64,000 nucleotides of DNA. Source: Aphrocallistes beatrix. Lineage: Eukaryota > Porifera > Hexactinellida > Sceptrulophora > Aphrocallistidae. The notes beneath the pieces are model-generated. The model saw nothing but the letters and a program-made list of their open reading frames with translations, was not told the origin of the DNA and ran no database searches. Where the stretch lies: positions 3,553,148 to 3,617,147 of the forward strand of contig OY725499.1 of assembly GCA_963281255.1 (NCBI GenBank), written 5' to 3'. The position numbers were made by a program, and so were the translations under genes. Shown piece after piece: positions 1 to 64,000 of the stretch; the stretch's first letter is position 1, and every line of letters starts with the position of its first letter.

Positions 1-158
1 TATGGATCTAAAGTAGGAACAGCATTTAAATACCCACTGATCGGACAGTATGATAAGGATGTGACCGCCAATGCCATTGGATGGGTTGTCTCCTATCAAA
101 CGGCTAACAGCACTGCAGCCTGGACAGGACAAGTGATACAGGACGGTAGTGGCACTTA

Positions 159-1507
159 CAGTCTGTCACATAAAAATTGAGAAAAATCTTTATTAGTATT
201 CTACCATAATTAGCATCCATTAGAAGTACAGAAGCTTCAATACAAATGCATTTACTTAGCGATATACTCTATTAGCTCTACTCAGAAACAAATTTGGCTA
301 TCCCACAATTGATTGATAATGACTAGTAAGACCACCTACATTATTTTTGATGACGTCATTTACTTTATTTTCTTACTATATTTCGTTTAAACTTTATTAG
401 CTGATTGTGAACTCATTTCTATTAGTTATGGATCAGAAACAGATTCGTGAGGCTATTGATGTTCTCCTAAAGCGTGGTCAACTTTCAATGAAAGCTATAT
501 CCAATTCTTTGGGTGTTAGTTTGTCCACTGTATATAGGGTAAAGTCCAGGATTTCCAAGAGCGTAGGATTGGGACGCAAGAAAGGGTCTGGCAGGCCACC
601 TCGGCTTAGGCTTTCTATTCAGAGAAGTTTGGCCCAGCAAATCAAGCATAAGCCATACTTATCCTTGCGTTCCTTAGCCAATCTTGCTCCCGGTAGGCCA
701 TCGTATGAGACAGTTCGGCGAGCCTTAAAAAGACTAGATTATAAGAAGAACTATCCATCTAATCCTCCTCTAGTTAGTGAAACGAATCGTATCTATCGGG
801 TAAAATGGGCTAGGAAGAACAAATATCCTAAAAAGTTCTGGTATCGAACAATATTCGCAGATGAGATGTCTATCTGGCTCTCTAGAGGGAAAATAAAAAT
901 GTGGACAAAGTCTAACAAAATTCGCGTTGTCCCAACAACCAAACATGTCCCTAAAATCAATGTATGGGCGGCATTTAGCTCGATGGGAACGTTTCCACTA
1001 TGCATTTTTACAGAGAATATGAATAGTGAGATGTTCATAAGCATACTAGAAGGATTTACTAAGACAGGCGGATGTTTTTCACCAGAACGAGTGGCGTTTG
1101 GCCATGGACAATGACCCTAAGCACACCGCCAAAGTTACCAAGGAATTTATTGCAAAGAACATACCTCAACAGCTACCCTGGCCATCACAAAGCCCTGATT
1201 TGAATCCCATTGAAAACTTATTTGGTTGGGTAAAGCAAGAGCTTTCAAAAAAAGGTCCTAGAACTGTCAAGGAACTTAAGAAGGAGTTAGAAATTCTATG
1301 GTCAAATATAAGTCCCGATTTCCTGCAGCCATACATTAATTCAATGCCACGTCGCTGCCAGATGGTAATTGAATCAGGCGGATTTCCAATAAAGTATTGA
1401 TCAGGAATGTATTGCCAATATTTAGTGATAACCATTCAATGATAAAGCGAGTAATGTAATCGCATCATACAAATTAGCTTTTCTCAATTTTTATGTGTGA
1501 CAGACTG
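159..1507 (+). mobile_element. Tc1 (DD34E) transposon in the avidin-like exon
   Basis: The element is 1349 bp and is flanked by a duplicated TA (157-158 and 1508-1509). Its ends are inverted repeats starting CAGTCTGTCACA, about 28 bp long, with a 2-bp indel between the two ends. The empty site is visible in avidin copies B and C, where the flanks are joined with a single TA, so the boundaries are exact. It encodes a Tc1-family transposase broken by a frameshift. Confidence 0.95.
428..1400 (+). pseudogene. Tc1-family transposase, one frameshift
   Basis: Two overlapping frames together give a nearly full-length Tc1 transposase. The N-terminal part (428-about 1065) has a helix-turn-helix DNA-binding region with a KKGSGRPPR linker, then the first catalytic aspartate in FADEMSIW. 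The C-terminal part (about 1066-1400, another frame) has the second aspartate in DNDPKHTA and the glutamate in NPIENLFGW, with 34 residues between them (DD34E). The frame change falls near 1058-1070. I chose the ATG at 428 because the upstream GTG at 407 has no clear support. The element looks recently active, with intact motifs, but this copy could not encode a full transposase. It has the same orientation as the avidin gene it interrupts. Confidence 0.92.
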
Positions 1508-1832
1508 TATATCCACACGACATGGTTGCTCGCACAGTCATCGACAGAGTCGGACTTGTGGGAATCCACTAACGTAGGATGTGACCTTTTCACAAAGTTC
1601 TGCATCGAAGACCAGGCTAGCTACAAAGCACCAGTAAGTGTGTGTCCTCGCCATTCTAGCATCCCAAAATCTGTTCTGGAAAAGGAGAAGAAGAAGTAGC
1701 ATTAGTTAACTGATGTTAGTTTAGATATCTTGGTCATTAGGATTGCAAATAGTGTGTAGTAGTTCTAGGTTATGTATTGTGACGTATGTATGCACTAATA
1801 AAAGCGTGCTTATAATATATCATAGCTTACTG

Positions 1833-1996
1833 CAGCGGTTTCCAAACTTTTTTCACTGTGGACCCCTTATATCAATTTTCTTATATTCTGTGGACCCCCT
1901 CCTATTAACCGTAATACAAAATTCGAATCCTGTGGACCCCCTGATATCTTCTGTGGACCACTAAGGGGTCCATGGACCCCAGGTTGGGAACCACTG
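1833..1996. mobile_element. Short hAT-type MITE with 8-bp target duplication
   Basis: Terminal repeats resemble the hAT consensus (5' CAGCGGTTTCCAAAC, 3' GGTTGGGAACCACTG). They are flanked by an exact 8-bp duplication, GCTTACTG, at 1825-1832 and 1997-2004. The inside repeats the word GTGGACCCC. Related copies lie at 43592-43681 and, truncated, at 18237-18280. Confidence 0.9.
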
Positions 1997-2418
1997 GCTT
2001 ACTGTATATAAGGCCTCACAGTAAGGGACTAGGGATGCGGTAGATGGCTGAACTAATACATGAGCGGCCTTAAATCATTAACAAAGCACAATAGAGCTTA
2101 GGAATGTATTACCAGCGTATATAAATATGGTGTCAATGTATCCATTTCCGTTGTTAAAAAATTGATTAATCACCATATGGTTGCATATTTGTGACAAATT
2201 TGGTGATTTTCAGAGGTCGTTTAAGGGCACTTCTAAGTGTTTTTATTATAAAATTTAGCATAGAACTGAGATGTGAATGGGTTATTAATACGAAAAATTT
2301 GGAATTTTTTCATGGAATGTCGCTACATTCCAACTCCCAACGATGTTCTTATAACCGGTTTCCACTGTATGTTTCTTATTAATTCGAATCAATTTGTGAA
2401 TCATTCAACATATTGTTG

Positions 2419-2740
2419 CAGAGTTGCATGCGGGCCGACTAGGCCCGCGGCCAGTCTGCCGACTTTTCTTATCGGCCCGCGGGCCGAATATAATAGTTTG
2501 CGAGCCCGTGGGCCAGAAATCTTGGCAGAACTCCCCGCGATGACAACCGAGACGATGTTTTTAATTGTCACGAGGTACCAATTAAGGAATACTTACGTAA
2601 ATGGAACTTTGTTAGTTTCCACTTATTTGTGTTTGCAGAGACTCACTCCCAAAAAAGGATTCCCTAAGTGTCTCTATATAGTTAGTAACTTACAAAGCGA
2701 GCCAAAAATATTTATGCGGGCTTCTTGTGGGCCGCGTTAA
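2419..2740. repeat. GC-rich transposon relic between avidin copies A and B
   Basis: A block of GGCCCGCGGGCC-type palindromic words at 2430-2520, with a related GGGCCGCG word at 2728-2737, stands out against AT-rich flanks. It looks like the remains of a GC-rich hAT-type element, but I found no target duplication. Just upstream, 2330-2370 shares a segment (GTTCTTATAACCGG followed by CACTGTA) with 26545-26575, so another dispersed repeat end is present here. Confidence 0.4.
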
Positions 2741-2774
2741 CTTAAAACTCTCTGTATTGCTGCCTTTGATAATG

Positions 2775-3015
2775 AAAAGTAAAATAACTTGCAATTTCCT
2801 CGTATGTGGAAAGAGTACAACACACGCCTAGTTTGTAAATCAAAGGAAAAGTTACTTGATCTGATCACATTAATTGAATTAATCATTATGGAACTTGTCA
2901 TCATATGGAGGCAGATCAACATGAAAAGTCAGGTATTTAGTCTGGGATGCGATGTATGAAAATAAATTATGATGATCTCTCATTTTCAGCATATTTTAAA
3001 GAAATCATAAGTACC
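2775..3015. repeat. Upstream module of the avidin-like repeat unit (copy at B)
   Basis: This segment (CCTCGTATGTGGAAAGAG near its start, CATATTTTAAAGAAATCATA near its end) recurs at 4430-4570, 6485-6720 and 7735-7965. It lies 5' of avidin copies B and C and again downstream of both, so it marks the edges of the tandem unit. No coding frame is apparent in it. Confidence 0.75.
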
Positions 3016-3023
3016 GTATATAC

Positions 3024-3380
3024 CAGTGATTCTCAAAGTGGGCCGTAGAGCCCCCCAGGGGGCGCTGAAAGGTTGTTGGGGGGCGCTATAATGTAAGGGG
3101 GCGCTAATGTGTTTTGTTAGCAATACATCTACGACATTTGAACTTCAAAAAAATGTGTATTCCAGAATATTGATGGTCAATCTTTGAAAAAAATTTCAAC
3201 ATTCATTGTAGTTGTTAGAGCTAGAAAGTACAATAATCACACAGTCAATGGTTTCCCGTGACTAATTAATACAATAATTACACTGTTGATGGCTTACGGA
3301 TCATGAGTAAGGGGAGGGGCGGTGTCGACAGTAAAATCCTGATTAGGGGGCGGTGTGCTAAATTAGTTTGAGAAACACTG
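3024..3380. mobile_element. hAT-type MITE upstream of avidin copy B
   Basis: The element is 357 bp and is flanked by an exact 8-bp duplication GTATATAC (3016-3023 and 3381-3388). Ends are CAGTGATTCTCAAAG and GTTTGAGAAACACTG, a classic hAT inverted repeat. The interior carries G-runs followed by CGCT near both ends. It sits between the conserved upstream module and the promoter-proximal region of copy B; copy C has a different MITE at the equivalent place. Confidence 0.93.
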
Positions 3381-3806
3381 GTATATACGAAGGTATGTAG
3401 TATGATGTTAAGACGTAAGGACATTCCTCAAATAGGCTGATCGTACACGCTTCATTCCATGTAAACAAGTGCCTGAGAAATCTACATAAGTATCTGAGGC
3501 ACATATTTTGAAAATATTTTTCGGTATCAAACAAGTACGTAGTGCAGAGGTTCCATTCGAAGTAACGATGTATATGAGAAATTTATATACAAACATATCT
3601 AAAATGTTTGTTAGAAAATCGTTTTCTTATTTATCAAGTAGTGCCAAATCAGGATCAAAGGTAATATTAAAATTAACAAGAAAGATATATTGCAAGAAAG
3701 ATATATTGCGTATATTGCGTAGTTGAAATATAGTTACAATGGGAATTATGGGATTATTAATGTGTTTTTCAATAGCAATCGTTTTATGTTTTCTGTATTT
3801 TGACAG

Positions 3807-4241
3807 GAAGATACAACCTTGGTTGGACATTACAGAAATGAACTGGGCTCCTGCATGGAAATAACGTCAGCAGAAGATGGCTACATCAAAGGCTGTTATG
3901 GGTCTGCAGTAGGAACAGAATTTAAATACCCACTGATCGGACAGTATGATAAGGAAGGGGGCAATGCCATTGGATGGGTTGTCTCCTATCAACGGGCTGA
4001 CAGCACTGCAGCCTGGACAAGACAAGTGATAAAGGACGATAGTAGCATTTATATCCACACGACATGGTTGCTCGCACAGTCATCGACAGAACCAAACTTG
4101 TGGGAATCCACTAATGTAGGATGTGACCTTTTCACAAAGTTCTGCATCGAAGACCAGGCTAGCTATAAAGCACCAGTAAGTGTGTGTCCTCGCCATTCTA
4201 GCATCCCAAAATCTGTTCTGGAAAAGGAGAAGAAGAAGTAG
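3807..4241 (+). CDS. Avidin-like protein, copy B (main exon; start uncertain)
   Basis: The exon begins after TTTGACAG with codons for EDTTLVG and ends with TAG. The frame covers a whole avidin-type beta barrel. By alignment with streptavidin from memory, the biotin-contact residues N23 and S27 (YRNELGS), Y43 and S45 (CYGSAV), W92, W108, W120 and D128 (VGCD) are kept; W79 is Tyr and T90 is Ala. It carries several cysteines absent from streptavidin. It differs from copy C in the loop before the TTW strand (WTRQ, KDDSSI). An upstream exon probably ends at 3660 (donor AAG/GTAATA), matching copy C, but the C start codon position reads ATC here and the TATA box is altered to TACATAA. An in-frame ATG at 3602 could give a longer N-terminus without a signal peptide. 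It may therefore be silent or use another start. Confidence 0.8.
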   Translation, partial: EDTTLVGHYRNELGSCMEITSAEDGYIKGCYGSAVGTEFKYPLIGQYDKEGGNAIGWVVSYQRADSTAAWTRQVIKDDSSIYIHTTWLLAQSSTEPNLWESTNVGCDLFTKFCIEDQASYKAPVSVCPRHSSIPKSVLEKEKKK

Positions 4242-6732
4242 CATTAGTAAACTGATGTTAGTTTAGATATCTTGTAGTCATTAGGATTGCAAATAGCGTT
4301 TAGTAGTTATATGTCATGTATTGTGAAGTACAAATATGTACGTACTACTAGTAATAAGTTAACACGTCCAATTAATACGTATATGAATAAATGTATATTG
4401 GGATACTTCATAATAAGAGTCGAAATGCAATATTAGCTAGCTCGTATATGAAAAGGCAACTGCATGTACTCCTAGGTCCAGGTGTGAATCAAAGGAAGCC
4501 TTGCTTGATCTGACCCATCACTAAACTTGACCAAACTTACGTAGCTGTCATGTGAGTAGGGTTAACATAGTAGCAATAGGACCATTAATTTGTGTTTTTT
4601 AATAAAGTGGGTCTATTCATGGAGAGAAGCGTAATCAAACTGTAACGTACACAAATTCCGATTTCAAATTCATATTCTACACATTTGAAGCCTTCTATTG
4701 CTATATTCATTCACAAGTTGAGTTATTATGAATCTATGTCACTTTGTGCCACTTTTCACTTCCACTACTATTTGACATGATTACGTGGAGTGGCATGAAT
4801 CTTAACCTTGGAAATGAATAAATCAAAAGAGTAATTCGAATGTGTAAAATATGAATTTGAAATTGAAATTACAATATCTGTAACAGTTTGAAATTACAAT
4901 ATCTGTAACAGCATTTCACTAATGAATTGACCCAATTTATAGCTAATTATGATGGAAAATAGTAAGGATTTCAAATACTTTTGTCCGATTAGTGTATATC
5001 CATAGTCTCCTGCTACTGGTATTTCAACTAACTCCAATTATGCAATATAGTAAGTAAACAAAAGCAAGGAAGTAACCATTATAATTCGTTATCGAATATT
5101 CTAGAATAAAATAGAGGACTTAAAATTAAGCATGATTCAAACATATGATTGATTATGTCCATACATCAGTGTTTAAGATAACAACAGTAGACCAATACAT
5201 CATATATGCTCTTATCAAAGCTTACACCTCAGCACTTTCACTTTCATTTGCCCACGCGGAACAATAATCTTTTCATATTAAATAATAAATATTGCGAAGC
5301 AATTATGCACTAACATTATGAAATATAATCTGTGTAAGGAAAGTTCTAAGATAGTTTTTTATGATGCTGTAATTGGTATTTTTTCAGGTCAGAATTTGAT
5401 TGACTCATATGCTGGCACTTGTTTAGGGTTAGAAAAACAATCAAATGATTTAGATTTGATAACGCTGAGTGGTCAAAGCGAGTCAATAACCATAATATAA
5501 TTAGCAATTGTTATATTACAAAACATACCAAAAAACGGATACACAGCATATGTTAAGATGAAATACACTCACATTAGTAGTTCTACTTAAAAACACGTGG
5601 ATGACCATATTAATGTGTTAGATCATGATATCATGAAGCATTAATGATAAATAATAGAAGTATAATCCAATGATCAGTGTCGACTGGAGCTTACAGGAAT
5701 TGTACATTAATATATACATCCATACGTTTTTGCCCTCTACCAGGGCCGTAGGAAGCAAATATTTATTGGTTCGGCGAAGGAATCAATGGGAGCCTGTCTT
5801 GGCCCCAGAATAATCAAGGATAGTCTTATTATAATTTCAAAACAAATGGTATAATATATTAATAAGTATTGCAACTCAACTAAATAAAAAGCGAGAGTTA
5901 ATCTATTTTGAATAAATTATTAGAGTAGACATATTTGGTGACTTAGACTGTAGGATTATCAGGCCGTTCTGCTCTTAGTTCTCATCACTAAATTTTCCGA
6001 AAACCTCAAACGATGCTCACCTACGCCGCGGACAGCCGATAATATTGGTGCGGTGGCCGCCGCACCGCGTCCTACGGCCCTGTATACGCAAGCTGTAGCT
6101 CAGTCTGAAATATGAAAGATAGTATAACTGCTGTGTAATCTGTCTAGAAGCTTTCTCCATTCAACAATTTGCAAAATATTATTCATTTATTTAATTAAAT
6201 ACTAATTAATTTTAAACATAATCACAATGTATTTGAACACCACATTATTTATATCAAACTACATCATTACTATTAATCTATAATTCCCATTTGCGTAATG
6301 TCACGAATGTCTCCAGCCATTTTCCAAGGCACTGAAGCCTTATATAAAAATGCTGGGCAGTTTAATTAAAACTCGATTGTTGTAAGTTCATTCGTTTGTC
6401 CATAATTAATAGAAAATGCCATACACTGTAGAAAACTGAAAATTTGTATACAGGGCATTGATGGTGATGAAAAATGAATAACGAACCATTTCAGTTTCCT
6501 CGTATGTGGAAAGAGGGCAACAGCATGCTACTCCCAGGCAAGGAGTGAATCTACTAGGAAACATTGCTTGATCTGACCCTTCACTGATCAGCTTATGGTA
6601 ACATAATTATTATGACATGTTAACCAAGCTATTTCGAGTCTAGTGATGCTCTGTATGACAAGAAATTATGATTATACCTCATTTCCGGCATATTCTAGAA
6701 AATAATACGTAGTAGATACGTAGATTTGTATG
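4242..6732. other. Spacer between avidin copies B and C, with a copy relic
   Basis: There is no convincing gene. An AATAAA lies at 4386. The unit module recurs at 4430-4570, and directly after it 4566-4606 matches the 3' part of the avidin intron (TAGCAATAGGACCATTAAT, as at 7060) without any exon following. This looks like the scar of a deleted avidin copy. The middle, 4620-5740, is AT-rich with short direct repeats near 4855-4915. A transposon-like element lies at 5741-6082, and the module starts again at about 6485. Confidence 0.6.
5741..6082. mobile_element. Possible MITE with CAGGGCCGTAGGA inverted ends
   Basis: Inverted termini CAGGGCCGTAGGA and TCCTACGGCCCTG enclose 342 bp with a GC-rich right part. 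I could not see a clear target-site duplication (CCCTCTAC against TATACGCA), so the family is unresolved; hAT-like ends are the closest match. Confidence 0.55.
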
Positions 6733-6736
6733 TTAA

Positions 6737-6852
6737 CCCTAATTGGACTTGGAATGTTGAAGTGAAAGTGAAAGTTAATTGAAAGTGAACTGAAAGTGAA
6801 AATGAAAGTGGGAATTTTCTATTTATACCTTTGACCCCAAGTCCAAGTAGGG
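6737..6852. mobile_element. piggyBac-type MITE upstream of avidin copy C
   Basis: The element is 116 bp between two TTAA sites (6733-6736 and 6853-6856). Its inverted ends start CCCTAATTGGACTTGG and finish CCAAGTCCAAGTAGGG. TTAA targets with CCC termini are the piggyBac signature. The inside has GTGAAA repeats and a TCTATTTATA word. It occupies nearly the same promoter position as the hAT MITE of copy B. Confidence 0.8.
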
Positions 6853-6926
6853 TTAAGATGTAAATACATTCCTCAAATAGGCTGATCTTACAAGTTTTAT
6901 CTCATTGAACATGTGCGTGGGAAATC

Positions 6927-6934
6927 TATATAAA
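6927..6934 (+). promoter_or_regulatory. TATA box of avidin copy C
   Basis: TATATAAA lies 65-72 bp upstream of the ATG at 6999. The aligned position in copy B reads TACATAAG, so the box is degraded there. The same geometry recurs at the Ig-like genes of families 1 and 2. Confidence 0.65.
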
Positions 6935-6998
6935 CATCTGAAAGGTTTGATTTTAAAAATTTTTTCTTATTTATTAATTATTAATTAAATAGTGCGAA

Positions 6999-7547
6999 AT
7001 GGCAGTATCAAAGGTAATTAACATTAGTAGTAATTTGCATTAATTACGAGTCCAAATATAGTAGCAATAGGACCATTAATTTTGTGTTTTATTGTTTTCT
7101 GTATTTTGACAGGAAGATACAACTTTGGTTGGGTATTACAGAAATGAACTGGGCTCCTGCATGGAAATAACTTCAGCAGAAGATGGCTACATCAAAGGCT
7201 GTTATGGGTCTGCAGTAGGAACAGAATTTAAATACCCACTGATCGGACAGTATGATAAGGAAGGGGGCAATGCCATTGGATGGGTTGTCTCCTATCAAAC
7301 GGCTAACAGCACTGCAGCCTGGACAGGACAAGTAATAAGGGACGGTAGTGGCACTTATATCCACACGACATGGTTGCTCGCACAGTCATCGACAGAACCA
7401 AACTTGTGGGAATCCACTAACGTAGGATGTGACCTTTTCACAAAGTTCTGCATCGAAGACCAGGCTAGCTACAAAGCACCAGTAAGTGTGTGTCCTCGCC
7501 ATTCTAGCATCCCAAAATCTGTTCTGGAAAAGGAGAAGAAGAAGTAG
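6999..7547 (+). CDS. Avidin-like protein, copy C (intact, two exons)
   Basis: Exon 1 (6999-7013) encodes MAVSK; a 99-nt intron (7014-7112) with donor AAG/GTAATT and acceptor TTTGACAG joins in phase 0 to exon 2 (7113-7547). The product is about 149 residues and should bind biotin or a related ligand. Contact positions N23, S27, Y43, S45, S88, W92, W108, W120 and D128 of streptavidin are matched, with W79 replaced by Tyr and T90 by Ala. Five cysteines (GSC, KGC, VGC, KFC, SVC) and a lysine-rich C-terminus are unusual for the family. The start is supported by the TATA box 65-72 bp upstream and by the shared splice donor in copy B. With this start there is no signal peptide, although known avidins are secreted; a missed upstream exon is the alternative. 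It is the only undamaged copy here. Confidence 0.82.
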
Positions 7548-7734
7548 CATTAGTTAACTGATGTTAGTTTAGATATCTTGTAGTCATTAGGATTGCAAAT
7601 AGCGTTTAGTAGTTATATGTCATGTATTGTGAAGTATGTACGTACTAATAAGTTAACACGTCCAATTAATACGTAAATGCATAAATGTATATTGGGATAC
7701 TTCATAATAAGAGTCGAAATGCAATATTAGCTAG

Positions 7735-7965
7735 CTCGTATATGGAAAGAGGGCAGCTGCATGGACTCCTAGGTTCAGCTGGTGTGAATCAAAGGAAATC
7801 TTGCTTGATCTGACCCATCACTAAACTTGACCAAACTTACGTAGCTGTCATGTGAGTTGGTGGTTAACATAACCAAGCTATTTAGTCTAGCTGTAATGCT
7901 CTATGATAAGAAATTACGACCTCATTTCCAGCATATTTTAAAGAAATCATACGTGTAATATGAAA
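7735..7965. repeat. Avidin-unit module downstream of copy C
   Basis: This is another copy of the module at 2775-3015 and 6485-6720. It suggests that the tandem array once continued in this direction, since the module normally precedes an avidin gene. After it, 7966-8671 holds a small MITE at 8011-8083 and AT-rich sequence. Two TATTTATAGTACACAT words occur at 8614-8648, but no further avidin exon is present. Confidence 0.7.
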
Positions 7966-8010
7966 ATTTTTCCTCATTATTAGACAAATAAGTTGTACAA
8001 AAGTCTGATA

Positions 8011-8083
8011 CAGTTGAACCTGCATAATCCGACCCTCTTTGGGAAACGAAAAATCTGTCGGATTATACAGTGCAATTCTACTG
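8011..8083. mobile_element. Small pogo-like MITE
   Basis: Ends are CAGTTGAACCTG and, reversed, CAGTAGAATTGC, with an internal inverted pair TAATCCGAC and GTCGGATTA. A TA precedes the left end; the right flank is TC, so the target duplication is imperfect. It resembles the larger pogo-like elements at 29266, 49883 and 50849. Confidence 0.5.
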
Positions 8084-8671
8084 TCCAACGTCAGGAATGA
8101 TAGAAAATGATGTTTTCATATCATCCAGCATTGCGAAAGCAAGATTAACAGCAAACAAATCAAAGGGGCGAAAAGCCACAGAATCATAAGCAGAAAGGAA
8201 ACAGCAAAAAGCAATTGCTCGCAAGCTGACCCATACAGCAAGAAAATCACCAAATAAGGCATTATGAAATTCTTGCTTTTTAATTGGCTTCGATGATTTC
8301 CTTCTTTGCAATAGACAATTCATGTGATTGTGTAGCTCAGGTTACTTGAAACACAATTTAGGTAAAATACTGGACTGTCTAGACAAAATCAAACCGGAAA
8401 TTAGCCTTTTCGATATGTGCTAGGCTATTTTTCATTAGACGCAACAGGAGTTAACTTAATGGTACGCGTTCGCGTTTCATTGTGAAAGTACTTGGAATTC
8501 ATGAAAATGAATTTTACACATTCAACACAAGTTAATGAATTACTAGAAAGTAAGCAGGAAAGAAACCATTAATTAACCAATTAATTAAAACCCGAGTTTT
8601 AATGGGGGGTCTCTATTTATAGTACACATTATATTTATAGTACACATCCTTGGTAAACCCCGCGTTAAGTA

Positions 8672-10064
8672 TTAATACAAACCTTCATACTGCACACTAC
8701 AGTTGTAGGGAGGAGGAGGAGTGTAGGAGTCCCCCATGTGGTAAGAAGCAGTACTAGCAGCTAGCGTCTCGATGCCAGGACTCAGCAGTCCACTCCTCTC
8801 GAGCATCTCAAGCGCTTTCTTGTTCAAGTCTTCGTTCATTCGGACCATTATGCTTTTAAACAGAAGGAAATCATCCACGGCGCCAATGAAGTTGAATGCA
8901 TTCTAAGAAAGGTAAGTAAGTAGAGACTATTAGTTTGAAATGTGGAATTTCAATAAAATTTCACATTTCTGATCATTTTGAAGTTTTACATTGGTTTCTG
9001 ATCATAATTTTGCATAAATTATGGTCAAAGTATTTGTACATATTTAGTCTCGGTACGTACCATGCGTTAAATTCAGAAAATAAATCATGATATAACATAT
9101 TAGCAGAATAATGTCAAGTTTTTTGGAAATTAATGAATTGATTTTATGATATTCCAAGTATGTGAAAATGGTTTGTTCTAATATAACACAAGAATGAGAA
9201 TAACTGTATTAATTAATAATAAGGCTAAAACAGCTGAATAGTTGCATGCATGAATGCAGTACAGTGAAACTGAGATGGCACTGCCAGAAAGAATGTTGTA
9301 TCTTTTGCTATTTGAGAATAGTTTGCATCTCAAATTCTCAATTAACAAAAAGTTATACGAATATAAGTATTAGAAGATGGAATGCCAAAGGAGAGACTGA
9401 ACATAATTCATTAGTAAGCTAACATACTGGTATGAGACAACCTCTTAATAAGGTTGTGTTAGCACATTGTTGCCATTTGAAATAAATTATGCACTTCAAC
9501 TTGACTTCAGAAGTAATGTTGTAATGTATGATTCAGAGTAGATTCAGTCTTACCTGGAGTGCTCGCTTGTCTACTCCCTGATGCGCACTTATGTCCATGG
9601 AAAGAGCAGCGGCAAAATCGTTTGGCTTGATTCCTGTCTCAGTCATAAAATCTCCAAGTTGAGAGTCAATCTATTCGATTTAAAATATAATTTTTGAAGA
9701 ATTTCGATTCATATGAATATAATATAATGTAGTTGAAATATCAATCGAATTGTATTATATTTTATGTCGAGTGTGATGTGCAACTAACCAGTACTCCAAA
9801 GTCCGTGTGAGCATCGGTGTAAGAAAATTTGTTCTCTTCTTCCGAATCAAATACTACACCAAACAGATAACAGTTCTCAAATAGTTGAATAATTCCCTGG
9901 AGCATCTCCATGAGCATAGGCGATTTAAGGTTGAGCTTACCTACACATCTCTCCTCAATGAAATCCAACACAGGTGTAGAGAACAGGTGGGAACATACGT
10001 ACTGCACCACGCTGTCTATAATCCAGTCCGCTACCTTGATCTCCTTGTGTCTGAATAAGTTCAT
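8672..10064 (-). CDS. CFAP36-like BART-domain protein (cilia and flagella)
   Basis: Four exons are inferred: 10064-9941, 9853-9789, 9670-9554 and 8902-8672 (TAA stop), giving about 178 residues. The protein matches the N-terminal BART domain of CFAP36/CCDC104 from memory: WIIDSVVQYV, TPVLDFIEERC, VVFDSEEENKFSYT, then DFLLFKSIMVRMN. BART domains bind ARL2/ARL3-type small GTPases, and CFAP36 is a ciliary protein. The first intron (9854-9940) is 87 nt, a multiple of three, without a stop. Reading through it would insert 29 residues exactly where CFAP36 has a plain C-x-V-F-D join, so splicing is the better model. The true start is uncertain: an acceptor-like CAG precedes the HKEI codons, so an upstream exon may replace the MNLFR start. 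The long charged C-terminal part of vertebrate CFAP36 is absent; the protein ends in a short Pro/Tyr-rich tail. Confidence 0.82.
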
Positions 10065-13000
10065 CAGAATATTAGTACTAACGAGCTAATCAATCATTAA
10101 TTATATTATTCAAGCAAGCATTCCGAGTAAATAGTTAGAACATTGCCTTATTGTGTCTAACAGTTGCTCAGTTTATTTATCATTCAGAGAATTGATACAA
10201 ATAATCACTGCTTCCCTTCGACATTTTTTTGTGAAAGTATTTTATTGTGAAAGATGGTCACATCTCTACCATTACCAAGTATTCATCTGTCTGATTTCCT
10301 CTGTCTGTAAACTTCTGATCTAACATACGGAAAAAGGAGAAATAAATCCCTACCCATCTAGTTCATGCACTAGGATGATACTGAGAACTTTTAAGAATCT
10401 TAGATCCCTTGTACGTATGGTGCAACTGCAACATCATCTCCATAAAATAGTTTATGTTTTGTTTCACATATGTTGGCATCATTTCTAGTTTATAATATCT
10501 CTACAAATCATTTTGAGAATTTAAATTGCACGTAAATATCTTAAATAGCAAGCATACTTGAACTTAACTCGTGGGAGGGACTGCCTTTGTTTATACAGAG
10601 GAGGTTTAACCTTGGAATTTATTGACTCAACAAACTCAGCACTTTATTGGAATGCTACATACACACGAGGTTGCATTTACCTTATTTGAACACTGAACTT
10701 TGTCCAATGTAATATTTATTTTTTAAAATGTGGTTGTGTAGTTACATGTGTTAGGGATGTATGGTTAGGTTTATTATGAGTTCATCACGTTGCGATGCCA
10801 TTAATTAATTACACAATATTAATACAGGAATTGATTCTGAACTTTTCAGTACTATACCCTACATTTTTTATTTGTCTAAAGAATAGGTTGTTTTGAAATG
10901 AATTTTGCTGGAATTAATGAGATAAATAATTTTTTAATTTGTACTGCATTTCCATACTACAATTTATTACTAGTAATAGCATATGCTCGACTATAGTAGC
11001 CTTCCATCAAATAATTGCTTCTCAGAGAGTGAAACAATTTGTTCTCTCTTGGAATCGGTATATTACAGCTAATTATTCCACCATTAAAAATTATGCTTTT
11101 TCTCTAATGATAATCTCAGCTAACATTCTAGGATATTCGGTACTTGTTAAGTTCAGATCTATTAGAAATATGAATTCTATTTGAAACATTCATCGACATA
11201 TCAATCATAATGTTGAAAATAGAAAATTCATTGCAATTGACTATAGTCTTGTTTTTTAAGCGCGCAAGTAGGTCAAACAAGTTTTGGTTTGGAAGATATG
11301 ATAGGATCAGATTCTTGCTAATTGTCAGGAAATTGAAAACTTTATTTGTACCCTTATTCCAAAATTAAAGGAAGCATTTAGAATGAAATCAACCAAAAAG
11401 ATGACGAATTCATTGGATAATGTATACGTATATTATATATCCCTTGAATTTATGCTGATGAAAAATTCCAAACAAGCTCACATATCCTTCACACATCCTG
11501 GTACAAGGCTCCAAATTAGAATGACATGGTATCATTAAAATAAAATTATCTCCTGTAAGCTGAATTCTACAGTATATTGAAATTTTGATTAACTAATCAA
11601 AATATTGGGATTCTTTGCAAGAACGTATGCAACAGCTGTAAGCACTGATGGGATATATCTATATTAAATTCTATATTATGGAGATTTATCCAATCAAGAA
11701 TTTCATTGAAAAAATAAATATACAACATATTGAGACAAAATACAGTAGAATCATATCCAGAAGAACTCAAATGGCCAAGTAATTGTACGCAATTGTACTT
11801 TTGCGTCAATGAAACATATCCTTATGTCTACAATGGCTAATTACTTTGAAAATCTCTATATTTATCAAGGTTATTTGTATAATGTATGTAGTAGTTCAGA
11901 CATATGATTGAATATATTTTGTTTATTCGACTAAAGTTTATGCAATAATTGTAAATACGTCAATTCAATAGTAAAATACCAAATATTCTCCTCATTGAAA
12001 TAAAGTCATTAGCAAATTTTATAAGTAAACACAAATAGAATAACAACAACAACAACAACAACAGGACACAACGAATCAAATAATTAAAATCGGTGATAAG
12101 TCAGGTACATGTGACCAGAAAGCATATCTGTTTATAATTGCTCTAACGAGAATATTACACAACCACCTCAAATCAAAAATACATACTACTAAGTTTGTCT
12201 GGTAAAACTTGTGTCGAATTGTATTTCATTTTAAACTGGTTGGTTCAAGGAGATCTAATTTTTTCACCTTATCATTGTTAGGTGCATTTACCGCCATCAA
12301 TTCATCAATGCTGCTTGTAAAACTAAGCTAAGAATAAGGAATATTCTTGAATAATTCATTTTCGAAATATTCCATAGTCAAGGATTAGTCAACTTATAAT
12401 ATTTAAAGATCCGTTCATCTTAAAATTGAAAGAAGAGCAGCTACCTAAATTTGATACTCTGTTTACGTAAGAGCTCTATTATCGCACAGATGGGAAATTC
12501 CCTTCATAATCTCAACATCATTCTGTGATTATGCCAACTAAAAATCCTTTGATAACATTATTAAAAGAATACAGAACTAAATATGTAGAAAATACACTTC
12601 TAACTAGCTTTCATGATTAGAACATTTACATTGATAGAAAGCTTACTAAAGTACTTCTGTTCCTGAGTAACATCAAGATATCAATTCATACATAGCACAA
12701 AAATATGTGAATTTGTATTCCTAGAAATATTTCTTTGATAGTAGAAATAGACAAAAGCAAAGTTCTACATTTAACCATCACACCAGCACTCATAAAAAAC
12801 AATATAATGATGTCCAGTCAGCAGCAGACAATGACAGTGGAAACATTAACAATGCTCCATTCATTGAATTAGAAAGTCAAATATGGTCATCTTAAAAGGC
12901 TGAGTATAACTCTTATCGTATTATGATACACATAGTAGGTTCAATGTAGGAGTTTTTACTCATCTCACTACGTAGACATTAAACAGCTCCACCTTATCGC

Positions 13001-14792
13001 TATCACAAAAGTTCAGCCGTTGGGTCATCAATGTCAGATGTAGACTAGGCGAGATTCTCTCTAAAGTGGAACTAAAGAAATCCAAAGTTAACTCGAGTCA
13101 ACCCTCAAAATTAAAATTAAAATTAATAATGTAAGATGTTATTGCTGGAGATAACATCTGTTGCTATTCAAAATAATGTTACGTATTATTATTATCATTG
13201 ATAACATTATAATCATTGCTAAGATATATACAACTGTAGGTCACGTTCTACTCTATAGTTGTTGCAACATCTACCCCAGCTGAAATCAAATGGTATACAG
13301 TCTATGTTTATAACGACCCAATGATCTACCCGTACCAAGATCGGATGGAGCTTGATAAAATGCTAAAGTAATTATATTCAAGATTAGGCCAGCTCAGTAT
13401 GAATTCACCGGAAGTGAAAACGGATATAGCAGCTAGAATTGGGAAATCCTCTTAAAGAATATTGTGCAATTTTCAAGAAGTACATTTTTTCCTTGGGGGA
13501 ATACTACATCTGCAAAATGTAATCAATCAAATTGAAACTATTTTATTGGAGGTTATTTACTGAGCTTTAAAAATGAGTTATTCCGAAGTAGACATAACTC
13601 AATACTCGGCCTAAACAGTAAAATGTACAGAATAAGCAACTGTACTTCACCATTATTAAACATAAACGAGATGGAATAATAATTTCTGAGGAATTTTTGC
13701 TATAGAATGAGTTGTAGTTTTTGGTTAATGACTCTTCATTTTCAATGAGGGAATGTTTGGGAAAATTTTGTCCTTTAATGGAAGTAATCTTGTTAAATAA
13801 CTCTATTCTAAGTTAGATCATCTAAGTAATACAAATTGGGCATAAATCAGAGCTAAACGGATATCATACTTATACAAGTAGATATGGATAGGATTGAGTC
13901 AAAATTATTGTGGTGTATGCACCAAATCGATACTAAAGAATGCCAATTACTTTAATGTATTGGGACTTCTCATGAATGTTATTGTGCACCGAAATATTGT
14001 ACAATGGTAGGTAACCGCAAATTAATAATTAAGGTTACAATTTGTTAACAATACATGACATACGGATTCAATAATTTATAGTTTCTTTCAGAAGTTTAAT
14101 CACAAGATTAGTTGTACATTGTAATAAAAAAAGAGCTACATATTAGCTATGCATTTATTGAGAAGTTTGAAGTTTGAATACGTAAGCGAGTACACAGTTA
14201 AGTACATTATTCAGATTACAAAACACACAGAAATATGACAGGAACACCCTACGAATTGATATTCTCATGTTGGGGGCTAGCCTTTTAAAATTCCTGTATT
14301 TTACCTTCACAAAGTCAGGTGGATTCATATGAACTGTCTTACAGTAATTGTAAACTTGTTTTCGGCTCAAATGACTCTTGAATATTAATGAGGGGAATTG
14401 ATAATTTTGGAAGATGATATCTCTTTTCTCTCCTCCCAGTTAAATGTCCCCCAAACTAATAATGTTATGAAGAATTATGACACAATAACCACTCTACTGA
14501 AATGGACATGTTACGGTAGCTACATTAATTTATCCCAATCATTTGCTAAAGAAGACATTTACCTCCATATTCAATTTATTTAAAGGATTATAAAGATGAT
14601 TTCAGAGTTAAAAATTTTGTGTATTGTATTCATTGAAATACAAAACATGAACGTGCAACTAGCTGGCGATCAAATCAAATATTAAAATGCAGACTGAAAT
14701 AAATAAAAAGTGTAGCAATAAGCATATAATATTTTAGAATATAATAAATTAAGGGCAAATGCAATGCAAAAATATTGGCATAATGTTGCTGT
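10065..14792. other. Gene-free segment, left copy of a segmental duplication
   Basis: I see no gene. From about 10,935 onward the sequence is a diverged copy of 19,300-23,500. The best match is 11119-11385 against 19474-19748; other matching blocks are 12465-12600 against 21530-21670, 12780-13030 against 21983-22270, and 13290-13380 against 22450-22600. An (AAC)n run lies at 12042-12063. The stretch 10440-10630 matches 19072-19210 in reverse orientation. The rest is AT-rich sequence without codon structure. Confidence 0.6.
12042..12063. repeat. (AAC)n microsatellite
   Basis: About seven consecutive AAC units. Confidence 0.95.
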
Positions 14793-15149
14793 CTATAGCG
14801 AAGTGTGCAAGTCATAAACGCGGTAAGCAGTGAAGAAGGCATCATGAGGATCTTTGTAGTTGGTAAGAGCGATAGGAACATTGACTGGATTCCCGAGAAC
14901 ATCTTCACGTCGAGGAATCAGCTCATACACTTGGCAGAACTTCCTACCTCTCTCATCTGTGAAGAGAAGTGTGTATCTAGCGAAGGAGTCAGCCCCCACA
15001 CACACTATCTGATAGACAGGTCCACTCTCTTGCATTGGTTCTGTTCCTCTGAACCAAACGTAGTTGGTTACCTTGTAGCCGCTAGGAATGTGTAATTCCA
15101 GAGATGAGCCAATAGCAATATGTGCTGAAGATTTTCCTAACAATTCCAT
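14793..15149 (-). CDS. Small Ig-like protein, family 1 copy 1
   Basis: A single-exon ORF of 118 residues without a signal peptide or membrane segment. The pattern looks like one immunoglobulin-type beta sandwich: a VWFRG strand-C tryptophan around residue 32, a long middle, then RKFCQVYEL around residue 75, where an Ig strand F would be. In this copy the residue before VWFRG is Tyr, while copies 2 and 3 have Cys, so only they could form the usual Cys pair. I do not recognise a named family. The gene is nearly identical to the copies at 23499-23888 and 27403-27759 (about seven differences from copy 3), so expansion is recent or conversion is active. A TATA box lies about 80-90 bp upstream, at 15230-15237. 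The ATG is the only one compatible with that spacing. Function is unknown. Confidence 0.75.
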   Translation of the reverse strand: MELLGKSSAHIAIGSSLELHIPSGYKVTNYVWFRGTEPMQESGPVYQIVCVGADSFARYTLLFTDERGRKFCQVYELIPRREDVLGNPVNVPIALTNYKDPHDAFFTAYRVYDLHTSL

Positions 15150-15229
15150 TCAGATGTATTAATATTATAATATTATTATAGAATATAATGGATATATTAT
15201 TTGATATTAAAATGGTGATTTGACTCTAG

Positions 15230-15237
15230 TATTTATA
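15230..15237 (-). promoter_or_regulatory. TATA box, family 1 copy 1
   Basis: TATAAATA on the minus strand, 81-88 bp upstream of the ATG at 15149. Confidence 0.65.
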
Positions 15238-15299
15238 CTTTTTAATGAACTCGACTTGTTTTATACACTCTTAAGTTAGCAAAAAGTGAAGGTATTTGA

Positions 15300-15470
15300 A
15301 AGAACACACGCGTAAGTGGGGACTTTTCATACATAGATGAAAGAACCCAGAACGTTAAGGAAACAGTTCACTCATGGCATTGGGCTAAAATTAAAAGTAA
15401 TGCTACTTCGCTTGCCTACTAAAGATAAATTTTCAAAATACTGTGAGATGAATAAAATTTTATACATTAT
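15300..15470. repeat. Conserved upstream block of family 1
   Basis: This block (AAATTAAAAGTAA ... ACTGTGAGATGAATAAAATTTTATA) matches 23990-24110, 5' of family 1 copy 2. A weaker match lies at 21705-21830. It extends the segmental duplication beyond the gene. 15470-15978 is otherwise AT-rich spacer. Confidence 0.6.
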
Positions 15471-15978
15471 TATTTATTTCATAAATTATTAATATAGCTA
15501 AACCTTTTCAACACAAAATCATGCATTTAATTTTCATTTAGTTTCTCGAATATCTAAATATCAAACATTAGTTTATTTAGAAGAAAGCTGATCACAATGA
15601 TATTACTCTGTTAGATATTTATGTAATTAATGCAGTTTGTGGTAGAGATACTGTTTCCAGACAAATTAACATTTCTTATTAGATAATATGCTCATGTGCT
15701 CACTTACATATATAATAATCTCTTCAGATCATTTAATCAAGCAATCAAGAACAATTACAGGTCTAACTGCATCTAATTAATTTAAAAATTAAAAGGCATA
15801 TATCTTTTAAGAAATAACACAATTTATTCATTCAATTTACACTCAAAATGTGCTCAGTGTTGACAGATTCCAAATAATCAATTTTAAATTAACTGAATTT
15901 TAGGATAAAATAATTAATAATTCAATCATTTGTAATTAGAATTCAATATCAATTATTTACATCAACTGGACACAGAAG

Positions 15979-16449
15979 TTAATGGAAAGAGAGAATTCCT
16001 GGCTGTGCATCAATCTGAGTTGAGTACGGATGTGGGAGCTGTGGAGGCTGAGGAGTACAATAGCTCACTTCATGCGGTTGCAAGAGAGATGGATTGAAAG
16101 GTTGGATCTGTCGCGGGATTGAATCTCTGTTCTGTCTCGCTGGCTGATACGGTGCGATCCGAAGTGGATGTGGTCTCTCTGGATGTGGTCTCTCAAGACC
16201 AAACACTTCGTGATTGAGCATTCCGTTTACGTCACAGTAGAATGCTTCATACTTTCCGAAATGGGTTTCCAGAATGAGAGGGAGATCTAGGATTGGACTT
16301 TGTCGGGATTCTACCCAATTCCCATTCAAGTACCAGTCACACCTGTTAGTGGAGATGGAGCCCTGGACTTTAAACACGATTGACTCTTCGGGCGATTTGA
16401 ACGCTATAGGATGGTTCCTGTATATGCAAGGTAAAGGTCTGGTAGACAT
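15979..16449 (-). CDS. Small Ig-like protein, family 2 copy 1
   Basis: A 156-residue single-exon ORF. Residues about 10-85 look like one Ig-type domain: a hydrophobic strand with VFKVQG, CDWYLNGN with the strand-C tryptophan, a middle with ILDLPLILE, and GKYEAFYCDVNG, which matches the strand-F Y-x-C motif. The rest is a proline/glutamine-rich tail with a duplicated ERPHP motif. There is no signal peptide. Two close paralogues lie at 42537-43007 and 48461-48916. All three share their 3' flank, and each has a TATA box upstream. It neighbours family 1 on the same strand. I do not know the function; the Ig assignment is by motif only. Confidence 0.75.
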   Translation of the reverse strand: MSTRPLPCIYRNHPIAFKSPEESIVFKVQGSISTNRCDWYLNGNWVESRQSPILDLPLILETHFGKYEAFYCDVNGMLNHEVFGLERPHPERPHPLRIAPYQPARQNRDSIPRQIQPFNPSLLQPHEVSYCTPQPPQLPHPYSTQIDAQPGILSFH

Positions 16450-16518
16450 TTCTGTAATTCCTGAATTCTTTTAAATTTGAGTTCTGTTGAAATTTTGTTT
16501 GAAGTGACAATTCTCTCC

Positions 16519-16526
16519 TATTTATA
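16519..16526 (-). promoter_or_regulatory. TATA box, family 2 copy 1
   Basis: TATAAATA on the minus strand, 70-77 bp upstream of the ATG at 16449. Confidence 0.65.
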
Positions 16527-17262
16527 CTACTATTATGTGAAGTATGATTTCAGTGGGAAGTAGCTTACTGGTTGTAGTTGTTACTATTTTTAGTTACTAA
16601 TACAGACTGCATAGAAGGGGACTGGCCTGTCATAAGAATGGTACCGATAGGATTACGACTTGAGAACTTATCCATTTAAAAACATTCTGTAAAATTAGAA
16701 CGAAAACATTCTAGACACAATTCTTAGTATATAATATTCAGTGTCATTGCTCGCCCATTTGTGTAGAGTATAGATGGGGAATCTTGTAGGAGCATACAAC
16801 AGGGCGGTGCTGTCTCGGCGGCAGGCTGTAGTGGGCACATTATCTTGAAATATTGTCTTTTTCACGATGGATTTTGGATGGTATTTATCCTGGAGTGATG
16901 ACTGTCACATTTTGGATGGTTTGTCATACTATGTTGTTCCAGAATTCCAGTAACCCCACCTGGCCTTAAATACGGTGTTCTTTCTACCAAACGGAATATG
17001 AAGATGATGATATATCCAATTCTGCTTCTCTTCTCAGAATATCGGAGCTCCAGTCATGGCTTCTTTAGAAAGTCATTCTGCGAATGTGCCTGAATTGTCC
17101 TAATAATTATCGAAAAATTCTAGATTTAAAAATTAAAAACTTAACAAAACAGCAACCAAAAATGAGATCTGGAATAAAAAGATTCACTCCTAGTCCTATG
17201 CAATCATCTTGTGACTGTAAAACCTGGAACGGGAAGGGGGGAGGGGGGAGGGAAGTACTATG

Positions 17263-17402
17263 ACCACAGTTTGTACCCTACTATTACCTACTACCACAGT
17301 TTGTACCCTACTATTACCTACTACCACAGTTTGTACCTTACTATTACCTATTACCACAGTTTGTACCCTACTATTACCTATTACCACAGTTTGTACCCTA
17401 CA
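17263..17402. repeat. 30-bp minisatellite, nearly five units
   Basis: Units beginning CCACAGTTTGTACC repeat with a period of exactly 30 bp from 17263. A G-rich run precedes them at 17231-17252. Because the period is a multiple of three, open frames with a ten-residue repeat arise on both strands; I regard these as chance. 16530-17262 has no gene that I can support. Confidence 0.92.
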
Positions 17403-17650
17403 TTAATTAATAATGCACATTCAGTTTGTAATGAAATACCCTTTGATTAGAGAAAATTTGTGAACTTTATGGGTAACTAAATCAATTTCTTTTCCCACAA
17501 GGCAGCATCGTAATTAATAGATTATATTTCATGGCTAAATTTAGAAATACTACGTGATGCTAGATATATTAGAGTCCAAATAAGGTACTTCCATTACATC
17601 TGCAGAATCGCACACATAATTATTAATATCTACGTACATAATATAGACAG

Positions 17651-18101
17651 GACAACGTTATCGGAAACCGGCCTCAACCTCTCCTATCAGTGGTACCGAC
17701 AAGATGGTCTGGCTATCCCCAGAGCTTGCAAGCCTTTCTTGACCATTGGACCGCTGAGGAGAGGAGATTTCGGGTTCTACCACGTGAGAATACAAGACTG
17801 CTTTGGGGCCCATGTCCTCTCGAGTTGGGTGGAATTATCCAACTCTGCCTCGATCGCACACGCACCTCCCGTCTTCAAGATTAACCCCCTCCCCGCCCGT
17901 GGCAGACCTGGAGAGTACTCGTATTTGTTCGCACTGGCTACAGGCGTGAATGTGGAGTACCAGTGGTACGATGAGAAGGGGGTAGCCATTCCTGGCGCCA
18001 CTGAGAAGAGTTTAACTTTTGAATCAATCCTGAGTCACCATGGCTTTGGATCCTACAGATGTCTAGCAGAGGATCAGTTTGGTCGTCAGACCTTGGGCTG
18101 A
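17651..18101 (+). CDS. Two-domain Ig-like protein, family 3 (5' exon not found)
   Basis: The exon starts after the acceptor ATAGACAG and ends with TGA. It encodes two consecutive Ig-like domains: LSYQWYRQDG with GDFGFYHVRIQD, then VEYQWYDEKG with HGFGSYRCLAEDQFG. The QWY strand-C and G-x-Y strand-F motifs are typical of C2/I-set Ig repeats, including those in cytoplasmic proteins such as MALT1. The exon opens in a phase that needs two bases from an upstream exon, and I could not identify that exon in 17400-17640, so the start and any signal peptide are unknown. The composition is clearly more GC-rich than its surroundings. A 5'-truncated duplicate lies at 24918-25072. It is on the strand opposite to families 1 and 2. 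Confidence 0.75.
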
Positions 18102-18236
18102 GTAGGAGTCTCCATTTTAGAAATTACTTTAAGGATATGAATTCTGATTAATGGTCATTTGAGTATTCCTATGTGCATTGAATGTTTTTGGTTAAATGTT
18201 GAGTATTGCTGAGTGTTGGCTGATGGAGTCGCTGAT

Positions 18237-18280
18237 GTGGACCACTAAGGGGTCCATGGATCCCAGGTTGGGAACCACTG
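18237..18280. mobile_element. Truncated copy of the 1833-1996 hAT MITE
   Basis: Only the right end is present (GTGGACCACTAAGGGGTCC ... GGTTGGGAACCACTG). No left end and no target duplication were found. Confidence 0.8.
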
Positions 18281-21200
18281 CCAGAGCCGTTGGGACATTA
18301 TTCCAATGTAGCCAGCCTAACATTGACAATTGTAATTGTAAATTGCGTTGTTTGAGTTGTGTGTAGGAGAGCATCCTTTTGATCAGGCGTAGCTTTGTTA
18401 AGAAGGTAATCTGGTATTCGGACTGTTTGGAGATGTTATCACCTGAATGGCAGACAAATGTATACAGGACAATTCTTGGCACTTAAGATGGGTTGCCTGT
18501 TGAGTTCGTGGAGCTTGTCTACTTTCCTTCGTAACCATTCTGTTGGAATATTGACCTTTTGGACTGTATTTGAATCTAAATAAATTCCATATAAGCATAA
18601 ATGTACAGCCATGTGATACGTGCTATTTTTGAAATTATTAATTATAAAAATAACTTAGATTGTTCCAGCTTTCATTTAGATAATGTAAAGTAGGTCCAGA
18701 GGAGTAAATAACCAAATCAAACTAAATATTTAATATCTAATTAGCAATTCAAACCTTTCAAACCACATTTATTTCTGAGACAAAACAAATATTGTACTTG
18801 TAGAGTACACAGGAGAAGTTCAGAATACATATGCTGGTGATATTGTGTAACAGTAGATTACGGACAGTGTCACACTATCGTGATACACGCAATTCATAAT
18901 AAACCTCTCAGCACAAATCTCCCTCACAAGTAACACAACCACATTTAATAACAATGAATAATGGGACAAAGTATATTATTCAAACAAGTTAAGTACAAGC
19001 TTGTGGAATTTCAGGTTTGACTCGAATTAGAATAAGTAAGAGCTTTCCAAGAAAATGAAGAGTGTAGTGTGTTCAATAAATTCCAAGGTTAATTAACCTC
19101 AGTATAATTATAGATCTGAAATCAACTCGACCACAAGCTGAGTTCAAGTATGTCGCTTCTTGAGATATTTTAGACGTGCAATAAAAATTTCTCAAAATGA
19201 TTTGGAGAATTAAACCACAGATTCAGCCAGTGTGAAACAGTACATGAACTGCTGATATAGTATAATCACGTCAATTGTAAGTTAGTGTGATTGGAGAAAT
19301 CATACTGCATTTACATATTTAATTTATTACAGTAATAGGACATATTCGATTTAAAACTATTTATTCCTTCATGTAGAATTGTAGGTTAATCTAACCATTA
19401 AAAATCTGCTTTTTCTCCAATAATAATTCTATCTCCAAGTCCAAATTCAAAAAGCTAAACTCATCAATCATCTCAGCTAACATTCTAGGATATTCGGTAC
19501 TTGTTAAGTTCAGAAGATCTATTAGAAATATGAATTCTATTTGAAACATTCATCGACATATCAATCATAATGTTGAAAATAGAAAATTCATTGCAATTGA
19601 CTATAGTCTTGTTTTTAAGCGCGCAAGTAGGTCAAACAAGTTTTGGTTTGGATGATATGATAGGATCAGATTCTTGCTAATTGTCAAGAAATTGAAAACT
19701 TTATTTGTACCCTTATTCCAAAATTAAAGGAAGCATTTAGAATGAAATTAAATCAATTGTGATATGAAAATCTTTTTGTTTAATGTCGAAAATGAGATGG
19801 AATCGACGTAATAAACTACGTATATAATTTTTTCATTCGTTAAAACAAGCAATTGTAAAAATACAATTTCAAAGTCAGAAATCAAAATCAGATTTGCACT
19901 TTACTAAACAAATAATACAGAATCTAACTTCATCCGGTGTGAGAAACGTCCACATTTCGGGGCTGGGTTTAAACAGGAAGTAATAACTCTACTTCCTCGA
20001 TCTACATTCTGGCGCAAGCAATAATTATATAAGTTAATTACATCAATCAAGCCAGTTCAGTGCATTGTCTATGTTGCAACATGTTATGTAGGAAGTATCA
20101 TATTCTCAACTCGTTATAATTTATTAGAAAATATCACTACGAATTAATGGATCATCTGGAGCAGAATATCAAATGGTTCAGTGGGTACAGATGGGTCTAA
20201 ATCGTGGAAGGATCAATCCCTCTGAGCTTTTGAACGCGGTATCAGCGGGTAGGGCAGCTTTATCTCCGACTTTGAACTCTAAACCGTTCCAGCTCGTACT
20301 AGGACCAATGCAAATAATGTAACGTAATATTAAACCAAAAATGATGACAAACTTATTGGGTAATATTCCTTGAATTTATGCTGATCCAAAAATAACCATA
20401 AAAGCTCGCACATCCTGGTACATCCATATTATAATTCCATTGTCTTTGCTAAAATAGAATTTTTCCCAAATCACAAATCTAACAAACTGAGTTTTTATAA
20501 TTATGAATTCCACAACCATTCAACATATTCAGTTTGACATACATATGCTACCCTGATTCTACCTTCAATTGCAAGTGTGACTAATGCTTAATTAACATCA
20601 GAGCATAGACCAGACAAACCAGAATCAAAATAGTACCAATACGTTGTCAGTAACATTTTCTAACATACACGCACATGTGATTATACATTTTTTCTTAGTT
20701 TATAGTATACTCACATCATCCTCAATGATTGTAATTTGCATTAGAAACATTATTCATGATTCGGTTTAGTCTTGAAAATAATAATAAGTTAATGTATTTA
20801 AGTAATAACCAGAACGTGAGATCATATTAAGAACTCAAAACGACCCGACAATACAAGATAGACTCGACAAGCCATAATCAAAATAGTACTACCAATACGC
20901 TGTCAGTAACATTTTCTAAGATACACGTACATGTGGTTATACATTAAGTTCTACTCACATCATCCTCAATTATTAGTAATTTGCAATTGAACATTATTCA
21001 TGATTCGGTTTAGTTTTGAAAAAAAATCTTAATTAATGCATTTAAGTAATAATCAATATTAGGAACTCAAAACGACCAACTGCATAGTAGACACAGAACA
21101 TTTGCGTCAATGGCATATAGTTGCTACAATAAGTCAAGTATTTCGGAAATGATTTGTTTCTATATTCATCAAATGAAGGTCACTTGATGTTAATTAAGTG

Positions 21201-23498
21201 AAATAAGTTATCAGTAAAATTGCTCTAGCAGAGCAGTAGCCAGCATCAAATCAAGGAAAATATGGAATTAAAAATTTGTCTGCTAAAGTTATGAAGAAAC
21301 AATTTATCATTAAAAGCTAGATCAAGTAAAATGTTAGGTGCATTTACTGCATTCAATCTTATTAATGCTGTATATTCCCGAGTCAGCCTTCGGGATTTTC
21401 TATGTATAGTAACTACACGCATTTATATGGTTTCCCCGCCTAATAAAATTAGTAAGCAGTAATCCTAGACTTTATTTTATATCAGTTTACAATTGAAGAA
21501 TAGTCAACTACTAAATTTGGCATTATGTTTACGTAAGAGCTTTATTATCGCACAAATGGGAAATTCCCTTCATAATCTCAACATCATGCTGTGATTATGC
21601 CAACTAAAAATCCCCCGATAACAAAATTATTAAAACTGCTATATGATTACAGAACTAAATATGTAGAAAATGCTATTACAACACAAAATTACTTAGCTTG
21701 TAGTATTTGAAAGAACTCGTGTGAGAAAGGGGTATTAGTCGATAGATGAAAACTCGTGACGTTTGCTCGAATTAGAAGTAGACGTAATTCGCCTGTTCGT
21801 TGAATATATATATATTTTCAGAATACTATTATACTATTTTTCAATGAGTCACGTAAGCGAGGATAGAATGGTGATAATCAAAGATATCCAAGGTGAGAGG
21901 GGGTGTGTTTCACGATAGCTAGCGAAAAATTCCTCCCCTCCCTAATTATAGCGAACGGGTTTTTTCACGCAGTAGGTCTAACGACCACACCAGCACTCAC
22001 AAAACAAACAATATTGTGTTAAATGTCCAGTCATGGTAGTAGCAGTAAACGATAACAAGGAGTGGGAACATTCACATTAATTCAAGCGCTCCTGCATTCA
22101 TTGAATTAGAAAGGGAAATATGATCATCTTAAAAGCCTGAGTATAATTTATATCTTATCATGCCAAGTTTAATTATTGGATCTCCTATCTCTCTACGTAG
22201 ACATTATACATCTCAACCTGGCACAAAAGAATCTCTATTTCAGTCATTGTTGGGTCATCTTAATGTCAGATGCAGACTCGGTGTGCTTCTCTGTAATATG
22301 GAATTATGGTAACATCTGAGGTAAACTAAAACTAAAAATTACTGACTCAGATAATGGATTGTTATAACAGATGTTGTCATTATAATAATCAGTTATTACC
22401 ATCATCCATGACACAAACCATTGCCAAGAAAGACAAAAAAGTACCTCTCTACACTATCATCAATATCAATCCATGAGACAGGAAATCCTGTTGTCCATAC
22501 ATAATTAACACATGTTCTTATGAAGTAACTATGTATTTCTTAATGTACCTAGAATATATCAGTACCAAGAGCAGATGGAACGCTAGATCATCTCAGTCAT
22601 AAAAATAATGGACTTCAAAGCAGAAATGATCGGAAATAGATAAGATTGAAAATTCAACTCCAGCTAGTATTGTAAAAATATCAGTCGACAGACTGTGAGT
22701 GCAGCTCCATTAAGTTACTCGTAGGACGCGAAATGTAACATATAAAAATTTTTAGGAAGTAATTATGATTTATTTATATGCATTGAGTTAGGTCTAATCC
22801 CAATTGGTCAGTAGTAATGTCAAAGTCAATTGTAACATTAAAACCCAAATTATAGCTAGTACGTATATCAAATATCTACTGTATCATGAAGATATTAGAA
22901 CCATCCGGGGCCCTGTTCACTAAACTAAAAATAGTATAAGTTTATCATTATAAATTCCGTGGGGTCGATTCTATTTCGTATATAGTAGTTATAGAATTGA
23001 TCTCATAGATTAATCGAAATTTTAAGTCAAGTCTACACAAACTTTTTAGTTCTAAATCCAAAACTAAGTATAAATTTCGTTACAGATCTGCATTAAGTAA
23101 TACTCTAGTATTTACACATCCCTTAATGCCACTTTTACCGGGGGTATTTTCTATTTATAGTCTTGACCCCGAATTTATATGGCTTCCCCGCCCAAAATGG
23201 CTTAAACAGGAAGTGAAGCAATACATTCCTGGATAGGCGCGTTAAGGAATATGATATCCTTTTTCTCCAAACTATATTTAATTATTCTATATTGAAAGAT
23301 GACATCGAATTTAGATAACGAAAATTCTTTGAATAAGAGTATTGTGTTCATTGAAATATGCATTAGGGCTAAACAGAAAATTTGTTGGCAATCAAATTCA
23401 AGGAAAGTCAAAGAGAAAGTAAATTAATTAACATGCAAAACATAATTTAAAATAGAATAAATTAAGGGCGAGTAGCAATGCAAAACATATTGAATTTC
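18281..23498. other. Gene-free segment, right copy of the segmental duplication
   Basis: No gene is supported. 19072-19210 matches 10440-10630 in inverted orientation, and 19300-23500 is the diverged direct copy of 10935-14790 (anchors are listed in that entry). A local tandem duplication occupies 20600-21090. A short dispersed repeat with TCTATTTATAG and GGCTTCCCCGCCC lies at 23120-23215 and reappears reversed near 43190-43275. Confidence 0.55.
20600..21090. repeat. Tandem duplication of about 250 bp
   Basis: The segment with GTCAGTAACATTTTCTAA, CATCATCCTCAAT and ATTATTCATGATTCGGTTTA occurs twice in order, near 20610-20815 and 20865-21055. Confidence 0.85.
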
Positions 23499-23888
23499 TT
23501 AGAGAATAATATCTTGACATAATGATACTGTATATAGCGAAGTGTGCAAGTCATAAACGCGGTAAGCAGTGAAGAAGGCATCATGAGGATCTTTGTAGTT
23601 GGTAAGAGTGATAGGAACATTGACTGCATTCCCGAGAACATCTTCACGTCGAGGAATCAGTTCATACACTTGGCAGAACTTCCTACCTCTCTCATCTGTG
23701 AAGAGAAGTGTGTATCTAGCGAAGGAGTCAACCCCCACACACACTATCTGATAGACAGGTCTACGCTGTTGCATTGGTTCTGTTCCTCTGAACCAAACGC
23801 AGTTGGTTACCTTGTAGCCGCTAGGAATGTGTAATTCCACAGATGAGCCAATAGCAATATGTGCTGAAGATTTGTCTAATAATTGCAT
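23499..23888 (-). CDS. Small Ig-like protein, family 1 copy 2 (extended C-terminus)
   Basis: A 129-residue ORF nearly identical to copies 1 and 3 through residue 118. The stop after HTSL is lost (the TAG position reads TAT), which adds 11 residues, YTVSLCQDIIL. It begins MQLLD instead of MELLG/MELLD. It has Cys before VWFRG, so with RKFC both cysteines of a possible disulphide are present. It has no signal peptide. It lies in the right-hand segmental duplication and has its own TATA box. Product and role are unknown. Confidence 0.75.
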   Translation of the reverse strand: MQLLDKSSAHIAIGSSVELHIPSGYKVTNCVWFRGTEPMQQRRPVYQIVCVGVDSFARYTLLFTDERGRKFCQVYELIPRREDVLGNAVNVPITLTNYKDPHDAFFTAYRVYDLHTSLYTVSLCQDIIL

Positions 23889-23961
23889 TTTAGATGTATC
23901 AGTATATTTGTATGTGCTGTTATAAATATATTATTTTATGTTAAATTATCGAAATATAATC

Positions 23962-23969
23962 TATTTATA
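23962..23969 (-). promoter_or_regulatory. TATA box, family 1 copy 2
   Basis: TATAAATA on the minus strand, 74-81 bp upstream of the ATG at 23888. Confidence 0.65.
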
Positions 23970-24170
23970 CTAATGAACTAAGGTTAGGTAGTAGTATTAT
24001 GCTGTCTCAAAAGTGGCTCAAATTAAAAGTAAAAGCTAACTAGAATGTTCGTTTAAGATTTATCTCGAAATATTGTGAGATCAAATAAAATTTTATGCAA
24101 CATACATATTCTATAATAATTCTAACAAAATGTTTTCGTATTAACATGCCAGAGATAAACGAATTTAATT

Positions 24171-24819
24171 CATGAGATGGATGAAGCAATACTAAAATAT
24201 CGTTTAGAAACTATATTTTACTTAGGGCGGTCAGAAAGTTCTAATCAGTGCTGTCATATACTCTTATTGTACCTTATTGGATCGATATTGAAGCTTGAAT
24301 TTACTCCTTAACACATGCACAAGTGATACCAATTTACAGAATCAAAATCTAGAGAAAACTCTTTGTATACCACGTCCTATATATTGTGTCGCTTGAGCCA
24401 CCGTGTAAAATTATGGCCACAAATCACCCGTTCACCACTCGTCCTTCCCTAAAAAGTAGGCTCCATTATCAGATATTTGAATCTGAGAGAGTATCATTCC
24501 CATCAACTTCCTAAGATTGATTTGTATTTGAGCATTCGTATCGCTTAGTAATGCCCTTGTAATGTCGTTACTCTTGAGGGAAGGTCGGGTGGTTTGTGGC
24601 CATAATTTTACACGGTGGCTCAAGCGACACAATATATAGGAAGTGGTATACAAAGAGTTTTCTCTAGATTTTGATTTTGTAAATTGGTATCACTTGTGAA
24701 TGTGTTAAGAAGTAAACTCAAGCTTCAATATCAATCTAATAAGGTACAATAAGAGTGTATGATAACACTGATTAGAACTTTCTGACCGCCCTAAGTAGTA
24801 TTGGTTCATCTATCTCATG
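24171..24819. mobile_element. Foldback element with long inverted arms
   Basis: Arms of more than 200 bp pair across a loop at about 24430-24586. Inner arm ends read ACTTAGGGCGGTCAGAAAG and its complement. Pairing continues outward through CATGAGAT and GCAATACT, apart from a 26-bp insertion in the left arm. There is no transposase and no clear target duplication. Confidence 0.85.
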
Positions 24820-24917
24820 AACACAAAGATATTTTTTTTGATGATAAGAAAAAAATTATTTTGTTACAAGTAGAAAACCACATGGAATCAAACAGCTTCG
24901 CAGATATATCTTTTTTT

Positions 24918-25072
24918 TGAATGTGGAGTACCAGTGGTACGATGAGAAGGGGGTAGCCATTCCTGGCGCCACAGAGGAGAGTTTAACTTTTGAACCAATC
25001 CTGAGTCACCATGACTTCGGATTCTACAGATGTCTAGCAGAGGATCAGTTTGGTCGTCAGACCTTGGGCTGA
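24918..25072 (+). pseudogene. 5'-truncated copy of family 3 (last Ig domain only)
   Basis: From GAATGTGGAGTACC the sequence matches 17946-18101 through the TGA and on into the 3' flank. The match starts abruptly after a T-run (24911-24918), so everything upstream of the second Ig domain is missing. A few substitutions change residues. It lies beyond family 1 copy 2, the same order as unit 1 (family 1, then family 3), with family 2 missing between them. Confidence 0.88.
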
Positions 25073-26950
25073 GTAGGAGTCTACATTTTAGAAATTACTT
25101 TAACGATTCGAATTCTGATTGAATCATACTGGATACCCACTTATGATGTTAAACACTCCTGCAATTGACAAGAGTAATAAATATGTCCATTATCTAAAAA
25201 ATAACAAAATAAAGTACAGGATATTCTCTCTAATAGTTTACCCATGACAAAGTCTACCACAGGTAGACTTAATATTACAGAACTTGGACAATTAAGGAAG
25301 TGACTACTTAGGGAGAACTTCCTAAAATAGAAGTGTGGAAACAAATGAAGCTAAAATAAATTCAGCTTACGTATATTTGAAAGAGCGCCAAGCTAAGTTG
25401 AGGTCTATTCTGAAAGAGAGTCAAACTAAATCTGTTCATACCTTTGCCTTTCAGTATGTATTGAATGTGTGCCATGCTGGTATTCGCCCATTAAAATTTT
25501 ATACTGATTATCTCAACTCATGATCACATGCAGGAGAGTTGTGGTGAACTTGGAACTTCCTGTAATCAAATACGCATACTAATTTGAATGATCTCTTAAT
25601 TGTAGAACTAAATATACAAGTAGATGTATGACTATCATATTACATGCCCAAATTAGGTTCTAAAAAGAAAGAATGTTAAGAAAATTAACTAAAATGTTAC
25701 CAAAATCATGAGACTTGATGAGTAGAAAATGTGCGGTAAAGTTTCATTTGAAGTTAAATCATGTGCCAATATAATATGTGATCATTCAAGATACTTTCCC
25801 GAAATCGGAAAATCTATTTTAAGAATGAATGTTCTTAGTTATAACTATTTTAATTAAAGTCATGCGATATAAAGAGGACACATATTTGCCTTAAACAATA
25901 GATTGTGTCTAACCATGATTTGTGCCAGAAATGTGTGGAATGTTAGGATTCAGTCTGGATTTCATTCAGCGCTGTATTTTAGTGTAAATCCATACATGGT
26001 ATACGTAATTGCACAGCCATGTGATACAACTACATTTTGAAAGTATAATTATTAAATGAAAGTTATTTTGGTTTTCATTTAGGTAAGTTATAGGAGGTAC
26101 GGGGGAGCTATTAACAAAATGAAAACTCAAACTTTTATCACATGTTACCACAGGTAGATAATATTACGTGTTAGACAGGAAGTATTATCAAATGTTACTC
26201 AAGCTAAAACGTGATAAAAACACATAGTCAAGGAGAGCATGATCAAAATATATATTAAGTCGCGTTCTAACGACTTTAGTATCGTCAATACACCCATTAA
26301 GACCTCTGGAAAATAAATTAGTATGAATTTTATAATAAAAAGTTAAATGAAACGGATTTCAAACGGTAAACCTTGATTTCTGATACTGGAGATTGTTAGT
26401 GGGAACCTAGCAATCTCCAATGTTAGAAATGGTTTATTGGTAAATAGTATTTAAAATTGATTATAAGAACATTCTGCTAGAAAACGGTTGACATATACCC
26501 CATATAATGTATGCCAGTTATAAGAACGTTATATGCAGTTCCCAACGGTGTTCTTATAACCGGCAGTCACTGTATTATCCATTAATACATTTATATGAAT
26601 TATACTAATAAAACTAAAAATAATAGTACGTTGTCACGAGTAAGGTTCATTCCTATTAATAATCTTAGAGCAAGTTAGCATTATTACTAATAACCTCTTC
26701 TATTAGATATTATACTGACATGATACTCACGTGATAGCAATACATATGGACTTGAAAGATATTAAACTATTGTGTTTGTACTATTAGTATGGCAAATATT
26801 CTAATTAGTGCAGTTACGAGTATTGTACTTTATTACATGTAATATTATTATAATACACGTGCCAGTTTAAGGTAGAAAATGACGAACTAAATACCACACT
26901 ATTATAGTGGTCTCTTCTCCATTAAAAGTAGTCACTTATATTCATTGATA
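25073..26950. other. Gene-free spacer
   Basis: The sequence is AT-rich. A 62-codon frame at 25335-25523 has no recognisable motif and no copy elsewhere in the window, so I do not call it. Near 26450-26575 there are repeated TTATAAGAAC words and an end, ATAACCGG...CACTGTA, shared with 2350-2370, which is probably a transposon remnant. Confidence 0.5.
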
Positions 26951-26958
26951 TATTAAAT

Positions 26959-27101
26959 CAGCGCTGTCCAACAGGCGGCCCACGTTGCGTCCAAAATGCC
27001 TCTATCCATACCCATCCCGAGTGCACGCCCCTGTATTGCGGCCCGCCACTAAATGGTATGAAGCAGTTGCGGCCCGAAGTAAATATAGTTGGACAGCCCT
27101 G
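26959..27101. mobile_element. hAT-type MITE with exact 8-bp duplication
   Basis: Ends are CAGCGCTGTCCAAC and GTTGGACAGCCCTG, flanked by TATTAAAT at 26951-26958 and 27102-27109. The interior includes GCGGCCCG words. Confidence 0.93.
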
Positions 27102-27402
27102 TATTAAATAGTGTAAATAGTTGAATAAAAAAAGAAAGAAAAATGTATAAACATTTATATAGTCTTATAAAAGGCAAAAACAAAAACAAAAACAACAAAC
27201 AACAGACAAACTGTATCTAAGAGAATAGTTGATTATTAAAATCCAATAATAATTATTTTGCCTCTGGAATCAACAATTTGAAGCTTCAAAGAGAATAAAC
27301 AAGTACGTAGTATGTTTTATATAATAAACAGTAGTGCATCATCAAAAATAACATGTTCAGAATTATAATATTGTAATTTGTAAGTAGTGCTCCAATTTCT
27401 GT

Positions 27403-27759
27403 CTATAGCGAAGTGTGCAAGTCATAAACGCGGTAAGCAGTGAAGAAGGCATCATGAGGATCTTTGTAGTTGGTAAGAGTGATAGGAACATTGACTGCAT
27501 TCCCGAGAACATCTTCACGTCGAGGAATCAGCTCATACACTTGGCAGAACTTCCTACCTCTCTCATCTGTGAAGAGAAGTGTGTATCTAGCGAAGGAGTC
27601 AGCCCCCACACACACTATCTGATAGACAGGTCCACGCTGTTGCATTGGTTCTGTTCCTCTGAACCAAACGCAGTTGGTTACCTTGTAGCCGCTAGGAATG
27701 TGTAATTCCACAGATGAGCCAATAGCAATATGTGCTGAAGATTTGTCTAATAATTCCAT
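27403..27759 (-). CDS. Small Ig-like protein, family 1 copy 3
   Basis: A 118-residue single-exon ORF ending HTSL then TAG. It has Cys before VWFRG and the RKFC cysteine, and no signal peptide. It is almost the same as copies 1 and 2, yet its flanks outside the gene are unrelated to theirs beyond a short distance, so only the gene was copied or has been conserved. The promoter box is TATATATA rather than TATAAATA. Function is unknown. Confidence 0.75.
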   Translation of the reverse strand: MELLDKSSAHIAIGSSVELHIPSGYKVTNCVWFRGTEPMQQRGPVYQIVCVGADSFARYTLLFTDERGRKFCQVYELIPRREDVLGNAVNVPITLTNYKDPHDAFFTAYRVYDLHTSL

Positions 27760-27837
27760 TTAGTAAAATATTATGTAAAATAATCGTATTGGAATAATGT
27801 CTAGAATTTTTAATAATTAACTGTCAGTAATTAGTAG

Positions 27838-27845
27838 TATATATA
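27838..27845 (-). promoter_or_regulatory. TATA box, family 1 copy 3
   Basis: TATATATA, 79-86 bp upstream of the ATG at 27759. Confidence 0.55.
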
Positions 27846-29119
27846 CAAGAGGAAGTAAATAGTGCTTATTCATCTCAGATTGGCTGGCATGAACCCTTAG
27901 ACGACTATTTTGAAATCACTATTTGAAATCACTATTTGAAACTATTTTGAAACTACTCTCTTGAAACTATATTTTAATTTTTAAACCACTACATGTTCGC
28001 TATGTTTCTTCAATGAATTTAATTAAAATGAAAGTAAGAATATTCTAGGTACCTAAATATATATCCATGTAAAGTTGAGTTATTTCCCCTCAAAGAACTT
28101 TTCACAACGCAAAGTCTTATTCCTATTTGAAATTGTTTTTTATTATCGCTAGTTGTGTTTGGAAAATATTCGTAAGGGAAGAGAGAAGAAAAAAGATTTC
28201 ATATCTCTATAGCTATAAGAGGAACATGGAATGATTGGTTAAACTTACACAACTGAGCCCGCGTCATTGATCTCATGTTGAAATTAAAATTTCTCCTAAA
28301 CGCTATTATTGTAGACACTACATTGGTTAAAAGTTAAAAGCCTGAACAGGAAGTAGTCTCATTTAAAACAAACCATAAAATAATGCACGCAATAAGTCGA
28401 AGTCACATTATGCCTAGTCGCCGTAGTCGGATACGTGATAAGTATATTTATTAACATAATCACTAATTCGGATCATGAGATGGTCCGAACATTTTCATAA
28501 TCATGTGTATCTGAGTTCTCACATATAATATAAAAATAGCACACAGGCAGAATCAAGTTTTGTCCACATAGATATTCACTAGATGTGGTTATATCCATAT
28601 TACAAAGCATTTTAATATAATTATTGCCACAACCATCTACGTAAATCGATATACCTCGTTAACACCTACATGAATAACCTCAGAGATCCCGCCACTGTCT
28701 ACAATTGAGCAAACCTCTTTCCACCTACGTACGTACTAATGATCTGACTTTATGATTTTAATAAAAACTATTGCTGAATGCAAATATCATCAAAATCTGA
28801 GTATCATAAAGAAAGGTAGTAAGAAGTACTGAAATAACTCATGCAACAGACAAATTGTATCTTCATCATTAAATATCAACATTACAGATTATGGAGTATA
28901 AACCTCATTAAAGGACTGTCACATGATATTACTGCACTGACAAGTTGTCTAGGCTACACTTTTCACATCATACACATATCTCCTTACAAAAAGGTTTGAT
29001 AATTTAAATGGTAGAAATAGCATTTTTCGAAAGGCTAATGTAATGTTTCAAAAAGCACTTGTATCTATGCCACTACTGAGAATACTAGTTTGATATGATG
29101 TTCAGAGAACTAAAATGCC

Positions 29120-29187
29120 CGGCGCTTATTCGAGCCCCGGCGCTTATTCAAGCCCCGGCGCTTATTCAAGCCCCGGCGCTTATTCAG
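29120..29187. repeat. 18-bp tandem repeat, nearly four units
   Basis: The unit GGCGCTTATTCAAGCCCC repeats and ends at CAGGGAAATACGG. It is GC-rich inside AT-rich DNA, probably a transposon end rather than an array of independent function. Confidence 0.85.
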
Positions 29188-29265
29188 GGAAATACGGTAT
29201 ATACAGTATACATTGGATATAGTGATAGTGCTGGGGACAGCGAATTTTGGATCAAATTATCACTA

Positions 29266-29436
29266 CAGTAGACTCCGCTTAATAGGGTCACTGTTTAATC
29301 GGGCCACTTTTGGCAGGACCGGAATTGCTCTCACACATAGAAGCTAATATAAAATATTTTCGGTTAATAGGATTCTCCGATTAATCGGGACAAAATGTCC
29401 TCTGACCGATGTAACCCTATTAGGCGGAGTCGACTG
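29266..29436. mobile_element. pogo-like MITE (family P1)
   Basis: The element is 171 bp with TA on both sides. Ends are CAGTAGACTCCGCTTAATAG and CTATTAGGCGGAGTCGACTG, with inner AATCGGG repeats. A close relative lies at 50849-51036. Confidence 0.88.
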
Positions 29437-31851
29437 TATATCCAATATATTACTATATCCAATAAAATTAGTATGGAATGTCATCGACGGGGGCACCTCA
29501 AACCCAACGAACTTATCACTATAAAGATTATTAAATAGTCACACTACGACCATTTAAGCGCAAACATCGGAATCCACATGTGAAATACTCGACACTAGCA
29601 GCTGAGATCTCGCTTCTAACTTGTTAACTTTGTTTTTCAAGATCTACTACGTGTGTGTCCATGTGGCCTGAGTACAATATGGACCCGTCTGAGATGAAAC
29701 ATAATCATTCATTTCCTGTAAACTAAATGTGATCAAATTTATTCAACTTATGATAAAATTGAGGTTTGTTATTTCCTGTAATCAAATGCACTTGTTTGAG
29801 TTATATGTGCACGAGTACTATATAGCTATACGTGTATATCACAGTAATGTCCAAATTTAGCATTATATAACTGCTGAGTGCAACGATTGTACAGAGCACA
29901 ATTCATCACTTCCTTTAGGAAAACCATGGAGAAATTCTAAACAAAATCTTAAGAATAGACAGCTTAAACACTCCTGAAATTAAGGCGCGATTCTATCACA
30001 GGAGCGCGGTTTGAGAATGCGCGCCTAAATTTAAAAGGATTTTCAAGCTATTTACTTGAAAAATGAAATAACGCACTAAAATTAGAATAGAGGTGGATAA
30101 TGTGTAAGAGAAATATGACTCTTTTTGGTTTAAAAATATCTTATTTCAATTGGAATTTGACCTATAATAAGATTTCAGCGAAGAGCAATTAGAAAATGTT
30201 AAAAGGAGTGCACTCCTTCAATCTCCTGGAAGTATAAAAGTTAAGGTTAACAAAAGAATTTTGGAATTACTAATTCTATTAATAACTTTGTGTAATTTCT
30301 CGAAGAGAATGCCAGTTGGTCAGCATAGCACTACTCCATTATATAACTGCTTAACTAGCCACTGAATTATGAGAATTAAACCTGACGCTATGATGCAATC
30401 ACCACTTTGCAACCGAATAAATTCAGACTATTTAGTTTGCGATAAGCGACGCTAAGCGAAATAAAGAGAAACAATTTGAGTGGTGATTTTAGGATAATTC
30501 TCATTTTGGGACAAGAGCTAGCGGATTCCAATATTTTAGATCCTTGAATACATATAATAGACGTTATAATAATAAAGTAGTATTTCATTATACAGAGATA
30601 AGTTATTTCGATTACTAAACAGATAACCCTATCTGACGTAATTTTTTCCTAAGGAATTAGAAAAGAAACCGACCGTTTCTTAAAGATTCCCAGGCACTCA
30701 CAGGGCTAGTCTGCGGACATGCAGTATCCGGAAAAATAATAAGTTATAATTAGAAATAAAGGAAAAAGTAATCAGTGTTAAAGTATCAGAAGACTTACAA
30801 AGCAATCTCAAAATAATTTCGGGGAAGTCTTTGTTGATGAAACAAGAACCGATCCCTGCGTACGCGAAATTTCTTTAGAGAAAGCGACTCAGTCATGTTT
30901 CGTTCGAGAAGGACGTTACATCCTAAAATCCCTCTCATCGAGTCTATGAGACAAACTAACACAGAGCCATGAAGCGGCCTTTGTTAATGAACTCTCGCTG
31001 CAAGGCGAATGAGTATAATATAAGGCTTGTTCTACTTAATATCGCAGTGTTTACTGGTAAGCTTTCTTGGTCGCAATGGAATTCTATCTCTTTCAGATAC
31101 AGATAACCTTCTAGACTGACACGGAATAAGATAGAATGGATATTCTCAGAAAATACAGTTGAATCTTGTCAATATCAACACGGACAATACGAATAAGCAG
31201 ATATTTTATCTCCTACTGTTGAGAACACTTGAAAATAACTCCGGTTATTACGAATTCTGGATAATATGGACAAATTTCGACAAATTCCAAAGTACGTACT
31301 CGGATAATACGTTCTTCGGTTTAGTATGTACTCATTTTTCTTTCCTTGATGATCCTTGATGATTGAATATTATAACAGCATTCTGCTTGTAATCTGATAC
31401 AATAAAGTTACCAGCATCATTTATGAAAAATGAAAAAGGATAGTTCAAATGTTTGGAAATAGAAGTGAGGACAGGACTCTGTATCTGAGTTAGGCCATAT
31501 TTAATCGTTCGTTTGATTTTAAATTATCTTTAGCAAACTTAAACCCTGCTTCAAGTTCTGTTTAGAGATTTTTGTGTTTATCTCTTTCTCTCTTATAATA
31601 CTCTGAAATTATTCTTATGATCCAATGAGTTTTGTTAAGATAATATGTAGGTACGTAGATATGTATGTACGGACGTCGCACGCCGATCATGACATAGGCA
31701 ACTCCTTAACTAGGAGCTGCACTAAAATGTAGAACTGACACTGAAATGCTATACTACGTATTTGGAAATCCTAGACAATCCATTATAATATCTTGTTAAT
31801 GTTCCCAGATGTTCATACGAGTCAAAATACAGTACACGTATATATGTATTA

Positions 31852-31965
31852 CTGTTAAAATGTCAAATTAGTTATTATGTAAAATACCTGGAAATTTCAT
31901 TTATTATGCATAATGCCTGGAATGTCCAGGTATTTTACATAATAACTAATTTGACGTTTTAACTG
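31852..31965. mobile_element. Hairpin MITE with TA duplication
   Basis: Nearly the whole 114 bp folds on itself: the left arm with GTCAAATTAGTTATTATG pairs with CATAATAACTAATTTGAC. It is flanked by TA at 31850-31851 and 31966-31967. It has no coding capacity. Confidence 0.82.
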
Positions 31966-34501
31966 TAGAATGTCGAGCATTTATGTGGCTTCAGTGGCAT
32001 AGAAAATGGCTGGAAGACATCTGCGATATCGGGGACACTGTCAGCATTCTACGGTTAATGGAAACATATATGACCGTAATCGAAAATATGTAAGTACTGT
32101 ATGCATGTAGTTGGATATAGTGTGCATTCTATACATATTTCAAATACGTAGTTTAATTGAACTATTCGAGAATTGAAATAGGTCGATTTGCTGAATTTAT
32201 TTTGGGCATGTTGTGTCGATTTGGAATTTTTTTCGGTTATGTTGTCGATAGCTCAATTTATTCTAGACATGTTCTTAATAGAGCGATTATATTTTATTCG
32301 AATAAATCCGAATTAATCCTTTGTATAATCATCGAATTAATCCCAAGTATAAATTAACAAAAAATAATAAATCTCCGTATTTCACACAAATTCCTTCTAA
32401 AATTTCAGTCACACAAGACAACAGGAACAGAACAAGTGAGTTTTTTATTCTTTGAGTTTCATTCATTAACTCCCTTTGTACTCTGCTCCAGTTTTCAAAA
32501 AAATGTTCAGATAAAAAATGAAGTCAAAAGTTACTGAAAAATTGTATAATTAATCTTATAAACAAATATAAAAATAAAATAAAAAACGTTTTTAATAATG
32601 TCATTAAGACTGTTTATTGTGTAATTGTCTGTGGTTGTATTTGAATGCAATTGCTGCATACATGTATTGAGAGTTATTAGCCTTGTTACGTTGTTAGTTT
32701 TGTAATCGGAGATTCGTCAGCGTTTCTCAACACGGGCACGGGATTCGTGAGTCTCAACACAAAACGCGTTCATTAACTAAATCAGCTGTTGTGATGCATT
32801 TTGAATCTGAAAGAGATCAAAACGATTTTAAGACTATACAACTTTGTATAATTACTCAGCGTAAATTCATAAACTATGCATTATATTAATTTTCACATAA
32901 TTATGCTATCTCCTCACAGCAATAATGAGACAATTCAGTAAAAAATACTATAGACTTATTATTATTATTTTAATGCAGAATACTCTCGAGAATTCAAACA
33001 GTCCCGCTAACATTAATACAATAGGAATGGGCGTAGAGGGGAGAGTATAGAAAGTTTATTTTAAGTAGCAGTTAGTGAAGGTCAATTCTTCCCTGCAGTT
33101 CTGATCAACATAAAGCATTACAATTTACAATCGGATCAAACGTTGTAGAATACCACGTTATAATAGACATATCGTAGAATACCACGTTATAATAGAGACA
33201 TTGTAGAGGTTAGCACAAGTACGTATCTTAGAAGGATACAGTTTATGTCAGCAAAGCAGATTAAAATTCCTGAAATAAATGTATCTTTCTAGACTCATCC
33301 AATTAAGATAGCTAATAATTATTCAATCTTCTTAGTTCACGTACTGGTAGCAAAATTTTAAATCCTTTATAACATTCCATTGTACCCCTGTGGGAGGATT
33401 TTATACAACTTAATTCAGTGTTTCTCTGTCCACACTTTTTACAAAGAATGAATTACCATGCACACACTTCTGGTTCAAATCCAGCTCATACTTTCCTATA
33501 ATAAATGAAACGATCTTCAGTGTTTATCGCTGAGGTTTTGACGAATAGGGCACAACACCAACGTGTTAAGTACGACTGACAGTCAGGTAATCCACAAGGA
33601 TTCCTTCAGACTAACCAATCAGATTCTTTCTACCCCGAATTAATACCAGATTCCTTGTAACACGTATAATTTCTTATTCTTTTTATTTAGGGAATTCAAA
33701 AGGTTCTCATTCCATATTTGTATCTCAAAAAAGTGAAAATAGCAGATTTTCGATTTGTCCAGCCCTTAGGGGATCAGCTTCCAATCTGCCTATTGGTTTA
33801 TCTTGATATGGCAATTATCGTGGTTCCTGCACTCGATTAAATGTACATTGGGTAAAAATTTCCTATCTTCACTATCTTTTGAGTATAGATATTGGATGAT
33901 AACTTTTTGAAAGTAGTATTTTCTCCTAAATATTCGCCTTATTAAGATTATCTGACCATGTTTGTTAATTAATTCGTATATTACGAAGTATCTAGTCCCA
34001 ATTCCACAGTTTACAATAGTATGGGCTCATTCCTTAGGAATACGTTTTGGTAGCCTAGCTGTACACATGACAATAATCCTGAGTAACGGATTATCTAGGA
34101 GGATGTTTAAAAGTACATTTTTAATATTCTCTATACTATAATGTTATATATCGGTTTAGGCGTAAGAAAATTCATGAGACAGTGAAATATTAATTGGAAC
34201 AATATATGATCTGATATGTTAGATTTAGTAGAATAAAACAGCAAATTTTATCCACAAAATAACAACAAATAGCAAATATCAAGAATATTTAGATTATAAT
34301 CTGAAATTAAAGTTATATTGCTAAGTTTTTTTGTATTAGAAAAAAAATATTATTCAGTTAGTCCATGTTCGGAGAGAACATACGTACAGAAACTAGGATA
34401 ATACACTTAACTAGAGTAGTCTATAACAACATGTGGAGGGATACAAATTCCATTAGGTGTTTTAACAATTCAAACTTGTTTCTTGTAGCCTTCATCCCAC
34501 T

Positions 34502-37500
34502 ATGGTAATGAAGGGAACAATTCTATTTTCAAAGTACTCAACGAGGAAATATAAAACAGATTCGATGTTGCTAATAAGACTCGAACAAAAAATGCTAAAA
34601 ACAATTTTGAGCAATCTCACCGTTCCCTTATTCGGGTGGTTAGAACTATTCGTTCTAAAGTCATCTCTAAAGAAATCGTTCACAAAGAAAGACCTACCAA
34701 AACCGCATTTTAAGTACGATGCAAGAGAGGCATATGAAAGTTTCCAAACCGTGTGGTCTGAAGAGACAAAAAGGAAGAACCCAAAACTGTGGAAAACCTT
34801 CTTCACACTCTTCTATAAGCAATTCATTTTCGCTGGGATTTTAAATTGCATCGAAGTGACGATTAATCTGACCATACCTTTGTTGCTTGGAGTCTTCATA
34901 GGGATTTTGGAATGCAGTGGTTCGTCTGACCAAAAATTAAAACTTTTCGGAATCGCAATAAGCATCTACGTCATTAATGCGACTAGAAAAATACTACAGC
35001 AAAACGCACTGGCACGAATGGGAATTTTAGGGATTAAATTTCGCAACATCTTAAGCTCAGCTATTTACCGTAGCATCCTCAGTCACGATCAAACACACAA
35101 CATATCATACGGGAAACTCATAACCCCTATCTCACTGGGCCTCTACAAGCTTGATCTCGGTATCATTTTCATACATTACTTATGGATCTACCCCTACGCT
35201 TTGGTGCTATTCGTCTTCTTACTGTGGAAGGAAATAGGATGGGCTGCATTTGCTGCTGCAGCTCTCGCTTTGATGCAGATTCCACTTAGTATGGTATTGG
35301 GGTATTACGTCACGAAACTCAGGTTGAAGATTGGTAAAGTAACGGACTCGAGAAACAAGATCATGAGGGAAGTCATTGAAGGTATGCGAATCATCAAAAC
35401 GTTTGCATGGGAATATTCCGTTGAAAAGTTTGTAGGATCTGTACGAGCAAATGAATTCAGAAAATACCTGCTATCTTATCTGCTAAAAGTAGCTAGTATC
35501 GTACTTGCAACTACGTCTCCCATATCAGGAAGTGTCGTATGTCTGTCACTGTACGCGTTGACAGGAGGAGAGTTCACAGCAGCCACTATATTCACAGCCA
35601 TTTCGTTGCTAAGAAACTTCAGACAAGTTAACATATTTTTAAGCAACTCCGTTATTAACACTTCCGAGATATATTCCATCATCAAACGTGTACAGTGGAT
35701 AATTGGAGGTAAAGAATATCTGATACAAGAAGAAAACGATGCGAAGTCAACCGAAGATCCAATCGTGTATGCAAATAATTTTTCGTGTGGTTGGAGGACA
35801 AAGGAGAAGAAAGAACATGTCGTATCAAATGTTAACTTTACCGTCGAACCGGGCGAGATCCTGACGATTATTGGCGGTGTAGGCTCCGGAAAATCTTCAC
35901 TTTTGAAGGGTTTAGTGAATGAAAATGTGTCAGTCAATGGTACGAAGATAGTGAAAGGCAGTAAAGCGCTCACCCTTCAAGAACCGTGGGTATTCTCTGA
36001 CACCGTTAAAGAGAACATTACGTTCGGGGCTAATTTCGACCCTGTGTGGTTTGGTAAGGTGGTAGAAGCGTGTTGTTTGGAAGATGACATCAAGAGTCTA
36101 GTCAAGGGGGACGAGACAGTGGTAGGGGAGAGAGGCATAACTCTCAGTGGCGGTCAGAAGGCAAGGATCAGTCTGGCTCGAGCTGTCTACGCCGATAAAG
36201 ACATCTACCTGTTGGACGACCCACTGAGCGCGGTAGACTCCATCGTAGCAGAAAGGCTGTATAGCGAGTGCATCCGTGGAATTCTCAAAGACAAGATCGT
36301 CATACTAGTCACACACCAGCTACGATTTGTTCACGATTCCAACCACGTCCTGGTGCTTGATAAAGGAGAACCACTGTGCATGGGTAACTATAAGGAACTG
36401 ATCGAGAACCCTTCTTGCAAGGAAATATTCGAGAAAGTTAAGGACGAACCTAAGCCAAAAGAGGAAGAAACCACAGTTCAACTGGAAGATGATATAGCTC
36501 CACTCGATATTAAAGACATCGCCGATAAGGAATTTAACGTATCAGTAATATCTCTACCAAATAAGGAAGATTTGGAGAGTTTGCAAGAAAAATTTGAAAA
36601 CGACGAAAACAACCTCTCAGCGGAGAAAAATGAAGTCGGAGGAGTCAGTTTTATGGCATATCTGATCTATTTCTGGAAAGGAGCGCACATATTCGGTCCA
36701 ATGATACTCATCATGATCATGTTGACGCAACTTTTAGGAGACATCGGTCTCAACTACTATCTCGTGTTTTGGACTGCACTGACAGAAGTAAACATCACGA
36801 GCATAACATCATGTCAAATCCCTCGGTTCAATGGCAGCACAAACAGTAGTTCCCCAGGTTTCAATCCCCTTGCAAACACGTCGAACCATGAACGAATTCT
36901 GATATACTTTTCGCTTGGTGTCCTTTGTCTGATATGCTACTACGTGGGGTATAGTCTGCTGTACAGCTCATTATTGAACGCATCACGGCGACTTCATAAC
37001 GCGATTCTGTGGAAGATATTACGCGTCCCAATGCGCTTTTTCGATATCAACCAAAGTGGCTCCATCATCAACCGCTTCTCAAAGGACGTCGGGACACTAG
37101 ATGACATCCTGCCACTTCTAGTTCTCCAGTTCACGATGACAAGCCTGGCTTTCATTTACACTCTCATTTCTGCCATCATCTCACAATGGCTCGTCATTTT
37201 CCCAACTTGCATCCTCATCATACTCCTAGTGCTGTACCGCTCCTACTACTTGAGAATATCGAGACAGGTGAAACGAATTGAGTCAGCCGCGAAGAGTCCC
37301 ATCCTAACCCACATCTCCACCACTTTACATGGCCTCCCGTGCATACACACGCATCAACTGGAATCCCTTTTCATCGACAAATTATACCATTACCAGGAAG
37401 AACATTATAATGTGTGGACCACTGACCAAATGCTAGCTCGCTGGTTCGGATTAAGGATCGATCTGATAATTTCCATGTACACCCTCATAACGGAATGCAT

Positions 37501-38500
37501 CTACATCATAATGAGCGACAGCGTAGATCCAAGAAGCGTGGCCTTTTCCGTCGCTCTCTTACTGAGCATAGCTGGCACCATTCAATTCTGCATTCGCACC
37601 AGTGCACAGATAGAAACGTTCATGGTAGCGACGGAGAGAATCCTTGCGTACACTAAACTCCCAGAAGAACCGCCATTAAACTTGAAGGGGAAAAGGTTTC
37701 AGATTTTCAGTGGGGACATAGTTTTCAGAGGTGTCACACTCCGCTATTCCTCTCATCTCCCTAAAGTGCTGAAGGAGCTCAACATCAATATTAAGGCGGG
37801 CCAGAAGGTAGGGATCGTAGGCCGTACGGGGGCGGGGAAATCGTCTCTCCAAGCGGCTCTGTTCCGATTGGTGGAGCTGTCCGGTGGCTCCATTCTGGTG
37901 GATGGCACCGACATTAGCACCGTGGGACTGCACGAACTGAGGAGTCAGATCTCCATCATTCCACAGGACCCCGTTCTCTTCAGCGGCCCGCTAAGACGCA
38001 CGCTGGATCCATTCGACGAATACACAGACGTAGACGTCTGGAATGTTCTAGAAAAGGTCCAATTGAAAGACAAAGTTAGCGAACTAGAAGGACAGCTGCA
38101 GTTCACAGTGTCGGACGCGGGCAGCAACTTCAGTGTGGGAGAGAAGCAGCTCTTCTGTCTGGCGCGAGCTCTCGTCCGCAACAACAAAGTGCTGATGCTA
38201 GACGAGGCCACTTCCAACGTAGACATGCTGACTGACTCCGTCATCCAGCGCATCATACGCACCCACTTCAGAGACGCCACCGTGCTAACGATAGCTCACC
38301 GCCTCAACACCATAATAGACGCTGACAGCATTATCGTGATGGGGAATGGGAGAGTGAAGGAATGCGGAACTCCGTGGCTGATGCTGCAAGATCCGAACGG
38401 ACACCTGACCAAGCTAGTGAACAAGACTGGAAGCGAGGCGGCCTCTCTTAAGGAAAAAGCTAAAGCTTGCTACAGGAGGAACTTCTTGAAGAACCACTAG
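34502..38500 (+). CDS. ABCC (MRP4-like) full ABC transporter, single ORF
   Basis: 1332 residues with the layout TMD1, NBD1, TMD2, NBD2, the size of ABCC4/MRP4 (about 1325). NBD1 has Walker A GGVGSGKSS at about 458, signature LSGGQ at 548-552, Walker B LLDD at 570-573 and a VTHQ H-loop. NBD2 has Walker A GRTGAGKSS at about 1107, a variant signature FSVGEKQ near 1210, Walker B MLDEATS with D1234/E1235, and H1266 in TIAHRL. Such pumps export organic anions, conjugates and nucleotides across the plasma membrane. A motif-poor linker runs from about 640 to 715. There are no introns in 4 kb, unlike its neighbours, which may mean a retrocopy. GC content rises strongly toward the 3' end. I kept the first ATG; a second in-frame ATG follows two codons later. 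Confidence 0.95.
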   Translation: MVMKGTILFSKYSTRKYKTDSMLLIRLEQKMLKTILSNLTVPLFGWLELFVLKSSLKKSFTKKDLPKPHFKYDAREAYESFQTVWSEETKRKNPKLWKTFFTLFYKQFIFAGILNCIEVTINLTIPLLLGVFIGILECSGSSDQKLKLFGIAISIYVINATRKILQQNALARMGILGIKFRNILSSAIYRSILSHDQTHNISYGKLITPISLGLYKLDLGIIFIHYLWIYPYALVLFVFLLWKEIGWAAFAAAALALMQIPLSMVLGYYVTKLRLKIGKVTDSRNKIMREVIEGMRIIKTFAWEYSVEKFVGSVRANEFRKYLLSYLLKVASIVLATTSPISGSVVCLSLYALTGGEFTAATIFTAISLLRNFRQVNIFLSNSVINTSEIYSIIKRVQWIIGGKEYLIQEENDAKSTEDPIVYANNFSCGWRTKEKKEHVVSNVNFTVEPGEILTIIGGVGSGKSSLLKGLVNENVSVNGTKIVKGSKALTLQEPWVFSDTVKENITFGANFDPVWFGKVVEACCLEDDIKSLVKGDETVVGERGITLSGGQKARISLARAVYADKDIYLLDDPLSAVDSIVAERLYSECIRGILKDKIVILVTHQLRFVHDSNHVLVLDKGEPLCMGNYKELIENPSCKEIFEKVKDEPKPKEEETTVQLEDDIAPLDIKDIADKEFNVSVISLPNKEDLESLQEKFENDENNLSAEKNEVGGVSFMAYLIYFWKGAHIFGPMILIMIMLTQLLGDIGLNYYLVFWTALTEVNITSITSCQIPRFNGSTNSSSPGFNPLANTSNHERILIYFSLGVLCLICYYVGYSLLYSSLLNASRRLHNAILWKILRVPMRFFDINQSGSIINRFSKDVGTLDDILPLLVLQFTMTSLAFIYTLISAIISQWLVIFPTCILIILLVLYRSYYLRISRQVKRIESAAKSPILTHISTTLHGLPCIHTHQLESLFIDKLYHYQEEHYNVWTTDQMLARWFGLRIDLIISMYTLITECIYIIMSDSVDPRSVAFSVALLLSIAGTIQFCIRTSAQIETFMVATERILAYTKLPEEPPLNLKGKRFQIFSGDIVFRGVTLRYSSHLPKVLKELNINIKAGQKVGIVGRTGAGKSSLQAALFRLVELSGGSILVDGTDISTVGLHELRSQISIIPQDPVLFSGPLRRTLDPFDEYTDVDVWNVLEKVQLKDKVSELEGQLQFTVSDAGSNFSVGEKQLFCLARALVRNNKVLMLDEATSNVDMLTDSVIQRIIRTHFRDATVLTIAHRLNTIIDADSIIVMGNGRVKECGTPWLMLQDPNGHLTKLVNKTGSEAASLKEKAKACYRRNFLKNH

Positions 38501-39670
38501 CCATCAAGTTAATTATGTGTCATAGGTGCCCCGATTTGTTTATCTTTATAGCATTGGCTTTTGTATTTCCATGCTTTTTTTGTTTTTTATTATATACAAT
38601 TAAATGTAACATACAAACTCGCTACAATTTTTTCAATACAAAGGAGGGAGAAACTAGGAAGTTAATTGCAACAAGCGCGCTTCGCTTGCTTGCGGGCTGG
38701 CGAACACTTTGTGTCCGCTGGAGGCGCCCTTTGGGCGCCTGGGGTCACATTGATTAATTATAAGGGAAATAACATCTCTAAATATGTCTGTCCTACTGTT
38801 ATAATCGATATCGCACGAAAAATCACCAAATTTATCAATTTTAAAAATTTTGATGCTTTTAAAAATGTGACAATGACGTCATAATTCCATGATGAGTCGA
38901 CATTTTGCTCTGAGCTCAGAACTTACTGGAGCCATAGCCAAAAGACTCCCACATGCCAAAAATTAGCGTTCTATGACCGGCAGTTTCTTCAATCAATTCG
39001 TTACAGATATATATACATATATATAAACATTTAATCGAGTTTAAATAGTAAGGATAATGATATGCAACATCCATGGATTCATCCAGTTCAATTGCAATAG
39101 CTGTAAAGCATGAACACTTATTCCATGTCCCGAGTGCTACTTGTATATACACGTTCCTTTATATAATCATAAATCAAGGGGGCACTAACTAATTATTTGG
39201 TTGGGTGAAAAAAAAGCATACTTGGCGGGACCCCGCTTTTTTCACTCCTCTATTGAACTAATTTTCACGAGTGTCCCGCTTTCACATGAAATTTCCCCAT
39301 TATATCCCGCTTTTTTAAATTATACATATGTATAATACTTTTCTATTGCGTTCCGCCATGTCCCACGAAATTCAACGCTGCGTACCTCTTTTATCATACC
39401 TCAAAGTGGCATGTATGAAAATGTTTCCCAGAAATAGGATTCACAATATCTGATTAAACATTAAAGCATAGCCTATTGAAAACGGCCTGACAATAGAATG
39501 ACAAGAAGTACCGTTGAAGATTATTGAATTTATACATGATTAATACAAGGTTGGCCTTCTCCATCCAAAACAGATCATAACCAAATAAATTAGACAAAAC
39601 CAAATGAACTCATAATTCTATATAAATTAGTACAAGTATTATTTTTAGAAAGTGGTTTTAACTGGATAAT
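38501..39670. other. Spacer downstream of the ABC transporter
   Basis: There is no gene apart from a GC-rich dispersed repeat at 38671-38747. A cluster of CCCGCTTTTTT-type words lies near 39230-39320. Confidence 0.5.
38671..38747. repeat. GC-rich dispersed repeat, copy 1
   Basis: ACAAGCGCGCTTCGCTTGCT, then TGTGTCCGC and GGGCGCCTGGGGT, recur in the same order at 62788-62868, and the tail alone recurs near 41243-41284. It contains short palindromes. Both full copies happen to read QARFACLR in one frame, but the frames are not otherwise conserved. Confidence 0.75.
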
Positions 39671-39950
39671 CAGTGGCGTAGCCAGGGGGGAAAGGGGGCC
39701 ATGCCCCCCCCGAAATATTATTTGGATGTCCATTTAATATTGAATTAACTAGCCTTTACCATTTAAAAAATATCACAAAATGATAAATTTTCTGTTACTT
39801 TTCGTCATTTCATTGATGATTTCTTCTTGATCAAGTTGGTTCTCATGTCCATGTGCATATATTAACGCAAGGCCTTTTAACCTTTCTTCTCGCATCGAGA
39901 TTCTAAGATTGATACGTTTCTGGGTCGAAAAGTTTCTTTCACTTACATTT
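39671..39950 (-). pseudogene. hAT transposon relic with transposase C-terminus
   Basis: At 39671 a typical transposon end, CAGTGGCGTAGCCAGGGGGG, begins. On the minus strand 39950-39773 reads ERNFSTQKRIN...MREERLKGLALIYAHG and then a TGA. This resembles the C-terminal dimerisation segment of hAT transposases of the DUF4371/ZMYM-like type (ERSFS...LR...M...RL..LALL). The rest of the transposase is missing. Confidence 0.7.
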
Positions 39951-42536
39951 TTTCAGAATAATAAATTGATAATATAATACGCATAGTAGGCATAGGGACA
40001 AATAAATAATATGGCTGAGATAATTTTGAACTGTAGCCTGGGACAATATTCAGTAAGATAATCATGATACCATCAAATCAGCCAATGGAATAATATATTA
40101 TCCTTTCAGAGTAGAGGAATTAAACATTAACCATAATTATTATAGTATTACTTGGGAACTACTTGAAACTAAGTATTGTAACATACAAATATGAAACGAG
40201 TATATAATCGGAATTGTTCAAATTTATAAGAAATAGGAGGGTATTGTCCTGGCTATAATTATCATCCTATTATCCTATTAGGATTACATGACATTTTCAA
40301 AATGGAATAGTATATTCAGCTTTTACATGAAATCATAATTATTATAGTATTACTATAGAACTAAGAATTGTAACATATACATAAATACGATAGGAGAATA
40401 TAAATTGAAATTGTTCAAAATTATAAGAACTAGGAGGGTATTTTCCTGGATAAAAATCCTACTATCCGATACAGATTACATAACGAGTGATTTTTAATTA
40501 CGTATTTGGATATATTTTCTGTGAATTAAATTGGGCCAAAGCCTTATCTAAAACTCTTCAGTAATTCACATTGCATAGTTCCATCCAGTCATTTGCATGT
40601 TGAGTTCTTCAGCAGTTTTTATATAATTTTTTTAATCATTAAGAAGAAAATGAGTGGCATCAGTATTCTTTAATTAATGAATCGTTTGAAAACAAGTGAA
40701 GAAAACCTAATTAAACAAAGCAAATCATTGCTTCACTTTTTAGTCAAGAAATGTATATTAAGTATAATTATATAAATATATATGTTAGGACATACCTTCC
40801 ATTTTCAACATAGCTCCAAAGTCTTTCACAAAATCCTTCATTCAAACATGAGTAAGAACCACGAATGCATTCATAAACGATTGCGTATCATTCCACCAAA
40901 AATCAATTGCCGAACTGACTTCCAAAATATCCCCAAATGTATAATAGGATCAGAGAATGATTTGTAACTACAATTCTTGTGCTCGCTTCCTCTCATTTTT
41001 TTGCCTTCAGTAATAATCGACACAGCCAATCATCTCTAACTTATTAAACACTCCCTTGAATGGTAGAAACTTCCAAATTAATCTTAGCAGATGCAAGTCT
41101 ATCTAATCTGGCCAGTGGGAGGTTTCTAACACAAATTATAATTTAATATAATTGTAGCGAGTTTTGTCATGCAAGTTTTGGCAAAGAATTGTCTAGAATG
41201 ATAATGCACTAATCGTCAATCATATGTTATTGTGTGTTATTGCAGACACTGCGTGTTCAGAGTCCGCCCTGCACGCGCCTGGGGAATCAAAGAAATGGCA
41301 CATTGCTTTCTGATTCTCTACTAAGGATTGCTGAATTGCCATGTGTTTTTTTGGATAAATTTACCAATAAATTTATCCATAAATTTACCAATAAATTTAT
41401 ACATAAATTTATTGAGAAAAGTATTAATATATGTCTGCATGCATATATGCAGGTCGAGTCGGGTCCGCAAGGCAGCTGTAATACGGCCTCTTAGGAAGCC
41501 CTTGCAGATTCTCTAATAATATACTCAAAATAGTTGTATTTAATAATAAACATCTGCTGAACAAAGAAAAGAGATATTACTAAGCATGTGCCTAAGCGAA
41601 TTCCTGGGGATGAGCCAAACTAAGTAAAGTTACCAGACGAATTCAACCATATGAAATATTCAAATAAATATTACCTTTACCTTAATTTTAACTTTAACGA
41701 GAAAGAAGTATAACTTAACTTTAACGAGAAAGTTTAACTTTGCAAGTTTAACTTAGTTTAACTTAACGAGAAAGTTTAACTTAACTTTAACGAGAAAGAA
41801 GTAAAAAAACACCAGATATACGTATACTGAGTGGGATTTGAAGTTACTCGAACTTGGTGTTACTCGTTAAAGTTAAAATTAAATTAAAATTACTTATAAA
41901 TTAAAATTAAAAAATAAAAATTTTTACTTGGTGTAACTCGTTAAAATTAATTCAATTAGATCAGCTTAACAATGAAATTATTATTAGTGCGAGAGAGTTA
42001 AATACGAGAGTACTCCATTCACGTATAAGGACATGAAATACTAGCATGACTTCAAACAAAAAGTACCTTAGAATTTTAGGGTTAGGTCCACAGACAATCG
42101 ATTGTACAGATGTATAATATTGGACAGTGGTACAGTAGTCACGATGGCATCAAACAATTGTAACTTTCAAACTCTGCTTAAAGTGAAACAAAAGACATCA
42201 AATTTTATCTAACTTCTCCCTTAGACTAGAAGTACGTATTATGTAGATTATAGGAATTATTCATTCTGAATGCCAATCGTATCGCATATCATTCCATATT
42301 CATTAAATATGCACTTCTTGTGAAGTATATTTGGACATGAGACGTTGTAATCTATCAAGATTAATTCACTAACTTTCCCTTCAGAGTAGTCGATTCAATT
42401 AAAATATTGTTAAATTATTTAGTTATTATACCACACAATCAACAAATAACTGAATTTTAGGATAAAAAGAATTTACAATTCAAACATTTGTAATTAGAAC
42501 TTAATATCAGGCATTTCCATCAACTGGATACAGATG
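39951..42536. other. Gene-free spacer, left copy of a second duplication
   Basis: A diverged pair of about 110 bp each (AGGAGGGTATT...CCTG) lies at 40140-40300 and 40330-40480. 40840-41110 matches 46500-46815. Iterated AAATTTA words occupy 41355-41415, and low-complexity TTAACTTTAACGAGAAAG iterations lie at 41680-41960. No gene is supported. Confidence 0.5.
41680..41960. repeat. Low-complexity TTAACTTTAACGAGAAAG iterations
   Basis: Irregular tandem copies of AACTTTAACGAGAAAG are followed by AAATTAAAATTA runs and TTGGTGT(A/T)ACTCGTTAAA, which partly mirrors the first part. Confidence 0.8.
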
Positions 42537-43007
42537 TTAATGGAAAAAGGGAATTCCTGGCTGTGCATCAATCTGAGCTGAGTACGGATGAGGGAGCTGT
42601 GGAGGCTGAGGAGCACAATAGCTCACTTCATGCGGCTGCAAGAGAGATGGATTGAAAGGTTGGATCTGTCGCGGGATTGAATCTCTGTTCTGTCTCACTG
42701 GCTGATACGGTGCGATCCGAAGTGGATGTAGTCTCTCTGGATGTGGTCTCTCAAGACCAAACACTTCGTGGTTGAGCATTCCGTTTACGTCATAGTAGAA
42801 TGCTTCATACTTTCCGAAATGGGTTTCCAGAATGAGAGGGAGATCTAGGATTGGACCTTGTCGGTGTTCTAACCGATTCCCGTTCAAGTACCAGTCACAC
42901 CTGTTAGTGGAGATGGAGCCCTGGACTTTAAACACGATTGATTCCTCGAGAGATTTGAACGCAATAGGATGGTTCCTGTATATGAAAGGTAAAGGTATGG
43001 TAGACAT
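42537..43007 (-). CDS. Small Ig-like protein, family 2 copy 2
   Basis: 156 residues from the ATG at 43007. An in-frame ATG exists upstream at 43067, but it lies only about 10-17 bp from the TATA box at 43077-43084, so it should precede the transcription start; the N-terminus MSTIPLP also aligns with the other copies. The Ig-type motifs CDWYLNGN and GKYEAFYYDVNG are present. The strand-F cysteine of copy 1 is Tyr here and in copy 3, so no canonical disulphide is possible. The proline/glutamine-rich tail is intact. Function is unknown. Confidence 0.75.
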   Translation of the reverse strand: MSTIPLPFIYRNHPIAFKSLEESIVFKVQGSISTNRCDWYLNGNRLEHRQGPILDLPLILETHFGKYEAFYYDVNGMLNHEVFGLERPHPERLHPLRIAPYQPVRQNRDSIPRQIQPFNPSLLQPHEVSYCAPQPPQLPHPYSAQIDAQPGIPFFH

Positions 43008-43076
43008 CTCTTTTCCTTGAGGATTGATAATTTTATTATGCTTTTTAACTGTTAATTGAAAATACAAACAAACTTC

Positions 43077-43084
43077 TATTTATA
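43077..43084 (-). promoter_or_regulatory. TATA box, family 2 copy 2
   Basis: TATAAATA on the minus strand, 70-77 bp upstream of the ATG at 43007. Confidence 0.65.
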
Positions 43085-43591
43085 CTTTTTATACAATGTA
43101 AATACTAATAGGAATACATAGAATACGAATTGAAGCAAATTAGCGTATTTGCTACTGATTAATAAATGGACCTAGATTTTTGCTAACTCATTTCCGGTTA
43201 AGTCATTTTGGGTGGGGAAGCCTTAGAAGTGTGGGGTCTTTGCTATAAATAGAAATGACCCCAGGTAATCTAACGGTTAAATGCTATGACTGCATACATA
43301 GATCAGTAACTGGTTCTTACTATTTCTTTACAGGCTCAAACAGTAAGAAAAATGATATTAAGAAAAAAATCAATGGAAATTAATATAGATTTGGAATTTT
43401 TTACACCATAAATAGTAAGAAAAAACGATAAGTAGGAAAAACCCGGTGTCAGAGTGCCAGCAGTCCCCCGGACTCCTCACTCTAGTGCCACAAGCCGGGG
43501 GGCACCTAGCACTATGACACCTGTTTTGACTGTATTTGCATGGGAACACATTGGAGTGTACGAATACTTTTGGTAGGGCAATACATTAATA

Positions 43592-43681
43592 CAGTGGTTC
43601 CCAAACTGGGGTCCATGGACCCCTTAGTGGTCCACAGAAGATATCAGGGGGTCCACAGCCCAAAAAGGTTGAAAACCGCTG
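43592..43681. mobile_element. Short hAT-type MITE
   Basis: Ends are CAGTGGTTCCCAAACTG and GGTTGAAAACCGCTG, with the GTCCATGGACCCC interior of the 1833-1996 family. Flanks are CATTAATA and CATTAATG, a 7-of-8 target duplication. Confidence 0.88.
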
Positions 43682-46500
43682 CATTAATGTATACATAGTT
43701 GTCACATCCCTAGTGGTGTTTTATGGAGCTGGAGCCGTCTGTTGAATAATGAACTATTATTATTGAAGACATTCTTTCAAAAGAAAAATTATTTTATTTA
43801 AATGAATATTTCAAAAGAATCTTTTCTAATTACTGAGAATGAATATTCATGATTCTTACTAAATAATTAAAAAATCAATTTAACATTTGAGTAGAATTGA
43901 ACTCCGAGAAACATGGATGAACAAGCGAGTTTAATTCTTATATTCGAAATATCCTATTTAGTTAGCTTCGTTCTAGGAACTTTGATGGATAGTTTAAATG
44001 ATGCATTTTCTCTCATTCAAATAATTTGGTTGTGAGCTGTGGGTATATTTCTCTGGAGCGATGTAAATAATCAAAATGAAAAGCAATAATAAAATGACAC
44101 TGCACTGATTGAAGAAATTAAACAAAACATTCCATTGGTATTCTTTGTAATGACTCGGATTACGTACAGGAAAATTATTCTACAGTCTCTCTTGGAAGAT
44201 TATTTAGGTAACATACCGTTGCTAATTCAACTCTTTAATTTTCAGTCATTGTAAGCAGTCACTGAATATTTGGCTACTAGAGAAAACATTTCAAACGAAC
44301 AAAATAAATGAAATACTCAGTAACTCACTCCAGACGTTATTCAATTTCCTCTTAGAGAAAGTCTGTGTAATATTACTCACTTGAGAATTATTATATTTTT
44401 AGAAATAGGATATGTTTATTTGTACTTAGACAATATTTTCTCACTATAGGAACTGAAATCAAATAGTATCTAAACATTGTACAATAGTCAAACAAGTTTC
44501 TTCAAATTCTATTTAGTAATCAGCCATTGGGTCAAAATTCGTGAGGGAATCAACCTGAACTATATCAGATAGTTTAATTAAACGAAGGTAATTTTGGTAT
44601 ATTTCTGTGGAGAGGAATATCCAAATAGAATTCTGTTAAAAACATAGCCAAAAAAAACTGCAACGGAGAATATTATCTAATAATGGTGTCGCTAATTATT
44701 CAACACTGTTTGTGACAATGATTGAGACGTGGTTAAGATATAATTAAAATGCACAGGAGCTGATACATGCAGACATCATGTTAACAACGTATTAACCATA
44801 GTAACATCCCCATGTTATATCAAAGTATATCGTGTGAGGTCTTGTTTATATTTTGAGGTAGAGTTGCAACATGCTAGTTGGTCTGTTACAAAACATTGTG
44901 GATAGCTCTGATTCTAGTTTCTGGTCTTGCACCATAGAATATGGGTGGAGATATGGGATATATCCAAAGTACATGGACAGCTAGGTCCGCCTATGATGGT
45001 AGACTAATTGCTTGTGATGTGAACCGGTACCATGTCATTACGTGTGTGAGGAACTTAAAATAAGAAAACAAGAGACAAGAGCATAACAATTAGAATGGCT
45101 AATCTTGCAAATCGAAAAATATCAATAAATTTATTGGTGGATTTGCTTCGTTTCAGAATTAAGGGAATTGAGCAATCAATAGCTGGTTAATGTGTTCAGT
45201 TGAACGAACTCGTGAAGACAACTAGTTGACAGTTTGCATTTCTCGCTCATATCCGATCGCGATTATATATGTATTTGAACATGTCATTGATTATCAAACA
45301 GCAGAGATAGAATCAGATTCAGATTCAGATACTTCGTGTGAGGGATCGGATTCAGAAAAGTGACTTCATAAATGTCGCGGTTAAGTAACACATAATGAAG
45401 AAATAAAATTTTAAATATAAATTGACTAAAAACTACAAACCTGTATTTCAAGATAGGAAAACAGATTTCTTCATTTGGGGCGATTTATGCCGTCTCTAAC
45501 ATCCTAGACTACCAAATATCGTTCAGAATAGTCGGATTATTCTCAGTAAGGAATGGAACATACCTAATAGTATCCGCCAGGTTCATTTCTTAGTTCTGTT
45601 CAATATTGCAATTTAGTATCTAATTGTTGTGTGCTTAAACAATAGAATATCAAATTTTGATTAGTGTAAATTATCAGTGTTTTTACCGAGCACTCCGTAA
45701 CAAGCAAATCAGGCATTAATTAAATACGTAAATAGATTCCTATTTAGAAAGCAGTGAATCAATACAAAGTGAAACTAGATATAAGCAGACATCATGTAAA
45801 CAACTAAAAATAATATCAATCAAAGAGTAGCACTAACATTCCCGTTGTACCATACAGTAACTATCTTGTGACACAATCACAGAGATTACAGTACATTCAT
45901 TAAGTCTATAATCATTGCACAATAACTGAAGACATGAAGAAGCTAGAAATTATATTTGTTCATAAATCTTCTAGCTTTGTAATGGTAATGTGGACAAGAG
46001 TATCGGGTTATATTCAAATCACATGAATAACGATGCCAGCCTATTATAATGTTAAACTTAGCACTTGTGAACAAAATATCATGAGATTCAGACTGTATAT
46101 CTTGATCCGAACTTATGTAGATATAATCAGAAAACCAATGAAGAACATAAAAAATGTGGAATCTTGATAAAAATTGTGATCAAAATATACTTATTTTATT
46201 TTATTCTATAGAAGCGCGTAACTTTAAATAAGACTGTATGTCGCAACACACTACAATAAGTCCATATCTTAAAAATATTGATATCATGAATCGATAAATT
46301 GATTTTATCTAAGAATTGGAAAGGTATCAAAAAGCTAATTTTAAAAATATTTGTAATTGAACTAGTAAGGACAAATAGTAGTTTCCTCATCAAATAGCAG
46401 TTACATGTGTACTCGCATACTCGGTAATTAACCATACATGTGTTGTTTGTTATTCGATCATATATATATTTTTTAAATTTTAAAAATTTACTGGAGATTA

Positions 46501-46668
46501 CTCCAAATCAAATACGTAGGAACCACGAATGTGCTCATAAACAATTGTGTACTATTCACCAATAATTAATTAATAGCCGAACTTCTCCAAATCAAATACG
46601 TAGGAACCACGAATGTGCTCATAAACAATTGTGTACTATTCACCAATAATTAATTAATAGCCGAACTT
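46501..46668. repeat. Exact 84-bp tandem duplication
   Basis: Two adjacent, apparently identical units start CTCCAAATCAAATACGTAGG (46501 and 46585). A diverged single copy lies at about 40850-40925. Confidence 0.93.
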
Positions 46669-47863
46669 CCTCTCCTCAATTTGTATCAGAGAATAACTCT
46701 CGTACTCGCTTTTTCTCATTCTTCTCAGACTTCCGTTATAACCAGCACAGTCGTCATCTAATTACTAAGCACTATCCTTGATGGGTAGAAACCTCAGAAT
46801 TAATTATATTAAAAGGTAATGTGGAATTATCTAGAAAATATAAATTAAATGCGTTTGATTTGGGTGTGGTGTCTCAGGCTTATCTCGATTATACTTTAAA
46901 ATGCAGACGGGATCTACTGTACCATTATACCTCCACCAGGATCAACATCAGATTAATCCCCATATTAATTGATCGCATTGTACTTTCGAGGTATTACTAA
47001 GGAAAATGATTCTATTCTTAGACTACGTTAAGTTCAGTTACTTTAAAGATAATAGTTAGGAACTACTGATAGATGCAAACGATAAAAATATTAGAAAATA
47101 AAAACGTGTGTTGTATTACAATAAAACGATAACAAATATCTGAATACACTCATTAGTAAACATAGACTTAAGTGAGTAATGTTCCTGATAGGTCAAATAA
47201 ATAAGTCAAGAACAGATGACTTACTAGAAATGTAACAGAAAATTACCTTAAAATACCTTAATTTTACAGATAATAGATCGACAAAGGAATAATATTAGAC
47301 AAAAAACAGCATGTTTGCGATGACTGGTGAGATATCATTGTTATGTTATTAATGAACTCGAGTCGTATTGGTGTACATTCTAGTGTAATGTGGTTACATT
47401 CTATTGTACATTTTGACATTCTCATTAATTTGACGAAATAGTGTACCACACACAGTCTTGTACGTGAGAAGATACAAATTTGATCACATAATTCTGCTCA
47501 AAACTCAACAAATAATTGTTTGAAAGTACAGTCTCGTAACAGACAAAATTCCTGGTAAAGGTTACAAGGCTATAATACGAATTAAATCGAATTCGGATAT
47601 ATAATTGCACGTAATACGTATTAACAATGATAAGTTGCATCGTTCATTTGAATCTATATATTTAGAACTTCTGTTATCTGTAATAATTATTATAAAAATG
47701 AGTTTTTGGAAAAGATCAAATTCTATTAGATCTGATCATCAAAAAATGAAATTCATAGAAATTTGACCCAACTCAGTTAGTGCATATCTTAGGTGAATAT
47801 GAAGTTTATTTAAAACACATTTATGAGTAAAGCTGATCTTCACTACTTCACTCCACTGCTTTT

Positions 47864-47915
47864 TATTATTTATTATTTATTATTTTTTATTATTTTATTT
47901 ATTATTTTTTATTAT
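47864..47915. repeat. (TTA/TTTA)n microsatellite
   Basis: Runs of TTATTATTTATTA. Confidence 0.85.
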
Positions 47916-48460
47916 TCACTTCACTGCCAGAGGTTTTTAACCAATAAACATGCTGCAAACCCATATCAGTCACTTTTATCAAAGTGCGTCAAATAGCAGA
48001 TATCAGTGCTTACTACAATTATAATTCGGTTAAAAGGCTACTTTAAGTTTCAAAAAGTATCTACATTCGATTAGAGTCTTGTATTTTAGGCATGACACAA
48101 TTTCTCAAACCCTAATTCTTATTCAAAGTTAGCACTAGACACATCCTCAACCATTTAACTCCTCCCTTGACTACGTACGTAAATTGTAGGAAATATTTAT
48201 TCTGATCGGGTCATACTACCTACACCATATTCTTATCAATTAATAGGCACGTATTGTAAAGTATATCTAATCTTTCAAGGATTAGTTTCATAATTTTTCT
48301 CTAGAGTAGTTAATTAAATTAGGATACTGTATTATTTAATTACCATTTGTAGCTACAATTATTTTAAATTTATTGAACCTTTAAAATGGCAAGAATTAAC
48401 AATTCAATCATTTGTAATTAGAACTCAATATCAATCATTTCCATTAACTGGACACAGATG

Positions 48461-48916
48461 TTAATGAAAATAGAGAATTCCTGGCTGTGCATTAATCTGA
48501 GCTGAGTACGGATGAGGGAGCTGTGGAGGCTGAGGAGTATAATAACTCACTTCATGAGATCGCTAGGGAGATGGATTGAAAGGTTGGATCTGTCGCGGGA
48601 GTGAATCTCTGTTCTGTCTCGCTGGTTGATACGGTGCGATCCGAAGTGGATGTAGTCTCTCAAGACCAAACACTTCGTGATTGAGCATTCCGTTTACGTC
48701 ATAGTAGAATGCTTCATACTTCCCGAAATGAGGAGGTTCCAGAATGAGAGGGAAATCTAGGATTGGACCTTGTCGGGATTCTACCCAATTCCCGTTCAAG
48801 TACCAGTCACACGTGTTAGTGGAGATGGAGCCCTGGACTTTAAACACGATTGACTCTTCGGGTGATTTGAACGATATTGGATGGTTCCTGTATACTGTGT
48901 AAAGTATGGTAGACAT
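48461..48916 (-). pseudogene. Small Ig-like protein, family 2 copy 3, with a nonsense codon
   Basis: The reading frame aligns with copies 1 and 2 over its full length, but a TAG at 48563-48565 truncates it to 117 residues, just after the Ig-type region and before the last third of the Pro/Gln-rich tail. Beyond the stop the frame remains open to the normal TAA, so the nonsense change is recent, or the shorter protein is tolerated. One of the two ERPHP motifs is deleted and a PP insertion sits before HFGKYEAF. Two TATAAATA boxes lie upstream. It could still encode a functional Ig-only protein. Confidence 0.78.
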
Positions 48917-48962
48917 TTTTCAAGTGTGTGAATTTGAATTTATAATTTTTTAACTGAAATTT

Positions 48963-48982
48963 TATTTATACACGTATTTATA
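48963..48982 (-). promoter_or_regulatory. Double TATA box, family 2 copy 3
   Basis: TATAAATA occurs twice, at 48963-48970 and 48975-48982, 47-66 bp upstream of the ATG at 48916. Confidence 0.55.
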
Positions 48983-49342
48983 CTAGTAAGTCTGCACGTG
49001 CATGTTTAGTGAGTACTTATGCTTACTACTTGTATAATCTACTATAACAAGATGCTACTATATCAACAAAATGATAGAAAAAATCCCCGGAAACAATCAA
49101 TATAAACATTTTGGCCTAAATTTTATATTTTTTATTTGTCCGTTGCTATGCTTTAGTAGTTAAGAATGTATAATATTAATGAGGAATATGGTCTACCTAA
49201 ATACAAAGAAAACAAGCAAGCGATAAGAATCTGAAAATTGGCAGGTTAGGTGAGTCAAATGTTTCTTATAAACAGATTTAAATAAAAAATTTCGAACATA
49301 TTAGTCAAAACATTTTTATATTTTATAAACAAGTTCAATCTC

Positions 49343-49718
49343 CAAGGCTGGATTCGGTTAATCAACCGCCGTCAATCATGGTTAACGGTAAATCTTGGAT
49401 CGGTTAGTCGATTATTTTCTAAATATTTAGACAATTTCATCGTTGTTCGATGGAGATTCATGAATATTATTTATTTTGATATTAAAATATTATTTTATTT
49501 TCTATCCAAATAGTATATTTCGAGACCACTAAAGATTGTAATTTTTTCAATAATAAATATTAGTCCAAAGATCCATATTTCTACCAATTAAGAGTTACAC
49601 CGGTTAACCGCCCTGTATTGGGCGAGGCGGGGCCAAAGAATCAAACTAGGGGCAAATGCCCCGGATGCCCCCCCCCCCTGGGACCGCCCCTGCCGCCCTG
49701 TAGGAAACCAAAATACGA
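49343..49718. mobile_element. hAT-type element H2, copy 1 (rearranged right end)
   Basis: The left end, CAAGGCTGGATTCGGTTAA, and much of the body match 56220-56584. The right end is disrupted by a G/C-run segment (49611-49690) that looks like another transposon terminus. Confidence 0.7.
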
Positions 49719-49882
49719 TCTACCTTAACAAATAAATAGTGGTATCCTGACAATTGGAGCAGAATAATTAAAATAATGCTTCTAATCTTTAATTAAAAAA
49801 GAAATTATATTATGTGTGTATAATATAACAATAATTTTTTACAGAACTTATGACGCATCCTGTATACCACCAAAACCCTATA

Positions 49883-50211
49883 CAGTACACCCTCGCTAAT
49901 CCGAACAGCTCTGTTCCAATGTTCGAAAAAATCGTTCGGATTAGTGAATTTGTTCCGATTAGTGAAATAACACTTATTCAATAGGACATTAATTATGATA
50001 AATTTGTTGTTAGAATATTAAGGATAATATTTCATTATGATTGCTTATTTAACGAGGTTCCTCAATCTTATTGATAAATTTAAGTTTATAAACGTTTATT
50101 CAAAGCATAGAGGCAATAAAATTACATTTTGGGGGTTCGGATTTTAAGAATGAAGTGTTCGGATTAGCGAGGGTTCGGATTGGCGAGGTTCGGACTATCG
50201 AGGGTGTACTG
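49883..50211. mobile_element. pogo-like MITE (family P2)
   Basis: The element is 329 bp with TA on both sides. Ends are CAGTACACCCTCGCTAATCC and, at the right, CGAGGGTGTACTG. Several inverted GTTCGGATTAG words lie near each end. Confidence 0.88.
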
Positions 50212-50504
50212 TAATCATATTTCAACAAATAATATTTGGGGTTTTGAGGACGTGATTCTGAAAATTATTTCTAGAAAGTGCATTGCTAATTATAGATTTT
50301 ATTTTGTAGAAGAGGATTACGTAATGTAGAGAAGCATCGAGTGATTTAGACAGAAATAAAGTCTCCATAAGCAAGCGCTCATTTGTATGAGATTATCATC
50401 AAGACAAATTCCAGTAACGAGGTCAAGTTTTTCTAAATAATCCTATATTAAGGATTTGCCATTGCTTTAGAATGGTCATAAAAAAATAGAAGGGATAAAC
50501 ACAG

Positions 50505-50834
50505 CAGGGCTGTATCAACTCATTTTGAATGAGTTGGTTCAATCAACTCATTTTGAATGAGTTGGTTGGAACCAACTCATTTTGAATGAGTTGGTTGAAC
50601 CAACTCATTTTGAATGAGTTGGTTCAATCAACTCATTTTGAATGAGTTGGTTCAATCAACTCATTTTGAATGAGTTGGTTCAATCAACTCATTTTGAATG
50701 AGTTGGTTGGGACCAACTCATTTCAGTGAGCTATCAACTCATTCAACTCATTCATTTGACCACTACCAACTCATTCAACTCAATCAGAAAAATGAGTTGA
50801 TTTTGCCAACTCAAAATGAGTTGATACAGCCCTG
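50505..50834. mobile_element. hAT-type element made of palindromic 24-bp repeats
   Basis: Ends are CAGGGCTGTATCAACTCA and TGAGTTGATACAGCCCTG. Flanks AAACACAG and TAACACAG are a 7-of-8 target duplication. The interior is a tandem array of about seven to eight units; each holds CAACTCATTTTGAATGAGTT, itself a near-perfect palindrome, so every unit can form a hairpin. Confidence 0.85.
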
Positions 50835-50848
50835 TAACACAGATTATA

Positions 50849-51036
50849 CAGTAGACTCCGCTTAAAAGGGTGACCGTTTAATCGGGTCAAACGCTTAATC
50901 GAGCCACTTTTGGAAGGACCGGAATAGCTCTCACACATAGAAGCTAATACAAAGTATTTTCGGTTAATAGGGTTATCCGCTTAATCGGGGCAAAATGTCC
51001 TCTGACCGATGTAGCCCTATTAAGCGGAGTCGACTG
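50849..51036. mobile_element. pogo-like MITE (family P1), copy 2
   Basis: Same family as 29266-29436, 188 bp, TA on both sides. It starts only 14 bp after the preceding hAT element. Confidence 0.88.
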
Positions 51037-53566
51037 TAATTAGGCTAAATCTGAATAAGTATGACTATACAATTTGGATTTAGAAATACACATATGTGAT
51101 CCGGAAGTAAAACTGTGTGTTTTTTTTTGTCAAATATAGAACATATCGGGTTGAATTGTAACAAATTGAAAAAATTATAGGTGGCAAGGTTGATGAGCCT
51201 TGCCACTTTTTATGAGCTTCCGACGGCAATGAGAATTACGAATTTATTCGACCAACCTTTAAATCAAAAGAGAAAATAATCACAAGCGTGCAGAATATAA
51301 TCTACTAGGATTATCAGATGAATAAACCTATTATAAACTAAATAAACAACAGAGAACGTGCCAGTGAATATTATTTCTGTAGAAAATCACATTAAACAAT
51401 TATTCTATAAAAAAATCTGGAAAGAGATTCATTTGATAAATTGTTTGAAATATATATTTAGAGAAAGAAAAGGAACAATATTTATTAATTTCAATGAATC
51501 ATCGATTCTTCCGTAGAATTCAATTATGATTGCAGTTAAATCTGTTTTAATATATCGAGTTTTTCCATATAAGTCTTTGTGTAATTAATTTTAATTATGA
51601 AAATTGATTAGTTATTAAGATTTTCCAAAAGTTAGTTGCGACAATTCCTAGACATTCCGGCGATCGTTTCAATAATGCTTTTTAGTATTAAAAATCTAAA
51701 AATAGAAAAAAATAATTGGAAATGTGATTTAATTTGTTAAACGACAAATTCAAAACAGCTAAAACCGAATAGAATACTGCAATACTGAATAAAATACTGA
51801 AAATATTAAGTGTGAAATCCTGAAATTATCAAATTACTAACTGATGCGCTAATCTCTGAAATCTGACTCTTCAGTGCTGAAAATCAACCGATCTAACATT
51901 GGCCATCTGCGAGTATTCACTAAAGAAGCAAAACATGGAAATAGAACTACTACAGTACACTGGAGTGGAGCTTGAATCTTGACGCATTGTTTTAACCCAA
52001 TTCAATCTATGGGACTGTTCAAACGTTGTGTAACGTTTCAGAGAGAGAGGGGATGGGTTTGTTTTTGCGTGACGTCACGAATTATATCAAAAGAAATTTT
52101 ATAATGACAAGATGATATTTTAGTATTGAAGCACACTGTCGTATGGAAATTCATTAACAATTCTTTACAAGTAATGTACTATTTATGTTGGCTTATTTTA
52201 ACATTCCACATATTATTGTTGTTGGCAACGAATGTTACGTAACGCAGGGGGGTATGGGAGATTGTAACATAGCGTGACGTAAGCAGGGAGATTTTAGGAT
52301 TTCAGCGTTACGTAGCGTTTGAACAGTTCCTATTCAATTCGATCCAAAGGAATTGAAGTGCACAGTTGTAATAATGTAAACGGGAGAACTGCAGAAGACA
52401 CAGTCATACAATCAGACCCTTGATAACCCAAATAAACCGAACCTGGAATTCAATGGTCTAATAAATGTCTCGGTTAACTGAAGTAAACACAAAATGAAGT
52501 GAATTTAATTATAAATAGATTAAAACTACAGTCATTTATTTCCAAATACCACATTTAGAATGATTTGTTTTTAAAAATCCTAATCTACTAAAAACCCTCC
52601 AAAACATTCATTATTCTCCAATATTATCCGCAAAGGTTCATTTCTTAGTTCTGCTAAATATTGCAAAGTAGCACATGTGCTGGTACTGAAGGACATTATG
52701 TGTAGATTAAGCAGTGTGGGAAGCCTTTTTGGCTCCAATTGTTGTGTGATTAAACGACAGAGAATAGTCAGATCTTAGTGGAGATTATATAGCCTACAAC
52801 CAAGTAATCAGATCAAGATAAATGGAACAAACAAAAAACTTTGTAGAAAAGTTCAGTGAATCAATTAAGTGTCCAGTAACTAGATATCAGCAGACATCAT
52901 GTAAACAAGTAAAAAAAGAATATTAATCAGAGTAGTACCAACATTCCCATGGTACTAACCGTACATGGAATATCTTATGACAGAGTAATGGAATCCCTGT
53001 GGGGATATTATAGTAAAATTTAAGTGTACAATTGCACAATAACTGAATCGTATACATGTAAATGTTAGATATGAATGCTCTCTTAATCTTCTAGCTTTGT
53101 AGTTTTGTGATGGTGATATATCTCACCGTAAACAATCTTATCCAGTGCGCACCAATCATCAGAGGTTCTTAGTAGTATCGTGTATTATCTCATCAATATT
53201 ATCATGCATTAGTTAACATTGTTTTTGTTGATATATGAGTTTGTATTCTGGTGAGTGTTGAGCTAAGTGTAAACGTACGGCAAATTAAATTATAAGACAA
53301 ACAATATTTATTCCGAGAACACAAGCTTATGATAATGTAATGTAAACCCCCATACCAATAGGGAAGTTATACTGGAATGTACTGAGGAAAATCTCCAAAA
53401 TATTATCAAGAATAAGAGGAAATTTTTCTAGCAGAAAGAGAAACCAATCCGTAATTTCTGCTAATTATTGAATTATTGAAGGTAATTTACAATTCCAATA
53501 CTGACTAGTAGAGATTGGATGTAGAAAATATTATCCAAGAATATCATGCAATATCCGAGCAATCAC
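51037..53566. other. Gene-free spacer before the kinase gene
   Basis: It contains a MITE at 52011-52330 and blocks shared with 45584-45870 (52636-52990). No further kinase exon could be recognised here, although the last called kinase exon may continue into this stretch. Confidence 0.45.
52011..52330. mobile_element. MITE with GGGACTGTTCAAACG ends
   Basis: Inverted ends GGGACTGTTCAAACGTTGTG and, reversed, GGAACTGTTCAAACGCTACG enclose about 320 bp. TAT lies on both sides. A 3-bp target and G-rich ends would suit PIF/Harbinger, but this is tentative. Confidence 0.65.
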
Positions 53567-56500
53567 CTGATAACCATGTCTGCCATCTCGTCTGCAGATC
53601 TGAACTTGTCATAATTAACTCTGATGACAGGAATTATGCGGCTGATGTCCTTGATGAAGTCTTCGTAAGCTTGGTAGAGCATCTGCAAGTACTGCAGCGT
53701 TATTCCAGACTCGCAGTCTCGACTCCGCTTGTCTATCCGAGTCTTACTTTCCTCTGGACTCACGTCGAGATGGATAATCAAGTTGGGTTTCTTCCTGAAA
53801 TAATTTGCATAATAAGACATAATAATGGCATAAAGAGCAAAATATATGTCCCAATTAAGGAAACCAACTGTAATTCTTAATAACATCTGGAAAAATTAAT
53901 AAATCTGGAATCCATTCATACACCAACTCGAAATTAAAGTATAACATCTCATCTGGATTCCTGGAAACTCTAGTTTTTAAAAGTAACTTCGTAAGACTGG
54001 AACTAAGTTTTAATTCGTTGCTATTATGACTACATTATATCAGATTGCAGCTGAGTGAATCTATTGTCAGTGCTCGACAAATCAATATTTGGTGGTGGCT
54101 ATAGCCACCCAATTCTAAATACGCTATATTAATAGAACAGTACTTCATGAAATTTGGTGGTTATCGTTATATTTTGGTGACTATGCCACAAACCACATAT
54201 TTGCCTTCTATTGCTATTTACTCAGGGTAGATCGTGTTATTTTGTGTTCAGAAATGAAGAAGCAAAATTGGCTCAAAATGGACTGTATTAGGTTAAATAA
54301 TGAAGTCGGAATTTCCCTTCACAAAAATATACTCTAATGAGCTTGATCTATGCGAAGAATTACCAATGTTGAACAGAGCTGGAGTTTCCAGGTTAATGAA
54401 AAATAACGTGTAATATCATCATTATTGGTAATCTTTATGTAGTAAGAACGACGCCAAATAATACTCATGCGTTTCCAAAGGTTATTTACTACAGAGAACT
54501 CAGATAAGACGTATCCACAAGGGAAATATAAAATAGCAAGTCTAACCAAAGTACACGTCATACCGAATCATTTACAACATAGTATTAGATTGGGAATGAA
54601 CAATGAATCAATGGGGAAAGTACTACTAAACGAGTCATACTGTCTTAGCATTTCATAGCAGGGTTGGGTTCAATTATAATTGTAATTAATTAATTACAAT
54701 TAATTACGTTTTGTACATAATTGTAATTGTAATTGTAATTGAGCATTGAAAAATTTTGTAATTGTAATTGTAATTGTAATTGAAGTACATAATTGTAATT
54801 ACGTCTAAATGATACCTAAAGGCTAAAGCCACGCTTACAATTCCTATACATGCGTTAATTATTTACATCATTGTTTTGTTCGGTGTTTCTCGGGAATTGG
54901 TAAGTGTAAGTTGACAACTTTACGAGTAAGCATATGGATTCAATCTTTTTCATGGTTCCTGTGCACTATAAATATGGTCACCGAAGATATACACGCATCA
55001 TTTTTGTAATTGTAATTGTGAATATCTTCTCAATTATAATTATAATTGTAAATTCGAATTGGTTGTAATTGTAATTGTAATTGAATATAAAAATATAATT
55101 GAACCCAACCCTGTTTCATAGTATATTCTATATTGTATATTACATGAAGTTAGACATGTTACTGAATAGAGATCTGTAAGTCTGGTACTCCCTCTCTTCC
55201 ATATTTCCTTGGTCCTTCAAAACTTTAGCGAACACAGAGTCCTCGTAAATGGTCCTATCCTGTACGCCCCCCTGTCCTTGCCAGATGATCTGCTGGTGCT
55301 GCTGGAAGCGTCTGTTGAGCAGATACACCTAATGCCACGAATCAGTATTGCCTCTTCACTGAGAGAAATCATGCACACTCAATGAAACTAAGAATTGATA
55401 TTATCAATATTTATGAAAATCACAATTCGAGTAATGTAAAAGTTGCAAAATCTTCGAAATTTGATTAAATAATTGACTACAAATGCATACGTATATGATT
55501 CGTGAAATTGCAATATTATTAGAAATTAATTGCGCAATTATTATTTCTGAATAAAAAGATTAAAATGCAATCCGAACTAAAAGGAATGCGTAAAATTGAA
55601 ATCTCATCAGGAAAAATTCCATATAGAAATACGTACGTATGTTGTGAATACTAACAAGAATCAGATATAAGTAATGGCACAAGATAGAGAATGGTATAGA
55701 TATAATTCTAGATGGTTTCATAGCAATAGATATTTATGTCTTATTAGATATAGAGACATCTGATCTGAGCTGGAGAAATAAGAAAGTTCAAACCTAAGTT
55801 GACTAATTCATGAATTATCAATGAATTACTCAAAATTTGAAAATAAAATTATTAAAAAAATATTTGATATTTCGCTTAGGGACTGAGCAATGTTAGAGGT
55901 ATATAACATGAGCAACCTTTTAACCACTTTTGGGCAGTAGAATCTGCACTAATGTTTGAGATTTTGAATAATTCATAATTCTTCATCATCTTTCAATGAA
56001 TTAGTCAACTTAGGTTCAAGCCCAATTAATGCGGATAATGATTTAGGTCAATGGTTAATTAATCCTGTTAAATTTCGTAAATTTTAGAAGACATAGAACA
56101 TGGTTAATAAGTCTAGGAAAAATCGTACATTCAGTCATTTTGAAATTAAATAAATTGAACGCCGTTACGGGGATATAAAAGGATTCTATAGGTAGATAGT
56201 CACTTATTTATTCTGAAAGCAAGGCTGGATTTGGTTAACGGGTTAACCAGCTAACCGCCGTCAATCTCGGTTTACGGTTTAGAAAATCTTAAATCGGTTA
56301 GCCGATCTGCTTTATTTTCCAAATATTTAGTCATTTCATTGTTTTTCGACGGAGATTCATAAATACGTATTACTTAATTTAATTTGATAAAACAGTATAA
56401 CTTCTATTTTCTAACGGATAGCATATCTCGAGACCATTGAAATTATCATTTTTCAGTATCAGGTTAAAGATTAGTCTAAAAATCCATTTTCTACTAATTA

Positions 56501-56773
56501 ATATTGACTTCGGTTAGGCCGATTAACTGCACTGGAGGAAACCAAAATAACCGATCCCGAAAATCGGTAACCACCCCAGCCCTGCTGAAGGTAAGAATCT
56601 GATTGATACTGTACCTGTACGCTCATGCAATCTACCTACCTGTAACGGGAAGCTATACCTCTTCGGGTCCCTGTAGAAGTCGGCTAGGTAGAGGTTATCT
56701 ATCACCGGTTCGTAGAAACAGGGCAGGGACATCTTCTCTGCTAGCTTCGTGGCCAGCGTAGTCTTGCCAGCAC
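53567..56773 (-). CDS. Deoxynucleoside kinase (partial gene, three exons seen)
   Basis: Exons are 56773-56640, 55328-55144 and 53794-53567, and their phases join exactly (the AT/G codon at the second junction gives Met before KKPNL). The protein has the P-loop end GAGKTT, the EPVIDN strand, GGVQDRTIYED (the DRS/DRT motif of this family), LIIHLDVSPEES, and the arginine-rich lid segment KRSRDCESGITLQYL. It should phosphorylate deoxynucleosides to monophosphates with ATP in the salvage pathway. The DRTIYED and DCESG motifs look closer to the bacterial/Dictyostelium dAK-dGK type than to vertebrate dCK. The first exon, which must carry the N-terminus and the start of the P-loop, was not found. The last exon either ends at TGA just after VIR or splices on. 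Two hAT-type elements lie in its introns. Confidence 0.85.
54659..55113. mobile_element. hAT-type element filled with ATTGTA repeats
   Basis: Ends are CAGGGTTGGGTTCAATTATA and TATAATTGAACCCAACCCTG, flanked by the exact 8-bp duplication TTTCATAG (54651-54658 and 55114-55121). The interior alternates ATTGTAATTG arrays with a unique middle (about 54800-55000). It lies in a kinase intron. Confidence 0.93.
56220..56584. mobile_element. hAT-type element H2, copy 2
   Basis: The element is 365 bp with left end CAAGGCTGGATTTGG and right end CCCCAGCCCTG. Flanks TCTGAAAG and CTGAAGGT are only approximately duplicated. It is the intact partner of 49343-49718. It ends about 56 bp from the splice donor of the kinase exon at 56640-56773. 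Confidence 0.75.
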
Positions 56774-57063
56774 CTTTAGTATAGCAGCTGTCAAGCAAAC
56801 ATCTCAGATCAACGTATGCCATGCATGACAAGAAAAATTGTTGAAGATACAGAACAATATTAACGGTTGGGATTAGCCACTAACATCTCATGGAGTAGAA
56901 TGGGATATTATGTGTATATCCCTCGGTTAGTATTAGCAAACGAAAGTGTTTACCTAAATGCAGCCTGTACCTGTACTGTGTATGAACTTCAACAGTGAGA
57001 GAAGGAGGCCTACCATTCATGTCTTGAAGCAATTCTCTAGGCACACATGGATTTGTTTTAGGC

Positions 57064-57217
57064 CAGGCTTTCTCAAACTGTGGAATCGGATTTAAACAAA
57101 GTGAAATGTATGCACTGTAAGTCTGCGTTTCCTGTGGGAGGCCTGATTCGAATTGAACCCAACCTAAACCCGAACCCAACCTAAACCCGAACTCATTCCA
57201 AAGTTTGAGAACCACTA
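57064..57217. mobile_element. hAT-type MITE beside a foldback element
   Basis: Ends are CAGGCTTTCTCAAACTG and CAAAGTTTGAGAACCACTAG, with flanks TTTTAGGC and GTTTAGGC (7 of 8). The interior repeats AACCCAACCTAAACCCGA. Its right target copy overlaps the first bases of the foldback element that follows, so it probably inserted into that element's edge. Confidence 0.82.
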
Positions 57218-57220
57218 GTT

Positions 57221-58052
57221 TAGGCCTGTTGCGTGAGATTTTGAGGCACTGTAATATTTTGAGGCATTCTATATACGGACCAAGGATGTACATGAACCGT
57301 GAGATTTTGAGACACCGTAATATTTTGAGGCAGTGAAAAATCATGTTCTATGATTATTCATAGAAATAATGACGATATCAGGACTGCTAATTGCATCGTA
57401 ATATTCTGAGGCATGACCTACAAAATGACGAGATTTACAACTCGTTAGTGATAAAATGCTATACAGTTTCTCTATCAATGTACAAATTAATAGGGAAAAT
57501 TTTCGACACAAAAATGGGGCAGAATTATACAAATTTTGATTTCATTTTAGTACAAAAAATGGTATTTCAATGCAATGTCTCATTTCTTACCCTTTCCCCG
57601 TAATTAAACTATAAAATTGATTTGAATATGTATATGTTCCACACCAAATAGGAATTTGCGGAAAGTATGAATATTCATTCTTACACTGCGCCAAATAGGA
57701 ATTGTATTCGTGATCGAATGAATCGGATTGACATAAAATGCGTTATTCTACATTATTCGTGATGATATCATCACCACAAATAAATACACCAATAAGTTAT
57801 CTCTAGTTAACGTCAACTTCAATGTATAAGTGACTACAGCATCAAAAAGGTTACGAATGACAATATCACTGCATACTCATTCCACACCTTTAAAGCATTA
57901 GAATAAAATCGATATTGTCATGTCAAAGCATGAATAATCATAGAACATGATTTTTCACTGCCTCAAAATATTACGGTGTCTCAAAATCTCACGGTTCATG
58001 TACATCCTTGGTCCGTATATAGAATGCCTCAAAATCTCACGCAACAGGCCTA
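57221..58052. mobile_element. Foldback element with long, nearly identical arms
   Basis: The outermost 140-160 bp of each side pair almost perfectly, starting TAGGCCTGTTGCGTGAG on the left and ending CTCACGCAACAGGCCTA on the right, through GTCCGTATATAG and on to a shared AATCATAGAACATGAT. The left arm carries one extra 20-bp step. The central 500 bp are unique and non-coding. No transposase is present. Confidence 0.88.
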
Positions 58053-59221
58053 ATGAACATACTTGAGAAGAATGCACTCACAAAATTATTTATGAACTCT
58101 AAAAGATATAATTATTTTCTGGAAGTGGTAAACATAACTGATTTCAGTGCACAGAAAATTAATCACTTCGAGTATTGTTTATCGAAATTCTGCTCGAGTA
58201 TGAACTCGAATTGAACAATTGTGCAATACGATTCAGCATATCTAATCAAACCAATTTGTTTGATATTAATTCGATTAGGGAGAAAATTGATGATTCTTTG
58301 AATCCTTTTCGCTGATTGAACATGCTTTGCAGCAAAAGCATAAAATATTTAAATTCTAAAATTACAACCAAATTATTCAAGTAAATACTTGTAGAAATAA
58401 AATATCATCATGATGTATGTACACTAGTTAGGAAATTAAATGATTCAGTGAAAAATTTGTAAGCACTGACAACTGTTTTCGGAAACTCAGTTCTATTCCA
58501 TTTATCACACAGCTGGAGTTTAGCAGGAGACTAGAAGAACATAATAAGCATGCACTGAGGCAAAATTAATTGGCAAACGATAATCACACATTGGAGGATA
58601 CATTGGATTCGTTCTTGTTGACATGTGACGCAGAGGGGAGAGACAAATCAACAGTATATTGATTGAGGCTTGCAACCGTGTTAATGGAGTATTTCAGTTA
58701 TACCATAAATTATAATCCCACTCTATATTAATTAAATAAACCTTGGATAATATCCTATATATGGATACTAGTATGTACAGGGATGGTAGAAATACTGTAA
58801 CAAAAAAGTGGGTTAGCGCAAAAAGTAATCTTATAGCAGTTTCCTTCACCTTTCCAAGGAATCATTCCGCAAATGCGGCACGATACCAAGAGGAATATAG
58901 TTAGGCAAAGTTATTGTTAAATTAAATAATTATGTTTCCATGTGCTGGACTATTCTCAAGGCACATTTCTAGGTTACTGCTTTTAGTTGTACATAGACAA
59001 GGCTAATGAGAATAGTGTATATGTGTATTTATATTTAGCGAGGAGTCATCCATAGCGATGAAATCTTCCTTCGATATGCATGGTAAGATTGGAAGCATAC
59101 TTACACATAGTGCATTAGGCATTCTATTAATATGCAACCAAGAAGAATTTGGGATAAACCACACTAGGAAAGAAACCATGGTTGATTCTTCCTACCTCAT
59201 TCAGTTATAGTTCAGTTACAA
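58053..59221. other. Gene-free interval between the kinase and MED20
   Basis: It lies between two divergent genes (kinase minus, MED20 plus), so it should contain both promoters and probably the missing first kinase exon. I could not identify either. The sequence is AT-rich without other marked features. Confidence 0.45.
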
Positions 59222-62200
59222 ATGGTTGTGGTAATACTAATTCATTGGGAAGCACCTGAGGCTATGCCTCCTGGACATGCTAACGATAAACTGCAGGAAA
59301 AGATAGAAATTCTAGGTAGGCCAATTCTAGGCGCCATACTCGTGTATGATATATTAGTACTATCATGCAATGCAATTAATCTAGGCGGGAAACTGAGCGG
59401 GAAATGGGAGGTTGACTGTGAGGTGTTCTACTCAATCAGTGGGATTGTGGGACTTAGTGACACAGCGAGTGCACAGCCCAGTGGTCTCGGTGGTGCAGCC
59501 AGTCCGCAACAAGCCATCTACATCCTCCACAACTCCAACTATAGTCTCTCTACCTTCGCGATTCTAGAGAACAATACTGTGCTGATTGCTGACTCAACTT
59601 TTGACCTCTTCCTTCCTCTACTGAAAACCTTCTATGTCAAAAAAGGTACAATCCTATTGGATATTTACTTTATGCGCATACAAATAAACGTAAATTAATA
59701 TCAGTGCTCTTCTCAAGCATTTTCGAAGTGTATCAACTCATACTTGAAAGTTGGTTAGCAAAAAATAAAATTTCTTCAGATAGGAAATTGAAAAGAACGC
59801 TAGCTGGTATTTCAGAGGCTGGCCACCATCCAAAGCATCATCAAACTAAAAATAATATATTTCCTCTGAACTATTAATAGGCAAGTCACGTTTCACGTGA
59901 TCTTAGCTTCTAGCTATTCAAATTTAATATGACAAATAGTTCAGAGTTCAGACAGAATAACTGATAATTATTAAGCCAATGAAACACGATCTCGTCCTAG
60001 CTCGTGGAATAGCATACTACGTGGAATAGCATAGCATACTCAGAGAAAATCCTATAATTACTTAGTCGTGGTTGCTGAGTAATCTGTACATCAGAAATCA
60101 ATCTACAGATGGGAAACCTGGGAAATCGTAAACTGACACAATATTTAGCCTCAAAAAATTAATTAGTGAGGAATAAACAATTAGTGAGAATAAATGAATT
60201 CGGTAATTTCCAGCCAACTAATGGAAAGCACATGAATAGTACCTCTGTTCAAAGGTCAAACTTAGTATCCATTAGCTATGCTATTTAGATGTCTAAGGTG
60301 CATAGTGAGCCAGTGAAGATTCAATATTTGTTGGTACTTCACAGCTACAAAAGGGTAGTGCGAGAATCTGATTGCCATGAAGACATCTTGCTGCACTAAA
60401 ACTTATTTTTCCACTCAAAATGAATGGCCACAGTACTACTACTGTATTTCTCACTCGATTATCCGAGATGGCCAATCAATTATCCGAATATTTATGTACC
60501 AATCAGTTCGCCTGATTCTGCACACAATGAAAGGGTATTGTATGTATTTACATAATTGATTAAATATAAAATGCGAAATGGAGAATTATTTTGGAATCAA
60601 ATCGTTGTTAACTTAATTTCATATGGCAAGTAACACATCAAATATTTCTGAATCTACTCCTGTCAGAAGAGGAGGTAAAGCAATCAGTGATGAAATCCGC
60701 TCAAGGTTGATCAAAGCTCATGAAACAGGACTTAGTTATGGGCAAATATCCGAACTCTATGATGTTAAAAAGGATACTGTATTCGCATTTGCAGTTTTAG
60801 GCAGTATACAACCAAACCGCGAGGTGGTTCAAAGGGGAGAAAGATAAACCAAGAAACATTAGGTTATCTTATAAATTTAATTGTATCCCGAGCGGATATA
60901 ACGCTTCATGAAATGAAAGATGCACTAATACAAGAAAAGGGACTCACTGTATCAGTAGCAACGATTGCACGATGTCTCGAAGGTTCCCTTATTACACTTA
61001 AGAAAATGGAATTAGTTCCAATGAATAGAAATTCGGAGGAAAATAAAATTGCAAGACGCCAGCATGCATCATGGCTGCAAACTCAATATGAATTGGGAGC
61101 ACAGTTTTGTTACATTGATGAGTGTGGATTCGGGTTATACACTGCTAGGTCACATGGACGTTCTGTCAGGGGATTACCAGCCAGAAGAATTGTTCCGAAT
61201 CAAAGAACTCCGCATATTACCATGCTATGTGCTATTAGCCCTAATGCTGGACTAATCCATAAAATGATGATAACTGGAGGAGCGAAGTAGGAGAATTTTG
61301 ACCAATTTATCAATGAATTATTTCACTTAGAGTTCGGTCAAGCGGTTAATCCAATTGAAGGAGTAAATAAATGCTACTTGATATTCGACAATGCACCCTG
61401 TCATCGAGGTATTGAAGCGAGGTTAGCCGAAAACATACCGGAAAACTTTGAATTGATCCGTTTACCACCTTACAGCTGTGAACTTAATCCGATCGAATTT
61501 TCGTTCAATAGTCTCAAAGCATATTTGAAGCGTGCTATCAGTATACATGGACCAATTATTCCAAACCATGGTCAATCACTTGCTACAGCAAGAAGACAAT
61601 TTCTTTTGCAACTGGCTCCTAGTGCACTCAGTCGAATTACTGCCACCTCCACCCTCAATTCGTTTTTTCATGTCCTAACGATAACTGCTCCCAAAGCCAT
61701 TAGGCTCGAAGACCTCTAAATTTGATTTAATAACCAGCCAGAGCTATCAAACTCGATTATTTAACCCCATTCTTCTTAAATAAATCATTGTTAAAATATT
61801 TATCTGAATACATATAATTGTGAAAAATAAAATCTACACTAAATTAACTGGATCAAATTTTATCGGATAATCAATTGACTATCTCGGATAATTGATTGAC
61901 TATCACGGATAATCGAGTGAGAAATACAGTAGTAATAATCCACATCAACCAATTATAAGCCCTGTCGCTCCCTAGGGTGAAAAAAATTCAAAACTCGAGT
62001 TAAACCTTAGAATAGTATGCCTGTATACTTCACGATTATAAACTAATAAGTTGCTTAGACAAACTTTCCCAAATGGCAAGTTTCACAACGTTGAAAGGAT
62101 TCGATTAGAACCAAGAAAACAGTATCATAATCTAGTGGCCTATTTATTAGAACTAAATCTGATTAAGCGATTCTAGCCTATCACTCTCTTCCCTCGTGTA

Positions 62201-62512
62201 TCAGGTCAGAAGAGCGACGCTAAGGGAAACCGGTACGAACTCGGAGACTTTGTCGTGAAGACAGGAGTGGCGACATACGGAGCCGGCCAGCACAAAACTC
62301 TGCTGCTAGAGGTGACCTACTTGAAGAGTGACACTCCCCAGGAATGCACGGACAAAATAACCGAACTAGCGAAGCTGTTGCTTGACACTTCATTCCCTGA
62401 AGTGGAAATTCCGCGCACGGTGAGGGAAGATAATAAATTCTCTCCCACGGATCTGATGCTACAGTACAAGCTTCTCTTCTCACACCTCAAGAAACCGCCA
62501 GGCGCGAAATGA
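59222..62512 (+). CDS. MED20: Mediator complex subunit 20
   Basis: Three exons: 59222-59315, 59385-59645 and 62205-62512, with all junctions in consistent phase; the protein is about 220 residues (vertebrate MED20 is about 212). It matches the family from memory: KLQEKIEILG, GKWEVDCEVF, YILHNSNYSLSTFAILENN, LIADSTFDLFLPLLKTFY, then YELGDFVVKTG and the C-terminal DLMLQYKLLF. MED20 is a head-module subunit of Mediator, bridging transcription factors and RNA polymerase II in the nucleus. Intron 1 (59316-59384) is 69 nt, a multiple of three without a stop, so a simple ORF covers exons 1 and 2 plus 23 extra residues. Removing it restores the expected spacing before the WEVDCE segment. Intron 2 (2559 nt) contains a mariner-like element. 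Confidence 0.93.
60439..61932 (+). mobile_element. Tc1/mariner-superfamily transposon in MED20 intron 2
   Basis: 1494 bp flanked by TA (60437-60438 and 61933-61934). The inverted ends, starting CTACTGTATTTCTCACTCGA, agree over about 49 bp with three mismatches. Subterminal ATTATCCG words are repeated, twice at the left and three times at the right, and could be transposase-binding sites. It carries a decayed transposase gene in the same orientation as MED20. Confidence 0.95.
60623..61719 (+). pseudogene. IS630/Tc1/mariner (DDE_3-type) transposase, decayed
   Basis: Starting at the ATG at 60623, an N-terminal helix-turn-helix (GKAISDEIRSRLIKAHETG) leads to a frameshift near 60790-60810, after which the frame continues through a GGSKGRK linker. 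The first catalytic aspartate is in YIDECGFGLYTARSHGRS. A TAG at 61288-61290 interrupts the frame. The second aspartate is in IFDNAPCH and the glutamate in LNPIEFSF, with 35 residues between them by my count, so it differs from the DD34E Tc1 element at 159-1507. It is inactive: one frameshift and one stop codon. Confidence 0.9.
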
Positions 62513-62645
62513 CAACACAATGACAGGATTAAACACCTCTCTTTACCTTCAGTAGTTGAATTAGCATAACCATACGATTGTATTAACCTAGTTTGTTATG
62601 TGAATCTAATTTTATCCCATGGTAACATAGTGGAATAGTCTACTC

Positions 62646-63630
62646 AAGGGTTTTCAGCCCGTGGGTTGCGGAATAGTATATTTTCTCACGAAACACACTA
62701 TCAACTTGGAGCATGAATTCCATATGGTTCCAATTCACTTGATTGTGGTGTCACATCTAAATATTCTAATTGTTTCATTGTATTATAGACAAGCACGCTT
62801 CGCTTGCTTGCGCTGCGCGGCTTGCGGACACGCAGTGTCCGCAGAGTCACCTTGCGGGCGCCTGGAGTTACTCAATCTAACATATGGGATTTTTTTCCTT
62901 TATATAAATATTTTAAAAAAGGTCAACGAAAAATTTCTCATATGGATCCGAAAATATAATATTCGGATTCTACAGCACTAAAAACATGTCAACCGTTGGA
63001 AGCTAGTCTCTAAATCCTAGCGTTTTAATATATAATATATAACACAGCATGCATATGGAATGGATACTAGAAGTTATATTGAAGTATGAAATTGTCACCG
63101 ATAAATTATTATAACCTGGGAAAGTCACCAAAAGTCTGTACATAGCTAAGAATATGCATTTTTAATGTTCTAATTTCTAATAGATTTTCTTTGCTATGGC
63201 AGCAAAAAACATGCTCCGAAGTGTGCTTATTCAGATGATTATCTAAATTTTGTTGTTCCATTCCGTTAGCTATCCAATCGTATCGAATACTTAAGTTACT
63301 CATACCATTCCCATCAACTTATTTATATAAAACTGCGTTTTCTAGCATGCTGGTAATGAAGACTAAGACTAGAAATAAACTTGAGGTTGAAGCAGGTCTA
63401 GCTACTGCTTATCCGCAACACAACCCATAACTGAAATGCTCGTCAATCAGAAACAGCATCAAAATCGCATTAAACAAATTCAAAATATTAGGCTTAATTG
63501 AAAAATGTATTATGCATATTATAAATAGTGCTTATCAAGGTTTTGAGTAAATTACTATTCTCAGGAGTGTGTCGCGAAGATTTGAATATTAGGAAATTGG
63601 TCACAGACCTAAAAAGTTTGAAAACCCCTG
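62646..63630. mobile_element. hAT-type element of 985 bp after MED20
   Basis: An exact 8-bp duplication, GTCTACTC, flanks it (62638-62645 and 63631-63638). Ends AAGGGTTTTCAGCCCGTGG and AAAGTTTGAAAACCCCTG are hAT-like. A 64-codon minus frame (63109-63303) and a plus frame at the right end (63528-63740) are too short to classify as transposase remnants. It contains the GC-rich repeat at 62788-62868. Confidence 0.85.
62788..62868. repeat. GC-rich dispersed repeat, copy 2
   Basis: Same order of words as 38671-38747 (CAAGCACGCTTCGCTTGCTT, GTGTCCGC, GGGCGCCTGGAGTTAC). It is nested in the hAT element at 62646-63630. Confidence 0.75.
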
Positions 63631-63876
63631 GTCTACTCGAAAGGATAAATTATTTGTATTCTCCTAAATATCATGCACCAGTACTACATAAAACGAACAT
63701 GACGAATGAGACAAGTTTAATAATTGAGAGACAAGGATAAATACATGTATAATGTTGGCTCCATCAAGTTGTGATTATGTGAGTACGTACTACGTATCAT
63801 TGAAAGGATCCCATAACCATCAAGATAATGGAAACAACTCCGATATTCAATTAATTATTTGGCAATTCAGGCTAAA

Positions 63877-63996
63877 TTGCACACTTCGCTACAGATGTGT
63901 TGCAGTGTATTAGAGAACTTTACGTGTATGTATCATACAATACGTACAAACATAGTTCTCTAATACACTGCAACACATCTGTAGCGAAGTGTGCAA
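63877..63996. repeat. Perfect 43-bp inverted repeat, 34-bp loop
   Basis: 63877-63919 and 63954-63996 are exact reverse complements. Each arm contains TTGCACACTTCGCTA, the 3' coding end of a family 1 Ig-like gene, so the gene end is present in both orientations. Confidence 0.97.
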
Positions 63997-64000
63997 GTCA
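63980..64000 (-). CDS. Family 1 Ig-like gene copy 4, 3' end only
   Basis: The last bases, read on the minus strand, encode DLHTSL, the C-terminus of family 1. The usual TAG reads CAG here, so the frame continues downstream through the inverted repeat for about 20 codons before a TAA. The remainder of the gene lies beyond the window. Confidence 0.65.

Follow-up and report, generated by a model that had tools for sequence, protein, structure and literature searches.

Small leaderless immunoglobulin-domain proteins, probably cytosolic, belong to an expanded family in the glass sponge Aphrocallistes beatrix

Most known expansions of immunoglobulin (Ig) families concern recognition proteins that are secreted or lie at the cell surface. 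Among the systems closest to the proteins described here, human MALT1 contains an Ig1-Ig2 pair (PDB 3k0w) which is intracellular, as the sponge proteins probably are. In MALT1, however, a death domain precedes the Ig domains and a paracaspase follows them, whereas the sponge proteins consist of one or two Ig domains only. The MALT1 domains also retain their F-strand cysteines in the alignment, unlike most domains of the sponge two-Ig proteins. The I-set domains of titin and myomesin are likewise among the closest known systems. Bacterial and phage Ig domains (PDB 9c2d, 9ncf, 9flp) resemble the second sponge domain (Ig2) in their high total scores with the Ig2 profile, but these are tail or surface proteins with Ig arrays and not two-domain cytosolic proteins. 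In the glass sponge Aphrocallistes vastus a tandem cluster of AIG1-domain genes was described (PMC10282587) as a similarly lineage-specific, mostly single-exon expansion and was discussed alongside immune gene expansions; its domain is AIG1, not Ig. Among open-licence papers we found none on leaderless Ig families in glass sponges.

We analysed a stretch of 64,000 nucleotides of the A. beatrix genome (C13:3553148-3617147, hereafter the window) and searched the genome (100.5 Mb, 28 contigs) for related genes. Proteins from this genome are called own proteins. Match counts for large families are lower bounds, and the database set was clustered at 90% identity, which hides diversity. A first-pass annotation of the window had described three families of leaderless Ig-like proteins. 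Families 1 and 2 are real, and they are not chance ORFs because their copies recur on other contigs and have counterparts in database assemblies. Family 3 is represented in the window by two fragments lacking an ATG. The features are listed in Table 1.

Table 1. Coding sequences, fragments and TATA boxes of the three families (positions within the window)
Feature	Position	Strand	Remarks
Family 1 ORF	14793..15149	-	118 aa, single predicted Ig domain, no leader
TATAAAT box	15231..15237	-	88 bp upstream of ATG of 14793-15149
Family 2 ORF	15979..16449	-	156 aa, probable Ig region and Pro/Gln tail
TATAAAT box	16520..16526	-	77 bp upstream of ATG of 15979-16449
Family 3 fragment, two Ig1-type domains	17652..18101	+	in frame without ATG; 3′ end lost
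Family 1 ORF	23499..23888	-	129 aa; runs 11 residues beyond the usual stop
TATAAAT box	23963..23969	-	81 bp upstream of ATG of 23499-23888
Family 3 fragment, part of second Ig domain	24918..25072	+	3′ truncation identical to that of 17652-18101
Family 1 ORF	27403..27759	-	118 aa; no TATAAAW in the 200 bp upstream
Family 2 ORF	42537..43007	-	156 aa
TATAAAT box	43078..43084	-	77 bp upstream of ATG of 42537-43007
Family 2 ORF shortened by a stop in the Pro/Gln tail	48563..48916	-	117 aa; Ig part open
TATAAAT box	48976..48982	-	66 bp upstream of ATG of 48563-48916
Further family 1 ORF, 3′ end	63910..64000	-	remainder beyond the right window edge

Three complete family 1 ORFs starting with ATG and the 3′ end of a fourth lie in the window. 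The genome yielded nine family 1 matches: five copies 92-100% identical to the query and four at 29-36% identity (loci given for three of these), one of the four containing an internal TAG. Two copies (L003 and L005) also have an earlier in-frame ATG. Two cysteines, C50 and C72, are kept in all nine aligned rows and are other than the canonical Ig cysteines. A Pfam scan of one window protein and two distant ones detected neither an Ig profile nor any other above cut-off, and the best E-value in a PDB profile search was 0.14. The predicted fold of family 1 is an Ig beta-sandwich: its structure model (pLDDT 82.2) retrieved Ig-fold rows in the fold search. MALT1 was absent among the fold-search rows shown for family 1, which excludes nothing. 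In profile-profile comparison family 1 had a weak match to the Ig2 part of the two-Ig family (E 0.0003, probability 39%) and a weak one to family 2 (E 0.0017, probability 15%).

Family 2 comprises six copies in the genome, three of which carry one TAG within the query span; all three stops are in the tail, outside the Ig part. None of three family 2 proteins scanned with Pfam gave an Ig or other profile above cut-off, the best hit being a weak match to BiPBP_C (16 bits against a cut-off of 26.8), and a PDB profile search with the family returned no match. The Ig1 profile matched family 2 weakly and in the right register, and the profile-profile match to the two-Ig family was weak (probability 1.5%). 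For this family the structure prediction proposed by the first-pass annotation gave an unusable model (pLDDT 44.2, too low), and the fold search gave unrelated rows. The proposed Ig type is thus backed by prediction for family 1, whereas family 2 is only probably Ig.

Intact members of family 3 are four 190-aa copies on C13, outside the window, and 36 family 3 matches were found in the genome at E up to 0.001. That the window copies end at a splice donor was considered and rejected, since the intact copies show the ending to be a truncation. A search with a member of Ig1-linker-Ig2 layout gave 65 genome matches, which correspond to 39 places when matches less than 900 bp apart are merged and fragments are counted: 25 on C13, six on C9, four on C1, two on C3 and one each on C4 and C18. 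The set thus extends beyond 50 kb. The Ig assignment holds for this group, Ig_3 scoring above the curated cut-off in all four two-Ig proteins scanned (L016, L017, L022 and L024). Some small Ig frames on C4 were suspected of membership, and two of them were examined: L051, which adjoins an FN3-like frame, was dropped as a member, and L052 matches the Ig1 profile.

A profile built from 14 two-Ig proteins matched 117 database proteins. The first 45 (P0002-P0046) are of the sponge type, score at least 136 bits and are 153-245 aa long; the next match drops to 98 bits, and the weaker ones include two more of sponge type (P0048 and P0052), eight with bacterial names and one with a bird's. Layouts were read for 33 of the 45, and most of these share a common layout without a leader. 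The only matches named Oopsacas in that search were LOD99_14869 and LOD99_14871 of Oopsacas minuta (P0025, P0040; 201 and 182 aa), annotated only as hypothetical or Ig domain-containing; like the own two-Ig proteins, they have two Ig domains and pass no leader test. A tree of 56 rows separated an Ig1-Ig1 clade (family 3, 12 rows) from an Ig1-linker-Ig2 clade (44 rows), with one Oopsacas protein in each; the midpoint root serves for drawing only, and 13 of 51 inner branches are open. Several tight groups in the tree unite own copies with near-identical database rows. The C-terminus is -IC or -LC in seven of eight Ig1-Ig1 database proteins.

For families 1 and 2 the profile search suggested by the first-pass annotation used one mixed profile; it gave five matches and may have missed deeper relatives. 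Four (P0119-P0122) are 99-100% identical to own copies; the fifth, P0001, shares 90-96% identity with the near-identical copies of family 1. For 10 of 30 own proteins the database contains a counterpart at 96% identity or more, and in six of these cases the identity is 100%. In summary, the genes of the window are part of a larger, expanded two-Ig family, whose copy numbers may differ between species.

The first-pass annotation had named MALT1 as an example of cytoplasmic Ig domains, and the sponge Ig1 domain may be of the MALT1 type. The best single-domain match of the Ig1 profile in the PDB was human MALT1 Ig1 (31.7 bits), and among the 60 chains shown a domain passed on its own only in two MALT1 and two CD22 chains. 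In the search with the two-domain profile MALT1 was 11th by E-value, after bacterial, phage, titin, DSCAM, contactin and CEA chains; with one single member as query it was fourth (E 0.0056). The Ig2 profile ranked phage and bacterial Ig chains first, at least equal to animal ones, and also matched titin, Fc receptors and MALT1.

None of the 30 own proteins tested, which include members of families 1 and 2, passed the hydropathy thresholds for a signal peptide or transmembrane (TM) segment, and the term leaderless refers to these thresholds. Among 47 sponge-type database proteins (own-species copies included) the N-terminal threshold was passed by two and the TM threshold by none. The two are P0018, in which the segment falls inside the A strand of Ig1, and P0026, whose gene model is odd. 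By hydropathy, then, the proteins do not show the signal peptide or TM segment of secreted or membrane Ig receptors (VCBP-, DSCAM- or Alr-like). Nor do the two-Ig proteins show the canonical B-F cysteine pair, a membership feature of the Ig superfamily, although known Ig domains may also lack it. The B-strand cysteine was present in 1/61 Ig1 and 3/56 Ig2 domains and the F-strand cysteine in 0/61 and 9/56, a count over 61 two-Ig proteins from the own genome and the database, a few of which are duplicates between assemblies, with families 1 and 2 outside it. The missing hydropathic leader and TM segment, together with the general lack of the cysteine pair in the two-Ig proteins, point to a probably cytosolic location. 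Non-classical secretion, which needs no leader, is compatible with the hydropathy result.

All 31 frames examined start with an ATG preceded by an in-frame stop 3-108 bp upstream. TATAAAW was found within 200 bp upstream of 26 of the 31 genes, against 11.8% of random stretches, and at -50 to -100 in 21; the five genes without it include 27403-27759, and five of the six window ORFs have the box. The gene copies are not independent in these counts. A longer motif, AGTATAAATA, occurs before 15 of 31 genes against a background of 0.5%, but was chosen by eye from the same sequences.

Near-identity within families, as first described, was confirmed: the five close family 1 copies are those at 92-100%, and coding identity within families is 90-99%. 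Coding constraint, for which dN/dS had been proposed as the check, is present in families 2 and 3 and in the Ig1-Ig2 clade, with young family 1 copies excepted. Pooled dN/dS was 0.40 in family 2 (three genes), 0.37 in family 3 (four genes) and 0.26 in the Ig1-Ig2 clade (10 genes). It was 0.39 for the window family 1 copy with three distant paralogues (single pairs with the window copy 0.26-0.53); these values and those of the Ig1-Ig2 clade are rough because many pairs are saturated at synonymous sites. Among the five near-identical family 1 copies the pooled ratio was 1.15, with only 1-3 synonymous changes per pair. In family 2 the ratio was 0.44 in the Ig part and in the tail alike (15 pairs, six copies).

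The flanks of the copies mostly align no better than shuffled sequence. Several matches end at the coding limits. Homology between 27403-27759 and two other family 1 copies begins 1 bp before the ATG and ends 1 bp beyond the coding end; between L017 and L018 it runs from the ATG to 8 bp beyond the end. The pattern has exceptions: a stretch of about 100 bp downstream is common to several family 2 copies, other pairs in family 1 are alike over as much as 90 bp upstream, and the family 1 copies at 64 kb and 89 kb have long common flanks. Homology limited to the coding region was also seen in an unrelated ABC-transporter pair, so that the pattern is not special to the Ig family; homology was kept in the flanks of an avidin pair, of an aldo-keto reductase pair and of several pairs from two arrays of membrane-protein genes. 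Homology ending at the coding limits suggests gene conversion or coding-only copying. The simplest reading is gene conversion between loci whose old flanks have diverged, which would keep the copies alike. Coding-only copying, e.g. retroposition, is the alternative; gene conversion fits better because the TATA boxes are found again in front of copies with flanks that cannot be aligned.

Using PF00656 and PF13927 we found a MALT1-type gene at C14:748300-751300 (L050), a single open frame at least 855 aa long (897 by another reading). The four best PDB matches of its N-terminal part are the MALT1 death domain (E 0.0017-0.0043), followed by five unrelated chains at E of at least 0.17. One Ig domain scores above the Pfam cut-off, and a second is possible from a Contactin-1 match over residues 77-239 of the searched piece. 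All ten PDB matches of the caspase domain at E up to 1e-9 are MALT1, the best at 5.8e-33. The gene thus combines a death domain, Ig and a paracaspase in one protein, unlike the leaderless proteins. A search of the genome with PF18703 (MALT1 Ig3) gave no match, and neither did the control. A survey summarised in 2018 (PMC5978004) reported paracaspases of type 1 from planulozoans only and, in sponges, those of type 2. Because the sponge MALT1-type protein scores 19.4 bits with the Ig1 profile, below the 31.7 bits of human MALT1, its Ig1 is no particularly close relative of the leaderless Ig1, and an origin of the latter from this gene is unsupported. The gene does mean that a cytosolic MALT1-related partner is available in the same genome.

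Several other explanations were considered. The window set might be largely decaying duplicate debris, functionless in this block, as the loss of both ends in its family 3 copies, the stops in three of six family 2 copies and the ratio of 1.15 in young family 1 copies would suggest. We regard this as unlikely: the family 2 stops are confined to the tail, where dN/dS equals that of the Ig part (0.44), the window family 1 copy gives 0.26-0.53 against three distant paralogues, with synonymous sites near saturation, and a TATA box precedes five of six window ORFs. A more improbable reading is that the proteins leave the syncytium non-classically and act outside in adhesion or allorecognition. Extracellular action is the rule for Ig domains of such type, sponges as sessile animals come into contact with neighbours, and such export would need no leader. 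Against an external role stand the near absence of canonical cysteines in the two-Ig proteins and the missing leader or TM feature. There is also no sign of extreme polymorphism, given the counterparts at 96% identity or more for 10 of 30 own proteins, although the 90%-clustered database hides diversity.

Acquisition of Ig2, or of the whole family, from bacteria by horizontal transfer is very improbable in our judgement. The bacterial names (and one bird) below the sponge-type matches, the phage and bacterial chains heading the Ig2 ranking and the single-frame genes would fit it, but the PDB ranks are totals over several repeats in each chain, Ig2 is matched by titin, Fc receptors and MALT1 too, and the best single-domain match of Ig1 is MALT1. 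Single-exon genes are moreover common in A. vastus (PMC10282587). The faintest prospect is that the ORFs represent inner exons of larger genes for secreted or membrane Ig proteins, with the leader in an unseen upstream exon. P0001, the family 1 relative, does differ over roughly its first 16 residues, and the frame on C4 next to the FN3-like one recalls large receptors by eye. All 31 frames nevertheless begin with an ATG after an in-frame stop no more than 108 bp away, 21 of them with TATAAAW at -50 to -100, and the 45 sponge-type database proteins are short, most of the 33 read having no leader.

We favour, with a probability of roughly 0.5, an expanded set of small, single-frame genes for soluble proteins with one or two Ig domains each, serving as cytoplasmic, MALT1-like, protein-binding adaptors, decoys or recognition modules, the copies being homogenised. 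The proteins would stay in the cytoplasm of the syncytium, where the face of Ig1 might act like that of MALT1, by analogy, as a protein-binding platform. Such roles would belong to intracellular, probably immune, signalling, with the MALT1-type paracaspase of the same genome perhaps as the partner, and gene conversion or coding-only copying would keep the copies alike. The tissue of glass sponges is syncytial, and the trabecular syncytium of Oopsacas harbours an archaeal symbiont (PMC10280926); an intracellular sensor or adaptor would be reasonable for this reason.

A bolder and improbable extension is that glass sponges, with a body that is for the most part a single common cytoplasm, moved Ig recognition off the cell surface into the cytosol. 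There an expanding set of MALT1-like Ig proteins lacking disulphide cysteines would sense or mark the contents of the syncytium (microbes, or the cytoplasm and nuclei of a neighbour after fusion) and feed the paracaspase, a type believed to be missing from sponges. The presence of a MALT1-type paracaspase in a sponge is relevant to the time at which the MALT1 signalling machinery originated. The proteins described here represent an expanded Ig family at an unusual probable location, and a multi-copy leaderless family in syncytial animals would offer a natural test of Ig recognition in the cytoplasm.

The genome of the sponge encodes a type 1 paracaspase (locus L050), which has the layout of MALT1: a death-domain-like N-terminus is followed by one or more Ig domains and then by the caspase domain. 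Reading the translation revealed GHG and DMCR in the caspase domain, which we take to be motifs of this domain. Peptidase_C14 gave 58 matches across the whole genome, many of them within one block of contig C17 (C17:338779-447685). A survey of paracaspases that PMC5978004 summarises found no type 1 member in sponges.

Genes in the window and elsewhere in the genome are listed in the table. The first avidin-family copy is interrupted by ~1.35 kb, within which the transposase ORF lies; the copy at window 3855-4241 matches Pfam Avidin (E 9e-17). The ABC transporter has a second copy on C13, ~90 kb further right, and the 92.5% identity between the two is limited to the coding sequence. Also to the right of the window, C13 carries two arrays of small hydrophobic membrane-like proteins.

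Features in the window and elsewhere in the genome
Feature	Position	Details
Avidin-family genes	window 1-158, 1508-1801, 3855-4241, 7161-7547	in tandem
Tc1-like transposase ORF	window 428-1114	
ABC transporter	window 34502-38500	1332 aa, single frame
Deoxynucleoside kinase piece	window 53563-53886	Pfam dNK, E 7e-14
Membrane-like protein array	C13:3693519-3709144	9 related ORFs
Membrane-like protein array	C13:3728163-3747865	8 related ORFs
L052, Ig1-like protein	C4:5640300-5641400, frame 48-845, minus	50.2 bits to Ig1 profile
L050, paracaspase	C14:748300-751300, frame 437-3001	

The Ig1-like protein L052 has, as judged by eye, a hydrophobic stretch towards its C-terminus and is perhaps tail-anchored. 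Among the leaderless two-Ig proteins of family 3 (Ig1-Ig1), all four copies of this genome (L016-L019) end in -[IL]C, as do seven of the eight database proteins (P0019, P0030, P0036, P0043-P0046); P0040 of Oopsacas minuta lacks the ending. This C-terminus might serve as a signal for binding or for lipidation.
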